A DNA stretch of 64,000 nt. It comes from Parvibaculum sp. (lineage in GTDB: Bacteria; Pseudomonadota; Alphaproteobacteria; Parvibaculales; Parvibaculaceae). The translations under genes and the position numbers were made by a program. Below, piece by piece: positions 1-64,000 of this stretch. Numbering within the stretch: the stretch's first letter is position 1; every line of letters starts with the position of its first letter. The stretch lies in contig JAUSMV010000012.1 in the NCBI GenBank assembly GCA_030645235.1, positions 682,001 through 746,000 on the forward strand, written 5' to 3'. The notes beneath the pieces are model-generated. The model saw only the letters and a list, made by a program, of their open reading frames with translations. It had not been told where the DNA came from and did not search any database.

Positions 1-108
1 AATTACGCCAATGAATGGTCGCGCCTGTCCTGCCAACTGATTTTCACGCCGGAGCTTGATGGGTTGCGCCTTCGCATCTCGGAAGTTGCTTTGGCTGATG
101 CAGCTTGA
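1..108 (+). CDS. C-terminal end of an unidentified protein (partial)
   Basis: The first forward frame is open from the window edge to a TGA at 106-108 and gives 35 residues ending in LRLRISEVALADAA. Its codons are GC-biased like those of neighbouring genes, and the next gene starts 73 bases later, so it reads as the tail of a gene that begins outside the window. The fragment is too short to assign a family. It could also be chance, since a 35-codon open frame is not rare at this base composition. Confidence 0.4.
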   Translation, partial: NYANEWSRLSCQLIFTPELDGLRLRISEVALADAA

Positions 109-181
109 AATGGTCGCTTGCTGACCGCTTGCAAGCGGGGAAATCTTTGCGCACTCTGACGCGATGACACGCGGAGGCAGC

Positions 182-565
182 ATGCGTCGGGGATATTTTG
201 CGCTACTTTTTATTTTTATAAATTTTGTCCCCGCTTATGCGGACAGCGCGGCTGTGCAAACCGTTTTGTATTTCGGTCTGTCGCGCCCGGACGGGGGACA
301 AGTCGAAGAAGCGCAATGGAAAGATTTCCTAGCACGCGATGTGACGCCGCGTTTTCCCGATGGGCTCACTGTCATCGACGGCTTGGGCCAGTGGCGTGAT
401 GCGCGCGTGCAGCCGATTACGGAGCGCACCAAACTCGTCATCATCGTGCATCCGGCAAGCGAAGACGCCGCGCGATCTTTGCGTGAAATCAAAGCGATCT
501 ACGTGAAGCGCTTTAATCAGATTTCCGTTTTGCAGACGGATCAGGATGTGCGCGTGGTGGAATAG
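182..565 (+). CDS. DUF3574 domain secreted protein
   Basis: A 127-residue protein with a hydrophobic N-terminal stretch (about residues 4-18) ending in AYA-D, which reads as a Sec signal peptide. The mature part carries the DUF3574 hallmark FPDGLTVIDGLGQWRD near the middle, preceded by FGLSRPDGGQVEEAQW. The family is a small exported domain with no established function. I chose the ATG at 182 over the in-frame ATG at 164 because GGAGG lies at 173-177 and because the signal peptide then begins at the N-terminus. A hairpin repeat follows directly after the stop. Confidence 0.75.
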   Translation: MRRGYFALLFIFINFVPAYADSAAVQTVLYFGLSRPDGGQVEEAQWKDFLARDVTPRFPDGLTVIDGLGQWRDARVQPITERTKLVIIVHPASEDAARSLREIKAIYVKRFNQISVLQTDQDVRVVE

Positions 566-570
566 TCTTC

Positions 571-612
571 CTTAGTCCTCTCCCGCGAGCGGGAGAGGGT
601 TGGGTGAGGGGC
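571..612 (-). repeat. Dispersed hairpin repeat, family A (copy 1)
   Basis: A hairpin with arms CTCTCCCGC and GCGGGAGAG, followed by the tail GGTTGGGTGAGGGG. The same unit appears in opposite orientation at 48285, 50546, 60738 and 63875. All copies are intergenic. This one lies between two convergent genes and could double as a processing or termination signal, although no T-tract follows the stem. Confidence 0.8.
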
Positions 613-617
613 TTCCG

Positions 618-1046
618 TCAATGCGCGTAAGACGCAATGCCGATGCGGTTCCAGGCATTGATATGCGCCACCACCATCGTCAGTTCCGCAATTTCTTCCT
701 TGCTGAAATGAGCCCCCAACTCAGCATGGAGCGCAATGATTTCATCCTGCGATCCGGCGCGTGTCAGCACTTCGGCCCAGGCGAAGGCTGCTTTTTCCCG
801 CGCGGTAAAGAGGGGTGAGGCCTGCCAATGATTGACCGCTTCGACGCGTTCGGGCTTCTCGCCGCCGTCCAGTGCTTCCTTGGTGTGCATGTTGAGGCAG
901 AAATGGCAGTCGTTCATCCGCGACACGCGGATATCAACAAGGTGACGTAAGCCCAGATCGAAACTCGCGGTGAGGGTTTCGTTGAGGCCGATGAGCTTTG
1001 TGAAGGCCGCATTGGCGTCCTGATAGGCATTGATGCGCTGTTTCAT
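618..1046 (-). CDS. AhpD-like carboxymuconolactone decarboxylase family protein
   Basis: A 142-residue protein of the AhpD-like alkylhydroperoxidase/CMD fold. It carries the redox motif DCHFC (CxxC) followed by LNMH, the usual C-x-x-C-x-x-x-H arrangement of these peroxidase-like proteins, and the conserved helix around AREKAAFAWAEVLT. Members reduce peroxides or act as carboxymuconolactone decarboxylases, and the substrate here cannot be told. The ATG at 1046 was chosen because AAGGATT lies just upstream and the protein then begins at the family's usual N-terminus (QRINAYQDANAAFTKL). Longer in-frame starts would run into the next gene's region. It converges with the DUF3574 gene. Confidence 0.85.
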   Translation of the reverse strand: MKQRINAYQDANAAFTKLIGLNETLTASFDLGLRHLVDIRVSRMNDCHFCLNMHTKEALDGGEKPERVEAVNHWQASPLFTAREKAAFAWAEVLTRAGSQDEIIALHAELGAHFSKEEIAELTMVVAHINAWNRIGIASYAH

Positions 1047-1155
1047 GGGGGAATCCTTATGGTTTGGTTGCATTGCCAATAAGACGCGTCGGCCCGTGAT
1101 TTTGTGACGGGCATCATCACTGGACAATCGCCGTGTCAGTTGAGACAAAAGAGCC

Positions 1156-2016
1156 ATGCTGACGCTTGATTCATATGCCGATAAATCCTTCGAACTCTGG
1201 CCGGGAAAGCTGCGCTTTGCCGCGTCCGGTCCCGATTCCCATGCGGCCATTGAAGCGGGGCTCGATGCTGTGCGCGTCATCGCCGAGAGTCTGATGTCGG
1301 ACGCCGATCTTTTGTCGCGCGGGTCGTTCGATATTCTTCCGCGAGGGGGTGCCGCCCGTCATGCGCTTGATGCCGCCCGCGTGTTCACGCAGGCATCGGG
1401 TGCGCAAGTTTCGCCGCCGCTTCTCGTCGCGCTTCCGGGTGCCGTATGTGACGAGGTGCTGCGTGCCATGCGTCACGCGGGTAAATTGTCCTTCGCCGTT
1501 GCCGCACTCGGCGACGCGCTTGCCTTCCATGTCGCGGGTGTTGTGCTCCCGTCTGATCTCGTGTCATTGCCACTCCTCACCGGCGAATTTGTGCAGGCGC
1601 TCGGTGCGCGGATCGGTGAGGGCGGTGTGGCGCTGTCTGGTGCGAACCGGCATTTCCCCACCTCCGGCGTTGCAGATTTGGTCGCCGTGCAAAGTGACAG
1701 CGCCGCGCAGGCGGCCCTTGTCGCCGCCGCGCTTTCTGACGCGATGACATGGGCACCTGCCAAAAAATCCACCCGCCGCATCGCCGATCCGCTTGTCGCC
1801 CGTGCCTATGAAGGCCATGTGCGCGCCGATGCGACAGGTCTGATGCCGCCTGAGGATATCTGGGAGACGCTCTCCAAAGGCGTCAAATGTGCGACTGTCT
1901 TGCGCGAAAAACGTCAGCTTCACGCCTGCGCCTTCGGTCTCAAAGGCCGCGGTCGCATTGTCGGCCCGCTCGCCGGTGACCGTCTGCTGCGCTTCGGCGT
2001 TTCGGAGTGGCGCTGA
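1156..2016 (+). CDS. UPF0280 family protein (ApbE-related)
   Basis: A 286-residue cytosolic protein. The stretch PLLVALPGAVCDEVLRAM followed by FAVAALGDALAFHVAG matches the pattern of UPF0280 proteins (AGAVAD-EVLAAM, then a GGDIALH-like strand), and TSGVADLVAVQSDSAAQAALVAAAL fits the ATSG/IADAVTVLA region that UPF0280 shares with ApbE flavin transferases. The biochemical role of UPF0280 is not known to me. The typical GGD is replaced by LGD here, so flavin-transfer activity should not be assumed. It starts 109 bases from the divergent AhpD-like gene and is followed 47 bases later by a methyltransferase. Confidence 0.6.
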   Translation: MLTLDSYADKSFELWPGKLRFAASGPDSHAAIEAGLDAVRVIAESLMSDADLLSRGSFDILPRGGAARHALDAARVFTQASGAQVSPPLLVALPGAVCDEVLRAMRHAGKLSFAVAALGDALAFHVAGVVLPSDLVSLPLLTGEFVQALGARIGEGGVALSGANRHFPTSGVADLVAVQSDSAAQAALVAAALSDAMTWAPAKKSTRRIADPLVARAYEGHVRADATGLMPPEDIWETLSKGVKCATVLREKRQLHACAFGLKGRGRIVGPLAGDRLLRFGVSEWR

Positions 2017-2063
2017 GGCTTATCCGGGCTCATACTGACAAAAAACCAAAAGGGAGATGAGAC

Positions 2064-2684
2064 ATGGGTCTGTATGAAAAATTTGTCGTGCCGCACATCA
2101 TCAATTGCGCTTGCGGGACGAAGCCGATCACCTATCAACGCAAAAAGGTTGTGCCGCTCTGCGAAGGCACGGTGCTCGAAATCGGCATCGGCACGGGGTT
2201 CAATCTGCCTTATTACGATGCGTCGAAAGTGACGAAAGTGATCGGCCTCGATCCGTCAGAAAAATCGTGGGAACTCGCAGGCGAACGCGCCAAGGACGTT
2301 GCCTTTCCCGTTGAATTCATCGGTCTTCCGGGTGAGCAGATTCCGCTGGAGGATAAAAGCGTCGATACGGTGCTCGTCACTTACTCGCTTTGCACGATCC
2401 CCGATCCGATGAAGGCGCTTGCCGGTATGCGTCGCGTGTTGAAGCCGGGCGGCAAGCTTGTGTTTTGCGAACATGGTTCCGCGCCCGACGCCGATGTGCT
2501 CGGCTGGCAGAACCGTATCAATCCGGTGTGGAAAGTGCTTTTCGGCGGCTGCAACATCAACCGCTCCATGCCTGCGATTATCGAAGGCTCAGGCTTCAAG
2601 ATCAACGATCTGCAACAGATGTATCTGCCGTCCACGCCGCGCTTTGCCGGGTATAATTATTGGGGCACAGCGCAGGCTGTCTGA
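2064..2684 (+). CDS. Class I SAM-dependent methyltransferase
   Basis: A 206-residue protein with a class I methyltransferase fold: motif I VLEIGIGTGFNLPYY near residue 37, an acidic residue at the end of the second strand (VIGLDPS), motif VDTVLVTYSLCTIPDP, and the UbiE/METTL7-like LKPGGKLVFCEHG. The substrate is unknown. The family includes quinone, thiol and lipid methylases. A GGGAGATGAG ribosome site lies in front of the ATG. Several cysteines sit near the N-terminus (NCACG). It may be co-transcribed with the upstream UPF0280-like gene. Confidence 0.82.
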   Translation: MGLYEKFVVPHIINCACGTKPITYQRKKVVPLCEGTVLEIGIGTGFNLPYYDASKVTKVIGLDPSEKSWELAGERAKDVAFPVEFIGLPGEQIPLEDKSVDTVLVTYSLCTIPDPMKALAGMRRVLKPGGKLVFCEHGSAPDADVLGWQNRINPVWKVLFGGCNINRSMPAIIEGSGFKINDLQQMYLPSTPRFAGYNYWGTAQAV

Positions 2685-2701
2685 AAGGTGGCCGTGTGAT
2701 C

Positions 2702-2974
2702 TTACCAGCGGCGGTAAGGTCCCCATGGCCCCCAGGGACCCCAAGGGTCCGGCGCGCTGGCGCGGCGCAGCTCGTCGGTATTGGCCTCCTGCGCACGGAT
2801 TTCGCGGAGCTTTAACAGGCAGTTGCTCATGCCTTCTGTGGCGGGCTTAAAGCCGAGGCGTTGGCATTCCGCCGTGTCGGCCTGTAGCTGCGCGGCGTCA
2901 TATCTGGCCTGCTGCTCCGCGCTGACGCAACCGGCTAGAAGCAGAACACTTGCAAGGATGATCAGTTTTTTCAT
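2702..2974 (-). CDS. Small lipoprotein with C-terminal WGP repeats
   Basis: A 90-residue protein that begins with a lipoprotein signal ending in the lipobox LLAGC, so it is probably anchored in a membrane facing the periplasm. The mature region is charged and helical and contains QRLGFKPATEGMSNCLLKLR. The C-terminus is a tandem WGPWGPWGP run followed by YRRW. It shares the pattern GF-P-T-NC-LKL-EIRAQ with the adjacent gene at 2988-3254, which marks the two as paralogues from a tandem duplication. The function is unknown. Confidence 0.75.
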   Translation of the reverse strand: MKKLIILASVLLLAGCVSAEQQARYDAAQLQADTAECQRLGFKPATEGMSNCLLKLREIRAQEANTDELRRASAPDPWGPWGPWGPYRRW

Positions 2975-2987
2975 GTTACTGCCTCAC

Positions 2988-3254
2988 TCAAAAGCCTTTG
3001 GAAACGCCAAGTCCGATACCGAATTGTACGCCTGAATTGCGTTCGGCCTCAGCCGCTTGCTGTGCGCGGATTTCCTTGAGCTTCAACCGGCAGTTGCCAT
3101 AAGGCTCGGTATTGGGCGTAAAGCCCATATCGGTGCAGTTCTTATTGTCGATGGCGTCGAGGCGCGCCTGTTCGACATTCGGATCGGTGGCGCAGGCGCT
3201 CAGGCCCATTGAGAGACCCAACAGTGTTGCGGCTAAAATAGCGTGCTTGATCAT
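2988..3254 (-). CDS. Small lipoprotein, paralogue of the neighbouring gene
   Basis: An 88-residue protein with a lipoprotein signal (lipobox LSAC) and a short helical mature domain containing MGFTPNTEPYGNCRLKLKEI. That pattern is repeated in the next gene downstream (13 bases away), so the pair is most likely a tandem duplication expressed together. The C-terminus is glycine-rich (GVQFGIGLGVSKGF) instead of the WGP repeats of the sister protein. No enzyme motif is visible and the function is unknown. Confidence 0.75.
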   Translation of the reverse strand: MIKHAILAATLLGLSMGLSACATDPNVEQARLDAIDNKNCTDMGFTPNTEPYGNCRLKLKEIRAQQAAEAERNSGVQFGIGLGVSKGF

Positions 3255-3314
3255 GGCGGCTCCTTTGCGTCGTGCTCATTCTGATTTTAGCGCAGAACAA
3301 GGCGAAAGTGCGGC

Positions 3315-3725
3315 TCAGGCGCTCTCTCTGGGCGAGGATGAGGGCGGGCGGCGGATCAGTTGCGCGGCGCTGCCCAGCACTTCGGTTGCCACAAAGAGCC
3401 AAAGGATCGGCGTCGCGCCCCATGTGATGGCATGGATGATAAGAGCCGCCACGATGATGCGGGCGAGCGCATCGATACGGGCGAGATCTTCGGTCGGGGA
3501 TTTCAGCCGCGCGATCGCCCAGACAACGCCCAGTACGCCCATGATATTGACGAACATCAGCGTCAGCGGATCGAAATGAGGGATAATACTTAGCATCATC
3601 CATTGCTGATCGAGGTGGTAAATATAACCGATGAGCCAATAGGCAATCGTCGGTTGCACAAAGGGCAGGGTGATCGCGAGATCAACCCAAGCCACAGCGC
3701 GTATCAGTTGTTCGCGGGTCCGCAT
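3315..3725 (-). CDS. Hypothetical integral membrane protein
   Basis: A 136-residue protein with three to four hydrophobic segments (about residues 6-28, 50-72, 84-100 and 106-126). The C-terminus is basic and serine-rich. I do not recognise the family. The ATG at 3725 gives a short N-terminal MRTREQLIRA lead-in with AAAGAG just upstream. An in-frame ATG at 3755 would add a lysine-rich MSQRKKGKEK extension and is possible. The gene is divergent from the exporter operon that starts at 3838. Confidence 0.6.
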   Translation of the reverse strand: MRTREQLIRAVAWVDLAITLPFVQPTIAYWLIGYIYHLDQQWMMLSIIPHFDPLTLMFVNIMGVLGVVWAIARLKSPTEDLARIDALARIIVAALIIHAITWGATPILWLFVATEVLGSAAQLIRRPPSSSPRESA

Positions 3726-3837
3726 TTTCTCTTTGCCTTTTTTCCTCTGCGACATTCCGCCGAGTATCGCCCGTGACAGGATAAGCGCCAACTCTGTTAT
3801 AAGAGAAGCCATTGCACAATCCGTCGGCGGAGGTCCC

Positions 3838-4854
3838 TTGAAGCGAGCGACAATCTGGAGAATAGGCGGCGGTATAGCCATCCTTCTGGCAGCGGTTGCT
3901 GTCTATTTCCTGTTTCTCAGGGCGCCCGCTGTCGTCACGGCAACGCCGCATCGGGGTGAGGCTGTTGAGGCCGTCTATGCGACGGGTACGGTCGAGCCGG
4001 TTCGCTATGCGCGTGTGGGCACCAAAGTTTCCGGCCGCTTGACCGAAGTTTTGGTCAAGGAGGGAGATCGGGTTGAGGCCGGGCGCGTTATTGCCGTGAT
4101 TGAGCCCTCAGAGGAGGTTTTCCGCGTCCAGGAACTTGAAGCGCGGCTTAAACTCGCAACGAGCGACCTCGAACGTGCTCAGACGTTGCGCCGTTCCGGC
4201 AATGTCAGCGCCTCGGCTCTGGATCAGGCGGAGAGCGCGCATGCTGCCGCCGATGCTGCGTTAAAGGGTGCCAAGGCACGCCTTGACGATCATTTCCTCA
4301 CGGTGACGGTGAGCGGCATGATCCTGCGCTCGGAATTCCAGCTTGAAATCGGCGACATGGTGCAACCGGGCCAAACTCTCTTCCTGGTGGGCGATGCGTC
4401 GCAATTGCAGATCGACGCTGAGGTGGACGAAGAGGATATTCTGAAAGTTGCGCTCGGCCAGAAAGCCCTGATCCGGGCCGATGCTTTTCCCGGACAAATT
4501 CTCAACGGTGAAGTGAGCAGTCTCACGCCCTATGGTGACCCCGTGGGGCGGACCTATCGCGTGCATGTTTCGCTGCCCGCTGATACACCGCTCGTTTCCG
4601 GCATGACGGCGGAAATCAACATCGTTGTGCGGCGTGAGGATAAAGCGCTGCTCGTGCCGCTTTCGGCCATCACAGGGTCGGCGGTCTGGACGGTCGTGGA
4701 CGGACGGGCGCAACGTGCTGTTGTGACGTTAGGTGCAGTCGGCCGCGAAGAGGCGGAAATTCTCTCAGGTCTTGAGGAGACACAGACCATCATCATCCAA
4801 CCGCCCGCGGGACTTGCCGAAGGGCAGCGTGTGCGGTCAAGCGGTCAAAGCTAG
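3838..4854 (+). CDS. Efflux periplasmic adaptor subunit (HlyD/MacA family)
   Basis: A 338-residue membrane-fusion protein. One N-terminal transmembrane segment (about residues 8-28) is followed by a lipoyl half-motif (GTVEPVRYARVGTKVSGRL then VLVKEGDRVEAGRVIAVIE), an alpha-hairpin (about residues 95-160, LKLATSDLERAQTLRRSG) and the beta-barrel and proximal domains (VDEEDILKVALGQKALI). It would link the inner-membrane permease to an outer-membrane channel or the cell surface. I chose the TTG at 3838 because GGCGGAGG precedes it at proper spacing and the membrane anchor then starts at residue 8. The longer frame would overlap the divergent gene. It is the first gene of a tight three-gene exporter operon. 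Confidence 0.85.
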   Translation: MKRATIWRIGGGIAILLAAVAVYFLFLRAPAVVTATPHRGEAVEAVYATGTVEPVRYARVGTKVSGRLTEVLVKEGDRVEAGRVIAVIEPSEEVFRVQELEARLKLATSDLERAQTLRRSGNVSASALDQAESAHAAADAALKGAKARLDDHFLTVTVSGMILRSEFQLEIGDMVQPGQTLFLVGDASQLQIDAEVDEEDILKVALGQKALIRADAFPGQILNGEVSSLTPYGDPVGRTYRVHVSLPADTPLVSGMTAEINIVVRREDKALLVPLSAITGSAVWTVVDGRAQRAVVTLGAVGREEAEILSGLEETQTIIIQPPAGLAEGQRVRSSGQS

Positions 4855-4863
4855 GTGGCCGGT

Positions 4864-6114
4864 ATGTTCTGGCGCGTCAGCATCGGCATAGCGGCGGCGC
4901 AGCTTGCCTATCGGCGTCGGCAGACGATTGTCTCGACGCTGGGTGTGGCGCTGGGGGTTGGATTTTTTGTCGCGACGTCCGCGCTGATGTCCGGCTCCGA
5001 GAAGGATATGGTGCAGCGGTTGCTGGATAATGCGCCGCATATCACAGTAAAGGATGAGTTCCGCACCGCTGCGCCGCAGCCGGTGTTCATGGCGTTTCCG
5101 CAAGGCGCTGTGTCGCTGTCGAACACGAAGCCGCGCGAATATTTGCGGGGGATTAAAAATCACAGTGCGAAGATTGAGGAGCTGTCCCGGCAACCGGGCG
5201 TGATTGCGGAAGCGGCGCTGACGGGGACGGCTATTGTGCGCTATGCCTCAAAGGATGTGAGCGCCGGTATCGCAGGCATTGATCCCGAGAAGGAGCGCTT
5301 TCTCACCACCATCGAATCCAATATGCAGCAGGGCAGTCTGATGCGGTTGAAAACAGCATCGCAAGGCATTGTCATCGGGCAGGGCATGTCGGAGCGGCTG
5401 GGTCTTGGCATGGACGATCTTGCGACAGTCGTGTCGCCTGCCGGCATCGTGCGCCGGATGAAAGTGGTCGGCCTCTTCCATACCGGTAATCTGCTGTTTG
5501 ACGAGGGGCAGGCCTATATGCTGCTCAAGGATGCGCAGGTGCTGCTCGACAAGCCGTTCATTGCCAATCGCATCCGCATCAAGATTGCTGATCCCGACAT
5601 GGCCGAGGATATCGCAGCCCAACTGGAGAGCCGGTGGGGCTACCGCACGGAATCCTGGCAGGAAGTGAACCGGGATATTCTCGGCCTGTTCGTTATCCGC
5701 AATATCATCACCTATTCCATCGTCGGCGCGATTATGGCGGTTGCCGCCTTTGGCATTTTCAACATCATTTCGACGGTGGTGATGGAGAAGCGCCGCGACA
5801 TCGCCATCCTCATGTCGATGGGATTCAGGGCCGCCGACATCCAGTGGATATTTCTCGTACAAGGCATTTTCGTCGGCGTGATCGGCATGGTGCTCGGATG
5901 GGCCATCGGGCTTGTATTGCTCGAAATGCTCTCGACGGTGGAAATCACCGTGCCGGGCATGATGGATACGCAAAACCTGCCGCTTGAAAGAGGTCTGTTC
6001 CAGTTTGGCGTCGGCGGGCTTTTCGCGCTGATCTCGGCCATCGCCGCCGCATGGATTCCGGCGCGGAAGGCCTCGCAGGTCCGGCCGGTCGATATTATCC
6101 GGGGGGCAGCATGA
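4864..6114 (+). CDS. ABC transporter permease (MacB/LolCE-type, FtsX family)
   Basis: A permease of about 416 residues with the classic MacB/FtsX plan: one N-terminal membrane helix (about residues 18-42, TIVSTLGVALGVGFFVATSAL), a large periplasmic domain, then three C-terminal helices (about 270-300, 320-350, 375-405) with the FtsX-domain signature VVMEKRRDIAILMSMGF. It works with the adaptor upstream and the ATPase downstream, probably as a mechanotransmitting exporter or a lipoprotein/lipid extractor. A GTG at 4855, directly after the previous stop, is also in frame. I preferred the ATG at 4864 because AGGTGG lies six bases before it. Its stop overlaps the next start (ATGA). Confidence 0.85.
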   Translation: MFWRVSIGIAAAQLAYRRRQTIVSTLGVALGVGFFVATSALMSGSEKDMVQRLLDNAPHITVKDEFRTAAPQPVFMAFPQGAVSLSNTKPREYLRGIKNHSAKIEELSRQPGVIAEAALTGTAIVRYASKDVSAGIAGIDPEKERFLTTIESNMQQGSLMRLKTASQGIVIGQGMSERLGLGMDDLATVVSPAGIVRRMKVVGLFHTGNLLFDEGQAYMLLKDAQVLLDKPFIANRIRIKIADPDMAEDIAAQLESRWGYRTESWQEVNRDILGLFVIRNIITYSIVGAIMAVAAFGIFNIISTVVMEKRRDIAILMSMGFRAADIQWIFLVQGIFVGVIGMVLGWAIGLVLLEMLSTVEITVPGMMDTQNLPLERGLFQFGVGGLFALISAIAAAWIPARKASQVRPVDIIRGAA

Positions 6115-6812
6115 CCGCGCCGGAGGGTGAGCCCATCGTCGAACTGCGCGGTGTGACGCGCATTCTGCAGGATGCGGTGCCCGTGCCGCTTGTGCGCGAT
6201 ATCGATCTCGTCGTCCGGCGCGGTGAATTCGTGAGCGTTACGGGGCCGTCGGGGTCAGGTAAATCGTCACTGCTCTATCTGCTCGGGCTTCTTGATCGGC
6301 CGACATCAGGCCATGTGTTGATTGACGGCGAGGATACGGTCGGTTTTTCACCCGACCGGCTGGCGGCCATTCGTCTCTCCAAGCTCGGCTTTGTGTTCCA
6401 GTTTCATTTTCTGCTGCCGGAATTCACCGTGCTGCATAATGTGACGCTGCCGATGTTGCGGCTGGGGCGGCTCGACGAAAAAGCGATCCATGAGCGCGGT
6501 ATGTCGTTGCTTGCTGATTTTGGTATTGCCGATCAGGCAAAAAAGCGCCCGGACCAGCTCTCGGGCGGGCAGCGTCAGCGCGTTGCCGTTGCACGCGCGC
6601 TTTCCAATGATCCGCTGGTGATCCTCGCTGATGAGCCGACCGGCAATCTTGACATGCGCAACAGTGAAATTGTGCAGGGTATTTTCGCCGAGCTGGCGGC
6701 AAAGCAGGGGCGCACGGTGATTGCGGTGACGCATGATACGGACTTTGCCAACTCCGCGCCGCGCAATGTGCATCTGGTGGATGGACGCATTGCAAGCGAT
6801 ACGCGGCGCTGA
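6111..6812 (+). CDS. ABC transporter ATP-binding protein (LolD/MacB-type)
   Basis: A 233-residue ATPase with all motifs in order: Walker A GPSGSGKS (about 45-52), Q-loop VFQFHFLLPEFTV (96-108), signature LSGGQRQR (150-157), Walker B VILADEPT (170-177), D-loop NLD and switch histidine in VTHD (207-210). The Q-loop sequence is typical of the LolD/MacB/FtsE subfamily that powers FtsX-type permeases. The ATG overlaps the permease stop by four bases, so translation is coupled. Together the three genes make one exporter. The substrate (macrolide, peptide, lipid or lipoprotein) is not decided by the sequence. Confidence 0.88.
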   Translation: MTAPEGEPIVELRGVTRILQDAVPVPLVRDIDLVVRRGEFVSVTGPSGSGKSSLLYLLGLLDRPTSGHVLIDGEDTVGFSPDRLAAIRLSKLGFVFQFHFLLPEFTVLHNVTLPMLRLGRLDEKAIHERGMSLLADFGIADQAKKRPDQLSGGQRQRVAVARALSNDPLVILADEPTGNLDMRNSEIVQGIFAELAAKQGRTVIAVTHDTDFANSAPRNVHLVDGRIASDTRR

Positions 6813-6821
6813 GAGGCCGCG

Positions 6822-7997
6822 TTAGCGCGAAAGCTCCCGCATAGCCCTGTCGAGGCCTTCGAGTGTCAGCGGATACATGCGCTCGCCCATGATCTGTTTG
6901 ATGATCTGGAGCGAAGGTGTGTATTCCCAATGGCGTTCGGCCACGGGATTGAGCCAGACGGCGCTTTCATAAATTTGCGTGACGCGTTCGAGCCAGATGG
7001 CGCCCGGCTCTTCGTTCCAATGTTCCACCGAACCACCGGCATAGGTGATCTCATAGGGTGACATGGTGGCGTCGCCGACAAAGACGATTTTGTAGTCGGC
7101 AGGAAACTTATGCAGCACATCCCACGTTGCCATCTTCTCATTGTGGCGGCGGCGGTTGTCTTTCCACAGACCTTCATAAAGGCAGTTGTGGAAATAGAAA
7201 TATTCCATGTTTTTAAATTCGGTGCGCGCGGCCGAGAACAGCTCTTCGCAAAGTTTGATATGGCTGTCCATCGAGCCGCCGATATCGAACAACACAAGGA
7301 GCTTCACTTTATTGCGGCGTTCCGCGACCATTTTAATGTCGAGATAGCCGTGGCTGGCCGTTGATTTGATCGTGTCAGGAAGGTCAAGTTCTGTCTGCAC
7401 GCCTTCGCGGGCGAATTTGCGCAAGCGGCGCAGCGCCACTTTGATATTGCGGGTGCCAAGCTCGACCTGATCGTCGAGGTTTTTATATTCGCGCTTGTCC
7501 CAGACCTTCACAGCCTTGCCGTGACGGCCTTCTTTCTGGCCGATGCGCACGCCTTCGGGATTGTAACCATTGGCACCGAAGGGCGAGGTGCCCGCCGTGC
7601 CGATCATTTTATTCCCGCCTTCGTGGCGCTTCTTTTGTTCTTCGAGGCGCTGCTTCAGCGTCTCCATAATCTTTTCCCAGCCGCCGAGCTTTTCGATCTC
7701 GGCTTTTTCTTCTTCGGACAGGAATTTTTCAGTGAGCGCCTTCAGCCACTCTTCGGGCAATTGCTGCGAGTGGTCTTCAAGCGTGAGGTCAAGGCCTTTG
7801 AACACATGGCCGAAGACCTGATCGAACTTGTCGAGGTTGCGCTCATCTTTGACGAGCGAGGCGCGTGAGAGGAAATAGAAATCCTCCACCTTGTTTTCGA
7901 TCACGTCGGCATCCATCGCTTCGAGCAGCATCAGATACTCGCGCAAAGTGACGGGCACGTTGGCTTTTTTAAGTTCGTGGAAGAAATGGACGAACAT
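6822..7997 (-). CDS. VWA domain protein (CoxE-like)
   Basis: A 391-residue cytosolic protein. The N-terminal half is helical and charged, with a KAEIEKLGGWEKIMETLKQRLEEQKKRHEGG coiled stretch shown here only by position (about 95-125). The C-terminal half is a von Willebrand A domain with a MIDAS-like DIGGSM near residue 240 and VFVGDATMSPYE near 300. DIGGSM departs from the canonical DxSxS by a glycine. Proteins of this type pair with MoxR AAA ATPases as metal-cofactor insertion or complex-remodelling chaperones. The partner ATPase lies at 8687-9532 on the same strand, separated only by a methyltransferase gene. Confidence 0.85.
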   Translation of the reverse strand: MFVHFFHELKKANVPVTLREYLMLLEAMDADVIENKVEDFYFLSRASLVKDERNLDKFDQVFGHVFKGLDLTLEDHSQQLPEEWLKALTEKFLSEEEKAEIEKLGGWEKIMETLKQRLEEQKKRHEGGNKMIGTAGTSPFGANGYNPEGVRIGQKEGRHGKAVKVWDKREYKNLDDQVELGTRNIKVALRRLRKFAREGVQTELDLPDTIKSTASHGYLDIKMVAERRNKVKLLVLFDIGGSMDSHIKLCEELFSAARTEFKNMEYFYFHNCLYEGLWKDNRRRHNEKMATWDVLHKFPADYKIVFVGDATMSPYEITYAGGSVEHWNEEPGAIWLERVTQIYESAVWLNPVAERHWEYTPSLQIIKQIMGERMYPLTLEGLDRAMRELSR

Positions 7998-8032
7998 GGG
8001 TAGTGACCCTTTGAATTGTCGTTTCTTAAAGT

Positions 8033-8677
8033 CTAGCCGACAGCGCGGGGAGCGCCAAATCGGCCGTTTATGCCTTTTCGGGCGCGGAGATAAAGCCAGT
8101 CTGTCGGCTCACCGTCATATCCGCCGCCCTTTGTTTCCTCGATCTCGTATCCGGCCCAATCCGCACTTTCTGCGATCCACTCGTCCAGTTCTGTGCGGGC
8201 GGGGTAGTTGAAATAACGGTCGAACCTGTCTCTTGCCTCTTTAGTGCCGGCTTTGAAGCTGGCAAAGAAAAGTCCCTCTGGTGTCAGGGCGCGATGAACG
8301 CGGCTCAGTATCCCGACAATGGCGCCGCGTGGTACATGGAGGAGAGAGGCATTGGCCCATACGCCGTCAAAGCTCGCCTCCCAATCCAGATTTTCATAAA
8401 GCATGACATGGCCTTTCGGTCCGCCTCGCTTTTGAAGTTCCTGCACCATTTCCGCTGACCCATCGACAGGCGTGACATCGAAACCGGCGTCACGCATGAA
8501 GAGTGTGTCACGGCCTGTGCCGCATCCAAGGTCCAGAACACGCGCACCCGCTTTGAGATCGTGCATAAAGCGGGTGAGCGATGTCGATGGCTCCGATCGT
8601 TCCGATGCGACTGCGTAGTCCGTTGCTTCCTTCGCGTAGAAAGCAAGCGTTGTCGCATCGTGGCCGACCGGAGCCAT
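8033..8677 (-). CDS. Class I SAM-dependent methyltransferase
   Basis: A 214-residue protein with motif I VLDLGCGTGRDTLFM near residue 47, an acidic second strand end (VTPVDGS), a motif like FDGVWANASLLHVPR and a post-motif LTPEGLFFASFK. It resembles small-molecule methylases of the TehB/UbiE group. The substrate is unknown. It sits between the moxR-like ATPase gene (9 bases upstream) and the VWA gene (35 bases downstream), all on the minus strand, so the three are probably one transcript even though a methyltransferase is not a usual member of MoxR/VWA operons. Confidence 0.82.
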   Translation of the reverse strand: MAPVGHDATTLAFYAKEATDYAVASERSEPSTSLTRFMHDLKAGARVLDLGCGTGRDTLFMRDAGFDVTPVDGSAEMVQELQKRGGPKGHVMLYENLDWEASFDGVWANASLLHVPRGAIVGILSRVHRALTPEGLFFASFKAGTKEARDRFDRYFNYPARTELDEWIAESADWAGYEIEETKGGGYDGEPTDWLYLRARKGINGRFGAPRAVG

Positions 8678-8686
8678 GCCGGTTCC

Positions 8687-9532
8687 TTAGTTCCGTTCGC
8701 GGCGCGCGAGGAAGGCGAGGCGTTCAAAGAGGTGAACGTCCTGCTCGTTCTTCAGGAGCGCGCCGTGGAGCGGCGGGATGAGCTTCGAGGGGTCTTTCTC
8801 GCGCAGTGTTTCGGGCGAGATATCCTCGGAGAGAAGAAGCTTCAGCCAGTCGATCAGTTCCGATGTTGAGGGCTTCTTTTTGAGGCCGGGGACTTCGCGG
8901 ATTTCGTAGAAAATATTCAATGCTTCCTGCACCAGCTTGCCCTTGAGGCCGGGGAAGTGGACCTCGATGATGGCGCGCATCGTCTCGTCGTCGGGGAACT
9001 TGATGTAGTGGAAGAAGCAGCGGCGCAGGAAGGCGTCGGGGAGTTCTTTTTCGTTGTTTGATGTAATGATAACGATCGGGCGCTGGGCGGCCTTGATCGT
9101 CTCATTGGTTTCGTAAACGTAGAATTCCATGCGGTCGAGTTCCTGAAGCAAATCGTTCGGGAATTCGATATCGGCTTTGTCGATTTCGTCGATGAGCAGG
9201 ATCGGGCGGTTGGGGCGCTCGAACGCTTCCCAGAGCTTGCCCTTGGAGATGTAGTTCTTGATGTCTTTGACGCGGGCATCACCGAGCTGGCTGTCGCGCA
9301 GACGCGTCACGGCGTCATACTCATAAAGACCCTGCTGGGCTTTGGTCGTCGATTTGATGTTCCAGGTGATGAGTTCGACGCCGAGGGCTTTGGCCACTTC
9401 TTCGGCGAGCACGGTCTTGCCGGTGCCCGGTTCGCCTTTGATCAGAAGCGGGCGCTGCAGCGTTATCGAAGCGTTAACGGCGACGCGCAGGTCATCGGTG
9501 GCGACGTAATTCTTGGTACCTTCGAACTTCAT
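8687..9532 (-). CDS. MoxR-family AAA+ ATPase
   Basis: A 281-residue AAA+ protein with Walker A GEPGTGKT (about 33-40), Walker B ILLIDEIDKAD (111-121), sensor 1 VIITSNNEKELPDAFLRRC and the typical YIKFPD strand after the arginine finger. MoxR ATPases act with VWA proteins to activate or assemble enzyme complexes, and the VWA partner is encoded just downstream. The ATG at 9532 was chosen because the family starts with MKFEGT..Y; the longer in-frame start adds only a low-complexity arginine/serine lead. It is divergent from the hook gene flgE. Confidence 0.9.
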   Translation of the reverse strand: MKFEGTKNYVATDDLRVAVNASITLQRPLLIKGEPGTGKTVLAEEVAKALGVELITWNIKSTTKAQQGLYEYDAVTRLRDSQLGDARVKDIKNYISKGKLWEAFERPNRPILLIDEIDKADIEFPNDLLQELDRMEFYVYETNETIKAAQRPIVIITSNNEKELPDAFLRRCFFHYIKFPDDETMRAIIEVHFPGLKGKLVQEALNIFYEIREVPGLKKKPSTSELIDWLKLLLSEDISPETLREKDPSKLIPPLHGALLKNEQDVHLFERLAFLARRERN

Positions 9533-9686
9533 TCTTTTTGGCTTTCTCGAAGGGCTCCGCTCGCTCGCGAGGGGCGGCCCGTATGGCAATGGCAGGACGG
9601 CACGAAACTACGGCTTGGGCGGGGAGGGTTCAAGCCATACCCAAGTCCAGTCATGGCATGGGGTTGAACGAATACGCGCATGTGTC

Positions 9687-9704
9687 CCGGCAAAAACTGC
9701 CGCT
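9687..9704. promoter_or_regulatory. ftr-like enhancer element (FlbD site) before flgE
   Basis: The sequence CCGGCAAAAACTGCCGCT is an imperfect inverted repeat of the form GGCAA-N4-TGCCGCT. It ends 71 bases upstream of the sigma-54 promoter of flgE, the distance expected of an enhancer. Near-identical elements lie upstream of flgI, flgF, a flagellin and the fliO/flgB region. In Caulobacter such ftr elements bind the NtrC-type activator FlbD. Assigning them to FlbD here is inference. Confidence 0.65.
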
Positions 9705-9775
9705 GGGGGACCAAAAATATCCTTAAATCTTCATTTCCTGCAAGTTAAGTCATTGATTTTAATGGTATTTATGTC

Positions 9776-9791
9776 TGGCCCGCTCCTTGCT
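9776..9791 (+). promoter_or_regulatory. Sigma-54 promoter of flgE
   Basis: TGGCCCG-N4-TTGCT matches the sigma-54 consensus TGGCACG-N4-TTGC with GG at -24 and GC at -12 at the required spacing. Transcription would start about 12 bases further on, leaving a leader of roughly 40 bases before the flgE ATG. The 310-base gap between the moxR-like gene and flgE holds this promoter and its ftr-like enhancer, and no gene. Confidence 0.8.
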
Positions 9792-9842
9792 CTTAATGGA
9801 CCAAGCATTTGTGCATTTCGCATATTGGCATGGAGACAAGCC

Positions 9843-11261
9843 ATGAGTTTCTTTGGGTCTATGACCACCGCTATTACCGGTATCCGCGCTCAGTCGAGTG
9901 CATTGGGTTATATCTCCGACAATATCGCGAACAGCCAGACGACCGGCTTCAAGCGTACCGACGCAAGTTTCTATGACATCGTCACGTCATCAAACGCCAA
10001 TTTCCATCAGCCCGGCGCCGTTGTGGCCCGTCCCGGCTTCACCAACACGGTGCAAGGTTCGGTTGACGCCTCTCAGGTCGCCACCAACATGGCGATCAAC
10101 GGCGAAGGCTTCTTCATGGTGTCGCAGCGCGTGGCGACCGTGGATAACAACCCGGTTTTCCAGAGCGTGAATTACTACACGCGTCGCGGCGATTTCTCGA
10201 TGGATAAGAACGGCTATCTCGTCAATGGCGGTGGCTATTATCTGCAGGGTGTCGCGATTGATCCGGCAACGAACAATCCGGTGGGCGATACGCCGAGCCC
10301 GATTCAGGTCAACAACAGCTTCCTGACGGCCAATCAGACAACGAATATCAGCTACACCGCGAATCTGCCGAACATGCCGCAGACAGCTCATGCAACCGCG
10401 CTTAACTACGCGCAGGGCAGCGAATTGCTGATGACGGCTGCGGAAATTCTGGCGGGGACAACCTTTGCTAATAATCCGACAGGTACCGGCGTGGGCAATG
10501 GCTATATTCACGCGGCTGACGAACAGAATTTCCTTGACCGTTCGATCTCTGGCGGCGCCATTACCGCTTACGATGGTCAGGGCAATCCTCTTCCCGTGCA
10601 GATCCGTTGGGTGAAAACCGAAAACGCCGCTGACGATGCGGGCACCGGCGATGGCGACACATGGATGGCGTTTTACAAGTCCAATGACGCCGCGACAGGC
10701 ACGACCGCCAAATGGACAGGCATCGGCCAGGAATATCATTTCAACAGTGTTGGTCAGCTTACCCCTGCTGTGGACTCGACAACGATTACCAACCTCACGG
10801 TTGACGGCAACAATATCGGCAACGTCACGCTGACCCATGGTCCGGGCAACATGACGCAGTTCGCTGATAACAACGGTACGGTCTCGGTCAACAAGATCGA
10901 TCAGGACGGTTATGCGTCGGGCGAACTTGTGAACGTCGCTGTGGGTGCCAATGGTCGTGTGACCGGCACATATACGAATGGCAAGACGATCGACATTTTT
11001 CAGGTGACGTTGGCGAAATTTAACAATCCCAACGGCCTGCAGAAAATGAACGGCACGGCGTTTGCGGAAACGCAGGAATCCGGCGCGGCGATCATGGGCG
11101 GCACAGGTGAGATCATTGCGTCTGCAAATGAAGCCTCGAACGTCGATCTGGCCGATGAGTTTTCCAAGCTCATTATCGCGCAGCAGGCCTATACAGCCGG
11201 CACACGCATCATCACCACCTCGGACACGCTGATCCAGGAAACGCTGAATATGAAGCGTTAA
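9843..11261 (+). CDS. flgE: Flagellar hook protein FlgE
   Basis: A 472-residue hook subunit. The N-terminus has the rod/hook signature (MTTAITGIRAQSSALGYISDNIAN with TGFKR, residues 7-40; given by position), followed by the FlgE core INGEGFFMVS near residue 85, and the C-terminus has the matching heptad DEFSKLIIAQQAYTAGTRII and ETLNMKR. The middle (about 150-400) is variable, as usual for surface-exposed hook domains. The ATG at 9843 follows GGAGACAAGCC. A longer upstream frame of 110 codons lacks hook features and overlaps the promoter, so I rejected it. It is the first gene of flgE-flgK-flgL. Confidence 0.95.
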   Translation: MSFFGSMTTAITGIRAQSSALGYISDNIANSQTTGFKRTDASFYDIVTSSNANFHQPGAVVARPGFTNTVQGSVDASQVATNMAINGEGFFMVSQRVATVDNNPVFQSVNYYTRRGDFSMDKNGYLVNGGGYYLQGVAIDPATNNPVGDTPSPIQVNNSFLTANQTTNISYTANLPNMPQTAHATALNYAQGSELLMTAAEILAGTTFANNPTGTGVGNGYIHAADEQNFLDRSISGGAITAYDGQGNPLPVQIRWVKTENAADDAGTGDGDTWMAFYKSNDAATGTTAKWTGIGQEYHFNSVGQLTPAVDSTTITNLTVDGNNIGNVTLTHGPGNMTQFADNNGTVSVNKIDQDGYASGELVNVAVGANGRVTGTYTNGKTIDIFQVTLAKFNNPNGLQKMNGTAFAETQESGAAIMGGTGEIIASANEASNVDLADEFSKLIIAQQAYTAGTRIITTSDTLIQETLNMKR

Positions 11262-11293
11262 GGCCGGTATCAGTAACGCAGGTTTGAACTAGA

Positions 11294-13168
11294 ATGACTT
11301 TATATTCCGCCATCGGTAGCGCCATCAGCGGGCTTAATGCAAGCCAGGCAGGCCTCGATCTCGTTTCGCGCAATATCGCGAATGCGGGCACGGCGGGCTA
11401 TACGCGCAAGACACAGGTTGTGTCGAACGCGATTGCGGGTGGTCAGGGTATCGGCGTGCAGACGCTCGCGGCCACACGCAATGTTGACAGCTTTCTGCAG
11501 CAGCAGATCCGCACCGAAACGGGAAAATCCGCGAAGCTCGATGTCTATGATGCCTTTCTCTCGCGTGTGAACGCGATGTTCGGCTCACCCGACAGCGAGT
11601 CTTCGGTGGCTTCTTCCGTCACAGCCATGATCGGCAAGTTGCAGGCGGTCGCCACATCGCCGGACGATCCGGCGGCGCGTCAGACATTCCTCAACTCTGC
11701 ATCGAACCTTGCCAAGCAGCTCAATTCGATGAGTAGCCAGCTTCAGGGTATGCGTCTTGAAGCCGAGCAGAATATCGCGACATCGGTTGATACGGCCAAC
11801 AAGGCTTTGCAGTCGATTGCTGAACTCAACAATCAGATTGCGCAGCGCCGCGCGACCAATGTGTCGGTTGCCGATCTGCAAGATCAGCGCGACATGGCGG
11901 TTGATAAGCTGTCGACGCTTATGGACATCAAAGCCGTGCAGCGCGATGACGGCACGATTGCTGTGTTCACGGGTGGCGGACAGCTTTTGCTGGACAAGCA
12001 GGCGGTCAATCTCACATTTGACGAACGCACCAGCCTTGACGCCAATTCAAGCTACAGCGTTGATCCGGCCGAGCGCACTGTCGGTACGATCACATTGCGC
12101 AACGGCACGACATCGGTTGACCTCATTGCGTCGGGTGCTTTCCGCACGGGCGCGATTGCGGGATATCTTGATATGCGCGATCGCGTGATACCGCAGGCTC
12201 AGGCCCAGCTCGACGAGCTGGCGAGCCAGATGGCGCTTGCGCTGTCCACAGAAACGGTTGCCGGTACATCTGTGACCGCGGGTCTCGCCACGGGTTTTTC
12301 GATCGACTCGTCCAACATGTTGTCGGGCAACACGATCAACCTGACATACACAGACACACCTGCCGGCACGCAGCATAAGATCACCATTGTCAAAGTGATG
12401 GACCCGACCGTGTTGCCGCTCGCGGCAACTGCGACGGCCAATCCCGATGACACAGTTATCGGCATCAATTTCAATCAGCCGATGGCTGGCATTATCGCCG
12501 ACATGCAGGCGGCTTTGCCGGCCTCTGTTGTGGTGTCGAACCCAAGCGGTAATCTCATCAGCTTTGTGGATGACGGCGCGGCTGCGACATCTGACGTCAA
12601 TGCGGTGAGCACCTCGGTGACGTCCACCGGCTTGTCGGATACGGGCACGGGTCTGCCGCTGTTTGTCGATGGCAATGGCCAGAAGGTCTATTCCGGCAGT
12701 CTCGATAATCCGCCGCAGGTCAAAGGTTTTGCAGGTCGTATCACGATCAACAACGCCATTGTAGCCGATGACACATCGCTTGTGATCTACAACACAACTC
12801 CGAAGACACTTATCGGTGATGACACGCGCCCACAGGATTTGCTGGCGCGCCTCGGTGACAGCACACGCTCTTATAATGCGTTGACGGGGATTGGCAGCAC
12901 ATCGACGCCATTCAACGGCTCGGTTGACAGCTTTGCCCGTCGCATCGTGGCGGTGCAGGCTGCCCAGGCGCAGAATGCCAGCGATGATGCTACGTCGCAG
13001 TCGATGGTCTCGGATGCGTTGCAGGAGAAGTTTGATAGCGAGACGGGTGTGAGTATCGACACTGAAATGTCGAACCTGATTATTTTTCAAAATGCCTATG
13101 CTGCCAATGCCCGTGTGATTTCCACGGTCAGAGAATTGTTTGATGTTCTGTTGAGCATCGGAAGGTAA
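11294..13168 (+). CDS. flgK: Flagellar hook-associated protein FlgK (HAP1)
   Basis: A 624-residue hook-filament junction protein. The N-terminus shows the conserved SAISGLNASQAGLDLVSRNI with NAGTAGYTRK, then long helices (about residues 90-220), and the C-terminal D0 helix MSNLIIFQNAYAANARVIST. The central region (about 330-480) is made of beta-strand modules with the pattern T-DTPAGTQHKITIV and resembles modules in the FlgL and flagellins of this window. It lies 32 bases after flgE and 3 bases before flgL, so it is part of one transcript. Confidence 0.95.
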   Translation: MTLYSAIGSAISGLNASQAGLDLVSRNIANAGTAGYTRKTQVVSNAIAGGQGIGVQTLAATRNVDSFLQQQIRTETGKSAKLDVYDAFLSRVNAMFGSPDSESSVASSVTAMIGKLQAVATSPDDPAARQTFLNSASNLAKQLNSMSSQLQGMRLEAEQNIATSVDTANKALQSIAELNNQIAQRRATNVSVADLQDQRDMAVDKLSTLMDIKAVQRDDGTIAVFTGGGQLLLDKQAVNLTFDERTSLDANSSYSVDPAERTVGTITLRNGTTSVDLIASGAFRTGAIAGYLDMRDRVIPQAQAQLDELASQMALALSTETVAGTSVTAGLATGFSIDSSNMLSGNTINLTYTDTPAGTQHKITIVKVMDPTVLPLAATATANPDDTVIGINFNQPMAGIIADMQAALPASVVVSNPSGNLISFVDDGAAATSDVNAVSTSVTSTGLSDTGTGLPLFVDGNGQKVYSGSLDNPPQVKGFAGRITINNAIVADDTSLVIYNTTPKTLIGDDTRPQDLLARLGDSTRSYNALTGIGSTSTPFNGSVDSFARRIVAVQAAQAQNASDDATSQSMVSDALQEKFDSETGVSIDTEMSNLIIFQNAYAANARVISTVRELFDVLLSIGR

Positions 13169-13171
13169 GTC

Positions 13172-14659
13172 ATGCAGATTTCGTCTTACGCCCAGTCCAT
13201 TACGATGCGTAACAGCATCAGCCAGATTCAGACGCAGCTTTCTGATCTGCAGCGTCAGCTGACATCGGGTTTGAAAACAGACAGCTATGCCGGTCTTGGC
13301 GACGCACGCTCGCTCGTGCTGGCGCTGACGGGGCAGGTGCAGAAGTCCAATTCCTATCTCGACACGATCCAGCTCACGCAGCTTCGCATCGAGTCGAGCA
13401 TGAATGCGCTCGACGGTATGAACAATATTGCCTCGGAACTGAAGACAGGCAGCCTGACAAGCACGTTTAAGCTCACGGCTGGCGGTCAGACCGATTTGCA
13501 GATCACATCCGGCATGCGTCTTGCCGAAGTTGTGGATCTGCTGAACCTCAATGTCGGCGGTCGTCAGTTGTTTGGTGGCAAGGACACGCAGACAACGCCG
13601 GTTGTGACGTCAACATTGATGCTCAACGGCGACACGACCCATGCCGGTCTCAAGACGGTGATTGCCGAGCGCAATGCAGCCGATTTGGGCGATGGCCTTG
13701 GCCGTCTTGCTCTTACATCGCCGGTCGCGGGCACGGTCAATATGGCTGAGGACGCGTCGCCGAGTGTTTTCGGCTTCAAGCTCTCGAATTTTAATTCATC
13801 GCTTGGTGGCACAACTGTGTCTGATCCGGCTACCACACCGGCCAGCCTCGACATTGCTTTCAGCGCCTCGCTTCCCGCCGAAGGGCAGAGCGTCTCGTTT
13901 GACCTCACCTTGCCCGATGGCACCTCCACAACTGTGAAGCTTACGGCAACGCTGACATCGCCTGCCGGTGCCGGTCAGTTCACCATCGGTACAGATGCAA
14001 CGACGACAGCCGCGAATTTCCAGGCAGCTTTGAGCACAAGCCTTCAGACCGAAGCCAAGCAGTCTTTGGTGTCGGCCTCGACGGTGCAGGCGGGGAATAA
14101 TTTTTTCACCAACCCGCCCATGCGCGTTGACGGCCCGCCTTATGACACAGCCACCGCGCTTGTCGCCGGTACGCCCGACAACACGGTGATCTGGTATCGG
14201 GGTGACAGCACAGGTACAGCGGGTAATAATTTCATTGCCACGGTCGGCGACGGTTCGCAGATCTCTTATGGCGCACGTGCCGATCAGAGCGCGCTTGCTA
14301 CAGTTGTCAAGAATGCGGCTCTTCTCGCCGCGGTCTCCTATACGGGCACAGACACGGCAAACGAGTCCAAGGCCTATGCTGAACTTACAAAGCGTACAGC
14401 GAGCGCACTGAACCACAATGATGGTTCGCAGACGCTGGAAAATGTGATGACGGATATGGGCCTCAAGGCCGCGACGCTCGACACCGCGCAGAAGAAGCTC
14501 GACACGATGATCTCGACGAGTAAGTCGGTTCTCGCCGACACGACAAACGCCGATCCTTACGAGGTGGCGACGCGGCTCAGCTCGCTGATGACACAGTTGC
14601 AGGCGAGCTATCAGGTGACATCAAGCCTGTCACAGCTCTCGCTGGTGAAATTCCTCTAA
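13172..14659 (+). CDS. flgL: Flagellar hook-associated protein FlgL (HAP3)
   Basis: A 495-residue junction protein, longer than the roughly 300 residues of enteric FlgL. The N-terminal flagellin-type helix (SITMRNSISQIQTQLSDLQR) and TSGLKTDSYAGLG, plus the C-terminal helix (SLMTQLQASYQVTSSLSQLS and LVKFL), define it. The extra length is a beta-rich insertion (about 190-330: VSFDLTLPDGTSTTVKLTAT and following) similar in pattern to modules in FlgK and the flagellins. It ends 19 bases before a strong bidirectional terminator, closing the flgE-flgK-flgL unit. Confidence 0.93.
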   Translation: MQISSYAQSITMRNSISQIQTQLSDLQRQLTSGLKTDSYAGLGDARSLVLALTGQVQKSNSYLDTIQLTQLRIESSMNALDGMNNIASELKTGSLTSTFKLTAGGQTDLQITSGMRLAEVVDLLNLNVGGRQLFGGKDTQTTPVVTSTLMLNGDTTHAGLKTVIAERNAADLGDGLGRLALTSPVAGTVNMAEDASPSVFGFKLSNFNSSLGGTTVSDPATTPASLDIAFSASLPAEGQSVSFDLTLPDGTSTTVKLTATLTSPAGAGQFTIGTDATTTAANFQAALSTSLQTEAKQSLVSASTVQAGNNFFTNPPMRVDGPPYDTATALVAGTPDNTVIWYRGDSTGTAGNNFIATVGDGSQISYGARADQSALATVVKNAALLAAVSYTGTDTANESKAYAELTKRTASALNHNDGSQTLENVMTDMGLKAATLDTAQKKLDTMISTSKSVLADTTNADPYEVATRLSSLMTQLQASYQVTSSLSQLSLVKFL

Positions 14660-14678
14660 GCGGCGATAAACAGAATAC

Positions 14679-14710
14679 AAAAAAGGGACCAGATAACTGG
14701 TCCCTTTTTT
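14679..14710. terminator. Bidirectional intrinsic terminator
   Basis: A perfect 8-bp stem GGGACCAG/CTGGTCCC with loop ATAA is flanked by six A on the left and six T on the right. It sits between the convergent flgL and flaF genes and can end both transcripts. Confidence 0.92.
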
Positions 14711-14758
14711 CTTGTCCTGAATTTGTCGTTCAGTTGGTACGCCGAAGCTACGATGCCG

Positions 14759-15130
14759 TCACGCGGGCTTCTGCATCAGTCCGGCGGCGACCTGGCGGTT
14801 GATATTGATCAGCACATCAAGCATTTCAGGCGCGGGCGTGGACTGGATTTCGATCGTGCGTTTGAAGACGAAGATGGAGAGGTTCGCGATGTTCTGGCGG
14901 ATCTCTTTGGGCAGCTGGCTTTCGCTTTCTGTCACAGAGGTCGCGAAGATCGTCCAGATGGTGCGGTTGTAGAGGAGGGCGGGGTCAAGGTCGGCGGGGG
15001 TACTGTCTGTCCACGCCGTTTTGATCTGGTTGAAGCGGGAAGCCGCCTTCATCAGGACAGTGGCTTCGACTTCTCGCGGGTCATTACTATGACGGGCAGC
15101 TTTCGCATAGGCATCATGCGGTCTTGACAT
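14759..15130 (-). CDS. flaF: Flagellar biosynthesis regulator FlaF
   Basis: A 123-residue FlaF-family protein. Family features visible here are the N-terminal YAKAARHSNDPREVEATVL, the central TIWTIFATSVTESESQLPKE and the C-terminal LININRQVAAGLM. In Caulobacter and rhizobia FlaF promotes flagellin secretion or synthesis and works opposite FlbT. Its start overlaps the end of flbT by 17 bases, so the two are translationally coupled. The ATG at 15130 was preferred over a TTG two codons upstream. Confidence 0.92.
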   Translation of the reverse strand: MSRPHDAYAKAARHSNDPREVEATVLMKAASRFNQIKTAWTDSTPADLDPALLYNRTIWTIFATSVTESESQLPKEIRQNIANLSIFVFKRTIEIQSTPAPEMLDVLININRQVAAGLMQKPA

Positions 15131-15506
15131 TCCCAAACAGCTCCCGTTCGTACTCGATCAACTTTCGAGCTTCCTTAAGAGCTTTATACATTTCGCCGGT
15201 TAAGATTTTGTTGTTAATGCTGTCGATATGCGTTCGTGTGCTGGGAGCAGCTTCTAACACATCATTAACAAGCGAGAAGTAGAGGTCGTGGTGCTGTGTG
15301 GGCTCCGGCGCCAGATACATCATTTGCAGCATCAGGTAGATCTTCTTGCAGGGCGTATCGGCCTCGTCGAGGCGCAGAATATCTTTCTCGCGCAGAATAG
15401 GCGCATCGCCTTCAATGAAGAGGCGTGTGCGCTGGTCGTCATTGGTGATGACACTGTCGCCGAGGATGAAGCGCTCGCCGGGTTTGAGTTCGACTTTAAG
15501 GGCCAT
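15114..15506 (-). CDS. flbT: Flagellin mRNA regulator FlbT
   Basis: A 130-residue FlbT-family protein beginning MALKVELKPGERFILGDSVI, with RTRLFIEGDAPILREKDI and the C-terminal helix MYKALKEARKLIEYERELF. In Caulobacter FlbT binds the 5' untranslated region of flagellin mRNA and lowers its stability until the hook is complete. The two flagellin genes lie directly upstream on the same strand, and both have long leaders. The family start at 15506 replaces a longer frame whose first 35 codons have no family match. GC-rich hairpins lie between it and the flagellin terminator. Confidence 0.93.
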   Translation of the reverse strand: MALKVELKPGERFILGDSVITNDDQRTRLFIEGDAPILREKDILRLDEADTPCKKIYLMLQMMYLAPEPTQHHDLYFSLVNDVLEAAPSTRTHIDSINNKILTGEMYKALKEARKLIEYERELFGNVKTA

Positions 15507-15660
15507 GGCGTGTTGTCCCGACTGTTGGATGCCCCGCAACGGGGAAAATGATTCTCGCTTGCAGGCGTTGGCCAAGATTAACTCATATCGGGGGCATTGC
15601 CCCAATAACAAATGACGGGACGGCCCGTCTTTAGGCCGGACCGGGCCTTAAGGCTGCGGG

Positions 15661-15697
15661 ACGAAAGAAAACGGCGGGAGCTTGCGCTCCCGCCGTT
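15661..15697 (-). terminator. Terminator of the downstream flagellin gene
   Basis: A 12-bp stem AACGGCGGGAGC/GCTCCCGCCGTT with a four-base loop lies 24 bases after the stop codon at 15721. On the minus strand it is followed by TTTTCTTTCG. Confidence 0.85.
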
Positions 15698-15720
15698 CTG
15701 TCTGGTCAGCGATCTTGCGA

Positions 15721-16836
15721 TTAACGCAGGATCGAGAGGATGCTCGACTGAGCCTGGTTGGACAGCGACAGGGCTGTCTGAGCCAGTGACTGACGTGTCT
15801 GGAGGGCGAGAAGGTTCGCGCCTTCCTGGTTGATGTCGGCGAGTGTAAGGTCGCCGGCGCCAGCCTGCAGGTTGTCAATCGTTGACTGCGTGTACGACTG
15901 ACGGTTGTTGATCACGGCAAGGTTCGAACCGAATGTCGAAGCCTGTGTGCGCAACGTGTTCTTGGCTGAGTCGAGTGACGCGTTTGTCGCATCGACTGCA
16001 GTCTTCGTGGACCAATCGGTCACGGCGGAGAGGCCGAGACCCGTTGAGCTCATGTCAACGGCCTTAAGTGTCAGAGTAGAAGTCTGGTCGGCGTTGAAGT
16101 TCACCGTCAGGTTCTTGTCTGTGCCCGCGCCGTTCATCAGGTTGATGCCGTTGAAGCTCGAGTCAGCGGCCAACTGGTCGATCTGATCGCGCAGATCGTT
16201 GTACTGTTCGACGAACGCGTCACGGTTCTTACCGTTCGACGTCGTGGCAATGTCGCCGCCGACGGCCAATGTAGCAGCGGTACCGGAGACGGAGAAGTTC
16301 TGACCACCAGCGACCGAGAACGTGATGTCGCCGCCGGAGACGGAGACTGTGAGACCCGAGACTTTGCCCGAAAGCGCGGCCTTGAGGTCGCCGGCGCTGG
16401 CAATGTTGGTTGTCAGCACAACTGAAGTCGCGGCGTTGTCGCCGATCGTGAAGGTCAGTGACAGACCGCTGTTCGCGGCGGTCGTGAAGTCGGTCGCGAC
16501 GACAGTTTCCGAAGCGGTAGCAGCAGTGATCGTCGTCTGGAGAGCCTGTGTCGCAACAGACTTCGCCTGTGTGACGAGCTTCTGGATCGAGTCGATGCCG
16601 GAGCTGGCTGCGTTCACCGTTTTAACGGCCAGGCTCATGCTGTCCTGCAGCGTGGCAAGGTCGGAAGCGCGGTTGTTCAGGCCAGCGGCCGTGAAGAATG
16701 AGTTCGCGTCATCGACGGCGGTGTTGACTTTGTTGCCCGTCGCGAGGCGGTTCTGTGTATCCGCCATCATCTTTGCAGTGCCCTGCAGTGAGAGCAGGTT
16801 GTTGCGAACGGCGGCTGAAAGTGTAACAGAGGTCAT
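15721..16836 (-). CDS. Flagellin (second copy)
   Basis: A 371-residue flagellin. Its N-terminal D0/D1 region (SVTLSAAVRNNLLSLQGTAK, then QNRLATGNKVNTAVDD) and C-terminal D1/D0 region (ANLLALQTRQSLAQTALSLS ending SSILSILR) are typical. The centre (about 115-190) is a beta-rich insertion with GLTVSVSGGDITFSV. It is closely related along its whole length to the flagellin at 17103-18209. The ATG at 16836 follows AGGAAGGGAAG, while an in-frame TTG ten codons upstream lacks such a site. The gene has its own terminators on both sides, so it is probably transcribed separately from its sister. Confidence 0.95.
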   Translation of the reverse strand: MTSVTLSAAVRNNLLSLQGTAKMMADTQNRLATGNKVNTAVDDANSFFTAAGLNNRASDLATLQDSMSLAVKTVNAASSGIDSIQKLVTQAKSVATQALQTTITAATASETVVATDFTTAANSGLSLTFTIGDNAATSVVLTTNIASAGDLKAALSGKVSGLTVSVSGGDITFSVAGGQNFSVSGTAATLAVGGDIATTSNGKNRDAFVEQYNDLRDQIDQLAADSSFNGINLMNGAGTDKNLTVNFNADQTSTLTLKAVDMSSTGLGLSAVTDWSTKTAVDATNASLDSAKNTLRTQASTFGSNLAVINNRQSYTQSTIDNLQAGAGDLTLADINQEGANLLALQTRQSLAQTALSLSNQAQSSILSILR

Positions 16837-16956
16837 AGTAGCTTCCCTTCCTAGGAAATATGTCAAAGCTCTTCCTGAGCTATGAGACGACTATGAGCCC
16901 CAACGTTTAATGTGCCGTAAATCGATACACGTTGAATTCTTTAACGCGTGAAAACC

Positions 16957-16972
16957 TTAATGCAGCGCTAAC
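16957..16972 (-). promoter_or_regulatory. CtrA-like half-matched box before the second flagellin
   Basis: TTAA-N7-CTAAC differs from the CtrA consensus TTAA-N7-TTAAC by one base. It lies 121 bases upstream of the flagellin start and next to a weak sigma-54 candidate. A chance match is possible in AT-rich leader DNA. Confidence 0.3.
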
Positions 16973-16979
16973 CATATAA

Positions 16980-16994
16980 GCGTTTGAGCGGCCA
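16980..16994 (-). promoter_or_regulatory. Weak sigma-54 promoter candidate for the second flagellin
   Basis: On the minus strand TGGCCGC-N4-ACGC keeps the invariant GG and GC at the correct 12-base spacing but departs from the consensus elsewhere. It would give a leader of about 130 bases. No clear ftr-like element accompanies it, unlike the four strong sigma-54 sites. Confidence 0.35.
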
Positions 16995-17033
16995 AGATTT
17001 TTTGAATTGCCGGTTGATTTCCAAAAACAGCAC

Positions 17034-17071
17034 GAAAAAATAAAATGCAAAACGGGGCCCGAAAGGGCCCC
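17034..17071 (-). terminator. Terminator of the upstream flagellin gene
   Basis: Stem GGGGCCC/GGGCCCC around a GAAA-type tetraloop, followed on the minus strand by GTTTTGCATTTTATTTTTT. It starts 31 bases beyond the stop of the flagellin gene at 17103. Confidence 0.9.
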
Positions 17072-17102
17072 GCTGCATACGTTTTTTATTTTGGTGCGTC
17101 GA

Positions 17103-18209
17103 TTAGAAGAGCTTGAGAATGCTCTGCTGCGACTGGTTGGCGATGGAGAGCGCCGAAGTGCCGAGCTGCTGACGTGTCTGAAGGGCAAGCAGGTTCGCGC
17201 CTTCTTCGTTGGTGTCGGCAAGCGTAAGGCCCGAGGCGCCTGTCTGCAGCGTGTTGATCATGTTCTTCGTGAAGTCCTGACGGGACTGCACAATGGACAG
17301 GCTCGACGCGAAGGCTGTGGCCTTTATGCGTAGTGTCTGCATGCCGCGGTCGTCGGCGTTCTGCACGATCTTCAGTGCGTCATTTGTGGCGAAGTCCGCG
17401 TAAGTCAGCTGCGTCAGGCCAATGCCCGAGGACGAGGTGCTTGTGCCATCAATAGAAAGACGCGAGGTCTGGCTTTCGTTGAAGTTCACCAGCAGGTTGC
17501 TGCCCGATTGGAGCAGATTGATGCCGTTGAAGCTTGCGTCCTGCGCCAACTGATCGATCTGGATAAGCAGGGCGTTGTAGGTATCGACCTGCTTGTTACG
17601 GTTGACGCCGTTGCTTGTCGTGACGTCTGCCGCGATGGCTGTACCGACCGCCGTACCGGAGATTGAGAAGTTATCACCTGTTGCGACCGAGAATTTGATC
17701 TGACCGGCCGAGACGGAGACCGTGAGGCCTGAAACCTGGCCGGAGAGGGCGGCTTTGAGATCGCCTGCGCTCTGAACGTTGGTTGTCAGTGTGATCGAGG
17801 TTGATGCGCCGTCACCGATTGTGAAGGTCAGCGTCTGACCGCTATTGGCAGCCGTGCTGTAATCGGTGGGGACGATTGCCGACGATGTCGTCGCGGCCAC
17901 CACTGTTGTCTGCAGAGCCTGGTTGGCGGTGGCTTTGGCCTGCTGCACCAGCTTCTGAATGGCTTCAATGCCCTGGCTTGCCGCATTCAGTGTCTGAACT
18001 GCGAGGCCCATGCTGTCGAGCAGGGTGCTCAGGTCAGACGCGCGGTTGTTAAGGCCTTGCGCCGTGAAGAATGATTGCGGATTGTCAATCGCACTACTGA
18101 CCTTCAGGCCGGTCGCAACGCGCATCTGCGTTTGATCGAGCAATCTTGCTGTGTTCTGCATGCTGAGCAGATTGGACCGCATCGCACCAGAAAGAACCAC
18201 ATCAGCCAT
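17103..18209 (-). CDS. Flagellin (first copy)
   Basis: A 368-residue flagellin. N-terminal D0/D1 (VLSGAMRSNLLSMQNTARLL, TQMRVATGLKVSSAIDNPQS) and C-terminal D1/D0 (EGANLLALQTRQQLGTSALS, ending QSILKLF) flank a beta-rich insert around residues 118-195 with GLTVSVSAGQIKFSV. A GGAGGGTTACTAAT leader precedes the ATG. A strong sigma-54 promoter lies about 208 bases upstream, implying a leader of nearly 200 bases. FlbT, encoded nearby, is known to act on such leaders in Caulobacter. Serine/threonine-rich surfaces and the adjacent TPR-glycosyltransferase gene suggest the filament is glycosylated (inference). Confidence 0.96.
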   Translation of the reverse strand: MADVVLSGAMRSNLLSMQNTARLLDQTQMRVATGLKVSSAIDNPQSFFTAQGLNNRASDLSTLLDSMGLAVQTLNAASQGIEAIQKLVQQAKATANQALQTTVVAATTSSAIVPTDYSTAANSGQTLTFTIGDGASTSITLTTNVQSAGDLKAALSGQVSGLTVSVSAGQIKFSVATGDNFSISGTAVGTAIAADVTTSNGVNRNKQVDTYNALLIQIDQLAQDASFNGINLLQSGSNLLVNFNESQTSRLSIDGTSTSSSGIGLTQLTYADFATNDALKIVQNADDRGMQTLRIKATAFASSLSIVQSRQDFTKNMINTLQTGASGLTLADTNEEGANLLALQTRQQLGTSALSIANQSQQSILKLF

Positions 18210-18416
18210 ATTAGTAACCCTCCAGGGTCATGCCGGTGTGTTTGATCCCGGCTCGGATGCCATACTGAAAATTAATGCTTAATTCTGCGTAAACGCCCCG
18301 GATGTTTAAATCCAGAGCCGCCCCGGTTTCATGACCGGAGTGGGGTAGTGGCGCTGTCTTACATCTACGGAACATTCGTTAGTCTCCTTGCGACTTTCGT
18401 GTCTGCCAGAGAGTTT

Positions 18417-18431
18417 GCACACACCGTGCCA
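18417..18431 (-). promoter_or_regulatory. Sigma-54 promoter of the first flagellin
   Basis: On the minus strand TGGCACG-N4-GTGC has a perfect -24 half and the invariant GC at -12. It lies in the 457-base gene-free stretch between the flagellin and the TPR-glycosyltransferase gene and points to the flagellin. Confidence 0.8.
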
Positions 18432-18484
18432 GAGTATAATTTTATATAAATCAATGACTTAGCTTGTTAACCCGAAACTTACCA

Positions 18485-18502
18485 AGGGCAACCTGTGCCG
18501 TG
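18485..18502. promoter_or_regulatory. ftr-like enhancer element before the first flagellin
   Basis: AGGGCAACCTGTGCCGTG keeps the GGCAA-N4-TGCCG core shared by the elements upstream of flgE, flgI and flgF, with a degenerate right edge. It begins 54 bases upstream of the sigma-54 promoter at 18417-18431. Confidence 0.55.
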
Positions 18503-18550
18503 AGCGGAAATTATTGCCTGGGGATAAGTTGCCTTGCCGGTCATGCGGGA

Positions 18551-18587
18551 CAAAAAAATACCGGAATGGGTGGGGCCATTCCGGTAT
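18551..18587. terminator. Terminator of the TPR-glycosyltransferase gene
   Basis: A perfect 12-bp stem ATACCGGAATGG/CCATTCCGGTAT with a six-base loop, followed on the minus strand by a run of T. On the plus strand it is followed by GAAAAATTTTTT, so it may act both ways. Confidence 0.88.
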
Positions 18588-18666
18588 GAAAAATTTTTTC
18601 TTAAAGGCAGGGATTTTTGGTCTTCAGGGGCCTGTTTAAGGTCGGCCGACTGGCATTTTGTGCATT

Positions 18667-20622
18667 TTAGCTCCGGGGGCTGAGCAATGCGCGCACGTCA
18701 TTGGCGATGCTCTGGACCAGCCCCTTATGATCAAATCCCGGCATCACAGAATAAGTCCGCAGGCTTGGATGCCAGGGCAGGATGCCGAGGCCCAGCTGCA
18801 TCGGGTGGTGAGCGGGCATATAGATGACGCCCTTCACACCCAGAGCGCCCGCCATTTCGGTGGCGGCATTCCACAGTCCGACCACGAAATCGAGCTCGGC
18901 GGTCAGGGCGGCGGTGCCTTCGAGGTCATTATGGGTGTCGAGGTCCGGCATCTGATGGATCGTCAGACCATGCTTTTCGGCGGCTTCGCGGATTTCAGCA
19001 TCCGGAAAGCCGAATTGCAGGTTGATGAGCTTGGCACCGTCGATGTCCTGAATGGCGGCCCAGTCGATCGGGTCGGTCGCCAGCATGTCGCGGAGCGGTG
19101 TGTGCAGGCCGGAACGCCATGTCAGGCCGATCTTGGGGCCTGAACCGAGACTGTCGAGCCAGGCTCTGGCCGTTTCCCGACGGGCCGGGTTGGCAACCAG
19201 CGGACGGCTTTCGCGCGGGAAAGAAGTAAGCGCGCGGCGACGCATGGCGGCGATGATGCCCGCGGGGGCTGTGTAGTCGAAATCGACTTCGCCGTCTTTA
19301 TAAGTGCGCAAGCCGGTTGAGCGGCCCGTTTCGGCGCGCACCGTCGCTTGCGGCCATGTGCGCTGATAGAGATCGACGAAACGTTTGTCCGTTTCGATGA
19401 TGACGTGTTTGGCTTCCGCAATAATGTCATGGAAGCAGGTTGAGAAGCGCAGATCGTCGCCCAGACCCTGTTCGCGCGTGATCATGATTGTTTTGTCGCT
19501 GAGATCTTCGCCCTGCCAGATCAGGCCGGGGAAGGGGCGGTAGGGTTTGCGCTGGCCGCTGGCAAAGCCATAGCCATAAATGTCCCAGCCATTTTCGATC
19601 TGGCCGGTGGCGAGCAGGCAGAGCGCGAAGTTCCAGAGCATCGCATCGTCATTGGGGCGCAGCGTGAGGGCCTTGGTATAGGCGTCCAATGCTTCAGCCG
19701 GGCGGCAGGCATTCTGCAATGCGGAACCGAGATTGTTGTGGGCCTCAACGAGGTCGGGACTTAGTGCTATGGCCTGATTGGCGCAGGCAATGGCATCGTC
19801 GAGCATGGCATTGTCGGCCAGCATATTGCCGAGATTGCTATAGGCGGCGGCATATTTGGGGCTGAGTTCAATGGCGCGGGAGAACAGATCAACCGCGCGC
19901 TGTGTGTGGCCGTTGTCGCGCATCAGATTGGCAAAGGCAAAATGCGCTTCATGCGAATTGGGATTAAGTTTGATCGCGCTTTCAAAGGCGGCAATCGCGT
20001 CATCAGTCTTTTTCATGATCACAAAGAGGGTTGCGGCATGAAGAACGGTGATGTGATCTTTCGGCGCTTTGGCGATGGCTTTATGCAGCGCATCAAAAGA
20101 TTCAGCCAATTCGTCTTCGTCTTCGCTGACGGAAAGAATTTTGCCGATGCCGCGAAAGGCGCGGGCGTCCGTGTCGTTGATGGCGATAATCTCGCGATAG
20201 ACTTCAAGAGCGTCGCGGCTCTCACCACCTTCATCCAGGAGGCGTGCGATTTCGAGGCGGGATTCAATATCGTCAGGGAGAAGGCGCGCGGCTTCCGAGA
20301 AGTGAAAAATGGCTTCGTCGATCAGGCCTTCTTTGACGAGAAGGAAGCCGAGGTTCTTGTGCGCGTGGGCAAAGTCCGGATCGGCGTCGAGCGCGTCACG
20401 GATATATTTGATCGCTTCCGCGTTCGAGCGCCCGGACTGATGTGCGAGAATGCCCATCAGGCGGAGCGTGCCGGGGTGGCCGGGGAATTTCTTGAGGACC
20501 TTGCGATAGAGGTTTCCGGCCTCCTTCAGCATACCCTGTGTCTGAAGGGTCATGGCGCCATCAAGAATTCTGTCAATTTTTTCTGATGTGTCGTCTTTGC
20601 GCTTCATTGCTGAGTTCGCCAT
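18667..20622 (-). CDS. TPR protein with C-terminal glycosyltransferase-like domain (FlmG-like)
   Basis: A 651-residue soluble protein. Residues about 30-340 are tandem TPR motifs (repeats such as AHKNLGFLLVKEGLIDEAIF and AYSNLGNMLADNAMLDDAIA). Residues about 350-651 look like a GT-B/heptosyltransferase-type domain with MITREQGLGDDLRF, IGLTWRSGLHTP and a C-terminal nucleotide-sugar region AATEMAGALGVKGVIYMPAH. The plan of TPR followed by GT matches FlmG, which glycosylates flagellin in Caulobacter. Its place just upstream of two flagellin genes on the same strand supports that role, though no sugar-synthesis genes are in the window. The ATG at 20622 follows GAAGGG. It has its own terminator. 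Confidence 0.72.
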   Translation of the reverse strand: MANSAMKRKDDTSEKIDRILDGAMTLQTQGMLKEAGNLYRKVLKKFPGHPGTLRLMGILAHQSGRSNAEAIKYIRDALDADPDFAHAHKNLGFLLVKEGLIDEAIFHFSEAARLLPDDIESRLEIARLLDEGGESRDALEVYREIIAINDTDARAFRGIGKILSVSEDEDELAESFDALHKAIAKAPKDHITVLHAATLFVIMKKTDDAIAAFESAIKLNPNSHEAHFAFANLMRDNGHTQRAVDLFSRAIELSPKYAAAYSNLGNMLADNAMLDDAIACANQAIALSPDLVEAHNNLGSALQNACRPAEALDAYTKALTLRPNDDAMLWNFALCLLATGQIENGWDIYGYGFASGQRKPYRPFPGLIWQGEDLSDKTIMITREQGLGDDLRFSTCFHDIIAEAKHVIIETDKRFVDLYQRTWPQATVRAETGRSTGLRTYKDGEVDFDYTAPAGIIAAMRRRALTSFPRESRPLVANPARRETARAWLDSLGSGPKIGLTWRSGLHTPLRDMLATDPIDWAAIQDIDGAKLINLQFGFPDAEIREAAEKHGLTIHQMPDLDTHNDLEGTAALTAELDFVVGLWNAATEMAGALGVKGVIYMPAHHPMQLGLGILPWHPSLRTYSVMPGFDHKGLVQSIANDVRALLSPRS

Positions 20623-20670
20623 GGAGGTGCCCTTCGATTTGTCCAATATACTGACCATGCGCAAACAGGG

Positions 20671-20685
20671 TTAGTATTCGGTTAA
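20671..20685 (-). promoter_or_regulatory. CtrA-like box before the TPR-glycosyltransferase gene
   Basis: Read on the minus strand, TTAA-N7-CTAA matches the CtrA consensus except for one base. It lies 49 bases upstream of the start codon at 20622, a position from which CtrA could contact RNA polymerase. Confidence 0.4.
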
Positions 20686-20728
20686 TTTTACGAATTGTTC
20701 AGACGTTGACATGACCTGTGTCCGGACG

Positions 20729-21196
20729 TCAGACGAGGCTGTCGAGTGCGATCGCGGCGGAGCGATGGTCGGCGCGTGACGTCATGGCGGCGTCGCGGCC
20801 ATAGCCGAGCGTCGGGGCCTTGTGTTCGTTCACCGTGTCGGCAACGGATTTCAATATACGTTCGGATACGGACTTTGCCGCTCCAAGCATATTGCGGTTG
20901 CGGACGAGGGCGACCTCGAGCTTCGCCATAGCGGTCTTGAGGCGTGCGATTTTTTCCGCCGGCGCACGGTCGATCAGCTCCTTGCGGCGGCTAATGGCTT
21001 GAATATCCATGGCATATTCATTGGCGAGGCGGATTTTTTCGTCCTGCAATTCGACGATTTTCAGCAATTGCTGTGTTTCAAGCATTTCTGTTTCGCGGCC
21101 GATCACATCGAGAAGCTGCGTGCTGACAAGCAGGACGCGCTCGACGAGTTCACTGGGGCTCAGGTCGGCAGCTGACAGACGGGAAGGGGCGTTCAC
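20729..21196 (-). CDS. FlgN-like flagellar protein (FlbY-type)
   Basis: A 155-residue helical protein with long coiled regions (about residues 10-115) including ETEMLETQQLLKIVELQDEK and AEKIARLKTAMAKLEVALVR. That pattern fits the alphaproteobacterial FlgN-like/FlbY proteins found after flgI and flgJ. Such proteins are proposed export chaperones for hook-associated proteins. No catalytic motif is present. The start is a GTG overlapping the flgJ stop, behind AGGAGAAG. It is the last gene of flgI-flgJ-flgN-like. Confidence 0.68.
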   Translation of the reverse strand: MNAPSRLSAADLSPSELVERVLLVSTQLLDVIGRETEMLETQQLLKIVELQDEKIRLANEYAMDIQAISRRKELIDRAPAEKIARLKTAMAKLEVALVRNRNMLGAAKSVSERILKSVADTVNEHKAPTLGYGRDAAMTSRADHRSAAIALDSLV

Positions 21197-21507
21197 TGGC
21201 TCTTCTCCTGAAGTTTGAGGATTTCGCCGTAAATCTGGTCGGCAATGCCGATGCCACCGGCTTTGCTCATTTCCTTGCCGTATTCACTGACAAGCATGGA
21301 GCGGAATGTGTCTTCGCCGGGGCCGCCGCCGAATGTTTCGTCGGTTTCAATGCCTTCAAACATGGATTGGGCCATGGAAGACATGAACTGGGCTTCAAAG
21401 TCCTGCGCCGTGGCCCAGGCGCGCGTGTCGGTATGCGGTTTTGCCTTGGGCAATTGCGCCTGCATATAGGTCTGGGCGAGAGGGCTCTGGGCGGCGATGA
21501 CAGTCAT
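21193..21507 (-). CDS. flgJ: Rod-binding protein FlgJ (N-terminal domain only)
   Basis: A 104-residue protein consisting of the FlgJ rod-binding domain: DFEAQFMSSMAQSMFEGIET, then GGGPGEDTFRSMLVSEYGKE and GGIGIADQIY. The muramidase domain fused to it in enterobacteria is absent, as is usual in alphaproteobacteria, where a separate lytic enzyme opens the wall for the rod. It acts in the periplasm and is exported through the flagellar apparatus. Start and stop overlap the neighbouring genes by a few bases (ATGA type). Confidence 0.9.
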   Translation of the reverse strand: MTVIAAQSPLAQTYMQAQLPKAKPHTDTRAWATAQDFEAQFMSSMAQSMFEGIETDETFGGGPGEDTFRSMLVSEYGKEMSKAGGIGIADQIYGEILKLQEKSQ

Positions 21508-22634
21508 TACATCACCTCGATTTCGGCTTGCAGCGCACCGGCGGCTTTGATGGCCTGCAAAATGCTGATCATGTCGCGCGGGTTGACGCCAAGGGCATTG
21601 AGGCCGTCCACAAGCTCTTTCAGGCTGATGCTGCCATCCATAACAGCCAGTTTGCGGCCTTTTTCTTCTTCGATCTCAATTGCTGTGCGCGGCACAACGA
21701 CCGTCTGGCCGTTGTCTGCGAAGGGGCCGGGCTGGCTCACCTGCGGGGTTTCGGTGACGCTGATCGTGAGATTGCCCTGTGCGATGGCGACTTTGCTGAC
21801 GCGGACGTCCTGACCCATGACAATAATGCCGGAGCCTTCGTCGATGACGACGCGGGCAGGCAGATCAGGCTCGACGCGGAGCTGTTCGATTTCCGTCAGG
21901 AGCCCCACGACATTGCCGCGATAGCCTGAGGGCACCGTGAGCTGAACCGTTGTCGGGTTATCGGCGCGGGCCGTGTTGCTGCCGAGATAGGAGTTGATGG
22001 CCTGGGCGACGCGCACAGATGTTGTCAGGTCCGGATTGCGGAGTGACAGGCGCAGCGTCTGAAGGTCAGCCAGCTTAAATTCGATTTCGCGTTCAACAAT
22101 GGCGCCATTGGCGATGCGGCCATTGGTGGGTACGCCACGAACGACGGAGGCACCTTCGCCCTGAGCGGCAAAGCCGCCTGTGGCAACGGAGCCTTGTGCG
22201 ACAGCATAAACCTGGCCGTCAGCACCCATAAGCGGGGTGACGAGCAGGACGCCGCCCTGAAGATTTGTGGCGTCGCCGAGCGCGCTCACTGTGATGTCAA
22301 TATGGGTGCCTTGTGCGGCGAAGGGCGGCAGGCTGGCTGTCACCATGACGGCGGCGACATTGTCGGTTTTGAGCTGCGTGCCGCGTGTGTTGACGCCGAG
22401 GCGTTCCAACATGGCGATCAGGCTCTGCTGGGTGAACGGGGCATTGCGCAGCGTGTCGCCTGTGCCGTTGAGACCGACGACGAGGCCGTAACCCACGAGC
22501 AGGTTGTCGCGCACGCCTTCGACATCAACAATATCTTTGACGCGCGAGGCAGCGGTTGCGGGGTGTACCACGACAAAAGACGCCGCCAGAATGATGGCGG
22601 CGAGCTTTACGAAGGGCCGAAAGGGATTGAACAT
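21507..22634 (-). CDS. flgI: Flagellar P-ring protein FlgI
   Basis: A 375-residue protein with a Sec signal peptide (hydrophobic residues 10-26, cleavage after ATA) and the family hallmarks VEGVRDNLLVGYGLVVGLNG and GTGDTL, GGVLLVTPLMGADGQVYAVA, and the C-terminal LVDGLNALGVNPRDMISILQ. It polymerises around the rod in the peptidoglycan layer with the help of FlgA. A strong sigma-54 promoter lies 44 bases upstream, and the ftr-like element and CtrA box further up are shared with the divergent fliX. It is first in flgI-flgJ-flgN-like. Confidence 0.96.
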   Translation of the reverse strand: MFNPFRPFVKLAAIILAASFVVVHPATAASRVKDIVDVEGVRDNLLVGYGLVVGLNGTGDTLRNAPFTQQSLIAMLERLGVNTRGTQLKTDNVAAVMVTASLPPFAAQGTHIDITVSALGDATNLQGGVLLVTPLMGADGQVYAVAQGSVATGGFAAQGEGASVVRGVPTNGRIANGAIVEREIEFKLADLQTLRLSLRNPDLTTSVRVAQAINSYLGSNTARADNPTTVQLTVPSGYRGNVVGLLTEIEQLRVEPDLPARVVIDEGSGIIVMGQDVRVSKVAIAQGNLTISVTETPQVSQPGPFADNGQTVVVPRTAIEIEEEKGRKLAVMDGSISLKELVDGLNALGVNPRDMISILQAIKAAGALQAEIEVM

Positions 22635-22677
22635 TCACAAAAACCGTCTGCTCGCGGATTGACACATGGCTTAGTAA

Positions 22678-22692
22678 GCGAAACCCGTGCCA
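22678..22692 (-). promoter_or_regulatory. Sigma-54 promoter of flgI
   Basis: On the minus strand TGGCACG-N4-TCGC has a perfect -24 half and GC at -12. The predicted transcript would have a leader of about 32 bases. Confidence 0.82.
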
Positions 22693-22807
22693 CTTATTGC
22701 GGTTCTGATTTTTTCGTTTAACCTATTGATTTTGTTGAATAAAATAATAAGGCCGGAATGGTCCGGCGGAGGCATTTTTGGCCCTCGTGGCAGGTCTTTC
22801 CCCTCAC

Positions 22808-22825
22808 CCGGCAACATCTGCCGCT
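22808..22825. promoter_or_regulatory. ftr-like enhancer between flgI and fliX
   Basis: CCGGCAACATCTGCCGCT shares 15 of 18 positions with the element in front of flgE. It lies about 115 bases upstream of the flgI sigma-54 promoter and 15 bases from the CtrA box of fliX, so it could both activate flgI and affect fliX. Confidence 0.65.
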
Positions 22826-22839
22826 ACACTTTTTTAGGC

Positions 22840-22854
22840 TTAACGCCGCCTTAA
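22840..22854 (+). promoter_or_regulatory. CtrA box upstream of fliX
   Basis: TTAA-CGCCGCC-TTAA is a perfect TTAA-N7-TTAA match located 73 bases before the fliX start. In Caulobacter fliX is a CtrA-dependent class II gene, so position and identity agree. Confidence 0.72.
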
Positions 22855-22927
22855 GATTTCTCAGCCAAAGTGTCTGTTCAGTTGGCCGCAATGTGTTTTT
22901 CGCGGTCGGGGCTTAAGGGGCAATTCA

Positions 22928-23359
22928 ATGAAGATTGGCGCAGGCCGCCAAATCGGTTCGACATCTGGTAAGCGTGCGGTTTCCGCGCGCAGCGCCGGGT
23001 CGGGCTTTGCCGTCAACGGTGCGGAGGAGGGTCGCGGTCTTGCGGGCCTCAGTGCTGCAACGTCTTTAGGCGCTGTGGACAGCCTCTTGGCCTTGCAGGA
23101 GACCGGCGGGCTTGAAGACGCCACTTCGTCACCGCGTCGTGCGATGGCGCGTGGCGAACAGATGCTCGACATTCTTGATGATATCAAATTGGCGATCCTG
23201 AGCGGGCAGGTGCCTGAGGCAAAACTCTCGCGCCTTTTGCATGTTGTCGAAGGTCAGCAGGCGCAGGTGCGTGATCCTCAATTGGCCGATATTCTGGATC
23301 ACATCGAATTGCGTGCCAGAGTTGAACTCGCCAAATTCGGCAGCTTCCCCCGCGACTGA
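22928..23359 (+). CDS. fliX: Flagellar assembly regulator FliX
   Basis: A 143-residue FliX-family protein. The N-terminus is basic and glycine/serine-rich, then come SLLALQETGGLEDATSSPRR and RGEQMLDILDDIKLAILSGQ and a C-terminal helix LADILDHIELRARVELAKFG. FliX couples completion of the early basal body to FlbD-dependent sigma-54 transcription. It is divergent from flgI with a CtrA box and an ftr-like element in the shared control region, the arrangement known from Caulobacter. The ATG at 22928 has AAGGGGCAATTCA in front. No flbD gene lies within the window. Confidence 0.9.
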   Translation: MKIGAGRQIGSTSGKRAVSARSAGSGFAVNGAEEGRGLAGLSAATSLGAVDSLLALQETGGLEDATSSPRRAMARGEQMLDILDDIKLAILSGQVPEAKLSRLLHVVEGQQAQVRDPQLADILDHIELRARVELAKFGSFPRD

Positions 23360-23422
23360 ACAATCCCGTCCTGATCTTGATCTTGATCTTTTGGTCTATC
23401 CGGTAAACCCCGAATCGTTCTA

Positions 23423-23461
23423 CCGTAATCGAAATGTAGGTTACATTTCAGGCGGTTACGG
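23423..23461. repeat. Nested inverted repeat between fliX and dksA
   Basis: An inner perfect stem GAAATGTA/TACATTTC with a three-base loop is enclosed by an outer stem CCGTAA/TTACGG. No T-tract follows, so it is not a standard terminator. It ends 116 bases before dksA. It could be a protein-binding palindrome or a folded leader. Just upstream (from 23373) GATCTT is repeated three times. Confidence 0.6.
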
Positions 23462-23577
23462 GGATTTGTGGGTAACGGTCCAGAATGGTTGAGAATCTGT
23501 ATTCGTCTCCCTATACTCCGCCGCGTTTTCTATAAGGCCCCTGCGTAATGGGGTCGTCTCAGGAGAGATGAAGGCGC

Positions 23578-23994
23578 ATGGTTGTACGGTTGCCCAAGGG
23601 CTATATCCCTTCCGATGACGAGCCGTTTATGAATAAGCGGCAGAAAGAATATTTTCGGCGCAAGCTCGAAAAGTGGAAAGAAGACATTCTCGTGGAAAAC
23701 CGCGAGACGCTTCAGCATCTTCAGGAAGAAACCACTCATCACCCGGATCTGACGGACAGAGCTACGTCTGAAACCGAGCGATCACTGGAGCTTCGCACCC
23801 GTGACCGTCAGCGCAAGCTTGTGTCCAAGATCGACGCGGCGCTGCGCCGTGTTGAAGAAGGCACTTACGGTTATTGCGAAGAGACGGGCGAACCGATCAG
23901 CCTCAAACGTCTCGATGCCCGTCCGATCGCCACGCTGTCGATTGAAGCGCAGGAGCGTCACGAGCGCCGCGAGAAAGTTTATCGCGACGATTGA
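23578..23994 (+). CDS. dksA: RNA polymerase-binding transcription factor DksA
   Basis: A 138-residue DksA. The coiled-coil arm includes the acidic tip region (HPDLTDRATSETERSLELRT) and is followed by the globular domain with YGYCEETGEPISLKRLDARP. The zinc-finger positions read Cys-Thr and Ser-Ala, so only one of the four zinc cysteines remains, as in the zinc-independent DksA variants. It binds the secondary channel of RNA polymerase with ppGpp in the stringent response. It is flanked by flagellar operons but has its own terminator. The ATG at 23578 has AGGAGAG upstream. Confidence 0.93.
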   Translation: MVVRLPKGYIPSDDEPFMNKRQKEYFRRKLEKWKEDILVENRETLQHLQEETTHHPDLTDRATSETERSLELRTRDRQRKLVSKIDAALRRVEEGTYGYCEETGEPISLKRLDARPIATLSIEAQERHERREKVYRDD

Positions 23995-24042
23995 GTGGAT
24001 TGTCCGTCTGCGGAATGTTTTTTCGGTTTTTGATAATCAAAA

Positions 24043-24083
24043 GTCCGCCCAAAGTCTGTTTCAGATTTTTGGGCGGGCTTTTT
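24043..24083 (+). terminator. Terminator of dksA
   Basis: Stem GTCCGCCCAAA/TTTGGGCGGGC (one G-T pair), followed by TTTTTCTTTTTT, 48 bases after the dksA stop. Confidence 0.92.
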
Positions 24084-24277
24084 CTTTTTTCGGCATGTGT
24101 GGGCCTGGCCTGCGTAAGACGATCAATTTTTGGCGGAACAAGTGGGGAAATAAAATTTTTTCTGTGTCTATCCTCACTGAGGATTAAAAATTCCGACTTG
24201 TCCCGCAAAATAAATACATTTCCCCGCATTTCTGCGTGAGGCTCGAAAAGTGTCTCGAGCAAAACCTACGATCTCTA

Positions 24278-24306
24278 CATGGAAACACTCGATCTCTTGC
24301 AAGAAA
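24278..24306 (-). repeat. Dispersed 29-bp element with TCTTGCAAGA palindrome (copy 1)
   Basis: The core is identical over 29 bases to the copy at 44066 (opposite strand) and close to the copy at 63666. Its left part contains the perfect palindrome TCTTGCAAGA. It lies in the 475-base gene-free stretch between dksA and flgH, and a TATCCCCGC motif follows 41 bases away. Read on the plus strand, the element starts an in-frame METLDLLQE that stops after 14 codons, so coding is doubtful. Confidence 0.7.
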
Positions 24307-24378
24307 CACGACTGTTTCGTTGAGTGTGTCGAGCTCAAAAGCACCTCTATCCCCGCTTTTTGGCACCCCCGAAAAGTG

Positions 24379-24410
24379 AAAACGCGGCCCTCTTTCGAGT
24401 GCCGCGTTTT
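24379..24410. terminator. Terminator after flgH
   Basis: A perfect 10-bp stem AAAACGCGGC/GCCGCGTTTT with a 12-base loop, 60 bases beyond the flgH stop. The A/T ends allow it to work on either strand. Confidence 0.8.
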
Positions 24411-24469
24411 GCATTTCCGGAGCCGTACATCCGGGCGTCCGGAAGCCCAGTCCCCCCTCAGGGAAGGTA

Positions 24470-25222
24470 TTAGAAAGGCATGATCACGTCATAGAGTTGC
24501 TGGCCGTAGCGGGGCTGCTGAACGTCCGTGATCTGACCACGTCCGCCGTATGAGATGCGCGCTTCGGCGATCTGTGTGTGCAGGATTGTGTTGGTGCTGG
24601 AAATATCTTCAGGCCGCACGATGCCTGCGACAAGCAACTCGCGGACTTCAAAATTGACGCGCACTTCCTGGCGGCCTTCGATGACGAGATTGCCGTTGGG
24701 CAGCACTTGCGTCACGACAGCAGCCACTGTGAGCTCGACAGTTTCTTTGCGATCCACCGAACCATTGCCTGCGCTTGAACCTTCGGTTTCTGCTTCGACG
24801 AGAGCGGCGGGATCAACGGCTTCAGGCAGAACTTTGCTCAGCTGAGATTCAAGACCGAAGAAGTTTGGCAGAGCCGCGCTTTCGGAATTGGTGCGCGTGC
24901 GCTTTGTGGCGTTGTTGACTTTGGCGCTGTCGGAAATGTTGATGATGACTGTCATAATGTCGCCGATGCGCGCTGCGCGCTGATCGCGGAAGAAGGCACG
25001 CGAGCCTGAGCGCCATAATGAATTGGGTTCGTACACGACCTGCTCCGGCGCAGGCATCGGCATGCTGACAGGGCGATAGCCGGCGGATGATGTCGGGTTG
25101 CTGATCGGCGCGAGGGCCGGCGGGGAACCGATGCCTGCGACGCGATCAATGGCGCTGCATGCACCAAGAGATGCAGCAAGCGTGGCAGTGACAGCAAAAC
25201 CAACGAAACGACGGATGAACAT
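24470..25222 (-). CDS. flgH: Flagellar L-ring lipoprotein FlgH
   Basis: A 250-residue outer-membrane lipoprotein with lipobox LGAC (Cys 22) and the family core NSLWRSGSRAFFRDQRAARI, DIMTVIINISDSAKVNN and the C-terminal VRPEDISSTNTILHTQIAEA with ISYGGRGQITDVQQP. It forms the L-ring bushing around the rod in the outer membrane. The ATG at 25222 was chosen because the signal sequence starts there with AGAGG upstream. It is last in flgF-flgG-flgA-flgH and is followed by a terminator. Confidence 0.95.
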   Translation of the reverse strand: MFIRRFVGFAVTATLAASLGACSAIDRVAGIGSPPALAPISNPTSSAGYRPVSMPMPAPEQVVYEPNSLWRSGSRAFFRDQRAARIGDIMTVIINISDSAKVNNATKRTRTNSESAALPNFFGLESQLSKVLPEAVDPAALVEAETEGSSAGNGSVDRKETVELTVAAVVTQVLPNGNLVIEGRQEVRVNFEVRELLVAGIVRPEDISSTNTILHTQIAEARISYGGRGQITDVQQPRYGQQLYDVIMPF

Positions 25223-25286
25223 TAGGGCCTCTGTGTACAAAAGTGCGATGAGCGTTGAGCGGCAGCAATCAGAGTTTGGGCAGAGA

Positions 25287-26291
25287 TCAGGATTTCAAAT
25301 CAGTATTCTGCGGTACGGTCTCGGCCTGCACGCGCGGCGCTGTCAGATTGTCGATGCGCACAACGTTCGGGCCTTCGATCACGCCCTGCACAGTGCGATT
25401 GGAACGCGGGTTGAGAATGTCGATTGTATCGCCGATGGCGCCGCTCTGAAGCGCGCGACCGCGAGCGAGAAGAACCAGAGTGCCCGCTTTATAGTTCATA
25501 TCCACAACGGCACCTTTGACGATGGCAACAGGCATCTGCATGTCGCTGATACGCACGGGTTCACCGGCGCGGACGGGGTAGCGCGGTGACATGCCGATGA
25601 GGTTTGTTGTGGTCGTGACGATGTTGTTGCTGACGCGCGTGGCGGGCAATTTGATCCACTGAATGTCGGCGGCGCTGACAACTGTGCCCGGCGCAACGTC
25701 ATGCATCAGAACCGGAACTTCGGCGACGGCATAGGCGCGGCCGACGACACGGCGGAGTGGCGCGTTGGCATTGTCAGCAGGCGCGCGGACAATGGCGTCG
25801 AAAGAACCGCTGCGGGCATTGAACGAAATCTGTTCGATCTTGAGGTTCGGCACATCCTGTTCGCCGACCTGCACGCCGGAACTGCCGCCTGTGAAATCAA
25901 CCTGCATGGCTGTTGTGGGCAGAAGCGCCGGTGTGTTTTCTTTGATCGCGCTGATAATGGCGGCTGACACATCGGCTTCGGGGACCGCAACGCCGGCACG
26001 CGAAACGGTCACATGTGTGAGACCTGTTGTGTTGCGCCAGGCAAGACCGTTGCGACGGGCGAGCAGCGAAATTTTGGAAACGGAAATGTTGATCTGCGTA
26101 CCGGGAGCCGGTGCGGGGGCAACGATAATGTCGGCGGCGTTGCCTGCGTCATCGAACAAATCACCGAGCGTCACCACATCGCGCTCCACAGAAGCGTTGG
26201 TGTTGAGTTCGGCAGCACTTGCGCCAAATGTACCGGCCAGCAGAAGGGCCGGGACGAGGGCGAGAGCTTTAAGGTTTGAACGAAGACGCAT
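25287..26291 (-). CDS. flgA: P-ring assembly chaperone FlgA
   Basis: A protein of about 334 residues with a signal peptide (hydrophobic residues 8-26, cleavage after ASA) and, in the C-terminal half, the SAF/ChapFlgA region (VPVLMHDVAPGTVVSAADIQ, YPVRAGEPVRISDMQMPVAI, GDTIDILNPRSNRTVQGVI). It helps FlgI form the P-ring in the periplasm. It is longer than enterobacterial FlgA (about 220 residues) because of an N-terminal domain, as in other alphaproteobacteria. A GTG five codons upstream is an alternative start. Confidence 0.92.
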   Translation of the reverse strand: MRLRSNLKALALVPALLLAGTFGASAAELNTNASVERDVVTLGDLFDDAGNAADIIVAPAPAPGTQINISVSKISLLARRNGLAWRNTTGLTHVTVSRAGVAVPEADVSAAIISAIKENTPALLPTTAMQVDFTGGSSGVQVGEQDVPNLKIEQISFNARSGSFDAIVRAPADNANAPLRRVVGRAYAVAEVPVLMHDVAPGTVVSAADIQWIKLPATRVSNNIVTTTTNLIGMSPRYPVRAGEPVRISDMQMPVAIVKGAVVDMNYKAGTLVLLARGRALQSGAIGDTIDILNPRSNRTVQGVIEGPNVVRIDNLTAPRVQAETVPQNTDLKS

Positions 26292-26317
26292 TTTCAATAT
26301 TTCCACTCAGCTCAGAG

Positions 26318-27103
26318 TTACTTCAGGTTTGACGTGACAGACATCATTTCGTCTGACGCGGTGATGATCTTGGCGTTCATCTCGTAGGCGCGCTGGGCGG
26401 TGATGAGGTCGGAAATTTCTGTAACGGCGTTGACGTTCGATGTTTCGAGGAAGCCTTGCTGCAGGCTGCCGAAACCGGCTGATCCGGGTGCGCCGGTTGT
26501 GGGCGAGCCACTGGCGGCGGTTTCGATGAAGAGGTTGTCGCCCTGTGCTTCAAGGCCTGCTTCGTTCTGGAAGCTCGACAGTTCAAGCTGGCCAACGATT
26601 TGCGGCGCTGTCTGGCCGGGTATCGTGGCTTGCACCTGACCGTCCTTGCTGATGGTGATGTCGATGGCTTCTTGCGGAATGGTGATGCCCGGCGCCACTG
26701 TGTAGCCATCTGAGGTGACGATCTGACCGTCGGGGCTCAGCTGGAAGTTACCGGCGCGCGTGTAAGAGTCCGTGCCGCTCGGCATGGTGATGCGGAAATA
26801 GCCGCGACCCTGAATGGCCATGTCGAGCTTGTTGCCCGTGTTGTTCATATCGCCTTGCGACATCACGCGATAGACCGCGCCGGTTTTGACGCCAAGACCG
26901 ATCTGCACGCCTGAGGGAACAATTGTGCCGCTGTCTGACGAATTGGTGCCGACGCGGCGGAGGTTCTGATAGAGCAGATCCTGAAACTCGGCGCGCTGAC
27001 GCTTGAAACCCGATGTGCTCATGTTGGCGATGTTGTTCGAAATCACTTCGACATTGAGCTGTTGGGCCATCATGCCTGTGGCGGCGATGCTGAGCGACTG
27101 CAT
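26318..27103 (-). CDS. flgG: Flagellar distal rod protein FlgG
   Basis: A 261-residue rod protein of standard length. The N-terminus has AATGMMAQQLNVEVISNNIA and TSGFKRQRAEFQDLLYQ, the middle IQGRGYFRI and YTRAGNFQLSPDGQIVT, and the C-terminus VTEISDLITAQRAYEMNAKI followed by ASDEMMSVTSNLK. FlgG builds the distal rod between the proximal rod and the hook. It lies 64 bases after flgF and 26 before flgA on the same transcript. Confidence 0.97.
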   Translation of the reverse strand: MQSLSIAATGMMAQQLNVEVISNNIANMSTSGFKRQRAEFQDLLYQNLRRVGTNSSDSGTIVPSGVQIGLGVKTGAVYRVMSQGDMNNTGNKLDMAIQGRGYFRITMPSGTDSYTRAGNFQLSPDGQIVTSDGYTVAPGITIPQEAIDITISKDGQVQATIPGQTAPQIVGQLELSSFQNEAGLEAQGDNLFIETAASGSPTTGAPGSAGFGSLQQGFLETSNVNAVTEISDLITAQRAYEMNAKIITASDEMMSVTSNLK

Positions 27104-27167
27104 TGATTTGTTCCTTAAGCGGTAGATCGAGTGAAAAGCGAATTACGAAACTTGTTTAGGAAGCGGA

Positions 27168-27899
27168 TCAGACCGGACCGGTGATCTGCGAAATGGCTTT
27201 GGCGCGCATGTCATCGGCGGTCTGCACGAGCTTGGCGGCGCTGATATAGGCGCGTTGCACATCGATCATGTTGGTCATTTCGGCGATGGAATTGACGTTG
27301 GAACCTTCGAGTGAACCCTGTACGAGGCGGGGATCGGTGACAGGTGTTGCCGTCTGCGTGGTCGTGAAAAGACCGTCGCCATTGGCTTTCAGCTCCTGAA
27401 GATTGTCGAATGTAACGAGGGCGAGTTTGCCGCGCTGGCCGTTTTCGGTTGAAACCGTGCCGTCGCGAGCGACTGAGATCTGGCCTTCATCGCTTGAGAA
27501 TGTGAGCGGTGTGCCTGCATCGGTGAGGACCGGCATGCCTTGTTCGGTGACGAGCTGGCCCTGATCGTTGATCTGGAAGTGACCCGCACGCGTGTATTGT
27601 GTGCCCTGCGGTGTCTGGATCTGGAACATGCCTTCGCCGGAAACGGCGACATCCAGCGGATTTCCGGTGGCTTTCATCTCGCCATCGGCAAGATTGCGCA
27701 CCTGGCCGTAATCCTGAACAAAGGACAGGCTCTTGTCAGGGCTGTCTTCACTGGCGACGGGCATCATGTATTCGTCAAACAGCATGCTCTGAGATTTGAA
27801 CGCCGTCGTGTTCATGTTTGCGAGGTTGTTCGCAATAGTGGACATTTCCCGCGCCATGGCGGATTGGCGTGACAGGCCTATGAGAAGTGCATTGTCCAT
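27168..27899 (-). CDS. flgF: Flagellar proximal rod protein FlgF
   Basis: A 243-residue rod protein: N-terminal IGLSRQSAMAREMSTIANNL and TAFKSQ, central VAVSGEGMFQIQT with YTRAGHFQINDQGQLVT, and C-terminal IAEMTNMIDVQRAYISAAKL. It is the first gene of flgF-flgG-flgA-flgH and is preceded by a sigma-54 promoter 60 bases upstream and an ftr-like element further up, which places it in the late class of the flagellar hierarchy. Confidence 0.95.
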   Translation of the reverse strand: MDNALLIGLSRQSAMAREMSTIANNLANMNTTAFKSQSMLFDEYMMPVASEDSPDKSLSFVQDYGQVRNLADGEMKATGNPLDVAVSGEGMFQIQTPQGTQYTRAGHFQINDQGQLVTEQGMPVLTDAGTPLTFSSDEGQISVARDGTVSTENGQRGKLALVTFDNLQELKANGDGLFTTTQTATPVTDPRLVQGSLEGSNVNSIAEMTNMIDVQRAYISAAKLVQTADDMRAKAISQITGPV

Positions 27900-27958
27900 T
27901 TTAGAACCATCAGGGTTTCAGCAATCAGCGGTGCGGTTTTCCGCCCGCACACAACAGT

Positions 27959-27973
27959 GCAGACCCTGTGCCA
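27959..27973 (-). promoter_or_regulatory. Sigma-54 promoter of flgF-flgG-flgA-flgH
   Basis: On the minus strand TGGCACA-N4-CTGC has GG and GC at the required spacing and only two departures from the consensus. The leader to the flgF ATG would be about 48 bases. Confidence 0.75.
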
Positions 27974-28048
27974 AAGACAAATTCTTGTGAGATCAATGAG
28001 TTAGGTTGATTTAGAGAGGGTGCCTCGCGTCATCATGGCAGGCTTTAC

Positions 28049-28066
28049 CGGGCAAGATTTGCCGCT
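28049..28066. promoter_or_regulatory. ftr-like enhancer in the flgF/fliL divergent region
   Basis: CGGGCAAGATTTGCCGCT has the full GGCAA-N4-TGCCGCT core seen before flgE and flgI. It lies 76 bases upstream of the flgF promoter and 160 bases before fliL. Apart from this and the sigma-54 site, nothing else stands out in the 326-base gap, and no convincing CtrA box was found for fliL. Confidence 0.65.
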
Positions 28067-28225
28067 TATCGCGTCGGCGAGCAACGCTTCATTAACTAAA
28101 ATCAGTAAATATCCAGATGCACTTAAGAGCACTTCAAGAGTTTGAGGAGCGAGTGCAAAAACGATGAGCCGACACTTTGTTCATGATGGACATTGGGGGG
28201 TCGGTGAGCAAAGTGGGCACTGCAT

Positions 28226-28726
28226 ATGTCATCGACTGATACAGACGATACAGACGACACAGATGGCGAAGACGTACCGGCCAAGCGCAAGCTGAGCGGG
28301 AAAGTGCTCATTCTATATATCGTGCTGCCGCTGATCGTTTTGATCGGTGCGGGTGTCGGCGTCTATATGTCCGGTCTGCTGGGTGGCGGCGAAGAAGAGC
28401 ATGCCGAAAAGCCCGTTGTTGCCGTGCCGGTTTTTTATGATCTGCCGGAATTTCTCGTCAATTTAAGCGGTGAAGCGCCCCGGCATTTCCTGAAGATGAC
28501 GGTGACGTTGCAAATCACTGATGCGGAAGCGGCCTTGCGTCTTGATGCTGAGCTGCCGCGCGTTCTTGATGCTTTCCAGATTTTTCTGCGCGAACTGCGC
28601 CCCGAAGACGTTTCAGGTTCGGCAGGCATGTTGCGCGTGAAAGAAGAACTCCTGCGTCGCATCAATCTGGCGGTTCAACCGCCTGTGGTAAAAGATATTC
28701 TCTTTAAAGAAGTGATCGTTCAGTAA
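28226..28726 (+). CDS. fliL: Flagellar basal-body protein FliL
   Basis: A 166-residue protein. A short acidic cytoplasmic tail (DTDDTDDTDGED) is followed by one transmembrane helix (about residues 25-48, KVLILYIVLPLIVLIGAGVG) and a stomatin-like periplasmic domain with YDLPEFLVNLSGE and RHFLKMTVTLQI. FliL sits around the stator and supports torque or swarming. The start has no strong ribosome site. It leads fliL-fliM-(pflI-like)-motE, the same order as in Caulobacter. Confidence 0.92.
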   Translation: MSSTDTDDTDDTDGEDVPAKRKLSGKVLILYIVLPLIVLIGAGVGVYMSGLLGGGEEEHAEKPVVAVPVFYDLPEFLVNLSGEAPRHFLKMTVTLQITDAEAALRLDAELPRVLDAFQIFLRELRPEDVSGSAGMLRVKEELLRRINLAVQPPVVKDILFKEVIVQ

Positions 28727-28788
28727 GTTTTCGAGATTTTTTGATCTTTGCTCCTGAAGGGCAGCTTTAGAAAAGCGTGGCGAGTGTC

Positions 28789-29904
28789 ATGGCGACAGTG
28801 GACGAAATCGATCAGGACGAAATGGCTGCAGCAATGGCAGCGATGGATGCTGAGGAAGATGAGGCGTCGGAGGAGCGTGTCTATCGTCCTTCCCCCGAAC
28901 GCGTTCTCAATCAGGATGAAATCGACAGTCTGCTCGGCTTTGAAGTCGAAGATGAGCAAGTGGGAGAACGGACGGGCATCGGCGCGATCATCAATTCGGC
29001 GCTTGTTTCGTATGAGCGTCTGCCGATGCTCGAAATCGTTTTTGATCGTCTTGTGCGTTTGATGACAACATCTCTGCGTAACTTTACGTCGGATAACGTT
29101 GAAGTGAGTCTTGATAGTATCTCGTCAATCCGGTTCGGTGACTATCTCAATTCCATTCCGCTCCCTGCCGTTCTTGCCGTGTTCCGCGCGCAGGAGTGGG
29201 ACAATTACGGCATGTTCACGGTCGACTCGAACCTCATTTATTCAATCGTTGACGTGTTGCTTGGTGGTCGTCGCGGTACGGCTGCGATGCGTATTGAAGG
29301 CCGGCCTTACACGACCATCGAACTTAGCCTCGTTCAGCGTATGATCGAAGTCGTGTTGCAGGACGCCAAAGCCGCGTTTGAACCGCTGTCGCCTGTGACG
29401 CTTGAGCTTGACCGCATTGAAACAAATCCGCGTTTTGCCGCGATTGCGCGTCCTGCCAATGCTGCTATTTTGGTCAAGCTGCGCATCGATATGGAAGACC
29501 GCGGCGGCCGCATTGAAATGCTGCTGCCTTATGCAACGCTCGAACCTATCCGTGAGCTTCTGCTCCAGATGTTTATGGGCGAAAAATTTGGCCGCGACTC
29601 GATCTGGGAAAGTCATTTGGCGACCGAATTGTGGTCAACCAAAGTTGCCATCGATGCGGTGCTTGACGAACAAAAAATTACGTTGCGCGAAGTCATGGAC
29701 TTCAAGGTCGGTCAGACTTTGATGTTGAACAATGGCCCCGATGATATGGTTGAAATGCGTTGTGGTGGTATACCGCTCGCCCGCGGTCGTATCGGTCGCA
29801 TGAGCAATAATGTGGCTGTCCGCATTGAGCATGGTATCAAATTTAAGAGCGGTCACGCCAGTGCAGATGACATTAGCGGCGCTCAGCCCTCCGGAGATCG
29901 CTGA
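28789..29904 (+). CDS. fliM: Flagellar motor switch protein FliM
   Basis: A 371-residue switch protein. The N-terminal acidic segment includes LNQDEIDSLLGF, a form of the FliM LSQxEIDALL motif that binds phosphorylated CheY, but here about 40 residues in, not at the very N-terminus. The middle domain has the LPMLEIVFDRLVRLMTTSLR and GGRRGT features, and the C-terminal SpoA domain has ITLREVMDFKVGQTLMLNN. It forms the C-ring rotor. A GTG at 28777 is an alternative start. Its stop overlaps the next start. Confidence 0.95.
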   Translation: MATVDEIDQDEMAAAMAAMDAEEDEASEERVYRPSPERVLNQDEIDSLLGFEVEDEQVGERTGIGAIINSALVSYERLPMLEIVFDRLVRLMTTSLRNFTSDNVEVSLDSISSIRFGDYLNSIPLPAVLAVFRAQEWDNYGMFTVDSNLIYSIVDVLLGGRRGTAAMRIEGRPYTTIELSLVQRMIEVVLQDAKAAFEPLSPVTLELDRIETNPRFAAIARPANAAILVKLRIDMEDRGGRIEMLLPYATLEPIRELLLQMFMGEKFGRDSIWESHLATELWSTKVAIDAVLDEQKITLREVMDFKVGQTLMLNNGPDDMVEMRCGGIPLARGRIGRMSNNVAVRIEHGIKFKSGHASADDISGAQPSGDR

Positions 29905-30362
29905 TGGATATTTCTATGGGCGCGATGCTCGAAGTAATTGTGAGTGTATTGCTCGTTGCCACAATTGGTTATTGTGCGACTATTGATCGGCGTTTGCGTG
30001 CTATGCGCGATGGTCAGGATGGTTTGCGTGACCTGATTAACGATCTTTCAGGCGCGACGACACAAGCTATGAGCGCCATTGCGCATTTGCGTCAGGCTAG
30101 TGACGCGACGGGGGCTGCCCTGACTGAGCAGGTCAAAAAGGGAAGCCTGCTTGCCGACGAATTGTCCTTGATGGTGCAGGCGGGCAATGACATTGCCAAT
30201 CGCCTCGGTGGTATTGAAACACGTCGTGTCGTCGCTTCTTCGATGCCGCAACCGCAGATGCAGCCGCGCATCGTTCAATCACGCCCGGCGCAGTCTGTCA
30301 TGCCATCACGTGCCAGTACCGAGCCGCATCCGCTGCTTGATCTCCTGAAACGCGCTCGTTAA
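29904..30362 (+). CDS. PflI-like/DUF6468 membrane protein downstream of fliM
   Basis: A 152-residue protein with one N-terminal membrane helix (about residues 8-25), a coiled region (about 30-100, including DGQDGLRDLINDLSGATTQA) and a proline/glutamine-rich C-terminus (PQPQMQPRIV) ending in LLDLLKRAR. The position after fliM and this layout match the DUF6468 family, to which I relate the Caulobacter flagellar positioning protein PflI. Its start overlaps the fliM stop, so the two are coupled. The polarity role is inference by synteny. Confidence 0.65.
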   Translation: MDISMGAMLEVIVSVLLVATIGYCATIDRRLRAMRDGQDGLRDLINDLSGATTQAMSAIAHLRQASDATGAALTEQVKKGSLLADELSLMVQAGNDIANRLGGIETRRVVASSMPQPQMQPRIVQSRPAQSVMPSRASTEPHPLLDLLKRAR

Positions 30363-30388
30363 GCGCCCGAAAGTCCAAGGTTCATCCC

Positions 30389-31192
30389 ATGCTTGAACGC
30401 CTTCGCCTTTTGCCGACTGTGATGCTGGTAGCTGCTATGCTGCTCGGTCTGAAGGTCGTGCATATGATCGGTGGCTTGAGCGATGTCGCTGTGATCGGTC
30501 ATGCTGAAGCGCAAGCGGCGGAAGAGCCCGCTGCTGAAGAAGCTCCTGCCGGTGAAGGCGAAGCAAAGGCTGAAGGTGGTGATACGGAAAAGAAGCCTGA
30601 AAAAGCACATAACCGTCCTGAAAAGCAGTTGAGTAATGAAGAAATGCAGGCGGAGCTTGATGAGCAGAGCAAAATATTGCGCGGGCCGGGTAAGATGAGT
30701 GACGCTGAGATTGCCGTGCTTGGAAGCCTTACGGCACGCCGCGAAGAAATTGAGAAACGTGCTAAAGATTTTGAAACACGCGAACAGCTTTTGGCCGCTG
30801 CTGAAAAACGTGTTGAGGAGCGCATATCGGAACTCAAGGCACTTGAAGTTAAAATAAACAGCCAGATAGCCCAGAGTGACAAGGCAAATGAAGAACGTCT
30901 CAAAGGTGTTGTTCAGATGTACGAAACGATGAAGCCCAAGGATGCAGCACGTATCTTCGAGCGTCTTGACATGGGTGTTCTCGTCGACGTGACCAAGCGT
31001 ATGAGCCCGCGCAAGCTGGCGGCGGTGCTGTCATCAATGGATCCCGCGGCGGCTCAGGACCTGACGGTGGAACTCGCGACAGGCGACCGATTACCGGATA
31101 TGCCTGACCAAAAAGCTGAAAAGACTGATAAAGCACCGAAATTGAAGCCTGCCGCCGCTGTCGACGTGGCACCGACCGGCCAGCAGAGCTGA
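30389..31192 (+). CDS. motE: MotE family protein
   Basis: A 267-residue exported protein: N-terminal signal or anchor helix (about residues 8-25), a low-complexity Ala/Glu/Lys stretch (about 40-80), a long coiled coil (about 110-175) and a MgtE-N-like domain (GVVQMYETMKPKDAARIFER, then KRMSPRKLAAVLSSMDPAAA). In Sinorhizobium MotE is a periplasmic chaperone for the motor protein MotC. No motC is in the window, so the exact partner is open. It lies 27 bases after the PflI-like gene. Confidence 0.8.
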   Translation: MLERLRLLPTVMLVAAMLLGLKVVHMIGGLSDVAVIGHAEAQAAEEPAAEEAPAGEGEAKAEGGDTEKKPEKAHNRPEKQLSNEEMQAELDEQSKILRGPGKMSDAEIAVLGSLTARREEIEKRAKDFETREQLLAAAEKRVEERISELKALEVKINSQIAQSDKANEERLKGVVQMYETMKPKDAARIFERLDMGVLVDVTKRMSPRKLAAVLSSMDPAAAQDLTVELATGDRLPDMPDQKAEKTDKAPKLKPAAAVDVAPTGQQS

Positions 31193-31248
31193 ACGTGACA
31201 TAAGGCTAACATTGGCGGGTGATTTTCCGCTGATTTCGAGGCAATTCC

Positions 31249-31264
31249 TTAGACCTCTCTTAAC
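31249..31264 (+). promoter_or_regulatory. CtrA-like box before the large TPR protein gene
   Basis: TTAG-ACCTCTC-TTAAC differs from TTAA-N7-TTAAC by one base and lies 93 bases upstream of the start of the 1238-residue protein. Two further TTAA motifs follow at once. Confidence 0.42.
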
Positions 31265-31356
31265 CCCGTTAACTTAAACTTGAACAGTAATTTTCTTGCT
31301 CTAGAGGCAGGAATGATCCGGCGTGACGTTGCGCCGGACGTTGAATAACAGGGCGA

Positions 31357-34300
31357 GTGACTATTTTGGCGATGGCTGGGTGGCATAGCGGAGGACGACG
31401 CGCGGTTGACGTGTTCTGTGCTCCTGTGCGTTTTCTGATGTCTGCATTTCTCGCGTTGGCGATCAGCGCGGCTGGTGTATTGCCCGTTCGTGCGGCCACA
31501 AATGTCACAACAGATCTCTCTGAAACAGGCGGCTATGGCCGCATGATTTTTAACTGGCCGGAGGTTGTGCCGAAATATACGGCGGCGATTTCAGCCGGTG
31601 TGCTTGTTATTAAATTTGACAAGCCGTTCGATGTTGATGTTGAACAGTTCCTGCGACAGATGCCGCAGATGGTGGCGCTGGCGCGTCAGGACGCTGATGG
31701 CAAGACGCTGCGTCTTGGTTTGAAGTTTGAGTATTACCTCAACGTTCGCCATGTTGAGAATTCTCTCTACGTCGATTTGCTTCCCTCAACATGGTCCGGC
31801 GCACCGCCTGCCTTGCCGGTTGATGTTGTTGCGCGCATCAAGGCAGTTGCCGCAGCCAAAGCACAGGTTGAGGCTGAAGCAAAGAAGGCTCGCGAAAGCG
31901 GCATCGTTGAACCGAACGCACCCGGACCGGAACTCAGCGTTCGCGTTGCGCGCCACGACGGTATGACGCGTCTGGTGTTTGACTGGAACCAACCCGTTCT
32001 TTATTCGCTCGCCCAACAAGACGGCTCGGCGACAATTACTTTTGACCGCTCTGCCAAAGTTGCTCTTGCTCAAATCCGTGTTAACCCGCCTCCGTTTCTG
32101 AAGTCGATCAGTGCGATTGAGCGGGAAGGACGTTTGTCGGTGTTTATGAAGATTGACACAGGCGTTGTTGTGTCTGATTTCCGCGAAGATCTCGGCGTTG
32201 TTCTTGATCTCAAGCCCTATCAGCAGGAAGGTCAATCTGTCGAACCGGCAGCGACCGCGGCGGCTGTGACTGCTTCCGATCCCGCGTCGGAAGCAGGGCG
32301 CGACGGAGCGCCTGTGCAGGAGACGAAAACTGAATCATCTGTTGCCGAAGAAAAGAATCCTGTGAAGGATGAGAACGCGGCAAAAGAAGAACATGCTGCG
32401 GAAGATAAGCCCCTGGCTAACGCGCCTAAATCGATTATCCCGAAAGTAGCGGAAGTTTCTGTCGAAGAAAAACCTAAGACTGAAACTATTGTGGAGAATA
32501 AGCCTGCTGTTGAGCCGGTGCCCGTGATCCCTGCGCCTGCGGCTGAAGCAGCGTCCCCGCCGAATGAAGAGCAAAAAGCGGTGGTTGACCCGGCGGGTGT
32601 TGAGCCGTTGCCGGAAGCCGTTTCAAACGGATCGCCGGTGCTGCTCAAACTCTCCGGTATGACGACAGAAAATCGCAGCGAAATTACATTCCCCTGGACC
32701 GAGCCCACCGGTGCTGCGGTCTTTGTGCGTTCCAACATGCTGTGGGTTGTTTTTGACCGTGTCGCGGTGCCGGATTTGACCGGTTTGGAACTGAAGTATT
32801 TGCGCGGCTTTGGTCAGCCGATGATTCTCAATGTTGAAGGCGCGACCGCGATGGTTTTCCCGATAACACAGCCAGACATGCTGGTCGACGTTATCGAAAA
32901 TGGCACCGTGTGGCGCGTATCGCTTGCTCATTCGCTAGCGAGCACAGGGCGCTCGATTGCCTTATCGCGCAATTGGTCGTCGTCGGGTGAAGGTTATGTG
33001 TCCGCGGACCTCGTTGGTGCGACCAAGATCATCAAACTTGCCGATCCGCAGATGCGGACCAATCTGATGGTGGCGACGGCGCGCGGCGCGACGCAAGCTT
33101 TGCAGGCATCGCGCAGTTTTATCGAATTTGAAGCCCTGAAATCAGCACAAGGTGTGGCGATTGTCGCGATTGCCGATGACATCAATGTGGCCGCAGCGCC
33201 GGATGCCGTTATCATTTCGCGTCGTAACGGTCTTACCTTGTCGGCAGAAAATGGTGAGCGAGCGCGCGCGTCTGGCGGTATGGAGAGCAGCGTATCACCG
33301 GCCATAATGAATTTTGCGACCTGGCGTGGTGCTGGTGATTTTATGCACAATCGTCAGGCTCTTCTCAATCGTGTTGTCATGGCCGCCGCGACGGATGAGT
33401 CGGCAGCGCGCATGGACTATGCACGGTTTCTGATAGGCTACGGTTTGGCGCAGGAAGCTCTGACACAGATGGCGATCGCTGCCAAGATTGACTTCAAAAT
33501 TGAGAATGATCCGGCCTTTCGTGCCTTGCGGGGTGTCGCCAATGTGTTGGCCCATCGCCATGCCCAGGCTTTGCAGGATCTGTCTGTCAGCTCGCTTGAT
33601 CTTGATCCCTATGTTGCTGGCTGGCGCGGCCTGGCTCTAGCTGAGCTTGGTCAGATGGACAAGGCAAACAAAGATTTCGACTTCGCAGGCTCATTGATTG
33701 ACGGTTTTGATCCTGCGTCGATGGAAAAAATGCACTTGGTTGCAACTGCAGCAGCTCTGGCTATGAATGATACGACTTCGGCGCAGAGCCATCTTGAGGC
33801 TTTGCCCGGGACATTGAGCACCAATGGTGCGCAGGCACAATCTTATGTGCTGCGCGGCCAATTGCTTGAGAAGATGAAAAAGCCGGAAGAAGCTTTGCAC
33901 TTTTATGGTCGCGCGATTGAACTCAATGACCGCGAACAGACTGTACGTGCCCTTTTGAGCAAAGCGCTGCTCCAAAATAGCAGAGGCAAACTCAAGGGTG
34001 AAGAGTTTTTGGCCGAACTCAATCGTTTGCGTGTGATGTGGCGAGGGGGCGAACTAGAGCTGCAAATTCTGATGTTGATTGCCGAAGAGAACCTTGAGAT
34101 GCAAAAGGTTGTTGATGCGCTTGATGCTATGCGCGCAGCAATCAGAAACTTCCCGTTGAATGACAAAGTGCAGGCGATGGGTGCGAGGATGCCGGCGATT
34201 TTTGCAGACTATTTCATCGGGCAGGGATCCAGGGATCTTACCGGTGTGCAGGCTTTGGCATTCTACTATGAGTTTCAGGATCTGACGCCCATCGGACAGC

Positions 34301-35073
34301 GCGGTGATGAATTGATCCGCAGTCTTGCTGAGCGTCTCGTCTCAATTGATTTGTTAGAGCAGGCGGAAGTCCTGTTGAAGTATCAGGTTGAGCAGCGCCT
34401 CTATGGTAGCGTGGCCAAAGCGCAGGTGGCGGCGCGTTTGGCGACGGTCTATCTGCTTGATGACAAGCCCAAAGATGCTTTGTTTATCTTGCGGGCAACG
34501 ATGCAGAACCAGCTCCCGCCAGACCTGCGCGAGAAGCGTCAAATGATTGAGGCGCGTGCCTTGGCATCGCTCAAGCAATATGAGTTGGCACTTGATCTCC
34601 TTACCGAGATTGACGGTGATCAGGCCGAAGAGTTACGGGCTGAGGTTTATTGGGAGAGTGAAAGCTGGGATGCATCCGGCCAGGCCAATGAAGCAATGGC
34701 CGAAGCGGCAAGCACGGGCCTCGCTCCTGACATAGCGCTCTCCGATGATGTGCGGTTTAAAGTGATGCGCTCAGCTATTGCCTATGCGCTTGGGGGCAAT
34801 ACAAAGGGTCTTACGCGTCTGCGTACGAAATTCGGTGACCGCATGAAGACCTCGGTGGATGCCAACGCTTTTGCCGTGGTTAGCGATCCTATTGAAACAT
34901 CGGGTGTTGCCTTCCGTCAATTGGCGAGCCGTGTGGCATCGGTCAATATGATCGAGAAGTTCGTTGATAGTTTTAAAGACGACGCGCTTTTGGGCGCAAC
35001 GGCACCGGTTGTTCAGCCTCCGGTTGAAAAATCTGTTGAAGCTGTGCCTGCCAAGACGTCAGCCATCAACTAA
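31357..35073 (+). CDS. Giant periplasmic protein with AMIN-like and TPR regions
   Basis: A 1238-residue protein, probably secreted: hydrophobic residues about 27-44 end in VRAA. Residues about 55-145 and 185-290 are two beta-rich AMIN-like repeats (GRMIFNWPEVVPKYTAAIS; TRLVFDWNQPVLYSLAQQD). A Lys/Glu/Pro/Ala-rich linker spans about 300-420, a third similar beta segment lies around 425-520, and residues about 680-1180 are degenerate TPR-like helices. AMIN domains target proteins to envelope sites and TPRs scaffold complexes. It follows fliL-fliM-pflI-like-motE in the same direction, so a motor or pole-associated envelope role is likely but unproven. The start may be the GTG at 31357 or the ATG at 31372. 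Confidence 0.75.
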   Translation: MTILAMAGWHSGGRRAVDVFCAPVRFLMSAFLALAISAAGVLPVRAATNVTTDLSETGGYGRMIFNWPEVVPKYTAAISAGVLVIKFDKPFDVDVEQFLRQMPQMVALARQDADGKTLRLGLKFEYYLNVRHVENSLYVDLLPSTWSGAPPALPVDVVARIKAVAAAKAQVEAEAKKARESGIVEPNAPGPELSVRVARHDGMTRLVFDWNQPVLYSLAQQDGSATITFDRSAKVALAQIRVNPPPFLKSISAIEREGRLSVFMKIDTGVVVSDFREDLGVVLDLKPYQQEGQSVEPAATAAAVTASDPASEAGRDGAPVQETKTESSVAEEKNPVKDENAAKEEHAAEDKPLANAPKSIIPKVAEVSVEEKPKTETIVENKPAVEPVPVIPAPAAEAASPPNEEQKAVVDPAGVEPLPEAVSNGSPVLLKLSGMTTENRSEITFPWTEPTGAAVFVRSNMLWVVFDRVAVPDLTGLELKYLRGFGQPMILNVEGATAMVFPITQPDMLVDVIENGTVWRVSLAHSLASTGRSIALSRNWSSSGEGYVSADLVGATKIIKLADPQMRTNLMVATARGATQALQASRSFIEFEALKSAQGVAIVAIADDINVAAAPDAVIISRRNGLTLSAENGERARASGGMESSVSPAIMNFATWRGAGDFMHNRQALLNRVVMAAATDESAARMDYARFLIGYGLAQEALTQMAIAAKIDFKIENDPAFRALRGVANVLAHRHAQALQDLSVSSLDLDPYVAGWRGLALAELGQMDKANKDFDFAGSLIDGFDPASMEKMHLVATAAALAMNDTTSAQSHLEALPGTLSTNGAQAQSYVLRGQLLEKMKKPEEALHFYGRAIELNDREQTVRALLSKALLQNSRGKLKGEEFLAELNRLRVMWRGGELELQILMLIAEENLEMQKVVDALDAMRAAIRNFPLNDKVQAMGARMPAIFADYFIGQGSRDLTGVQALAFYYEFQDLTPIGQRGDELIRSLAERLVSIDLLEQAEVLLKYQVEQRLYGSVAKAQVAARLATVYLLDDKPKDALFILRATMQNQLPPDLREKRQMIEARALASLKQYELALDLLTEIDGDQAEELRAEVYWESESWDASGQANEAMAEAASTGLAPDIALSDDVRFKVMRSAIAYALGGNTKGLTRLRTKFGDRMKTSVDANAFAVVSDPIETSGVAFRQLASRVASVNMIEKFVDSFKDDALLGATAPVVQPPVEKSVEAVPAKTSAIN

Positions 35074-35103
35074 AGCTCATCAGAGGAATGCTCTAAGACA
35101 AAC

Positions 35104-35140
35104 AAAAGCCGCGTGGGCAATTGTACCGACACGGCTTTCT
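35104..35140. terminator. Shared terminator between convergent operons
   Basis: Stem AAAGCCGCGT/ACACGGCTTT with one mismatch, a 14-base loop, A-rich on the left and CTCGTTTT on the right. It lies between the large TPR gene and fliP. Confidence 0.65.
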
Positions 35141-35184
35141 CGTTTTGGGCTTTGTTGTTAATCCGGACTGGCGCGAGAGCTCCC

Positions 35185-35949
35185 TCAGGTTCCGAAGCTT
35201 TGGACCAGACTGCCTGCGATCAATGTCCATCCGTCCACCAGCACGAAAAAGATGAGTTTGAACGGCAGTGAAATTGTCACCGGTGGCAGCATCATCATGC
35301 CCATGGACATGAGGACGGAGGCGACCACCATGTCGATCACGATGAAGGGCAGAAAGACAAGGAAGCCGATTTCAAAGGCGCGGCGTAGCTCGCTGAGCAT
35401 GAAACTCGGCACGATGACTTGCAGCGGCAGGTCTTTGGCTTCTTCGGGTTCGGCTGTCTCGGACAGATCGACAAAGAGTTTCAGATCTTCCTTACGCACC
35501 TGCGTCAGCATGAAGCCCTTGAAGGGCAACATGGACTTGTCGAAAGCTTCGGCAAGTTCGATTTGTTGGTTCATCAGCGGTTTGATGCCGTCTTCATAGG
35601 CCTTTGTGAAGGTTGGCGTCATCACGAAGGCCGTGAGGAACAGCGCGAGACTGATGAGCACGGAGTTCGGTGGTGTTTGTTGCGTGCCGATGGCTGTGCG
35701 CAGAAGCGACAGCACGACGACGATGCGGACGAAAGACGTCACCATGATGAAGATCGATGGCGCAAGGCTCAATACCGTGATGAGCGCAACGATCTGGACG
35801 ACGTGATCGGTCAGGCCAAAATTATCAGCGAGATCGACTTTGATTGTGTCGGCAAGAGCAGGGCCGGTGATCGCGAAAGCGAGCATGGCACCCATAACGC
35901 CTGCAACGAGCGGTAGTTTGCGCAAGATGGCTTGTCCGAAATTTCTCAC
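35185..35949 (-). CDS. fliP: Flagellar export protein FliP
   Basis: A 254-residue inner-membrane export-gate protein with a cleavable signal (ITGPALA-D) and four membrane helices (about 50-75, 93-110, 195-218, 225-250). Typical sequence includes FVRIVVVLSLLRTAIGTQQT with PPN, PTFTKAYEDGI and LRRAFEIGFLVFLPFIVIDM. It assembles the FliPQR pore of the flagellar type III export system. Its ATG overlaps the fliO stop (ATGA). Confidence 0.96.
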   Translation of the reverse strand: MRNFGQAILRKLPLVAGVMGAMLAFAITGPALADTIKVDLADNFGLTDHVVQIVALITVLSLAPSIFIMVTSFVRIVVVLSLLRTAIGTQQTPPNSVLISLALFLTAFVMTPTFTKAYEDGIKPLMNQQIELAEAFDKSMLPFKGFMLTQVRKEDLKLFVDLSETAEPEEAKDLPLQVIVPSFMLSELRRAFEIGFLVFLPFIVIDMVVASVLMSMGMMMLPPVTISLPFKLIFFVLVDGWTLIAGSLVQSFGT

Positions 35950-36311
35950 GCGCGGCGCTCCTTGATGAAGTCCACAATTTTCTGGAATTGCTGTGTGGGT
36001 GTGGTGACGGTGCTCGTGGCTTTTATCTCTTCTTCGGTCAACTCAGGTGCATCAATACCGGCCTCAATCAGCAGATTTTGTTCACCACCGAGAAGGACGA
36101 GATGTTCTTTGTTGTCGCGACGCATCAGCACGAGGCGGTGCTTGGCGTCCACGACTTTAACCTCGACGATTGTGAGGCGTTTTTGACCGCCTGTTGCGGT
36201 CAGTCCTCCGGTCGCAAGGCCAAGCTTTTTTGCGCCGTAAGCGCAAGCGCCGATGAGCCCGACAATGAAGACGAGCGAAGCGACAAAGCGAAAGATTTCT
36301 GAGAATTCCAT
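35946..36311 (-). CDS. fliO: Flagellar export assembly protein FliO
   Basis: A 121-residue protein with one N-terminal helix (about 8-30, RFVASLVFIVGLIGACAYGA) and a small cytoplasmic FliO domain (KRLTIVEVKVVDAKHRLVLM, LVLLGGEQNLLIE). FliO helps FliP multimers assemble. The ATG at 36311 starts at the family N-terminus; the longer frame has an unrelated lead. It is co-translated with fliP and divergent from flgB across a region with a CtrA box. Confidence 0.9.
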   Translation of the reverse strand: MEFSEIFRFVASLVFIVGLIGACAYGAKKLGLATGGLTATGGQKRLTIVEVKVVDAKHRLVLMRRDNKEHLVLLGGEQNLLIEAGIDAPELTEEEIKATSTVTTPTQQFQKIVDFIKERRA

Positions 36312-36354
36312 GTGCATGCCCAGTACACCGGGTGTCCCGTGACGGGGCACCAAC

Positions 36355-36372
36355 AAGGCACAATCTGCCCAG
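36355..36372. promoter_or_regulatory. ftr-like element next to a CtrA box
   Basis: The core GGCAC-AATC-TGCCC resembles the GGCAA-N4-TGCCG elements, with one changed base in each arm. It is only 6 bases from the CtrA box at 36379 and has no sigma-54 promoter beside it. In Caulobacter FlbD bound at such a position represses a class II promoter. A repressor role here is inference. Confidence 0.45.
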
Positions 36373-36378
36373 TCATGT

Positions 36379-36394
36379 TTAATGTCGGGTTAAC
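36379..36394. promoter_or_regulatory. CtrA box between fliO-fliP and flgB
   Basis: TTAA-TGTCGGG-TTAAC is a perfect match to the full CtrA consensus. It is 68 bases from the fliO start on one side and 201 bases from flgB on the other, so it could serve either or both early operons. Confidence 0.75.
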
Positions 36395-36594
36395 GTCCGC
36401 AAAAAAGCTCAACTTTGGTGGTTACCCAAATATTGACGTACTAGGTCATTTTTGCCGCTGTTAGGAGGATATTAACTCTGGCCGAAGAAACTGCATTCAG
36501 CCGCCAAGGAATGCGTGGCCCGACTTCGATGAATTGAACCGGTTTTTCCTATGCCCAGAAGGGACGGAAATGTCGTTTCGAGTGGGCACAGACT

Positions 36595-37026
36595 ATGGCA
36601 ATTGGCGATATCCCGATCTTATCGATGATGAAGCAACGTCTGCATTGGCTGACGGAGCGCCAGCAGGTTTTGGCGCAGAACGTCGCCAACGCAAACACGC
36701 CGGGTTACGTCGCGCGTGATCTCAAAGAATTGGACTTTGGTGCCATGGTCGATGCGAGCGGTCCCCGCCTCGCGCCCGTGGCCACAAGCTCTGCTCATAT
36801 TGGCAGCCCCGTTGCGGGCTCGGATGCGGGCGGGCGTTCGCAAATGGGTAAAGCGCGCGGCGGTGAGGTGATCAAGTCACCGGGCTTTGAAACATCGCCC
36901 ACGGGCAATTCTGTGACGCTTGAAGACGAGATGATCAAGGTTGCGCAGACACAGATGGACTACGAAACGGTTACATCGCTCTACACCAAGGGCATGGGCC
37001 TCATTCGCATCGCGGTTGGACGCTGA
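36595..37026 (+). CDS. flgB: Flagellar proximal rod protein FlgB
   Basis: A 143-residue rod protein: MMKQRLHWLTERQQVLAQNV with NANTPGYVARDL near residue 35, and the C-terminal helix EDEMIKVAQTQMDYETVTSL. It builds the most proximal rod with FlgC, FlgF and FliE. The start lacks a strong ribosome site. It opens flgB-flgC-fliE-fliQ-fliR-flhB. A CtrA box lies about 200 bases upstream. Confidence 0.94.
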   Translation: MAIGDIPILSMMKQRLHWLTERQQVLAQNVANANTPGYVARDLKELDFGAMVDASGPRLAPVATSSAHIGSPVAGSDAGGRSQMGKARGGEVIKSPGFETSPTGNSVTLEDEMIKVAQTQMDYETVTSLYTKGMGLIRIAVGR

Positions 37027-37050
37027 ACGGAAAGCTGAAGGGTGAGCGCT

Positions 37051-37461
37051 ATGGATCTTATGAAATCAATGATGGTGGCGGCAGCGGGGCTTAAAGCTCA
37101 GAGCGGTCGTATGCGCATCATCGCCGAAAACATCGCCAACGCAGATTCAACAGGCAAGACACCCGGCGCGGATCCTTACCAGCGCAAAGTGCCGACATTT
37201 GAGCAGCGCCTTGATCGCGCAACGGGCCTTGATACGGTGCAGCTTGGTCGTCCTATGGCCGACAAGAGCGACTTCAAACTCAAATACATGCCGGGTCATC
37301 CGGCAGCCGATCAGAACGGCTATGTGAAAACGCCCAATGTGAATGGTCTCGTCGAAGCGATGGATATGCGAGAGGCGCAGCGCTCCTATGAAGCCAATCT
37401 CAATCTCATCACGGCCTCGCGTCGCATGACGTCGCAGACCATCGACATTTTGAAGAAATAA
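37051..37461 (+). CDS. flgC: Flagellar proximal rod protein FlgC
   Basis: A 136-residue rod protein with VAAAGLKAQSGRMRIIAENI and NADSTGKTPGADPYQRK at the N-terminus, and MDMREAQRSYEANLNLITAS at the C-terminus. The ATG at 37051 is preferred because GAAGGGTG precedes it by about seven bases. A GTG three codons upstream would leave that site too close. It lies 24 bases after flgB. Confidence 0.95.
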   Translation: MDLMKSMMVAAAGLKAQSGRMRIIAENIANADSTGKTPGADPYQRKVPTFEQRLDRATGLDTVQLGRPMADKSDFKLKYMPGHPAADQNGYVKTPNVNGLVEAMDMREAQRSYEANLNLITASRRMTSQTIDILKK

Positions 37462-37481
37462 CCGGCTAAGGACGACAAGCT

Positions 37482-37805
37482 ATGGCCATTCCAGCAGCAG
37501 CCTTAAATGCCTATGCCCAAGCCGCTCGTATGGGCGGGTCTGGTGCCGCCATGCCAGTGGGCGGCGGCAAAGAAGTGGCGGGCGGCGGTAATTTTGGCGA
37601 CTTCCTCAAGAACGCGATCAACGAGACGGTCAATACGGGCAAGACCGGCGAACAGCAGATGGCTGTGTCGACGGCTGGCAAAGAGGGCAGTCTGGTCGAT
37701 GTTGTGACTGCAGTCGCCGAAGCCGAAGCCTCGTTGCAAACCGTGGTGGCCGTGCGCGACAAAGTGATTGCGGCCTATCAGGACATCATGCGGATGCCGA
37801 TTTAG
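37482..37805 (+). CDS. fliE: Flagellar hook-basal body protein FliE
   Basis: A 107-residue protein joining the MS-ring and the rod. The N-terminus is Ala/Gly-rich, then comes FGDFLKNAINETVNTGKTGE and the family C-terminus SLVDVVTAVAEAEASLQTVV with AVRDKVIAAYQDIMRMPI. It is of normal length and sits 20 bases after flgC. Confidence 0.95.
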   Translation: MAIPAAALNAYAQAARMGGSGAAMPVGGGKEVAGGGNFGDFLKNAINETVNTGKTGEQQMAVSTAGKEGSLVDVVTAVAEAEASLQTVVAVRDKVIAAYQDIMRMPI

Positions 37806-37864
37806 TCCTTATTTTTTAAGGCCTATTTGAATTTTGACTAAGCGTTATACAGGGACTTGGGGAC

Positions 37865-38128
37865 ATGACTGGAGCGGAAATTGTCGATCTGGCGCGACAG
37901 AGCATCTGGGTGATGTTGCAGATTGCAGCACCGATGATGATCGTGGCGTTGGTCGTCGGTGTGGCGATTGCCCTCTTGCAGGCTTTGACGCAAGTGCAGG
38001 AAATGACCCTGGTGTTCGTTCCCAAAATTGTTGCCATTTTTCTTACGCTCCTGCTGGCGCTTCCCTTCATGGGACAGGCGATGGCGAGCTATATGAACCT
38101 CATCGCGCAGAAAATCGTCGCTGGTTAG
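37865..38128 (+). CDS. fliQ: Flagellar export protein FliQ
   Basis: An 87-residue protein with two membrane helices (about 15-38 and 50-72) and the FliQ patterns GVAIALLQALTQVQEMTLVF and PKIVAIFLTLLLALPFMG. It is part of the FliPQR export gate. GGGGAC lies just before the ATG. Confidence 0.95.
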   Translation: MTGAEIVDLARQSIWVMLQIAAPMMIVALVVGVAIALLQALTQVQEMTLVFVPKIVAIFLTLLLALPFMGQAMASYMNLIAQKIVAG

Positions 38129-38163
38129 ATATTTAACCGAATTCAGACCGGAGACGAAAATCC

Positions 38164-38925
38164 ATGTTCACCGTTGAACTCCTCCCGCAAACAGCATTCG
38201 TGTTTATGCTGATCTTTGCGCGCGTGAGCTCGATGGTCATGTTGATGCCTGCGATCGGCGAGGCGTCGATCCCCATGCAAATCCGCATCATTCTGTCGAT
38301 GCTGCTCTCCTTCATTCTGTATCCGCTGGTCAGTGAGTCCTATTCGGCCGTGCCGCCGACAGTACCCGGCCTTGCCATGACCGTGTTCTATGAAATTCTG
38401 ATCGGCATTTTTATCGGCATGTCGATGCGCCTTGTGATGAGTGCGCTGCATGTGGCCGGTAATATTATTGCCATGCAGACAGGCCTTGCCTTTGCGCAGA
38501 ATATTGACCCGTCGCAAGGCACGCAAAGCGCGCTCGTCGCCAACTTTCTCAATATGCTAGCCGTCACGCTTATTTTTGCGACAGGCCTGCATCATTTGCT
38601 GATCGCAGCGATGCGTGACAGCTATATTCTTTTTCAACCCGGCGATATTTTTCCAGTCGGTGACTTTCTGCAACTTGCGGTCAAAATGATGTCAGGCGCT
38701 TTCGAGCTTGGTGTTCAGCTTGCCGCGCCTTTCGTGGTCTTCGGTCTCGTGTTTTATATCGGTATCGGTCTTCTTTCGAAGCTGATGCCGCAAATCCAGA
38801 TTTTCTTTATCGCCATGCCGGCCAATATTGGTTTTGGCCTTGCACTTCTGTTCCTTATCCTTGGCGCCATGATGACGTGGTTCCTGCAGGGGTTTGAGCA
38901 GACGTTGCACATGTTCGTTCATTGA
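38164..38925 (+). CDS. fliR: Flagellar export protein FliR
   Basis: A 253-residue membrane protein with six or so helices. Family sequence includes FMLIFARVSSMVMLMPAIGE, IPMQIRIILSMLLSFILYP, the internal MQTGLAFAQNIDPSQGTQ and the C-terminal LLSKLMPQIQIFFIAMPANI. It completes the FliPQR gate and contacts FlhB. It begins 35 bases after fliQ. Confidence 0.95.
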   Translation: MFTVELLPQTAFVFMLIFARVSSMVMLMPAIGEASIPMQIRIILSMLLSFILYPLVSESYSAVPPTVPGLAMTVFYEILIGIFIGMSMRLVMSALHVAGNIIAMQTGLAFAQNIDPSQGTQSALVANFLNMLAVTLIFATGLHHLLIAAMRDSYILFQPGDIFPVGDFLQLAVKMMSGAFELGVQLAAPFVVFGLVFYIGIGLLSKLMPQIQIFFIAMPANIGFGLALLFLILGAMMTWFLQGFEQTLHMFVH

Positions 38926-38943
38926 CGCGGGAGAGATAGCGCA

Positions 38944-40020
38944 ATGTCCGACGGCAGCGATCAAGAAAAGACAGAAGAACCGACCGGGAAAAAGCTACAA
39001 ACAGCCCATGAGGAAGGCGACGTTATCAAGAGCCAGGAGGTTAACTACTGGTTCGTGATGGTTGGCGGTGCTTTGGCTGTGGCAATGTCGAGCCATTCGC
39101 TCAGTGTTACATTGGTCGACAATTTGCGTATTTATATTGCGTCGCCGCAGGACATTCCGATGGACCGAGATCATTTGCGCGATATGGCGCTGCATCTCGG
39201 CATGGTTGTTTTCGGCGCGCTCGCCTTGCCACTCGGCATCATGGTCGCTTTCGCCGTGTTCGGGAATATCATTCAGCATGCGCCGGTCTTCACTGCTAAA
39301 AGTATGAAACCGTCTTTTTCCAAATTGTCGCCAATGCAGGGTCTTCAGCGGCTTTTCGGAATTAAAAGCGTGATGAATCTTGCTAAAAGCATCATCAAAT
39401 TTGTTGTTGTGGGCGGCGTGATGATCTCGATTGTCTGGCCGGAGCGCGATCAACTGGCTTTGATGATGACTTGGGACATCTCGTTGCTGATGCCTCTTGT
39501 GCAATCCATGACGCTTAAAATGTTTGCTGGCGTTATCGCTGTGATGACTATTTTAGCGGGTTTGGACTATCTGTTTGAGCGCTTCCAATGGATAAAGAAG
39601 CAGCGCATGACGGTTCAGGAAATCAAAGACGAATATAAGCAGATGGAAGGCGACCCGAAGATCAAGGGCCGTATTCGTCAGTTGCGCATTGAACGTTCGC
39701 GCCGCCGCATGATGGCGGAAGTGCCCAAAGCCAGTGTCGTGATTATGAACCCAACCCATTATGCCGTTGCGTTGAAATATGAAAAGGGCATGGGCGCGCC
39801 GATTTGTGTGGCCAAAGGCGTTGATGCACTCGCTTTGCGTATCCGTGGTGTGGCTGAAGAAAGTGGCGTTCCGGTCATCGTCAACCCGCCGCTCGCCCGT
39901 GCGCTTCATGCCTCGGTGGAACTTGATCAGGAAGTGCCGCAGGAACATTACAAAGCGGTCGCCGAGGTGATTGGCTATGTGATGCGTCTTAAGGCTAAGA
40001 TCGGCCGTCGCCGCGCATGA
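38944..40020 (+). CDS. flhB: Flagellar export switch protein FlhB
   Basis: A 358-residue protein: N-terminal DQEKTEEPTGKKLQTAHEEG, four membrane helices (about 30-50, 80-105, 140-160, 180-205), a conserved linker (MTVQEIKDEYKQMEGDPKIK) and the cytosolic domain with the self-cleavage site NPTH (about residue 266) in VVIMNPTHYAVAL. FlhB switches export from hook to filament substrates. It ends 114 bases before cckA, linking the flagellar island to the cell-cycle kinase. Confidence 0.97.
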   Translation: MSDGSDQEKTEEPTGKKLQTAHEEGDVIKSQEVNYWFVMVGGALAVAMSSHSLSVTLVDNLRIYIASPQDIPMDRDHLRDMALHLGMVVFGALALPLGIMVAFAVFGNIIQHAPVFTAKSMKPSFSKLSPMQGLQRLFGIKSVMNLAKSIIKFVVVGGVMISIVWPERDQLALMMTWDISLLMPLVQSMTLKMFAGVIAVMTILAGLDYLFERFQWIKKQRMTVQEIKDEYKQMEGDPKIKGRIRQLRIERSRRRMMAEVPKASVVIMNPTHYAVALKYEKGMGAPICVAKGVDALALRIRGVAEESGVPVIVNPPLARALHASVELDQEVPQEHYKAVAEVIGYVMRLKAKIGRRRA

Positions 40021-40134
40021 TGATTCGCGGGCGGGTTAGTTTGGCCTTTTTGGGTCATGGAATATTCAAATCTCGATTGGAACGCGGCACAGCGCGGATA
40101 GATTGATGATGACGGTGCTGTGGGGGCATGGCCG

Positions 40135-42651
40135 ATGAGTGAAATTTCAGAAACCGGCACGGAAGAAAACCCGATGCGTGTTGAACCCGATAATGATGCG
40201 GAACGCTGGTCGGGCAGGCGGTTGATTGTGCTGTCGGGGGTTCTCATCGCGGCGCTGGCGGCGCTGGCTGACGTGCTGCAGGTTCACGTTTTCGGCACCA
40301 GCGGTGCTCTAACGCTGATGGGCGTTCTGGTGGGTGCTGCTTTCATTCTATTTGCCATGAGTTCATCGCTGGTGCGTGATCCGAGCCAGACGCATGAGGC
40401 GGCAGGCGAGGCACTCGATACCTTGCCCGACCCTTGCTATGTCACGGACAGGCGCGGCGTTGTGCTATTTGCCAATGAGGCCTATCGTCATTTGCTCGGT
40501 CTCGTGAATGATACGCGGCCTGTGCCGCTGGAGCGGTTGCTCGCCGGTCACGAGAATCTGGCGGATGTTATGTTTCGTCTGGCACAAGCCGCGCGCACGG
40601 GCTTTGCCGCTGAAGAAGAAATTCGTTTTGCCTCGCGCAGTGGCACGCCGGAGCGCATTTACAAAGTTGTTGTGCGCCCCCTGAGCGGGCAGGCAGGCGG
40701 GGCCGTGTGGCTCTTGCGTGATCTCACCGTTGAGCGCGAACGCGTCGTTCAGGCAGAGCAAGACTGGCAGCGTGTTATGTCGTTCCTGTCAGCAACGCCT
40801 TTTGGATTTTATGCCACGAAAGCAAACGGAGATATTTCATTCGTCAATCCGAAACTTGCCAGCTGGCTCGGTACGGACAGGGCGCGCTTGTCGGCGCGGC
40901 CCACGAAGCTCGCTGAGTTTGTGGCGGGTGACACATCGGCGCTGACGCGCGGTGCAGAACTTGACGGTGCTATGGTTGCTGATATTGATCTGCGCGGTGC
41001 CGAAGGCCGCGTCTTTCCTGTGCGTATTGTGCAAACACTGGTGCCGGGCGGGGCGACGCGCGATGTGGCGCATTGGGGCATGGTGCTCGACCGCGCGACG
41101 GGCAATAAAGCCGAGGAGACGGCGCGCGACGCGGAACTGCGCTTTGCGCGCTTTTTCAACAATGCGCCTATTGGCATTGCCACCGTTGACAGTGAAGGTC
41201 GCATCGACAACGCCAACAGCGCCTTTCTGAATTATGTCGGTGACGGTGTTGAGCGCGGCACCAGCCTCAGCGAGCTTGTGATTGAGGATGACCGCGCTAG
41301 CGTTCAAGAAAGTCTTGCGGCAACGCGGGCGGGCAGGGCGACGCCGCCGGCTATTGAAGTGCGGCTTGCCAAAAGCTCCGAGCGCGTTGGTCTTCTCTAT
41401 GTCAGCCGCGTTGATGTGGAAGACGGTGCAAGCTCCACCGTGGCTTATCTCGTTGATGCCACCGAACAGAAATCGCTTGAATTGCAATTCGCTCAATCGC
41501 AGAAGATGCAGGCCATTGGCCAGCTCGCGGGCGGTGTGGCGCATGACTTTAACAACCTACTCACCGCTATTATCGGCTTTTGCGATCTGCTTCTCGCGCG
41601 CCATCAGGCGGGCGATCCGTCTTTTGCTGATGTGATGCAGATCAAGCAAAATGCCAATCGCGCGGCGAACCTGACGCGGCAGTTGCTGGCCTTTTCGCGC
41701 CGCCAGACATTGCGACCAAAGGTTTTGTCGCTCACCGATGCGCTGGCCGAATTGCAAAACCTGTTGTCGCGTTTGCTGACTGAAACCGTTGAACTGAAGA
41801 TCGTGAACGGTCGCGATCTGGGTCTTGTCAAGGTCGACCAGAACCAGCTTGAGCAAGTGATTATGAACCTTGCCGTCAATGCGCGCGACGCTATGCCCGA
41901 AGGCGGTAAGCTCACGATCCGTACCGCCAATGTGTCGGAAGACGACAGCCGCGCACTTGATCACGCACTGATGCCTGCGGCGGAATATATTCTGATTGAA
42001 GTTGCTGACACCGGCAGCGGCATTCCGAAAGAAAATCTCGGCAAGATTTTTGAGCCGTTTTATACGACCAAGGATCCGAGCAAGGGCACGGGGCTCGGTC
42101 TTTCAACCGTCTATGGTATCGTCAAGCAAACGGGCGGTTTCATTTTCCCGTACTCAACAATGGGCAAGGGTACGACGTTCCGCATCTATCTGCCGCGCCA
42201 TTTTGAAACTGCAGCCGAAGCCAAAGCCGAAGCGGAAGCCAAGGCTGCGGAAGCCGCGCCGGAACCAACAGACCTTACCGGCAAGGGCACGATCCTGCTT
42301 GTCGAAGACGAAGACGCGGTGCGCACCTTCGCGGCGCGCGCGCTCGCCACACGTGGCTATGACGTGCTGCAAGCCGAAAGCGGCGAGGCGGCACTTGCCA
42401 TCGTTGAAGCCTATGAAGGCACCATTGATCTTATCGTGTCTGACGTTGTCATGCCCAATATGGACGGGCCGACGCTGATCAAAGAACTTGCCGGAAAGCT
42501 ACCCGGTGTGAAGATCATTTTCGTGTCGGGATATGCTGAAGATGCCTTTGCCAAGAGTCTTGATCCGTCTCAGGAATTCCATTTCCTACCCAAGCCCTTC
42601 TCACTGAAGCAGCTTGCCGCCGCCGTTAAAGGCGTGATGAACAAGGGTTGA
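40135..42651 (+). CDS. cckA: Cell-cycle hybrid histidine kinase CckA
   Basis: An 838-residue membrane kinase. Two helices (about 28-48 and 52-75) are followed by PAS-like sensors (about 90-200, 210-320 and 330-440). Then come the HisKA box with its phospho-His in GGVAHDFNNLLTAIIGFCDL (about 465), the catalytic domain with N-box MNLAVNARDAMPEGG, G1 VADTGSGIP and G2 GTGLGLSTVYGI, and a C-terminal receiver with its Asp in VSDVVMPNMDG. The HDFNNLLTAIIGFCDLLL stretch is diagnostic of CckA. It phosphorylates CtrA through ChpT. The ATG at 40135 was preferred to a GTG five codons upstream. Confidence 0.94.
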   Translation: MSEISETGTEENPMRVEPDNDAERWSGRRLIVLSGVLIAALAALADVLQVHVFGTSGALTLMGVLVGAAFILFAMSSSLVRDPSQTHEAAGEALDTLPDPCYVTDRRGVVLFANEAYRHLLGLVNDTRPVPLERLLAGHENLADVMFRLAQAARTGFAAEEEIRFASRSGTPERIYKVVVRPLSGQAGGAVWLLRDLTVERERVVQAEQDWQRVMSFLSATPFGFYATKANGDISFVNPKLASWLGTDRARLSARPTKLAEFVAGDTSALTRGAELDGAMVADIDLRGAEGRVFPVRIVQTLVPGGATRDVAHWGMVLDRATGNKAEETARDAELRFARFFNNAPIGIATVDSEGRIDNANSAFLNYVGDGVERGTSLSELVIEDDRASVQESLAATRAGRATPPAIEVRLAKSSERVGLLYVSRVDVEDGASSTVAYLVDATEQKSLELQFAQSQKMQAIGQLAGGVAHDFNNLLTAIIGFCDLLLARHQAGDPSFADVMQIKQNANRAANLTRQLLAFSRRQTLRPKVLSLTDALAELQNLLSRLLTETVELKIVNGRDLGLVKVDQNQLEQVIMNLAVNARDAMPEGGKLTIRTANVSEDDSRALDHALMPAAEYILIEVADTGSGIPKENLGKIFEPFYTTKDPSKGTGLGLSTVYGIVKQTGGFIFPYSTMGKGTTFRIYLPRHFETAAEAKAEAEAKAAEAAPEPTDLTGKGTILLVEDEDAVRTFAARALATRGYDVLQAESGEAALAIVEAYEGTIDLIVSDVVMPNMDGPTLIKELAGKLPGVKIIFVSGYAEDAFAKSLDPSQEFHFLPKPFSLKQLAAAVKGVMNKG

Positions 42652-42694
42652 TCCGATTCCCTTTGGCGTTTCAAAAATCGTCCTTAATTTTTGC

Positions 42695-42709
42695 GAACAT
42701 CTGCGGAAC
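42695..42709. promoter_or_regulatory. LexA (SOS) box of recA
   Basis: GAAC-ATCTGCG-GAAC is the reverse complement of GTTC-N7-GTTC, the LexA operator of alphaproteobacteria. It lies 118 bases before recA in the gap after cckA. Confidence 0.88.
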
Positions 42710-42826
42710 TTGGACCGAATTCAATTTTATTTTCAAGGACTTAAAATTTTCCTTGCCGAAGGGAACAAAAGAGGTACATTCCTTCCAATTGCTTCATTTG
42801 AGCCACCGTGAAATAAGGGGAATGAG

Positions 42827-43927
42827 ATGTCGAAAAACGTCGTGCAGCTTTCGGATAAGAGCGATAAAGGCGATATGGACAAGCAGAAAGCCCTTGAGGC
42901 GGCGCTGAGCCAGATTGAGCGTTCCTTTGGTAAAGGCTCGATCATGCGGCTCGGCAAGAACGAGCAACTGGTTGAGATTGAGTCCATTTCGACGGGTTCT
43001 CTCGGCCTCGACATCGCGCTGGGCATCGGCGGATTGCCGCGCGGTCGCGTTATTGAAATTTACGGTCCTGAATCATCGGGCAAGACGACACTGGCCTTGC
43101 AGACTATTGCCGAAGCCCAGAAGAGCGGCGGCGTTTGCGCTTTCATCGATGCGGAACATGCGCTTGATCCGGTCTATGCGCGTAAGCTCAAAGTGCAGCT
43201 TGATGATCTGCTGATCTCGCAGCCCGACACAGGCGAACAGGCTCTCGAAATTTGTGACACGCTGGTGCGGTCCGGTGCCGTCGACATCATCGTTATCGAC
43301 TCGGTTGCGGCGCTCACGCCCAAGGCGGAACTTGAAGGCGAGATGGGCGACAGCCTGCCGGGTCTTCAGGCGCGTCTGATGAGCCAGGCGCTGCGCAAGC
43401 TCACCGGTTCGATCTCGAAGTCGAATACGATGGTCATTTTCATCAATCAAATCCGTATGAAAATCGGCGTGATGTTCGGCAGCCCCGAAACAACGACGGG
43501 CGGCAATGCGCTGAAATTCTACGCCTCTGTGCGTCTCGACATTCGCCGTATCGGCGCGATCAAAGACCGCGAAGAAGTGGTCGGCAATCAGACGCGCGTG
43601 AAGGTCGTCAAAAACAAAGTGGCGCCGCCCTTCAAGCAAGTTGAATTCGACATCATGTATGGCGAAGGCATTTCCAAAATGGGCGAGCTTGTCGATCTCG
43701 GTGTGAAGGCCGGTATCGTTGAGAAATCGGGTTCTTGGTTCTCCTATAACAGTACGCGCATCGGTCAGGGGCGTGATAATTCCAAGAACTTCCTGCGTGA
43801 CAATCCGGAAATGGCAGCCGAAATCGAGAAGGCCATCCGCGCCAATGCGGGCCTTATCGCCGAGCAGATTCTGCAAGGAACGCCGGAAGAAGACAGCGAC
43901 GGCGACGATCTGGAAGAGATCGCATAA
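42827..43927 (+). CDS. recA: Recombinase RecA
   Basis: A 366-residue RecA of normal length. Walker A GPESSGKT (about 80-87), Walker [13 protein letters not shown], loop L1 [20 protein letters not shown], loop L2 region [20 protein letters not shown] and an acidic C-terminus ([13 protein letters not shown]). It drives homologous recombination and LexA self-cleavage. AAGGGGAATGAG lies before the ATG, and a LexA box lies upstream. Confidence 0.98.
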
Positions 43928-43965
43928 GCGGCTTTAGGACTGGTTGCTGAGACGGAATTGACGTG

Positions 43966-43993
43966 TCGGCCGGACCTGATCGGGTTCGGCCGA
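43966..43993 (+). other. Hairpin after recA
   Basis: Stem TCGGCCG/CGGCCGA extended inward by GACC/GGTT-type pairs, 38 bases after the recA stop. No T-tract follows, so it may be a processing or stabilising hairpin instead of a classical terminator. Confidence 0.35.
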
Positions 43994-44065
43994 TGCCTTC
44001 TAAAATGCGGGGATAAGAGTTCGGACGATTTTTTCCGGCTCTGACAGGCTCGGAATTTCGAGTCA

Positions 44066-44094
44066 TTTCTTGCAAGAGATCGAGTGTTTCCATG
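44066..44094 (+). repeat. Dispersed 29-bp element with TCTTGCAAGA palindrome (copy 2)
   Basis: Identical over 29 bases to the copy at 24278 on the other strand. Beyond the core, GAGATCGAGTGTTT is repeated within the copy and TATCCCCGC follows 73 bases later. It lies in the recA-alaS gap. Confidence 0.7.
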
Positions 44095-44651
44095 TCGAGA
44101 TCGAGTGTTTTCGAGCTGTCTTGCGTCGAGTGTTTCGCGCTTCGGTTCCGGTTTTGATTTTTTGCCTATCCCCGCTGTTATTTTCCAAATTATTAAAAAT
44201 GTTTTCTCTGCCTGAGTGCAAGGGCGGCGTCGGGGACCCCACCGGCGCCGTTTTGCGTTTTGGCGGTGCGTGCGCGTTTTTACGGGGATTTTTTATTTTT
44301 CGGGCTGACCGAGATTTACACCCTTGAAACAAGGCGGACACGTTCCGGCGGGGATAGGTCCGCGTGACGGGTTTTGAAGCCGGAATCCGCGTGAAAAAAT
44401 GATTTCCGCTCTTGTCGGCCTGCGACTTCGTTCCATCGGGGATTTCTAGACAGGGCGCGGGGCGAAAGGTAAAAGCACATAACGGTTTAGCTGTCCGAAA
44501 CTGCGTGGCTCCGAAGGAGCTTTAAGTCCTGACGGACGCGCGGGAGCGGGTGGCTTTTGCATATATGAATGAGCTGCCGATCGTGTGCTGTCGGTGACTG
44601 ACAAGTCCGGCGTGACACGCGATTGACGGGAATGAACGAGAGAAAACGAGA
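44095..44651. other. Long gene-free stretch before alaS
   Basis: I see no gene in this stretch. It holds the tail of the dispersed element, a GC-rich segment with weak inverted repeats around 44225-44255 (GGCGTCGGGG/CCCACCGGCGCC), runs of T near 44285-44300, and about 250 bases of alaS leader without a clear promoter. It could contain a small RNA or a structured leader, but nothing in the sequence proves it. Confidence 0.4.
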
Positions 44652-47321
44652 ATGGCCGGCCTCAACGAGATCCGCAGCACCTATCTGGAATATTTCCGTA
44701 AGAACGGCCATGAGGTCGTCTCATCGGGTCCGCTTGTGCCGACCAATGATCCGACGCTGCTGTTCACCAATGCCGGCATGGTGCCTTTCAAAAACGTATT
44801 CACCGGTCAGGAAACGCGGCCCTATGTGCGCGCGACCTCGTCGCAGAAATGTGTGCGGGCGGGCGGCAAGCATAATGATCTCGACAATGTGGGCTACACG
44901 GCGCGGCATCACACGTTCTTCGAGATGCTCGGTAATTTCTCGTTCGGCGATTATTTCAAACCTGAGGCGATTGAGTTTGCCTGGAACCTCATCACCAAAG
45001 AATTCGGCCTGCCGAAAGATCGCCTGCTTGCGACCGTCTATCATGATGATGACGAGGCGCATGGGTTGTGGAAGAAAATCGCAGGCCTGAGCGACAGCCA
45101 GATCATCCGCATACCGACGGCAGATAATTTCTGGTCGATGGGCGACACAGGCCCGTGCGGTCCCTGCTCTGAAATCTTTTTCGATCACGGTCCGAAAATT
45201 CCGGGCGGCCCGCCCGGCAGCGCAGACCAGGACGGCGACCGCTTTATCGAAATCTGGAACCTCGTGTTCATGCAGTTCGATCAGATCGCGCCCGGCGACC
45301 GCCGCCCGCTGCCCAAGCCCTCGATCGATACGGGTATGGGGCTCGAGCGCATTGCCGCCGTGCTGCAGGGCACGCATGACAATTACGCGACTGACCTGAT
45401 GCGCGGCCTCATTGTGGCGAGCGCCGAAGCGTCAAAGTCTGATCCCGATGGCCCCCATGCGGTGAGCCATCGCGTGATTGCCGATCATTTGCGCACGAGC
45501 TGCTTCCTGATTGCGGATGGTGTGTTGCCGTCGAATGAAGGCCGCGGCTATGTGCTGCGCCGGATCATGCGCCGCGCGATGCGCCATGCGCAGCTGATCG
45601 GTGTGAGTGAGCCGCTGATGTGGAAACTGGTTCCTGCATTGGTGCGCTGGATGGGCGAGGCCTACCCGGAACTGCGCCGCGCCGAACCGCTCATCACTGA
45701 AACACTGAAGCTTGAGGAGCGCCGCTTCCGTGAGACACTGGTGCGCGGGTTGAAACTGCTTGACGAAGAACTTGAAAAAATCGGCAGCGCCAAAGTGCTC
45801 GCCGGTGATGTCGCGTTCCGTCTTTACGATACGTATGGTTTCCCGCTCGATCTGACGCAGGACGCGCTGCGCCCCAAAGGGATCGAAGTGGAGCAGGCGG
45901 GCTTTGACGCGGCGATGCAGAAGCAGCGCGAAGATGCGCGCGCGGCCTGGTCGGGCTCAGGCCAAAAGGCGACGGAGACGGTTTGGTTCGAGTTGCGCGA
46001 AAAACTCGGTGCGAGCGAGTTCCTCGGCTACGAAACCGAAAGCGTTGAAGGTAAGATCGTCGGGCTTGTTGTGGATGGTGCGCCGGTTGACAGCGTGAAG
46101 GCCGGACAAGAAGCAGGCATCATCACCAACCAGACGCCGTTCTATGGCGAGTCCGGTGGTCAGGTCGGCGATACGGGGATGCTGTTCGCGGGCAGCGGTG
46201 CAGAGTTTGTTGTCACGGACACGCTGAAAAAACTCGGCGACATGATCGTGCATTTCGGCACGCTTAATCGCGGTGCGTTGAAGATCGGCGATGTGGTCGA
46301 GATGAAAGTCGATAGCGCACGCCGTACAGCGACGCGGGCAAATCATTCGGCGACGCATTTGCTGCATGAAGCGCTGCGCCGTGTGCTGGGTGAGCATGTG
46401 ACGCAAAAAGGTTCGATGGTATCGCCGGAGCGGTTGCGTTTTGACTTTTCGCATCCGAAGCCGATGACGCCGGAAGAAATTTCGGAAGTGGAATCCATCG
46501 TCAACCGCGTCATTCGTCAGAACCGCGATGTGTCCACGCGTCTGATGACGCCGGATGAAGCGATTGAAGCCGGTGCGCTCGCGCTCTTCGGTGAAAAATA
46601 TGGTGACGAAGTGCGCGTGCTGACGATGGGTGTCAATGAAGACACCAACGGCAAACACTATTCGGTCGAACTCTGCGGCGGCACGCATGTGCACCGTGTC
46701 GGCGATATTGCGATTTTCAAAATCGTCAGCGAAACGGCGGTCGCCTCGGGCGTTCGTCGTATTGAGGGTCTGACGGCGGAAGGGGCGCGGCTTTATCTCG
46801 TCGAGCAGGATCGCTTGCTGCGTGAGGCGGCGGGCGCGATGAAAATTGCGAGCGAAGATTTGCCGGAGCGCGTTGTGGCGCTGATGGATGAGCGCAAGCG
46901 GTTGGACCGTGAGCTGAATGACGCGAAGAAGAAACTCGCAATGGGCGGCGGCGCGGCTTCTGGTGAGGCGTCACCGTCGCAAAGCATCGGCGGCGTCAAT
47001 ATTGTGGCGCGTGTGCTGGCGGGTGTGAATCCGAAAGATTTGCGCGGGCTGATTGATGAGGCCAAGCAACAGATCGGGTCCGGCATTGTGGCGCTTGTGG
47101 CCGTCAGCGAAGACGGCAAAGGCGCGATTGCAGTGGGCGTTACGGCAGACCTCACCTCGAAGTTCAATGCGGTGGAGCTGGTGAAAGCCGGTTCCGGCGC
47201 GATGGGCGGCGCGGGCGGTGGCGGGCGACCGGATATGGCGCAGGCGGGCGGGCCGGACGGCGACAAGGCGGATGCGGCGCTTGAGGCTGTGAAAGCGGCG
47301 CTGGTTTCGGCTGCGGCTTAG
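44652..47321 (+). CDS. alaS: Alanine-tRNA ligase
   Basis: An 889-residue class II synthetase. The N-terminal catalytic domain has [30 protein letters not shown] (motif 2 region) and [13 protein letters not shown] (motif 3). The editing domain has the zinc-binding HSATHLLH (about 564) and CGGTH (about 674) motifs, and a C-terminal glycine-rich domain ends the protein. It charges tRNA-Ala and clears Ser/Gly mischarging. recA followed by alaS is a common alphaproteobacterial order. Confidence 0.98.
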
Positions 47322-47598
47322 GCTGCTTCGTCATTGTTAGCAACGGAGTGACGCGGCAATCCATCCTTGCTGAGGCAGACTGGGTTGCTTCGCTTCGCTC
47401 GCAATGATGAATTATTTTAGTTTTTGTACGGAGGGTGTGACTACCCCCCTCCCTAGCCCTCCCCCTCGCATTGCGCGTAGGCGCAAAGAAAGGATGGGGG
47501 AGGGGATTTACTTGTTGTGGCGCACGCTCCGAATTGCTTCGCTTTGCCCGCAACGACGAAATTGATAAGACCTTCGCGCAATCGTCATAAGAGCGATG
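47322..47598. repeat. Composite intergenic repeat region
   Basis: The gap between alaS and the membrane protein gene is made of repeat-like modules. 47340-47416 has GCGGCAATCCATCCTTGCTG and a TTGCTTCGCTTCGCTCGCAA hairpin. 47437-47510 has CCTCCCTAGCCCTCCCCCT and the facing GGATGGGGGAGGGG. 47525-47565 has another ATTGCTTCGCTTTGCCCGCA module. A related TTTGCTCCTCGCAATGACGG stretch occurs at 62819. No gene is seen. Confidence 0.55.
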
Positions 47599-48111
47599 CT
47601 ATTCAGCCCGCCGCTTGAAAAACAATTCGCGCAGGCGGTCTTGTCCGAGGACGCGGCCAAGTTCGTTGATGGCGAAGAAGGGCAGGAGGGCGACGAAGGC
47701 CATGAAGGTGAGAGAGATAATTTGCGGCAGTGAGGTGAGCAAGAGACCATCGCTTGACGGGGTCGCAGGCACATGCCGGATTGCTTCGACCAGTTTTTCT
47801 TCGAGAATGTTAAAGCCGATGATGACAATAGCGAAGAGTGCTGCCTTGATGATGATGGGCCAGATGAGCGCATAGCGCTCGGCGCGTTTGCCAAGATGCA
47901 GGTGTTCGGCGATGAGCACGAATTTGCCGAAGAGCAGCGCCTTGACCGTGATGCCGCCAAGCTGGGCGAAGAGATTCCATTGGGATGACAAGATAGCGTT
48001 GTGCAGCGTAAAGACGCTGAGGAGAAGCCATAGATAGGCAGCAATGATAAGGAAGTGCTGCATCCGCTGAAACAGGGTTTTCTTGTGACCAAGTGTTGTG
48101 TCTGCGGACAT
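47599..48111 (-). CDS. Hypothetical membrane protein
   Basis: A 170-residue integral membrane protein with four hydrophobic segments (about 20-42, 50-72, 83-108, 130-155). After the first pair comes an EHLHLGKRAERYALIWP loop, and the C-terminus is basic (LRELFFKRRAE). I do not recognise the family. The ATG at 48111 begins just before a short polar lead; a longer open frame runs through a dispersed hairpin repeat and is not coding. Confidence 0.65.
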   Translation of the reverse strand: MSADTTLGHKKTLFQRMQHFLIIAAYLWLLLSVFTLHNAILSSQWNLFAQLGGITVKALLFGKFVLIAEHLHLGKRAERYALIWPIIIKAALFAIVIIGFNILEEKLVEAIRHVPATPSSDGLLLTSLPQIISLTFMAFVALLPFFAINELGRVLGQDRLRELFFKRRAE

Positions 48112-48210
48112 GGTGCCTGTCTCCCCAATGGCGTTCAGGGAAGGGTATGCGTTGGCTTCGACTGTCGCAAGAGCAGGGTACGGCGTTTTTTTGTGCGGGT
48201 TTAAAGACGT

Positions 48211-48240
48211 GGATGGCCGGGTCAAGCCCGGCCATGACGG
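48211..48240. repeat. 30-bp hairpin repeat, family B (copy 1)
   Basis: Stem ATGGCCGGG/CCCGGCCAT with loop TCAAG, followed by GACGG. The copy at 55301 has the same frame with a compensatory pair change. It lies about 100 bases upstream of the membrane protein start. Confidence 0.78.
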
Positions 48241-48284
48241 GTTATTTTGTGTTTTTAGTTTGTATGCAGAGTAATAACTCAAGA

Positions 48285-48325
48285 CCCTCACCCAACCCTC
48301 TCCCAGAGGGAGAGGACTAAGTAAG
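48285..48325 (+). repeat. Dispersed hairpin repeat, family A (copy 2, shortened stem)
   Basis: CCCTCACCCAACC followed by CTCTCCC-AGA-GGGAGAG and GACTAAGTAAG. Compared with the other copies the GC pair at the stem tip is missing. It lies 13 bases before the icd stop on the opposite strand. Confidence 0.78.
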
Positions 48326-48337
48326 AAAGGTCGAGCC

Positions 48338-49576
48338 TTAGGCCTGTTTTGCGAGCGCCTTGACGAGGTTCTCGGCGACTTTGTCGAGGAAGCCTTCGGT
48401 GGTCAGCCACTTCTGTTCGGAGCCGACGAGGAGGGCCAGATCTTTTGTCATGTGGCCGCTCTCAACCGTGCTGACACAGACTTTTTCCAGCGTGTGCGCG
48501 AAGTTGTCCAATTCAGGATTGCCGTCGAGCTTGGCGCGGTGGACGAGACCACGGGTCCAAGCAAAGATTGAGGCGATGGAGTTGGTCGAGGTTTGTTCGC
48601 CGCGCTGATGCTGGCGGAAATGGCGTGTGACCGTGCCGTGAGCTGCTTCGGCCTCCATGATTTTGCCATCGGGTGTGAGCAGCACGGATGTCATGAGGCC
48701 CAGTGAGCCGAAGCCCTGAGCAACTGAGTCCGACTGCACGTCGCCGTCGTAGTTTTTGCAGGCCCAGACATAACCGCCGGACCATTTCAAGGCTGAGGCG
48801 ACCATGTCGTCGATGAGGCGGTGCTCATAAACGATTTTGGCTTTTTCAAATTCGGCTTTGTATTCGCTTTCATAGACGTCTTCGAAAATGTCTTTGAAGC
48901 GGCCGTCATAGGCCTTGAGGATTGTGTTTTTGGTCGAGAGATAGACCGGAAATTTGCGGTCGAGACCGAACTTCAGGCAGGCGCGGGCGAAGTCTTTGAT
49001 CGAGGCATCGAGATTATACATCGAGAGCGAGACGCCGGCGGCGGGGAAATTGAACACGTCATGTTCAATCGTTTCCTTGCCGTCTTCGGAGACCCATTTG
49101 ATTGTCAGTTTGCCTTTGCCGGGGACGAGGAAATCCGTGGCGCGGTACTGATCGCCGAAGGCGTGGCGCGCGATGACGATGGGTTCGGTCCAGCCGGGCA
49201 CGAGGCGGGGAATGTTGCGGCAGATGATGGGTTCGCGGAAGACGGTGCCGTCGAGAATGTTGCGGATGGTGCCGTTGGGCGACTTCCACATTTTCTTGAG
49301 GCCGAATTCTTTCACGCGGGCTTCGTCCGGCGTGATGGTGGCGCATTTGATGCCGACGCCGTGGCGCTTGATGGCTTCGGCGGCATCGGTCGTCACCTTG
49401 TCGTCGGTGGCGTCGCGATGTTCCATGCCGAGGTCGTAATAGTCGATTTCGAGGTCGAGGAAGGGGAGGATCAGCTTGTCCTTGATCATCTTCCAGATGA
49501 TGCGGGTCATTTCGTCGCCATCGAGATCGACGACCGGATTTTTGACTTTAATCTTTTTCACGGAAGATTGGGACAT
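48338..49576 (-). CDS. icd: Isocitrate dehydrogenase, NADP-dependent
   Basis: A 412-residue enzyme of the homodimeric eukaryote-like class, not the Escherichia coli type. Sequence marks include [20 protein letters not shown], the substrate loop [32 protein letters not shown], and the NADP-binding [20 protein letters not shown]. It oxidises isocitrate to 2-oxoglutarate in the TCA cycle. It is transcribed alone, divergent from trmJ. Confidence 0.97.
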
Positions 49577-49744
49577 GCGGCTTCAGACCCTTCGAGGCGT
49601 GTACGATTTGGACGCAGGCATGCGAGGGACTCAAAGCGCCCGACGCGGGGAGATATGATCGTATAACATTGTGTGCCATTTGATTAAAGGCAGGGGATCG
49701 CTTATTGACCGCCCATAAACTATGCCGTAGCGGAAATGTGACCA

Positions 49745-50527
49745 ATGGCCGGAACCGATCAGACCAAAAATGACCTCAGCCCCGCCGAACGCGGGCCTGC
49801 CGTGATTCTCGTGGCCCCGCAGATGGGTGAAAATATCGGCACGGCGGCCCGCGCCATGCTGAATTTCGGCCTCACTGAGATGCGCCTTGTGGCGCCCCGC
49901 GACGGTTGGCCGAATGACCGGGCCCGCGCGGTCTCGTCGGGTGCGGACGCTGTGATTGACGCGGTGGTGGTGCATGAGCAGACGGAACAGGCGGTCGCCG
50001 ACCTCGATTATGTGATTGCGACGACGGCGCGCCACCGCGACATGATGAAGCCTGTGCTGACGCCTGCGACGGCGGCGGCAAAGCTCAGGGAGGTGATGGC
50101 GGGCGGCGGCAAGGCGGGCGTGCTGTTCGGGCCGGAGCGGACGGGGCTGACGAATGACGATGTGGTGCTGGCGGACGCGACGCTGATGGTGCCGGTCAAT
50201 CCGGCTTTTGCGTCGCTGAACCTTGCGCAGGCGGTGTTGCTGGTCGGCTATGAGTGGTTCAAGGCGGGGGACGCGACGCCTGCCGAACGCATGGATTATC
50301 TGGGCGGGCGACCGGCGACAAAGGAGGAGCTTTTGGGCTTTTTCGGGCATCTGGAGCGGGAGCTTGACCGGTTTGGCTTTTTGAAGCCACCGGAGAAGCG
50401 GCCTTCGATGATCCGCAATATCCGCAATCTGTTTCAGCGGGCGGGCATGACCGAGCAGGAGGTTCGGACGTTTCGCGGGATCGTGGCGTCGCTGACGCGG
50501 GATAAGGCGAAGTGGGATATTGAGTAA
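49745..50527 (+). CDS. trmJ: tRNA (cytidine/uridine-2'-O-)-methyltransferase TrmJ
   Basis: A 260-residue SPOUT methyltransferase with the knot motifs NIGTAARAMLNFGLTEMRLV, GVLFGPERTGLTNDD and NPAFASLNLAQAVLLVGYEW, and a C-terminal helical extension (residues about 175-260) typical of TrmJ. It methylates the ribose at tRNA position 32. The icd gene is divergent and a family A repeat follows its stop. Confidence 0.9.
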   Translation: MAGTDQTKNDLSPAERGPAVILVAPQMGENIGTAARAMLNFGLTEMRLVAPRDGWPNDRARAVSSGADAVIDAVVVHEQTEQAVADLDYVIATTARHRDMMKPVLTPATAAAKLREVMAGGGKAGVLFGPERTGLTNDDVVLADATLMVPVNPAFASLNLAQAVLLVGYEWFKAGDATPAERMDYLGGRPATKEELLGFFGHLERELDRFGFLKPPEKRPSMIRNIRNLFQRAGMTEQEVRTFRGIVASLTRDKAKWDIE

Positions 50528-50545
50528 AAAGGAAGGAAGTTTAAG

Positions 50546-50590
50546 CCCCTCACCCAACCCTCTCCCGCAAGCGGGAGAGGACTAAGTAAG
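50546..50590 (+). repeat. Dispersed hairpin repeat, family A (copy 3)
   Basis: CCCCTCACCCAACC followed by the full hairpin CTCTCCCGC-AA-GCGGGAGAG and GACTAAGTAAG, 19 bases after the trmJ stop. It is nearly identical to the copy at 60738. Confidence 0.85.
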
Positions 50591-50768
50591 AATTGACTTA
50601 CTTAGTCTTGCGGGCTACAAACCGGCCAGAAATCAGCCCTTCTTTATGTTTTTGGGGGGCTGTTTTTGTTTTACGCACCCGTGGAGTCCGGCGACGCTAA
50701 CGCTGAGTTCCTGTCGGCCCGAAAGGGTAAAGGAGGGCGCGTTTCCACTGTTTTTATAGGAAACCGCG

Positions 50769-51389
50769 ATGACAAAGCGCATTGAAGCGAAGTTCAAAAT
50801 CGACCGCCGCCTCGGCGAAAACATCTGGGGCCGTGCCAAATCCCCCCTCAATAAGCGTGAATATGGCCCCGGCCAGCACGGTCAGCGCCGCAAGGGCAAG
50901 CTGTCGGACTTCGGTGTCCAGCTCCGCGCGAAGCAGAAGCTGAAGGGCTATTACGGCAATATCTCGGAAAAAGCCTTCCACGGCATCTACAAGGAAGCCC
51001 AGCGTCTGCGTGGCGACACCAGCGCGCTTCTGATTGGCCTGCTGGAACGCCGTCTCGATGCGGTCGTGTACCGCGCGAAATTCGTGCCGACTGTTTTTGC
51101 GGCACGTCAGTTCATCAACCACGGTCATGTGCTCGTCAACGGCAAGCGCGTGAACATCGGTTCGGTCCGCCTCAAAGACGGCGACGTCGTTGAAGTGCGC
51201 GAAAAGTCGAAGCAGGCGGCGATCGTTCTTGAATCGATCCAGAGCGCCGAGCGCGACACACCTGATTATATCGAAGTCGATCACACGAAGATGACGGCGA
51301 AACTGCTGCGCGCACCGGCGCCTGCCGACGTGCCCTATCCTGTGCAGATGGAACCGAACCTCGTCGTTGAATTTTATTCGCGTAGCTAG
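50769..51389 (+). CDS. rpsD: 30S ribosomal protein S4
   Basis: A 206-residue S4 with the N-terminal [40 protein letters not shown] and the S4 RNA-binding domain [20 protein letters not shown] and [20 protein letters not shown]. It nucleates the body of the small subunit. It stands alone here instead of in an rpsM-rpsK-rpoA cluster, which is normal in alphaproteobacteria. AGGAAACCGCG precedes the ATG and a strong terminator follows. Confidence 0.98.
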
Positions 51390-51449
51390 TGCTACGCTGA
51401 CGGGAATTCTACTCACGCAGCTGGTTCTGCCGGGTTTTTTACTCATACG

Positions 51450-51479
51450 AAAAGGCCGCTCTTACGAGCGGCCTTTTTT
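51450..51479. terminator. Terminator of rpsD
   Basis: Stem AAAGGCCGCTC/GAGCGGCCTTT with loop TTAC, followed by more T. A-richness on the left lets it also end grxD on the minus strand. Confidence 0.92.
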
Positions 51480-51499
51480 GTTATCCGATGCGGCGCGTA

Positions 51500-51835
51500 T
51501 CAGGCGGCGGCTTCGATGCCTTTTTGAGCGAGGTATTCGCGCAGTTCACCCTGCTCGAACATTTCGCGGACGATGTCGCAACCGCCGACAAATTCGCCTT
51601 TGACATAGAGCTGGGGAATGGTCGGCCAGTCGGAGAATTGCTTGATGCCTTCGCGGATCTCGTTGTCTTCAAGGACGTTGATGCCTTTGAAGGGGACATT
51701 GAGATAGGTCAGAACCTGCACGCAGGCGTTGGAGAAGCCGCATTGCGGGAAGACCGGCGTGCCCTTCATAAAGAGGACGATGTCCTGGCTGTCCACTTCG
51801 GCACGGATGCGGTCAAAGACCGGGTTTTCGCTCAT
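51500..51835 (-). CDS. grxD: Monothiol glutaredoxin GrxD
   Basis: A 111-residue monothiol glutaredoxin with the CGFS active site (PVFPQCGFSNACVQVL, about residue 31) and the glutathione-binding WPTIPQLYVKGEFVGGCDIV. It carries [2Fe-2S] clusters together with BolA-type partners. A bolA gene lies 41 bases upstream on the same strand, so the physical partners are adjacent. Confidence 0.96.
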   Translation of the reverse strand: MSENPVFDRIRAEVDSQDIVLFMKGTPVFPQCGFSNACVQVLTYLNVPFKGINVLEDNEIREGIKQFSDWPTIPQLYVKGEFVGGCDIVREMFEQGELREYLAQKGIEAAA

Positions 51836-51876
51836 CTCAATATCCTTTCGCGCTGACGGCGCGTTTCATAACAAGT

Positions 51877-52113
51877 TCAGGGTTGCGGGGCGGAGGTTTG
51901 CAATGCCAGCGCATGAAGCTCGGTGCCCATGCCGCCTTTGAGCGCGTTGTAAACCAGTTGATGCTGCTGCACGCGGGTCTTGCCGCGGAAGGCTTCGGAG
52001 ATGACGTTGGCGGCATAATGGTCGCCGTCGCCTGCGAGATCGCGGATGTCGATGATCGCATCAGGCAGGGCTGCCTTGATGAGGGTTTCGATGTCTGCCG
52101 CTGTCATTGCCAT
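51877..52113 (-). CDS. BolA family protein
   Basis: A 78-residue BolA-type protein with IETLIKAALPDAIIDIRDLA, GDHYAANVISEAF and the conserved helix RVQQHQLVYNALKGGMG followed by LHALAL. It forms Fe-S-bridged complexes with CGFS glutaredoxins. The ATG at 52113 has GAGAGAA upstream. A second ATG two codons later is possible. It lies between purL and grxD. Confidence 0.92.
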   Translation of the reverse strand: MAMTAADIETLIKAALPDAIIDIRDLAGDGDHYAANVISEAFRGKTRVQQHQLVYNALKGGMGTELHALALQTSAPQP

Positions 52114-52133
52114 ATGCGCGTTCTCTCTCTGCC

Positions 52134-54356
52134 TCAAGCGTCCAGAAGGTCAGGTCCGGCCATATAGGTCGGGAACCACGCCTCGTGAGCCGACTTCAGG
52201 CTTGCCAATGATATGGGAGCGGACCCCTTGAGTGTCAATTCCGTACCGCCGGTCTCGCCGATAACGTAAGCGGGAACATTGGCTTCCGCCGCGCGGTCGA
52301 TAAAGGCATCGACACCGGCAGACGGCAGGGTGACGACATAGCGGCCCTGATCCTCACCAAAGGCCCAGGCATGGAGGCTGAGGCCTGTATCAGCTTCAAC
52401 CGAGGCGCCGATGCCGCCGGCCATGGCCATTTCGGCGAGCGCAACGAGGAGGCCGCCGTCTGAGACGTCATGGACGGCTGTCAGCGCACGCGAGCGGATT
52501 TCAGCGCGGACGAATTCGCCATTGTGGCGCTCGGCGGCGAGATCGACCGGCGGCGGGGCGTCGGCGTTACGGCGGCCCACAATGTCGCGGACATAGATCG
52601 ACTGGCCGAGATGGCCTTTGGTTTCGCCGAGCACGATGATGGCTTCGCCTGTCGCTTTGAAGGCGACGGTGGTGCGCAGGGAAATGTCGGGCAGGAGACC
52701 GACCGCGCCGATGGCTGGTGTCGGCAGGATGCCTTTGCCGTTGGTCTCGTTGTAGAGCGAGACGTTGCCGGAGACGACGGGGAAGTCGAGTGCGCGGCAG
52801 GCGGCACCGATGCCCTGAATGCAGCCCACAAACTGGCCCATGATCTCGGGCTTTTCGGGATTGCCGAAATTCAGATTATCGGTGATGGCGAGAGGTTCGG
52901 CACCAACAGCGTTCAGGTTGCGCCAGCATTCGACGACGGCTTGTTTGCCGCCTTCCTCGGGATCAGCAAAGCAATAGCGCGGGCTGACGTCGAGCGTGAA
53001 GGCGAGCGCTTTCGGTCCGTCACCGATGCGGATGACGGCGGCGTCGCCGCCGGGTCCGATGGCGGTGTTGCCCTGAATGAGGTGATCGTATTGCTCCCAG
53101 ACCCAGCGGCGCGAGGCCATGTCGGGCAGGCCGAGGATTTTGACCAGTGTGGCCGAGATGTCATTCGGTGCAGCGACGTCGGATGCGTCGAGAAAAGCAG
53201 GCTTCGGTGTGGCTGTCCACGGACGATCATATTCGGGAGCCTGATCGCCCAGCTCTTTAATCGGCAGATCGGCCATCAATTCGCCGTGACGGAAAATGCG
53301 GAAGCGCAGATCGTCGGTGGTCTTGCCGATGACGGCAAAGTCCAGATGCCATTTGCGGAACACGGCCTGAGCTTCGGCTTCTTTTGCGGGGTCGAGAACC
53401 ATGAGCATGCGCTCCTGAGATTCTGACAGCATCATTTCGTAGGCGGTCATGCCGGTTTCGCGGCAGGGGACCATGTCGAGATTGAGTTCGACGCCGAGAT
53501 CGCCTTTGGCCCCCATTTCAACGGCAGAGCAGGTGAGGCCCGCCGCGCCCATGTCCTGAATGGCGATGACGGCACCTGTGGCCATCAGTTCGAGGCAGGC
53601 TTCGAGCAGGAGCTTTTCGGAGAAGGGGTCGCCGATCTGGACGGTGGGGCGTTTTTCTTCTGTGTCCTGATCAAATTCGGCAGATGCCATGGTTGCGCCA
53701 TGGATGCCGTCACGGCCTGTCTTGGAGCCGAGATAGACGATGGGAAGTCCAACGCCTTTGGCTTCGGAATAAAAAATCTTGTCCGTGTCGGCAAGGCCAG
53801 CCGCAAACGCGTTGACGAGGCAATTGCCGTTGTAGCTTTCGTCAAAGTTCACTTCGCCGCCGATGGTCGGCACGCCAAACGAGTTACCATAGCCGCCAAC
53901 GCCGGCGACGACGCCGGAGACGACATGACGGGTGCGCGGATGTTCCGGTGCGCCGAAGCGGAGTGCATTGAGCGCCGCGATGGGACGTGCGCCCATGGTG
54001 AAGACGTCGCGCAGGATACCGCCGACGCCTGTGGCCGCGCCTTGATAAGGTTCGATGTAGGAGGGGTGGTTGTGGCTTTCCATTTTGAAGATGATCGCCT
54101 GACCATCATCAATATCGACAACGCCTGCATTTTCGCCGGGACCGCAGATGACGCGCGGGCCGGTGGTGGGCAGGGTGCGCAGCCACTTCTTTGAGGACTT
54201 GTAGGAGCAGTGTTCGTTCCACATGGCCGAGAAGATGCCAAGCTCTGTGATCGTCGGTGTGCGGCCGATGAGGTCGAGGATGCGCTGATATTCATCAGGC
54301 TTCAGGCCGTGTTCAGCAATGAGCTTCGGCGTAATTTCAATGTCGTTGGGAATCAC
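52134..54356 (-). CDS. purL: Phosphoribosylformylglycinamidine synthase subunit PurL
   Basis: A 740-residue small-type PurL of the three-subunit FGAM synthase (with PurQ and PurS). Marks include [60 protein letters not shown] and [20 protein letters not shown]. It makes FGAM from FGAR in purine synthesis, using ammonia supplied by PurQ. Its ATG overlaps the purQ stop by four bases. Confidence 0.97.
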
Positions 54357-55021
54357 GCTACGGCCTCCAGCAGACTTTCAAAGAGCGCGCGGCCTTCTGT
54401 GCCGCCGTTCAATGCTTCGATTTCATTTTCAGGATGCGGCATCAGGCCCATGACATTGCCTTTGGCATTGATGATGCCTGCAATGTCGTTGAGCGAGCCG
54501 TTGGGGTTTGTGCCTTCGGCATAGCGGAAGACGACACGGTTTTCACCTTCGAGGCGAGCGAGCGTGTCGGCGTCAGTGAAGTAATTGCCGTCACCATGGG
54601 CGACGGGGCAGCGCCAGACTTCGCCTTGGCTGTATTTCCTAGTGAAAGCCGTGTTGGCATTGGTCACTTCGAGCTTCACCTGACGGCAGACAAATTTGAG
54701 ATGATTGTTGCGCATCAGGATGCCGGGCAGGAGACCCGCTTCGCAAAGGATCTGGAAACCGTTGCAGACGCCCATGACGTGGACACCGGTTTCAGATTTC
54801 TTTTTGACGTCGGTCATGATCGGCGCGCGCGCGGCGATGGCACCGGTGCGCAGATAGTCGCCATAGGAGAAACCACCCGGCAGGACGACAAGATCGACCT
54901 TGGGGAGTTCAGTCTCGGCGTGCCAGACGGCTATGGGTTTTGTGCCGGTGATTTTTTCGAGCGCGTTGAGCATGTCGCGCTCGCGGTTCGATCCCGGAAA
55001 GACGATGACGGCGGATTTCAT
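54353..55021 (-). CDS. purQ: FGAM synthase glutaminase subunit PurQ
   Basis: A 222-residue class I glutamine amidotransferase. The nucleophile Cys lies in [19 protein letters not shown] (about residue 87) and the His/Glu pair in [11 protein letters not shown] near the C-terminus. The N-terminus [14 protein letters not shown] is typical. It hydrolyses glutamine and channels ammonia to PurL. It lies 3 bases after purS and overlaps purL. Confidence 0.97.
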
Positions 55022-55024
55022 TGC

Positions 55025-55270
55025 TTACTTCTCGTCTAACTCGATCGCGTAATTTTCGATGACTGTATTGGCGAGGAGCTTTTTGCTCATTTCGTCAATG
55101 GCGGCGCGGGCTTTGGCCGGATCGCTTTCGGCGATATCGACTTCAAAATATTTGCCTTGGCGGACGCTTGCCACATTGGGGAAGCCGAGCGTGCCGAGAG
55201 CGCCTTCGATGGCTTTACCCTGCGGATCGAGCACGCCGTTTTTCAACATCACTTTGATGCGGGCCTTCAT
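55025..55270 (-). CDS. purS: FGAM synthase subunit PurS
   Basis: An 81-residue PurS: KARIKVMLKNGVLDPQGKAI, EGALGTLGFPNVASVRQGKY and the C-terminal LLANTVIENYAIEL. It bridges PurL and PurQ in the FGAM synthase complex. It is the first of the tightly packed purS-purQ-purL genes, 63 bases downstream of purC with a family B hairpin in between. Confidence 0.95.
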   Translation of the reverse strand: MKARIKVMLKNGVLDPQGKAIEGALGTLGFPNVASVRQGKYFEVDIAESDPAKARAAIDEMSKKLLANTVIENYAIELDEK

Positions 55271-55300
55271 GGGGAACTGTATCCTTTAGTGAAGTAAGAT

Positions 55301-55330
55301 GGATGGCCGGATTAAATCCGGCCATGACGG
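55301..55330. repeat. 30-bp hairpin repeat, family B (copy 2)
   Basis: Stem ATGGCCGGA/TCCGGCCAT with loop TTAAA. Against the copy at 48211 the closing G-C pair has become A-T on both sides, which keeps the stem. It sits between purC and purS, inside the purine transcript. Confidence 0.78.
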
Positions 55331-55333
55331 AAA

Positions 55334-56095
55334 TTATTTAACGAGGGTCGGGCCGCGACGCTTCGGTTCGTTTTCAAAGAGGATGCCGAGGCGGCGGGCG
55401 ACTTCCTGATAGGCTTCGATGAGACCGCCCATGTCGTGACGGAAGCGGTCTTTGTCGAGTTTGTCGTTGGTGCGGGTGTCCCAGAGGCGGCAGCTGTCCG
55501 GGCTGATCTCGTCGGCCAAAACAACGCGTACCATGTCGCCTTCGTAGAGGCGACCGAACTCGACTTTGAAATCCACAAGACGGATGCCGATGCCGAGGAA
55601 CAATCCGGCGAGAAAATCGTTGACGCGCAGAGCAAGCGCCATCATGTCGTCGATCTCTTGCGGGGTGGCCCAACCAAAAGCGGTGATGTGTTCTTCGGAC
55701 ACCATCGGGTCGCCCAACTCGTCGTTCTTGTAATAGAACTCGATGATAGAGCGGGGAAGCTGCGTGCCTTCTTCGATGCCGAGGCGCTTGGACAGAGAGC
55801 CAGCCGCTACGTTGCGCACGACGACTTCGCAGGGGATGATTTCAACTTCGCGGATCAGTTGCTCGCGCATATTGATCGAGCGGATGAAATGCGTCGGTAC
55901 GCCGATGTCGTTGAGCTTGGAGAAGATAAATTCTGAAATACGGTTGTTGAGGACGCCTTTGCCTTCAATCGTCGCGTGCTTCTGATTGTTGTTGGCAGTG
56001 GTGTCGTCCTTGAAGTGTTGAATGAGGGTTCCCGGTTCGGGGCCTTCATAGAGGACTTTGGCTTTGCCCTCATAAACACGTCTGCGACGGCTCAT
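55334..56095 (-). CDS. purC: SAICAR synthase PurC
   Basis: A 253-residue enzyme that joins CAIR and aspartate with ATP. Marks include [29 protein letters not shown], the conserved [34 protein letters not shown] and [13 protein letters not shown]. It opens the purC-purS-purQ-purL-bolA-grxD group. A 253-base gap before it shows no further gene. Confidence 0.97.
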
Positions 56096-56348
56096 GTCAT
56101 GATTCCAATCAGTTGGCCCGAAAAGTTCGCGTTTCGGGTCGGTGCCACGAGGCGTCAGGAGAGTGACGGGGCGTAAGGAATCGCCTCATCAACTGGCGCG
56201 CAAGTTACTCTAAGCCCCTATGGGACACAATGCGACCTAAGCGAAGATTTGGCCGAAATATGAGGGCGCTTTTCAGCTTTTAGATGAAGCATTCTTGATA
56301 TGAAAAATTCCCATGAATCAAGCGGTTAGCGTGATTCGCAGAGAGTCA

Positions 56349-56759
56349 TTATGAGAACTGGCCTTGCAGGCTGCGGACACCTTCCGGCAGAGGCACCCAG
56401 CCTTGCGCGCTTTTCATCCAGATGAAGGCCTGCGGGCGGATCCATGACGTGTCATCCAGCGTACCGGGCTTTAGCACCAGGCGATCTTCCATATAGCCTG
56501 GCACGTTATAAATGCGGTTGCCGCAGTCGGGGCAGAAGGCACCCGCGTTGGCGTTGCCGCTGTCGGCCGTGCGGGTGAAGGTCTTGAGCGGCCCTGTCAC
56601 CACGAGGTCGGCACGGTTGACCAGCATGGACAGACCAAAGGCACTGCCGGACTGGCGCTGACATTCTTTGCAATGGCAAGCGACGATGCGCTCCGGTTCT
56701 GCATTCAGCGTGTAGCGCACTGCGCCACACTGGCAGCCTCCTGTATAGGGATGCGGCAT
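56349..56759 (-). CDS. GFA family (glutathione-dependent formaldehyde-activating-like) protein
   Basis: A 136-residue protein with the zinc-binding pattern of the GFA/Mss4 fold: GGCQCGAVRY (about 9), CHCKECQRQSGSAFG (about 35) and FCPDCGNRIY (about 83). The fold was named after a formaldehyde-glutathione enzyme, but most members have no proven activity. The ATG at 56759 follows GGAGAAGAA. The gene is alone, divergent from the ATPase inhibitor gene. Confidence 0.88.
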   Translation of the reverse strand: MPHPYTGGCQCGAVRYTLNAEPERIVACHCKECQRQSGSAFGLSMLVNRADLVVTGPLKTFTRTADSGNANAGAFCPDCGNRIYNVPGYMEDRLVLKPGTLDDTSWIRPQAFIWMKSAQGWVPLPEGVRSLQGQFS

Positions 56760-56879
56760 GGGGTTCTTCTCCGTCGGTTCTGGCCCGATTATGACATGGC
56801 TCAAGGTTGAATTGGAGGCGTGGCGGGGCTATGTCTATGTTTGTATCTCAGTTTCTCTCGTCCCCCTTCCGGAGTGACC

Positions 56880-57203
56880 ATGTCTACTTTCGACAAGCGC
56901 GAAGACCAATTTGAAAACAAGTTTGCCCATGACGCTGCCTTGCAGTTCAAGGTTGCGGCACGGCGTAACAAGCTGCTTGGCCTTTGGGCGGCTGATCTGA
57001 TGGGGCTTTCGGGCGATGCGGCGGCAGAATATGCCAAATCGGTTGTTGTGGCTGACCTGAAAGAAGCGGGCGACGAAGATGTGTTCGTCAAAATCCGCGG
57101 CGATTTCGATGCTAAAAAGATCGCGCAGACGGATCACCAGATCCGCCGCACGATGGAAGAGTTTTACGCCACGGCGAAGGGCCAGATTCAGAACGAGGGC
57201 TGA
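56880..57203 (+). CDS. F1-ATPase inhibitor zeta subunit (DUF1476)
   Basis: A 107-residue helical protein beginning STFDKREDQFENKFAHDAAL and containing RRNKLLGLWAADLMGLSGDA and a long C-terminal helical domain. This is the DUF1476 family, whose Paracoccus member is the zeta inhibitor of the F1FO ATP synthase. The N-terminal FDKRExxFE segment is the inhibitory part there. It is specific to alphaproteobacteria. GGAGTGACC precedes the ATG at 56880. Confidence 0.92.
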   Translation: MSTFDKREDQFENKFAHDAALQFKVAARRNKLLGLWAADLMGLSGDAAAEYAKSVVVADLKEAGDEDVFVKIRGDFDAKKIAQTDHQIRRTMEEFYATAKGQIQNEG

Positions 57204-57219
57204 AGCTCTCCGACTTCAA

Positions 57220-57978
57220 TCAATATGTCTGACTGAGAAGCGCGGCTGCAAAGGCGCGCTTTGAGGCATTGCGCGCTTCGGTTTCGGTTGCCTGATATTC
57301 GTCGGGCAGGCCGCGCTCGCGTCTGCGATGCATGGCGGCCCAGGCGATGATTTCGACGGCGGCCCGCAACGCGATTGATTTTTGCGGGGCGGAGAGATCG
57401 GGCCTGACGGAGCGCTCCATGTATTTGGCTAAATCCATGAGGTATGTGCCGCGTACGTTGCGGCGGTAGATCGTGTTCAATTCCGGAATATCGAGATTGC
57501 AGGCGTCGAGCAGCCATATGGTGCGGCGCTCCTCCGTCAGCGTGTCGTAAATCTCGCCGCCTATAGCTTCCAGCGTTTCAAGGTCAGGGGCCTTGTCTGA
57601 GGCCAGTGCGGCATAGAGCGTCGGCCAATAGGAGCGGCGACTGATTGCGTCGGTGAGCACGCGCAAAGTCGCCTCAATGCCCGGATCGGTGACGGGCAGG
57701 GCCAGGTCGGTGAGCGGCTGTCGCGTGACATGCATGACGGCGAGATGAAAAAGGGCGCCCTTGCTGTCGGCATAGAGGTAGAGGGTGCCCGCGGAGACGC
57801 CCATCTGGCGGGCGATGTCGGCAACCTGCGTGCGGCGAAAACCGGCTTCTGAAAAGCAGACCGTGGCGGCCTCGGCGATTTCGGCCAGGCGCGCTGCGGA
57901 TTTTTCAGCCGTCGAGGGTTTGCGGCCGCGACGAACGGGCGGCTGGATGTCGGTCGGTTCGGGGTTGAACTTGGGCAT
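57220..57978 (-). CDS. TetR family transcriptional regulator
   Basis: A 252-residue regulator. The N-terminal basic lead (PPVRRGRKPSTAEKSAAR) is followed by a TetR helix-turn-helix (IAEAATVCFSEAGFRRTQVA, then DIARQMGVSAGTLYLYADSK, residues about 45-88) and a ligand domain. It is divergent from the PQQ dehydrogenase gene, and a 15-base palindrome in between is its probable operator. The inducer is unknown. Confidence 0.9.
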   Translation of the reverse strand: MPKFNPEPTDIQPPVRRGRKPSTAEKSAARLAEIAEAATVCFSEAGFRRTQVADIARQMGVSAGTLYLYADSKGALFHLAVMHVTRQPLTDLALPVTDPGIEATLRVLTDAISRRSYWPTLYAALASDKAPDLETLEAIGGEIYDTLTEERRTIWLLDACNLDIPELNTIYRRNVRGTYLMDLAKYMERSVRPDLSAPQKSIALRAAVEIIAWAAMHRRRERGLPDEYQATETEARNASKRAFAAALLSQTY

Positions 57979-58058
57979 TCGGTCTTTCAGAAGTGGCGCA
58001 AATCTCAGGTTTCTCAAATCTAATTGACTCGTTTGCCGAAGTCCTGTTTCATATTATA

Positions 58059-58073
58059 TGAATGATTCATTCA
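58059..58073. promoter_or_regulatory. Probable TetR-type operator
   Basis: TGAATGA-T-TCATTCA has perfect 7-bp arms around a single base, typical of operators of this family. It lies 80 bases from the regulator start and 98 bases from the dehydrogenase start. Confidence 0.7.
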
Positions 58074-58171
58074 TTCAATATATTTTGATTTTGACCTCAC
58101 CGAACTTTTGCTTCGCTCTTGATGGGCGGGTGTTTTGGGTTCGGGGCGGGTCACGGAACGGGAGAGCTGAC

Positions 58172-60118
58172 ATGTTGAAGGCCTGGATCAGAGCCGGTGC
58201 CATTGTGTTGAGCGTGATGGCGGGGATGCCGGTTGCGGCCGTCGAGGCGGCGGGTTGGGATCACTATGGCGGCGACGCGGGCGGGCAACGCTATGTGGCG
58301 GCCACCGAGATCACGCCGGAGAATGTGGGCGGTCTCACGCAAGCCTGGAGCGTTTCGACCGGCGCGCTGGAGGGCAAGTCGGAGGCGGTTCGCAAGCGTT
58401 ATGCTTTTGAAGCGACGCCCATTCTCGTTGGCAAGTCACTTGTTCTTTGTACCCCGTTTAATGTGGTGAAGGCGCTGGACCCTGCAACGGGGGCGGAGCA
58501 GTGGAGCTATGATCCGATGGTGTCGCCGGATCGTCGGCCCGGCAATCAATATGTTTGCCGCGGTGTGGCGGCATGGCATGACGCCAATGCGGGAGCGGGC
58601 GACGAATGCGCGAGCCGGATTTTTACCGGCACGGTGGACGGGCGGCTCATTGCGCTTGATGCCGAGACAGGCAAGCCATGCACGGGCTTTGGTCGCGTGG
58701 CGTCGCGGCCCGGCGAAGTGGATGCGGGCGCTGACCGTTTGCTCATATGGCCCGGCGAATTTCAGATTACGTCGGCCCCTGTTGTTGCGGGTGATGTCGT
58801 GATTATCGGCTCGTCGATCAGTGACAATCGTCGTGAGGATGCACCCAAGGGCACGGTGCGCGCGTTTGACACGCGGACGGGCGAATTGGTCTGGAGCTTT
58901 GATCCGGTGGCGCAAGGCGTGAGGGACGATCCTGAGAGCTGGCGCGGAACGCCTGACAAGATCGGGCATGCGAATGTCTGGGCGCCGTTTTCGGTTGATG
59001 AAAAACGCGGGCTGGTCATTCTGCCGACATCGAGCGCGAGCCCCGATTTTTTTGGCGGGCATCGCAAGGGTGACAATAAGTATGCAAACTCGGTTGTGGC
59101 GCTCAATGCCGCGACGGGCGAGGTCGTGTGGTCGTTTCAGACCGTGCATCATGATGTGTGGGACTATGATTTACCTGCGCAGCCGACGCTGGCGACGCTG
59201 ACGCGCGACGGGGCACCCGTCGATGTTGTTATTCAGGTGACGAAGACGGGTTTTATGTTCGTGCTCGAACGCGAGACGGGCAAACCTTTCTTTGAAGTGG
59301 AAGAGCGCGCTGTGCCGCAAGGCGGAGTGGAGGGCGAGGAGCTTTCACCGACGCAGCCTTTTCCTGTGAAGCCGCCGGCGCTGGTGCCGCATAAGCTCAC
59401 GGAAGACGATATTTGGGGCGTTGCATATTTCGACAAGAAGTCCTGCATGGAACGTTTTAAGAAAGCGCGCAGCGATGGTTTGTTCACGCCGCCGTCGATG
59501 CAAGGCACTGTGCTTTATCCGATGACGGGGGGCGGCGCAAATTGGGGCGGTATGGCTTTTGATCCGGTGCGCAAGATTGCCATCGTCAATGTCAACATTG
59601 CCGCGCATATCGTGACGTTGTTTCCGCATGGCGAATTCAAAGCACGCAAGGATGCAGATGAGCTTGCAGAAATCTCGCCGATGGACGGCACGCCTTACGG
59701 CATGCGCCGCGATGTGTTTTTGTCGAGACTGGGATTGCCCTGCACGAAAGCACCATGGGGCAAGCTTGTCGCGGTGGACCTGAACGATGGCACGATCAAG
59801 TGGAGCGAGAAGATCGGTACGATCCGCGATATAGCACCTGTGCCGCTGCCGCTCAGATGGGGTGTGCCGACGCTTGGCGGGCCGCTTGTCACGGAGACGG
59901 GCCTTACTTTTATCGGCGCGGCGATGGATGATTATCTGCGTGCGTTCAACACCGAGACGGGCGCGGAGCTTTGGAAGGGCCGCCTCCCCGCAGGCGGACA
60001 GGCGACACCGATGTCCTATATGTGGCAGGGTAAGCAATATGTTGTGATTGCGGCTGGCGGCAATGCGCGGCTTGGCACGAAGATCGGTGATGATGTGGTG
60101 GCCTATGCGCTGCCGTGA
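58172..60118 (+). CDS. PQQ-dependent dehydrogenase (quinoprotein)
   Basis: A 648-residue periplasmic quinoprotein with a signal peptide (hydrophobic residues 8-24, cleavage near EAA). It has an eight-bladed propeller with tryptophan docking repeats such as VALNAATGEVVWSFQTVHHD and the family sequence VWDYDLPAQPTLATL. Its opening HYGGDAGGQRYVAATEITPE is typical of glucose-dehydrogenase-like or alcohol-dehydrogenase-like members that lack the membrane domain. The substrate and electron acceptor cannot be read off. No PQQ synthesis genes are in the window. The ATG at 58172 has GGGAGAG in front. Confidence 0.88.
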   Translation: MLKAWIRAGAIVLSVMAGMPVAAVEAAGWDHYGGDAGGQRYVAATEITPENVGGLTQAWSVSTGALEGKSEAVRKRYAFEATPILVGKSLVLCTPFNVVKALDPATGAEQWSYDPMVSPDRRPGNQYVCRGVAAWHDANAGAGDECASRIFTGTVDGRLIALDAETGKPCTGFGRVASRPGEVDAGADRLLIWPGEFQITSAPVVAGDVVIIGSSISDNRREDAPKGTVRAFDTRTGELVWSFDPVAQGVRDDPESWRGTPDKIGHANVWAPFSVDEKRGLVILPTSSASPDFFGGHRKGDNKYANSVVALNAATGEVVWSFQTVHHDVWDYDLPAQPTLATLTRDGAPVDVVIQVTKTGFMFVLERETGKPFFEVEERAVPQGGVEGEELSPTQPFPVKPPALVPHKLTEDDIWGVAYFDKKSCMERFKKARSDGLFTPPSMQGTVLYPMTGGGANWGGMAFDPVRKIAIVNVNIAAHIVTLFPHGEFKARKDADELAEISPMDGTPYGMRRDVFLSRLGLPCTKAPWGKLVAVDLNDGTIKWSEKIGTIRDIAPVPLPLRWGVPTLGGPLVTETGLTFIGAAMDDYLRAFNTETGAELWKGRLPAGGQATPMSYMWQGKQYVVIAAGGNARLGTKIGDDVVAYALP

Positions 60119-60129
60119 GGAGACGGGGC

Positions 60130-60732
60130 ATGTTGATTGCGCATGATGGGAAGTCGCCTGTGGTTGATGGCGCGGCATGGGTCGCGCCGGATGCAACGGT
60201 GTGTGGTGACGTTACCATCGCGGCGGGTGCGCGCGTGATGCACGGCGCGCGCGTGGTGGCCGAGAGCGGCAGCGCCATCCGCATCGGGGTCAATACGATT
60301 GTGATGGAGAATGCGGTGGTGCGCGCCACCGCGCGGCATGATTGCGTGATCGGTGCGCATTGCATTGTCGGGCCGCAGGTGCATATCGCGGGTGCGATGA
60401 TCGAGGATGAAGTTTTTGTCGCGACCGGCGCGTCGGTTTTTCATGGCGCGAAGCTCGGGCGCGGATCGGAAGTGCGGATCAACGCGGTGGTGCATATCAA
60501 GACGATGCTCGAGGCGGGCGCGACAGTGCCGATTGGCTGGGTGGCGGTGGGCACGCCCGCAAAGATTTTGCCGCCAGATCAGCACGATGCGATCTGGGCG
60601 GAACAGGGACCGCTTAATTTTCCGACATGGGTTTACGGGCTTGAGCGCACAACGCCGGATCTGATGAAGGCGATTGCGAAGCGACTGTCGGATGAGTTGG
60701 GTGGGCATCGGGGGGATGGGGATGTTGAGTAA
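60130..60732 (+). CDS. Hexapeptide-repeat protein (gamma carbonic anhydrase/PaaY-like)
   Basis: A 200-residue left-handed beta-helix protein. Hexapeptide repeats run from about 18 to 140 (WVAPDATVCGDVTIAAGARV; GAHCIVGPQVHIAG), with histidines in ATARHDC and the GAHC and QVHI turns that could form the trimer's zinc site. The family includes gamma carbonic anhydrases and the thioesterase PaaY. It lies 11 bases after the dehydrogenase gene behind GAGGAGACGGGG, so the two are likely co-transcribed. Confidence 0.82.
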   Translation: MLIAHDGKSPVVDGAAWVAPDATVCGDVTIAAGARVMHGARVVAESGSAIRIGVNTIVMENAVVRATARHDCVIGAHCIVGPQVHIAGAMIEDEVFVATGASVFHGAKLGRGSEVRINAVVHIKTMLEAGATVPIGWVAVGTPAKILPPDQHDAIWAEQGPLNFPTWVYGLERTTPDLMKAIAKRLSDELGGHRGDGDVE

Positions 60733-60737
60733 GTAAG

Positions 60738-60775
60738 CCCCTCACCCAACCCTCTCCCGCAAGCGGGAGAGGACT
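60738..60775 (+). repeat. Dispersed hairpin repeat, family A (copy 4)
   Basis: CCCCTCACCCAACC followed by CTCTCCCGC-AA-GCGGGAGAG and GACT, filling the short gap between two convergent genes. Confidence 0.85.
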
Positions 60776-61915
60776 TTACAGCTTCACCCAGACCGATCCG
60801 TTAGCGGATGATTTCACTGCCGCATTGATGAATTTCATCACGTTGAGGCCCGCCATGAGGTCGGGCGCGTGGTCGGGTTTGGCGGCGCGACCTTCTTTCA
60901 GTGCGTTGATGCGTTCACCAGCTTCGGTGTAGAGGCGCGTGAAGGCCGACGTATAAGGCGCGAAGGGGCCGAAGCCCATTGTTTCCCAATGCGCATCTTC
61001 GGCGCGTTCGGCGTCGTCAGGCGTCAGCACTTCCGGTGCTTTGCCGAATTGCGCGAAATGCAATTCGTTCGGCGTTTCCACTGACCATGTGAGCGAGCCT
61101 TTGGTGCCGTAGAGATAGAAGCCGAAGCCGTTGGCTTTGCCGATGGCCATTTGTGATGCGGCAAGCGTGCCTTTGGCGCCGCCCTTGAAACGCAACAGCG
61201 CATTGCCGTCATTGTCGAGGAGGTTGTGGCGGCCGAGCGCGGAGAGATCGGCGCAGACTTCTTCGATGGCGAGACCTGTGAGCCATGACGCCATATGCGC
61301 GGCGTGGCTGCCGACATCGGCCAGTGTGCCGGAGATGCCGCTCTTTGCCGGATCGAGATGCCAATGCGTGGCGGGGCTGGCGTCGCCATGTTCGAGCGCG
61401 ACGCGGCCGTCCTGCAAGTAGGCGACGTGGACGGTGCGGATGTCGCCGAGTGCACCAGCGGCGATGAGCGCGCGGGCGCGGCGCGGCATGGCGAAGGCGG
61501 TGTAGCTATGGGCGACGATGAAGGCGATGTTTGCGGCTTCAACGGCGGCGACGACGCTTGTCGCTTGCGGCAGATCGCCGGTCATCGGCTTTTCGCAAAT
61601 GATGTGGACACCGTGACGTGCGAAGGCGTGGATGGCGGGCGCGTGGAGCGCATTGGGCGTGAGGATCGCCACGGCTTCGATGCCGTCAGGCCGTGCGGCT
61701 TCGGCCTCCGCCATGTCGAGGAACGAACCATAGGAGCGATCAAGCGGGATGCCCGCGGCTGTGGCGGATGCGTCGGCACGTTCTTTGGTGGATGAGAGCG
61801 CACCGGCAACGACGTCGAATGCGCCGGAGCGCAGCGCGCCCATGCGATGAATGTCGCCGATTATCGAACCTTTGCCGCCGCCGATGAGGCCGAGGCGAAT
61901 TTTGTTTTTGCTCAC
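60776..61915 (-). CDS. Gfo/Idh/MocA family oxidoreductase
   Basis: A 379-residue NAD(P)-dependent enzyme: Rossmann motif LGLIGGGKGSIIGDIHRMGA at the N-terminus, the family's CEKPMTGD with catalytic lysine (about residue 110), then a C-terminal domain with DVGSHAAHMASWLTGL and the YGTKGSL strand. Members oxidise or reduce sugars and cyclitols. The substrate is not known. I chose the GTG at 61915 because CGGAG precedes it and the Rossmann motif then starts at the normal place. It is divergent from the hydratase-like gene. Confidence 0.86.
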   Translation of the reverse strand: MSKNKIRLGLIGGGKGSIIGDIHRMGALRSGAFDVVAGALSSTKERADASATAAGIPLDRSYGSFLDMAEAEAARPDGIEAVAILTPNALHAPAIHAFARHGVHIICEKPMTGDLPQATSVVAAVEAANIAFIVAHSYTAFAMPRRARALIAAGALGDIRTVHVAYLQDGRVALEHGDASPATHWHLDPAKSGISGTLADVGSHAAHMASWLTGLAIEEVCADLSALGRHNLLDNDGNALLRFKGGAKGTLAASQMAIGKANGFGFYLYGTKGSLTWSVETPNELHFAQFGKAPEVLTPDDAERAEDAHWETMGFGPFAPYTSAFTRLYTEAGERINALKEGRAAKPDHAPDLMAGLNVMKFINAAVKSSANGSVWVKL

Positions 61916-62021
61916 TTTGTGCTCCGTTGATTTGTTTTCACGCAGTCTAGCAGCAGACTTGAGTTTGTGGGCCTCCTTGCTCCACACTTGCGGCAGAAGC
62001 GAGAAACGGGGAGGAACGGTG

Positions 62022-62798
62022 ATGGTTGACTACAAGAATGTGACTATTGAAAAAATAGGGGCGGTGGCGCTGGTGCGGTTTGACCGCAAGGGCGCGCGCA
62101 ATGCGTTCAATCAGGAAACGATTCTTGAATTGACGGATGTGGCGCGGCGTTTTCAGGATGATCTGACCGTGCAGGCCGTGGTGCTGACGGGTACGCGGGA
62201 GGCTTTTTCGGGCGGCATTGATCTCAAGGAGCGCGCCTCGCGGGCGGTGACGGCGGGGTCGGACCTTGAATTGCGCCAGACCTATTATCGCGGCGTCAAA
62301 CTTTGTCAGGCGTGGGAAGACATGCCGCAGATCACGGTCGCCGCGATTGAGGGCATGGCGGTGGGTGCAGGCGTGGCGTTGCCGCTGGCGCTTGACTGGC
62401 GCGTGATGGGTAAGGAGGCGTTTCTCTATGTGCCGGAGGTGAAGATCGGCATCAATCTGCAATGGGGCGCGCTGCCGCGGCTTGTGACGCTGGTGGGGCC
62501 GGCACGGGCCAAGCGTATCTGTATCCTCTGTGAACGGATGGGTGCAGTGCATGCACTTGACTGGGGTTTGGTGGACGAGTTGGCCGAGGACGGCAAGGTG
62601 GTGGAGGCTGCGATGGCGCTGGCGGGGAAGGCAGCGGCGATGCCCGCACCGGCTGTGCGCATGGTGAAGGAGGCTGTGAACGCGACGGCCAATGCGCTGC
62701 ATAAGGTGAGCGCCTATGCGGACGCTGACCAAAGTCAGCTATCGACTAATTTCCGTTCGGCGCAGGCGGAGAGCGATAAGTTTGTAAATAAGGAGTGA
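62022..62798 (+). CDS. Enoyl-CoA hydratase/isomerase family protein
   Basis: A 258-residue crotonase-fold protein. The oxyanion-hole sequences are TREAFSGGIDLKE (about 57-70) and IEGMAVGAGVALPLALDWRV (about 107-127). The first catalytic Glu position of typical hydratases is not clearly kept (VAGVAL-type), so it may be an isomerase or another crotonase. Its ATG at 62022 follows GGGGAGGAACGGTG. No fatty-acid or phenylacetate cluster surrounds it, so the substrate is open. Confidence 0.82.
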   Translation: MVDYKNVTIEKIGAVALVRFDRKGARNAFNQETILELTDVARRFQDDLTVQAVVLTGTREAFSGGIDLKERASRAVTAGSDLELRQTYYRGVKLCQAWEDMPQITVAAIEGMAVGAGVALPLALDWRVMGKEAFLYVPEVKIGINLQWGALPRLVTLVGPARAKRICILCERMGAVHALDWGLVDELAEDGKVVEAAMALAGKAAAMPAPAVRMVKEAVNATANALHKVSAYADADQSQLSTNFRSAQAESDKFVNKE

Positions 62799-62848
62799 GG
62801 CGGGGTGAAGCGCCTCACCGCTTTGCTCCTCGCAATGACGGCTATTCT

Positions 62849-63565
62849 TTACGACTTCTTCTTCATCCGTGTCGCGATCTGTTCCAATGAGAGCATGTGG
62901 TTGCGCTCTTTGGGGATGTCATAGACGGCGGTGTTCATGGAGCGGAGCAGTTTGCGCACCACGGTGCCTGTTTGCGGATGCGTGTCCACGTCGATGACGT
63001 TGAAGCAGCAGGTGTTCTGATCAATCGTGGGGAAGGGCGTGAGGTCGGTGCCAAGCGCCCAGCAGATGAAGAGGCGGTTGATGCCGCCATGCGCGACAAG
63101 GGCCAGCGTCTCCCAGTTTTTATCGGCGAGAATTTTTTCAAAGGCGGTGATGACGCGTGTGTTGATGTCGGCAAAGACATCGCCGCCGACATAGCGTGCG
63201 CCGGGCTTGGCGGCATCGCGGAAGGAATAGGCGAGGTCGTTGAGATCCGTCACGGCGTTGCGTGTTGTCGCGTCGCCCTGAAACTCAATGAAGGCGTCGT
63301 TCTTTTCAATCGTCAGTCCACGTCCTTCTACAATGAGTTCGGCGGTTTCAACTGAGCGCGGGAAGCTCGATGAGACGGCGCGGTCGAACGGGATGTTGGC
63401 AAGCGCCTTGCCGGTGAGCGTTGCTTGTTCGCGGCCCCATGTGGTCAAGGGCACGATGGTTGAGTCTGCGACGCGCACGCCGTTGTCATCGACATAGGAA
63501 ACATCGCCGTGGCGAAAGACGTAAATGCGGCGGCGATGGGAGCCGTCGAAGGCGGTGCGGAGCAT
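62849..63565 (-). CDS. Histidine phosphatase family protein
   Basis: A 238-residue protein of the phosphoglycerate-mutase-like fold. The catalytic RHG lies at about residue 18 (YVFRHGDVSYVDDNG) and the second histidine in LALVAHGGINRLF (about 155). Members dephosphorylate sugars, nucleotides or proteins, and specificity cannot be assigned. It is the last complete gene before a 357-base stretch that contains only repeats. Confidence 0.86.
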   Translation of the reverse strand: MLRTAFDGSHRRRIYVFRHGDVSYVDDNGVRVADSTIVPLTTWGREQATLTGKALANIPFDRAVSSSFPRSVETAELIVEGRGLTIEKNDAFIEFQGDATTRNAVTDLNDLAYSFRDAAKPGARYVGGDVFADINTRVITAFEKILADKNWETLALVAHGGINRLFICWALGTDLTPFPTIDQNTCCFNVIDVDTHPQTGTVVRKLLRSMNTAVYDIPKERNHMLSLEQIATRMKKKS

Positions 63566-63665
63566 GTTTTGAGGTTCCTATACGTGTTTTTGATTGCCGT
63601 GAGTATAGGGGGATTTGTGACGGCGGGGTGAAATTCGCAACGTTTTGCGCTCGGATCAGTCAGCA

Positions 63666-63694
63666 TTTCTTGCAAGAGATTCGAGGTTTCCATG
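63666..63694 (+). repeat. Dispersed 29-bp element with TCTTGCAAGA palindrome (copy 3)
   Basis: Shares the TTTCTTGCAAGAGA half exactly with the copies at 24278 and 44066 and differs by a few bases in the other half. AGAGATCGTAG beyond it is also found beside the first copy. GGGGATAG and TATCCCC motifs follow within 150 bases. It lies in the 357-base gap between the histidine phosphatase gene and purB. Confidence 0.65.
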
Positions 63695-63874
63695 CAGAGA
63701 TCGTAGCTCTGTTCGTCGAGTGTCATAAAAAGAGGCGTCGGAGGAAATCCCCGGGTGGGGATAGAGGATTTTATCCGGAAAATAAACTTGTCCCCGTGGC
63801 GGTGATGCATCACGCGGTCAGTTTGGTTTTTTATTTATCCCCGTGGCGGGAGTGCAACGACGAAGGAAGGAAGA

Positions 63875-63921
63875 CCCTCACCCAACCGTCGCAAGCGCGA
63901 CCCCGCAAGCGGGAGAGGACT
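63875..63921 (+). repeat. Dispersed hairpin repeat, family A (copy 5, with an insert)
   Basis: CCCTCACCCAACC is followed by an extra hairpin GTCGC-AA-GCGCGAC-like segment and then by CCCGC-AA-GCGGGAGAG and GACT. This breaks one arm of the standard stem. It ends 2 bases before the purB stop. Confidence 0.7.
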
Positions 63922-63922
63922 A

Positions 63923-64000
63923 TCAAGCCTCGCCAAACACGCGTTTGAAAATCGTGTCCACATGTTTCGTGTGGTAGCCGAGGTCGAACAGTTCTTCGAG
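63923..64000 (-). CDS. purB: Adenylosuccinate lyase C-terminus (partial)
   Basis: The minus strand is open from the window edge to a TGA at 63923-63925 and encodes 25 residues reading LEELFDLGYHTKHVDTIFKR followed by VFGEA. The FDLxYHxKHVDTIFxRVFG ending is that of alphaproteobacterial PurB, and purine genes lie 8-11 kb away. The rest of the gene is outside the window, so the call rests on a short tail. Confidence 0.7.
   Translation of the reverse strand, partial: LEELFDLGYHTKHVDTIFKRVFGEA

Follow-up and report, generated by a model that had tools for sequence, protein, structure and literature searches.

The closest described system is the FlbD-FliX circuit of Caulobacter crescentus, a model cell-cycle bacterium in which FlbD is a checkpoint coupling flagellum assembly to gene expression. 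In that circuit, genes for hook, ring, rod and flagellin have sigma-54 promoters with the ftr palindrome upstream, and IHF-type sites lie between ftr and promoter. At Caulobacter fliF, the site ftr4 is reported to repress, and the relevant section of a review names fliF as the sole example of this off-arm of FlbD (PMC3930126). A CtrA-to-start distance of 23–24 nt, said to agree with Caulobacter, is given in part of a study of Rhodobacter sphaeroides (PMC6180460). In Bradyrhizobium diazoefficiens, FlbD-FliX is reported to govern exopolysaccharide as well as flagella (Dardis et al., 2021, as cited in PMC8921679). The FlbD-ftr circuit itself is already known; in the literature searched, we found no report of its reach to fliOP, flhA, fliQ or a GGDEF gene.

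Like C. crescentus, Parvibaculum encodes an FlbD orthologue and a FliX homologue, and it carries ftr palindromes upstream of the sigma-54 promoters of its hook, ring, rod and flagellin genes, with candidate IHF-type sites in between at the promoters of the window (the whole 64,000-nucleotide stretch of Parvibaculum sp. DNA analysed here). The elements of the window are very probably FlbD-binding sites of two predicted kinds, late-gene enhancers and early-gene off-switches. The second kind resembles the site taken as Caulobacter ftr4, which starts 23 bp after a CtrA box, the Parvibaculum spacing being 22–23 bp. Two features at early promoters set Parvibaculum apart from Caulobacter: a strong ftr lying upstream of the CtrA box of fliF, and a site of the ftr4 type at fliOP. 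In addition, its enhancer-type promoter signature is found at three further genes (GGDEF, 68-aa and 248-aa); in each of three Caulobacter-titled genomes, the GGDEF gene that matches best has no FlbD-type promoter.

The window contains exactly four copies of the core GGCAA-N4-TGCCG described in the first-pass annotation (at 9689, 18487, 22810 and 28051), against a mean of 0.39 and a maximum of 2 in 200 first-order Markov simulations, which rules out a chance origin of the four strong sites. The palindrome is better written CGGCA-N5-TGCCG, the earlier core being off-centre. All five elements listed by that annotation are present at their positions (Table 1). The set is larger than five, with a second element at the flagellin promoter, a degenerate sixth on the flgB side of the fliO/flgB gap, whose left half GCGGCAA is kept in 17 of 18 aligned genus loci, and further targets outside the window. 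Our scoring matrix was built from eight sites of the same genome, including the upstream site of fliF, and gene calls came from our own codon-usage script; seven window sites score at least 12, two of them inside genes (34192 and 57021). Because a scan allowing two mismatches stayed close to chance (129 found vs 106 expected), only strong copies were counted and that scan was not used.

Table 1. Flagellar genes, predicted regulatory sites and their positions in the window.
Feature	Position	Strand	Remarks
ftr element 1, enhancer type	9687..9703		for flgE-flgK-flgL; exact core, matrix score 20.0
IHF-type site, between ftr 1 and sigma-54 promoter	9746..9758	+	strict match
sigma-54 promoter of flgE (TGGCCCGCTCCTTGCT)	9776..9791	+	score 15.7, best in window
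flgE, hook protein	9843..11261	+	NCBIfam
flgK, then flgL-like gene	11294..13168, 13172..14659		downstream of flgE; NCBIfam
flagellin gene	17103..18209	-	NF009330, E 1.2e-80, below that model's cut-off
sigma-54 promoter of flagellin gene	18416..18431	-	score 14.5
IHF-type site, flagellin promoter	18449..18461	-	strict match
ftr element 2, enhancer type	18485..18501		for flagellin; exact core, score 13.1
second ftr-like element beside element 2	18504..18520		flagellin promoter; score 13.5; absent from first-pass annotation
flgI, P-ring	21507..22634	-	NF003676, above cut-off
sigma-54 promoter of flgI	22677..22692	-	score 15.5
IHF-type site, flgI promoter	22719..22731	+	strict match
ftr element 3, enhancer type	22808..22824		for flgI; exact core, score 18.5
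CtrA box, fliX side	22840..22854		perfect; one of two perfect boxes in window
fliX homologue	22928..23359	+	NF009426, E 2.1e-43, 148.2 bits, cut-off 153
flgF	27168..27899	-	TIGR02490, above cut-off
sigma-54 promoter of flgF	27958..27973	-	score 15.4
IHF-like site, flgF promoter	27991..28003	-	one mismatch, read from sequence; not a strict match
ftr element 4, enhancer type	28049..28065		for flgF-flgG-flgA-flgH; exact core, score 18.8
fliP, export gate	35185..35949	-	
fliO, export gate	35946..36311	-	
ftr element 5, predicted ftr4 (off-switch) type	36355..36371	-	for fliOP; score 10.1
CtrA box of fliOP promoter	36379..36393	-	perfect (TTAA-N7-TTAA)
degenerate sixth ftr, flgB side of fliO/flgB gap	36442..36458		score 7.8
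CtrA-like box, flgB side	36461..36475	+	one mismatch
flgB	36595..37026	+	Pfam; flgC, fliE, fliQ, fliR, flhB downstream

The four exact copies lie 72, 53, 115 and 75 bp from the sigma-54 sites of flgE, flagellin, flgI and flgF, respectively (gaps counted from coordinates), so the spacing of 50–120 bases upstream proposed earlier holds at all four (53–115 bp). With a sigma-54 matrix, these four sites are the highest-scoring in the window, the next best reaching 11.8. Between ftr and promoter there is a candidate IHF-type site, strict at three of the four promoters and with one mismatch at the fourth, and three of the window's four strict IHF matches fall in such gaps. A relaxed IHF pattern is found in only 3 of 24 promoters of the 248-aa gene, and IHF is therefore not a fixed part of these promoters.

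Across the genome, the motif alone is not specific, while the pair of ftr and sigma-54 site is. By our gene calls, 22 of the 31 exact cores lie inside genes and 9 are intergenic; a sigma-54 site scoring at least 13.6 within 140 bp accompanies 7 of the 9 intergenic copies, whereas near the 22 genic copies no sigma-54 site exceeds 12.1. The intergenic copy L023 has neither a sigma-54 nor a CtrA site. The motif's frequency in unrelated DNA, proposed in the first-pass annotation as a check, thus speaks against the bare motif, which is common in coding DNA (22/31), and in favour of its intergenic copies with sigma-54 sites. The plain sigma-54 pattern is hardly more frequent over the genome than in the control (79 vs 67), and single matches were therefore not trusted; among the 42 of these 79 places that were inspected (30 loci, 9 stretches and 3 in the window), the loci show an ftr pair only at fliK-flgD and the stretches only at the 248-aa gene. 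A composite ftr-to-sigma-54 pattern gives 14 matches vs 2 in the control, 7 of the 14 being accepted targets; among the other seven, L041, judged by position, has no sigma-54 site scoring at least 12 with our matrix. Over 21 genus genomes, the same pattern yields 205 vs 73 control matches among the matches listed, and on that basis exceeds the control in 20 of them and falls below it in one (G009, 6 vs 7).

Pairs in which both ftr and sigma-54 score at least 11, for which letter-shuffled controls gave 0, were counted over genus loci including the genome itself, related genomes that are not independent of one another. They occur at flgI in 13/13 loci, at flgF in 11/12 (one with a weak ftr), at the GGDEF gene in 16/18 (two lacking a sigma-54 site above threshold), at the 68-aa gene in 18/18 and at the 248-aa gene in 18/19, where the single miss has just 89 bp of upstream DNA. 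The GGDEF count takes one orthologue from each of 18 genus genomes, G006 being without one. The 80 loci around flbD contain 1260 predicted gene starts, and the pair is present at 38 of them, of which 32 belong to a gene followed by flgD, five to flgK and one to a gene that is flgK-like by eye.

The predicted FlbD regulon extends beyond the window to fliK-flgD, the GGDEF gene, the 68-aa gene and the 248-aa gene. The GGDEF gene looks like a diguanylate cyclase-type gene, whose product would make cyclic di-GMP. Its best match in each of 15 named genomes has ftr-like and sigma-54 sites in four (L312–L315, best ftr 11.4, 19.9, 12.3 and 18.8); the pair is absent in 11 of the 15, L322 having ftr and no sigma-54 site. 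Parvibaculum and its near relatives have the FlbD-type GGDEF promoter, and so do a Sneathiellales genome and Rhodothalassium, whose sites are of equal or lesser strength. For the 248-aa gene, three of five loci from other families carry the pair and two (L364 and L365) do not. Neither the 68-aa nor the 248-aa gene belongs to a known family, and these two, like the GGDEF gene, are not known as flagellar genes.

FlbD is encoded in the genome (L046:9195-10568) and scores 814.4 bits against NF050807 (cut-off 750), which answers the question, raised with the first-pass annotation, of whether a homologue is present. Its gene sits in the cluster fliF-fliG-fliH-fliN-flbD-flhA (fliG named by position and sequence). 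The helix-turn-helix core CLGNRTHAA-ILGISIRTLRNKL is identical in this FlbD and two Caulobacter FlbD proteins, with 44 of 54 residues of the region shared, vs 13–21 of 54 and no shared core in the other four strong sigma-54 activators of the genome; this core strengthens the FlbD assignment, which had been carried over from Caulobacter. The FliX homologue adjoins flgI and matches NF009426 over nearly the full profile, at a score below the curated cut-off, and all other FliX models likewise score below theirs. Element 3 is 15 bp from the CtrA box of the divergent fliX; the fliX promoter was dropped as an ftr4-type target since the ftr-to-CtrA distance varies in relatives.

Element 5 (AAGGCACAATCTGCCCA) has two core mismatches and no sigma-54 site nearby, and starts 22 bp after the start of the perfect CtrA box of the fliOP promoter, in agreement with its earlier description as a weaker copy beside a CtrA box. 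The genes on either side were identified with Pfam (FliP 6.1e-82; FliO 1.4e-4, 22.3 bits vs a cut-off of 22), flgB and flgC being named from the Pfam rod domain and gene order. All 18 genus loci with coverage, its own included, have a match scoring at least 10 at 22–23 bp from the CtrA box; L218, whose contig ends there, was left out of this count. In 13 of 18 aligned genus loci, the right half of the element reads TTCC or TACC, not the TGCC of the palindrome. Much of the gap around the element is poorly conserved in the genus loci. Among 15 named genomes outside the genus set, the 22–23 bp module occurs in the fliO direction in two (one weak, 8.3) and in the flgB direction in two, ftr and CtrA stand at other spacings in two, and nine have none. 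The fliOP module was found in 0/8 loci from other families and is absent in three Caulobacter-titled genomes.

The same geometry recurs at fliF. With limits of at most two mismatches in the CtrA box and an ftr score of at least 6, fliF promoters carry both sites at 22–23 bp in 66 of 72 loci, Caulobacter included, and in none of the letter shuffles; the downstream ftr-like site is missing in 6/72, and 8 of the 80 flbD loci had been set aside, either for want of fliF or because less than 150 bp preceded it. Stricter limits (one mismatch, score 8) give 57 modules in 1.51 Mb, 46 at fliF, 7 at flhA, 3 at fliQ and 1 elsewhere, and exactly one in the window, element 5. In 12 Caulobacter-titled loci, an ftr-like site starts 23 bp after the fliF CtrA box (at most two mismatches, some boxes having two) and is taken as ftr4 because of its position; it scores only 6.4–9.8 with our matrix. 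At fliF of Parvibaculum, a strong ftr lies 22 bp upstream of the CtrA box and a weaker one downstream of it, a double arrangement seen in the same genome, eight Parvibaculum-type loci and L126. The module is placed at fliF in most flbD loci, at fliOP in Parvibaculum and near relatives, at flhA in several other lineages, at fliQ in three Brevundimonas loci and at flgB in two genomes, one of Brevundimonas and one of Asticcacaulis.

Since FlbD-like sites at fliF share this geometry in 66/72 loci, element 5 most likely represses fliOP; repression of an early promoter had been proposed before, and the constant distance of 22–23 bp from the CtrA box, shared with fliF, favours it and points to fliOP as that promoter. 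At the enhancer-type sites (flgE, flagellin, flgI, flgF, fliK-flgD and the GGDEF, 68-aa and 248-aa genes), FlbD bound about 50–115 bp upstream would contact sigma-54 RNA polymerase, helped at some promoters by an IHF bend, and would open the promoter after a signal from FliX that assembly of the export apparatus is finished. The off-switch sites (element 5 and those at fliF) begin 22–23 bp past the first base of the CtrA box, so that FlbD sitting on them would occupy roughly positions -16 to +1 of a promoter driven by CtrA; for fliO, the predicted start lies near 36355. Early export genes would in this way be off while FlbD turns late genes on. We infer FlbD binding, FliX control, activation and repression from sequences, positions, conservation, spacing and the FlbD helix; the earlier reading, FlbD activating class III genes and repressing an early promoter, is supported.

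The off-switch sites might instead activate or fine-tune CtrA-driven early genes, for example by aiding CtrA binding. The strong ftr upstream of the CtrA box at Parvibaculum fliF, where an occluding repressor would be less expected, would suit this, but the downstream site would extend over the transcription start, provided that the CtrA-to-start distance of the R. sphaeroides study (PMC6180460) holds, and Caulobacter ftr4 is reported to repress (PMC3930126); we regard activation as unlikely. Element 5 could also be a chance or decayed copy without function, given its score of only 10.1, its core mismatches and its altered right half, yet every covered genus locus keeps a match of at least 10 with a CtrA distance constant within 1 bp amid a poorly conserved gap, so that a functionless copy is decidedly improbable.

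A further alternative concerns the protein. Fis-type domains can read similar palindromes, and the genome encodes four further strong sigma-54 activators, any one of which might be the reader. Two of these are NtrC- and NtrX-like by layout. Their reading helices differ from that of FlbD and among themselves, however, ftr is absent from the good sigma-54 sites of three genes (one with a PAS domain, one CsgG-like and one judged glnB-like by eye), and the 66 loci with the CtrA-ftr module are among 72 chosen for having flbD, which together make another regulator very improbable indeed.

The fixed CtrA-to-ftr spacing can serve as a search rule for any genome. It forecasts the early genes to be silenced on completion of the export gate, a set that seems to vary with lineage. 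The 68-aa and 248-aa proteins become candidate late flagellar genes. As in B. diazoefficiens, FlbD may be linked to a function of sessile life in Parvibaculum, the candidate here being, unlike there, a GGDEF gene that carries both an ftr and a sigma-54 site; a connection of flagellum assembly with cyclic di-GMP can thereby be put to the test. We lean slightly towards a broader reading, in which a CtrA box followed 22–23 bp later by an FlbD site would be a general alphaproteobacterial switch signalling that the export machine is finished and its genes should stop, placed at lineage-dependent promoters, with the same FlbD turning on a diguanylate cyclase. On this reading, cyclic di-GMP signalling would respond directly to the finished export machine.

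The core GGCAA-N4-TGCCG occurs exactly four times in the window, at the places named by the first-pass annotation and nowhere else, against a mean of 0.39 and a maximum of 2 in simulated windows. The proposed neighbouring sigma-54 promoters are likewise borne out, as these four partners rank 1–4 among the sigma-54 sites of the window (scores 14.5–15.7), with the fifth-ranked site at 11.8. Three of the four strict IHF matches in the window fall within the ftr-to-sigma-54 gaps, and the flgF promoter has an IHF match with a single mismatch. The ftr - IHF - sigma-54 layout of Caulobacter is therefore present here, with putative IHF sites; it is not universal, since a relaxed IHF pattern matched 3/24 promoters of a 248-aa protein gene (see below).

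Coordinates of the features discussed (ftr, putative FlbD site; L-numbers denote loci elsewhere in this or other genomes)
Feature	Location	Strand	Context
ftr element 1 (17 bp)	window 9687		flgE, promoter gap 72 bp
ftr element 2 (17 bp)	window 18485		flagellin, promoter gap 53 bp
ftr element 3 (17 bp)	window 22808		flgI, promoter gap 115 bp
ftr element 4 (17 bp)	window 28049		flgF, promoter gap 75 bp
ftr element 5	window 36355-36371		fliOP
Perfect CtrA box	window 36379-36393		between fliO and flgB
663-aa protein, N-terminal TPR repeats	window 18667-20658	minus	upstream of flagellin gene
PAS-histidine kinase-receiver protein	window 40135-42651	plus	immediately after flhB
DUF1153 protein, 91 aa	L046 ~14765-15040	minus	directly upstream of fliF and its ftr-CtrA-ftr promoter
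Ninth intergenic core	L023:1501-1514
CtrA + 23 + ftr module	L142:4751		between flbD and flhA, downstream gene not named
Small GGDEF protein, 238 aa	L009:1629-2345		ftr + sigma-54 promoter, kept in Parvibaculum
68-aa protein	L003:1152-1358	minus	ftr + sigma-54 promoter
248-aa protein	L303:700-1446	minus	ftr + sigma-54 promoter

The flagellar island comprises flgE-flgK-flgL-like, flaF, flbT, two flagellins, flgI, fliX and dksA, as well as flgH-flgA-flgG-flgF, fliL-fliM, fliOP and flgB-flgC-fliE-fliQ-fliR-flhB (flgB, flgC and the second flagellin named by Pfam and gene order only); its FliX homologue scores under the curated cut-off. A second cluster on the same contig (L046) carries fliK-flgD, the DUF1153 gene and fliF-fliG-fliH-fliN-flbD-flhA (fliG and fliK named from position and sequence). 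The DUF1153 protein is a putative CtrA inhibitor SciP, and the kinase after flhB, judged by its layout, a putative cell-cycle kinase CckA. The layout of the 663-aa TPR protein recalls the flagellin glycosyltransferase FlmG as described in PMC7591256; a domain search showed no glycosyltransferase domain.

The first-pass annotation had assigned the elements to FlbD from Caulobacter, and the genome encodes a candidate above the NCBIfam equivalog cut-off, with the GAFTGA motif. It is 93% identical to FlbD of a Parvibaculum metagenome-assembled genome, which makes the source genome Parvibaculum-like. Two Caulobacter proteins and 6/7 others compared share its core, CLGNRTHAA-ILGISIRTLRNKL, without change; the seventh (L088, Alphaproteobacteria) departs from it at a single residue, which is not in the last helix. 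The genome's four further strong sigma-54 activators have 13–21 of 54 positions in common with FlbD, one of them without GAFTGA, and no ftr was found at the good sigma-54 sites of glnB-like (named by eye), PAS-domain and CsgG-like genes. Together, these observations single out FlbD as the likely reader of the ftr element. A short contig with low codon-usage scores (L034, contig C41, 3381 bases), possibly a contaminant of the assembly, carries a PEP-CTERM-type sigma-54 regulator.

Across the genome, the exact core was matched at 31 places (37 matches when both strands are counted), whereas a backward control gave 9 strand matches. Our gene calls put 9 of these places between genes and 22 within them. 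Seven of the intergenic cores have a sigma-54 site of at least 13.6 within 140 bp, namely the four of the window and those of fliK-flgD, the GGDEF gene and the 68-aa gene; another lies in the fliF promoter, and the ninth has neither a sigma-54 nor a CtrA site. No genic core has a sigma-54 site of at least 13.6 (best 12.1). As genic cores are common and lack strong sigma-54 sites, the motif alone is not diagnostic and the ftr + sigma-54 pair is: the expected specificity fails for the bare motif, frequent in genes, and holds for the pair. A composite ftr-sigma-54 pattern gave 14 matches in this genome vs 2 for the control, and added the 248-aa gene to the candidate targets. In 21 genus genomes it gave 205 vs 73, above control in 20 and below in G009; G018, with 27 matches and 0 in the control, lies far above the others, many of its matches being in coding-like stretches. 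In 80 named flbD-region loci, the pair stands at 38 of 1260 predicted gene starts, of which 32 are followed by flgD, 5 are flgK and 1 is flgK-like by eye.

The fifth element does lie beside a perfect CtrA box, one of two in the 64 kb, starting 22 bp after the box start in the fliO direction. In 18/18 genus loci with coverage (a nineteenth, L218, is cut by a contig end), the two are kept at 22 or 23 bp within an otherwise poorly conserved fliO/flgB gap. The right half of the element reads TTCC or TACC, not TGCC, in 13/18. The element is weak here and changed in most relatives, yet never missing from these loci. The same phase marks fliF, where in 66/72 loci a CtrA box with at most two mismatches is followed at 22 or 23 bp by an ftr-like site (score at least 6), and shuffled fliF sequences have none. 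These include 12 Caulobacter-titled loci (ftr scores 6.4–9.8), whose site would, from its place, be ftr4. Among the six loci without a downstream ftr, L129 (Sneathiellales) and L138 (Rhodothalassium) carry one 20 bp upstream of the box, and in Parvibaculum ftr sites flank the box on either side.

The ftr4 site is reported to repress Caulobacter fliF (PMC3930126), and the CtrA-to-start distance is reported as 23–24 nt in Rhodobacter sphaeroides, said to agree with Caulobacter (PMC6180460). With that distance, element 5 would span the fliOP promoter from about -16 to +1. Given this overlap and the fliF precedent, we interpret it as a fliOP off-switch of the ftr4 type, in keeping with the early-promoter repression first suggested. 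Under stricter limits (1 mismatch, ftr score 8), 1.51 Mb held 57 CtrA-ftr modules: 46 at fliF, 7 at flhA, 3 at fliQ (all from three Brevundimonas loci) and 1 without a named downstream gene. A fliOP module was found in 2/15 named genomes (L087, Parvibaculaceae, weak; and L088), in none of three Caulobacter-titled genomes and in 0/8 other-family loci; among the 15, one Brevundimonas and one Asticcacaulis genome have a module in the flgB direction (by hand from offset -25).

The FlbD/ftr circuit, the dual use of FlbD and the IHF site are all already known in Caulobacter. The literature covered, in part and without the 1994 papers, offered no FlbD sites at fliOP, flhA or fliQ and no fixed CtrA-ftr spacing as a rule, both weak negatives.

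Counted over related genomes, which are not independent witnesses, and including our own, the pair (each site at least 11) is conserved at flgI (13/13), flgF (11/12), the 68-aa gene (18/18), the 248-aa gene (18/19, the missing locus having just 89 bp of upstream DNA) and the GGDEF gene (16/18); shuffled controls gave 0. Neither small protein matched Pfam or NCBIfam, nor the 248-aa protein the PDB. Several 68-aa promoters have two ftr sites ~32–34 bp apart. In 3/5 loci of other families, the pair also stands upstream of the 248-aa gene.

At the GGDEF gene, ftr scores at least 12.3 in 18/18 loci, both misses being owed to the sigma-54 part. Of 15 named genomes beyond the genus, 4 carry ftr-like and sigma-54 sites at their best-matching GGDEF gene (best ftr: L087, 11.4; L088, 19.9; L129, 12.3; L138, 18.8). 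An FlbD-driven diguanylate cyclase was absent from the literature covered, a weak negative whose scope stopped short of a study of FlbD binding in Caulobacter to which PMC12421884 refers. FlbD-FliX of Bradyrhizobium is cited as a regulator of exopolysaccharide, which parallels the candidate link to sessile life proposed here.
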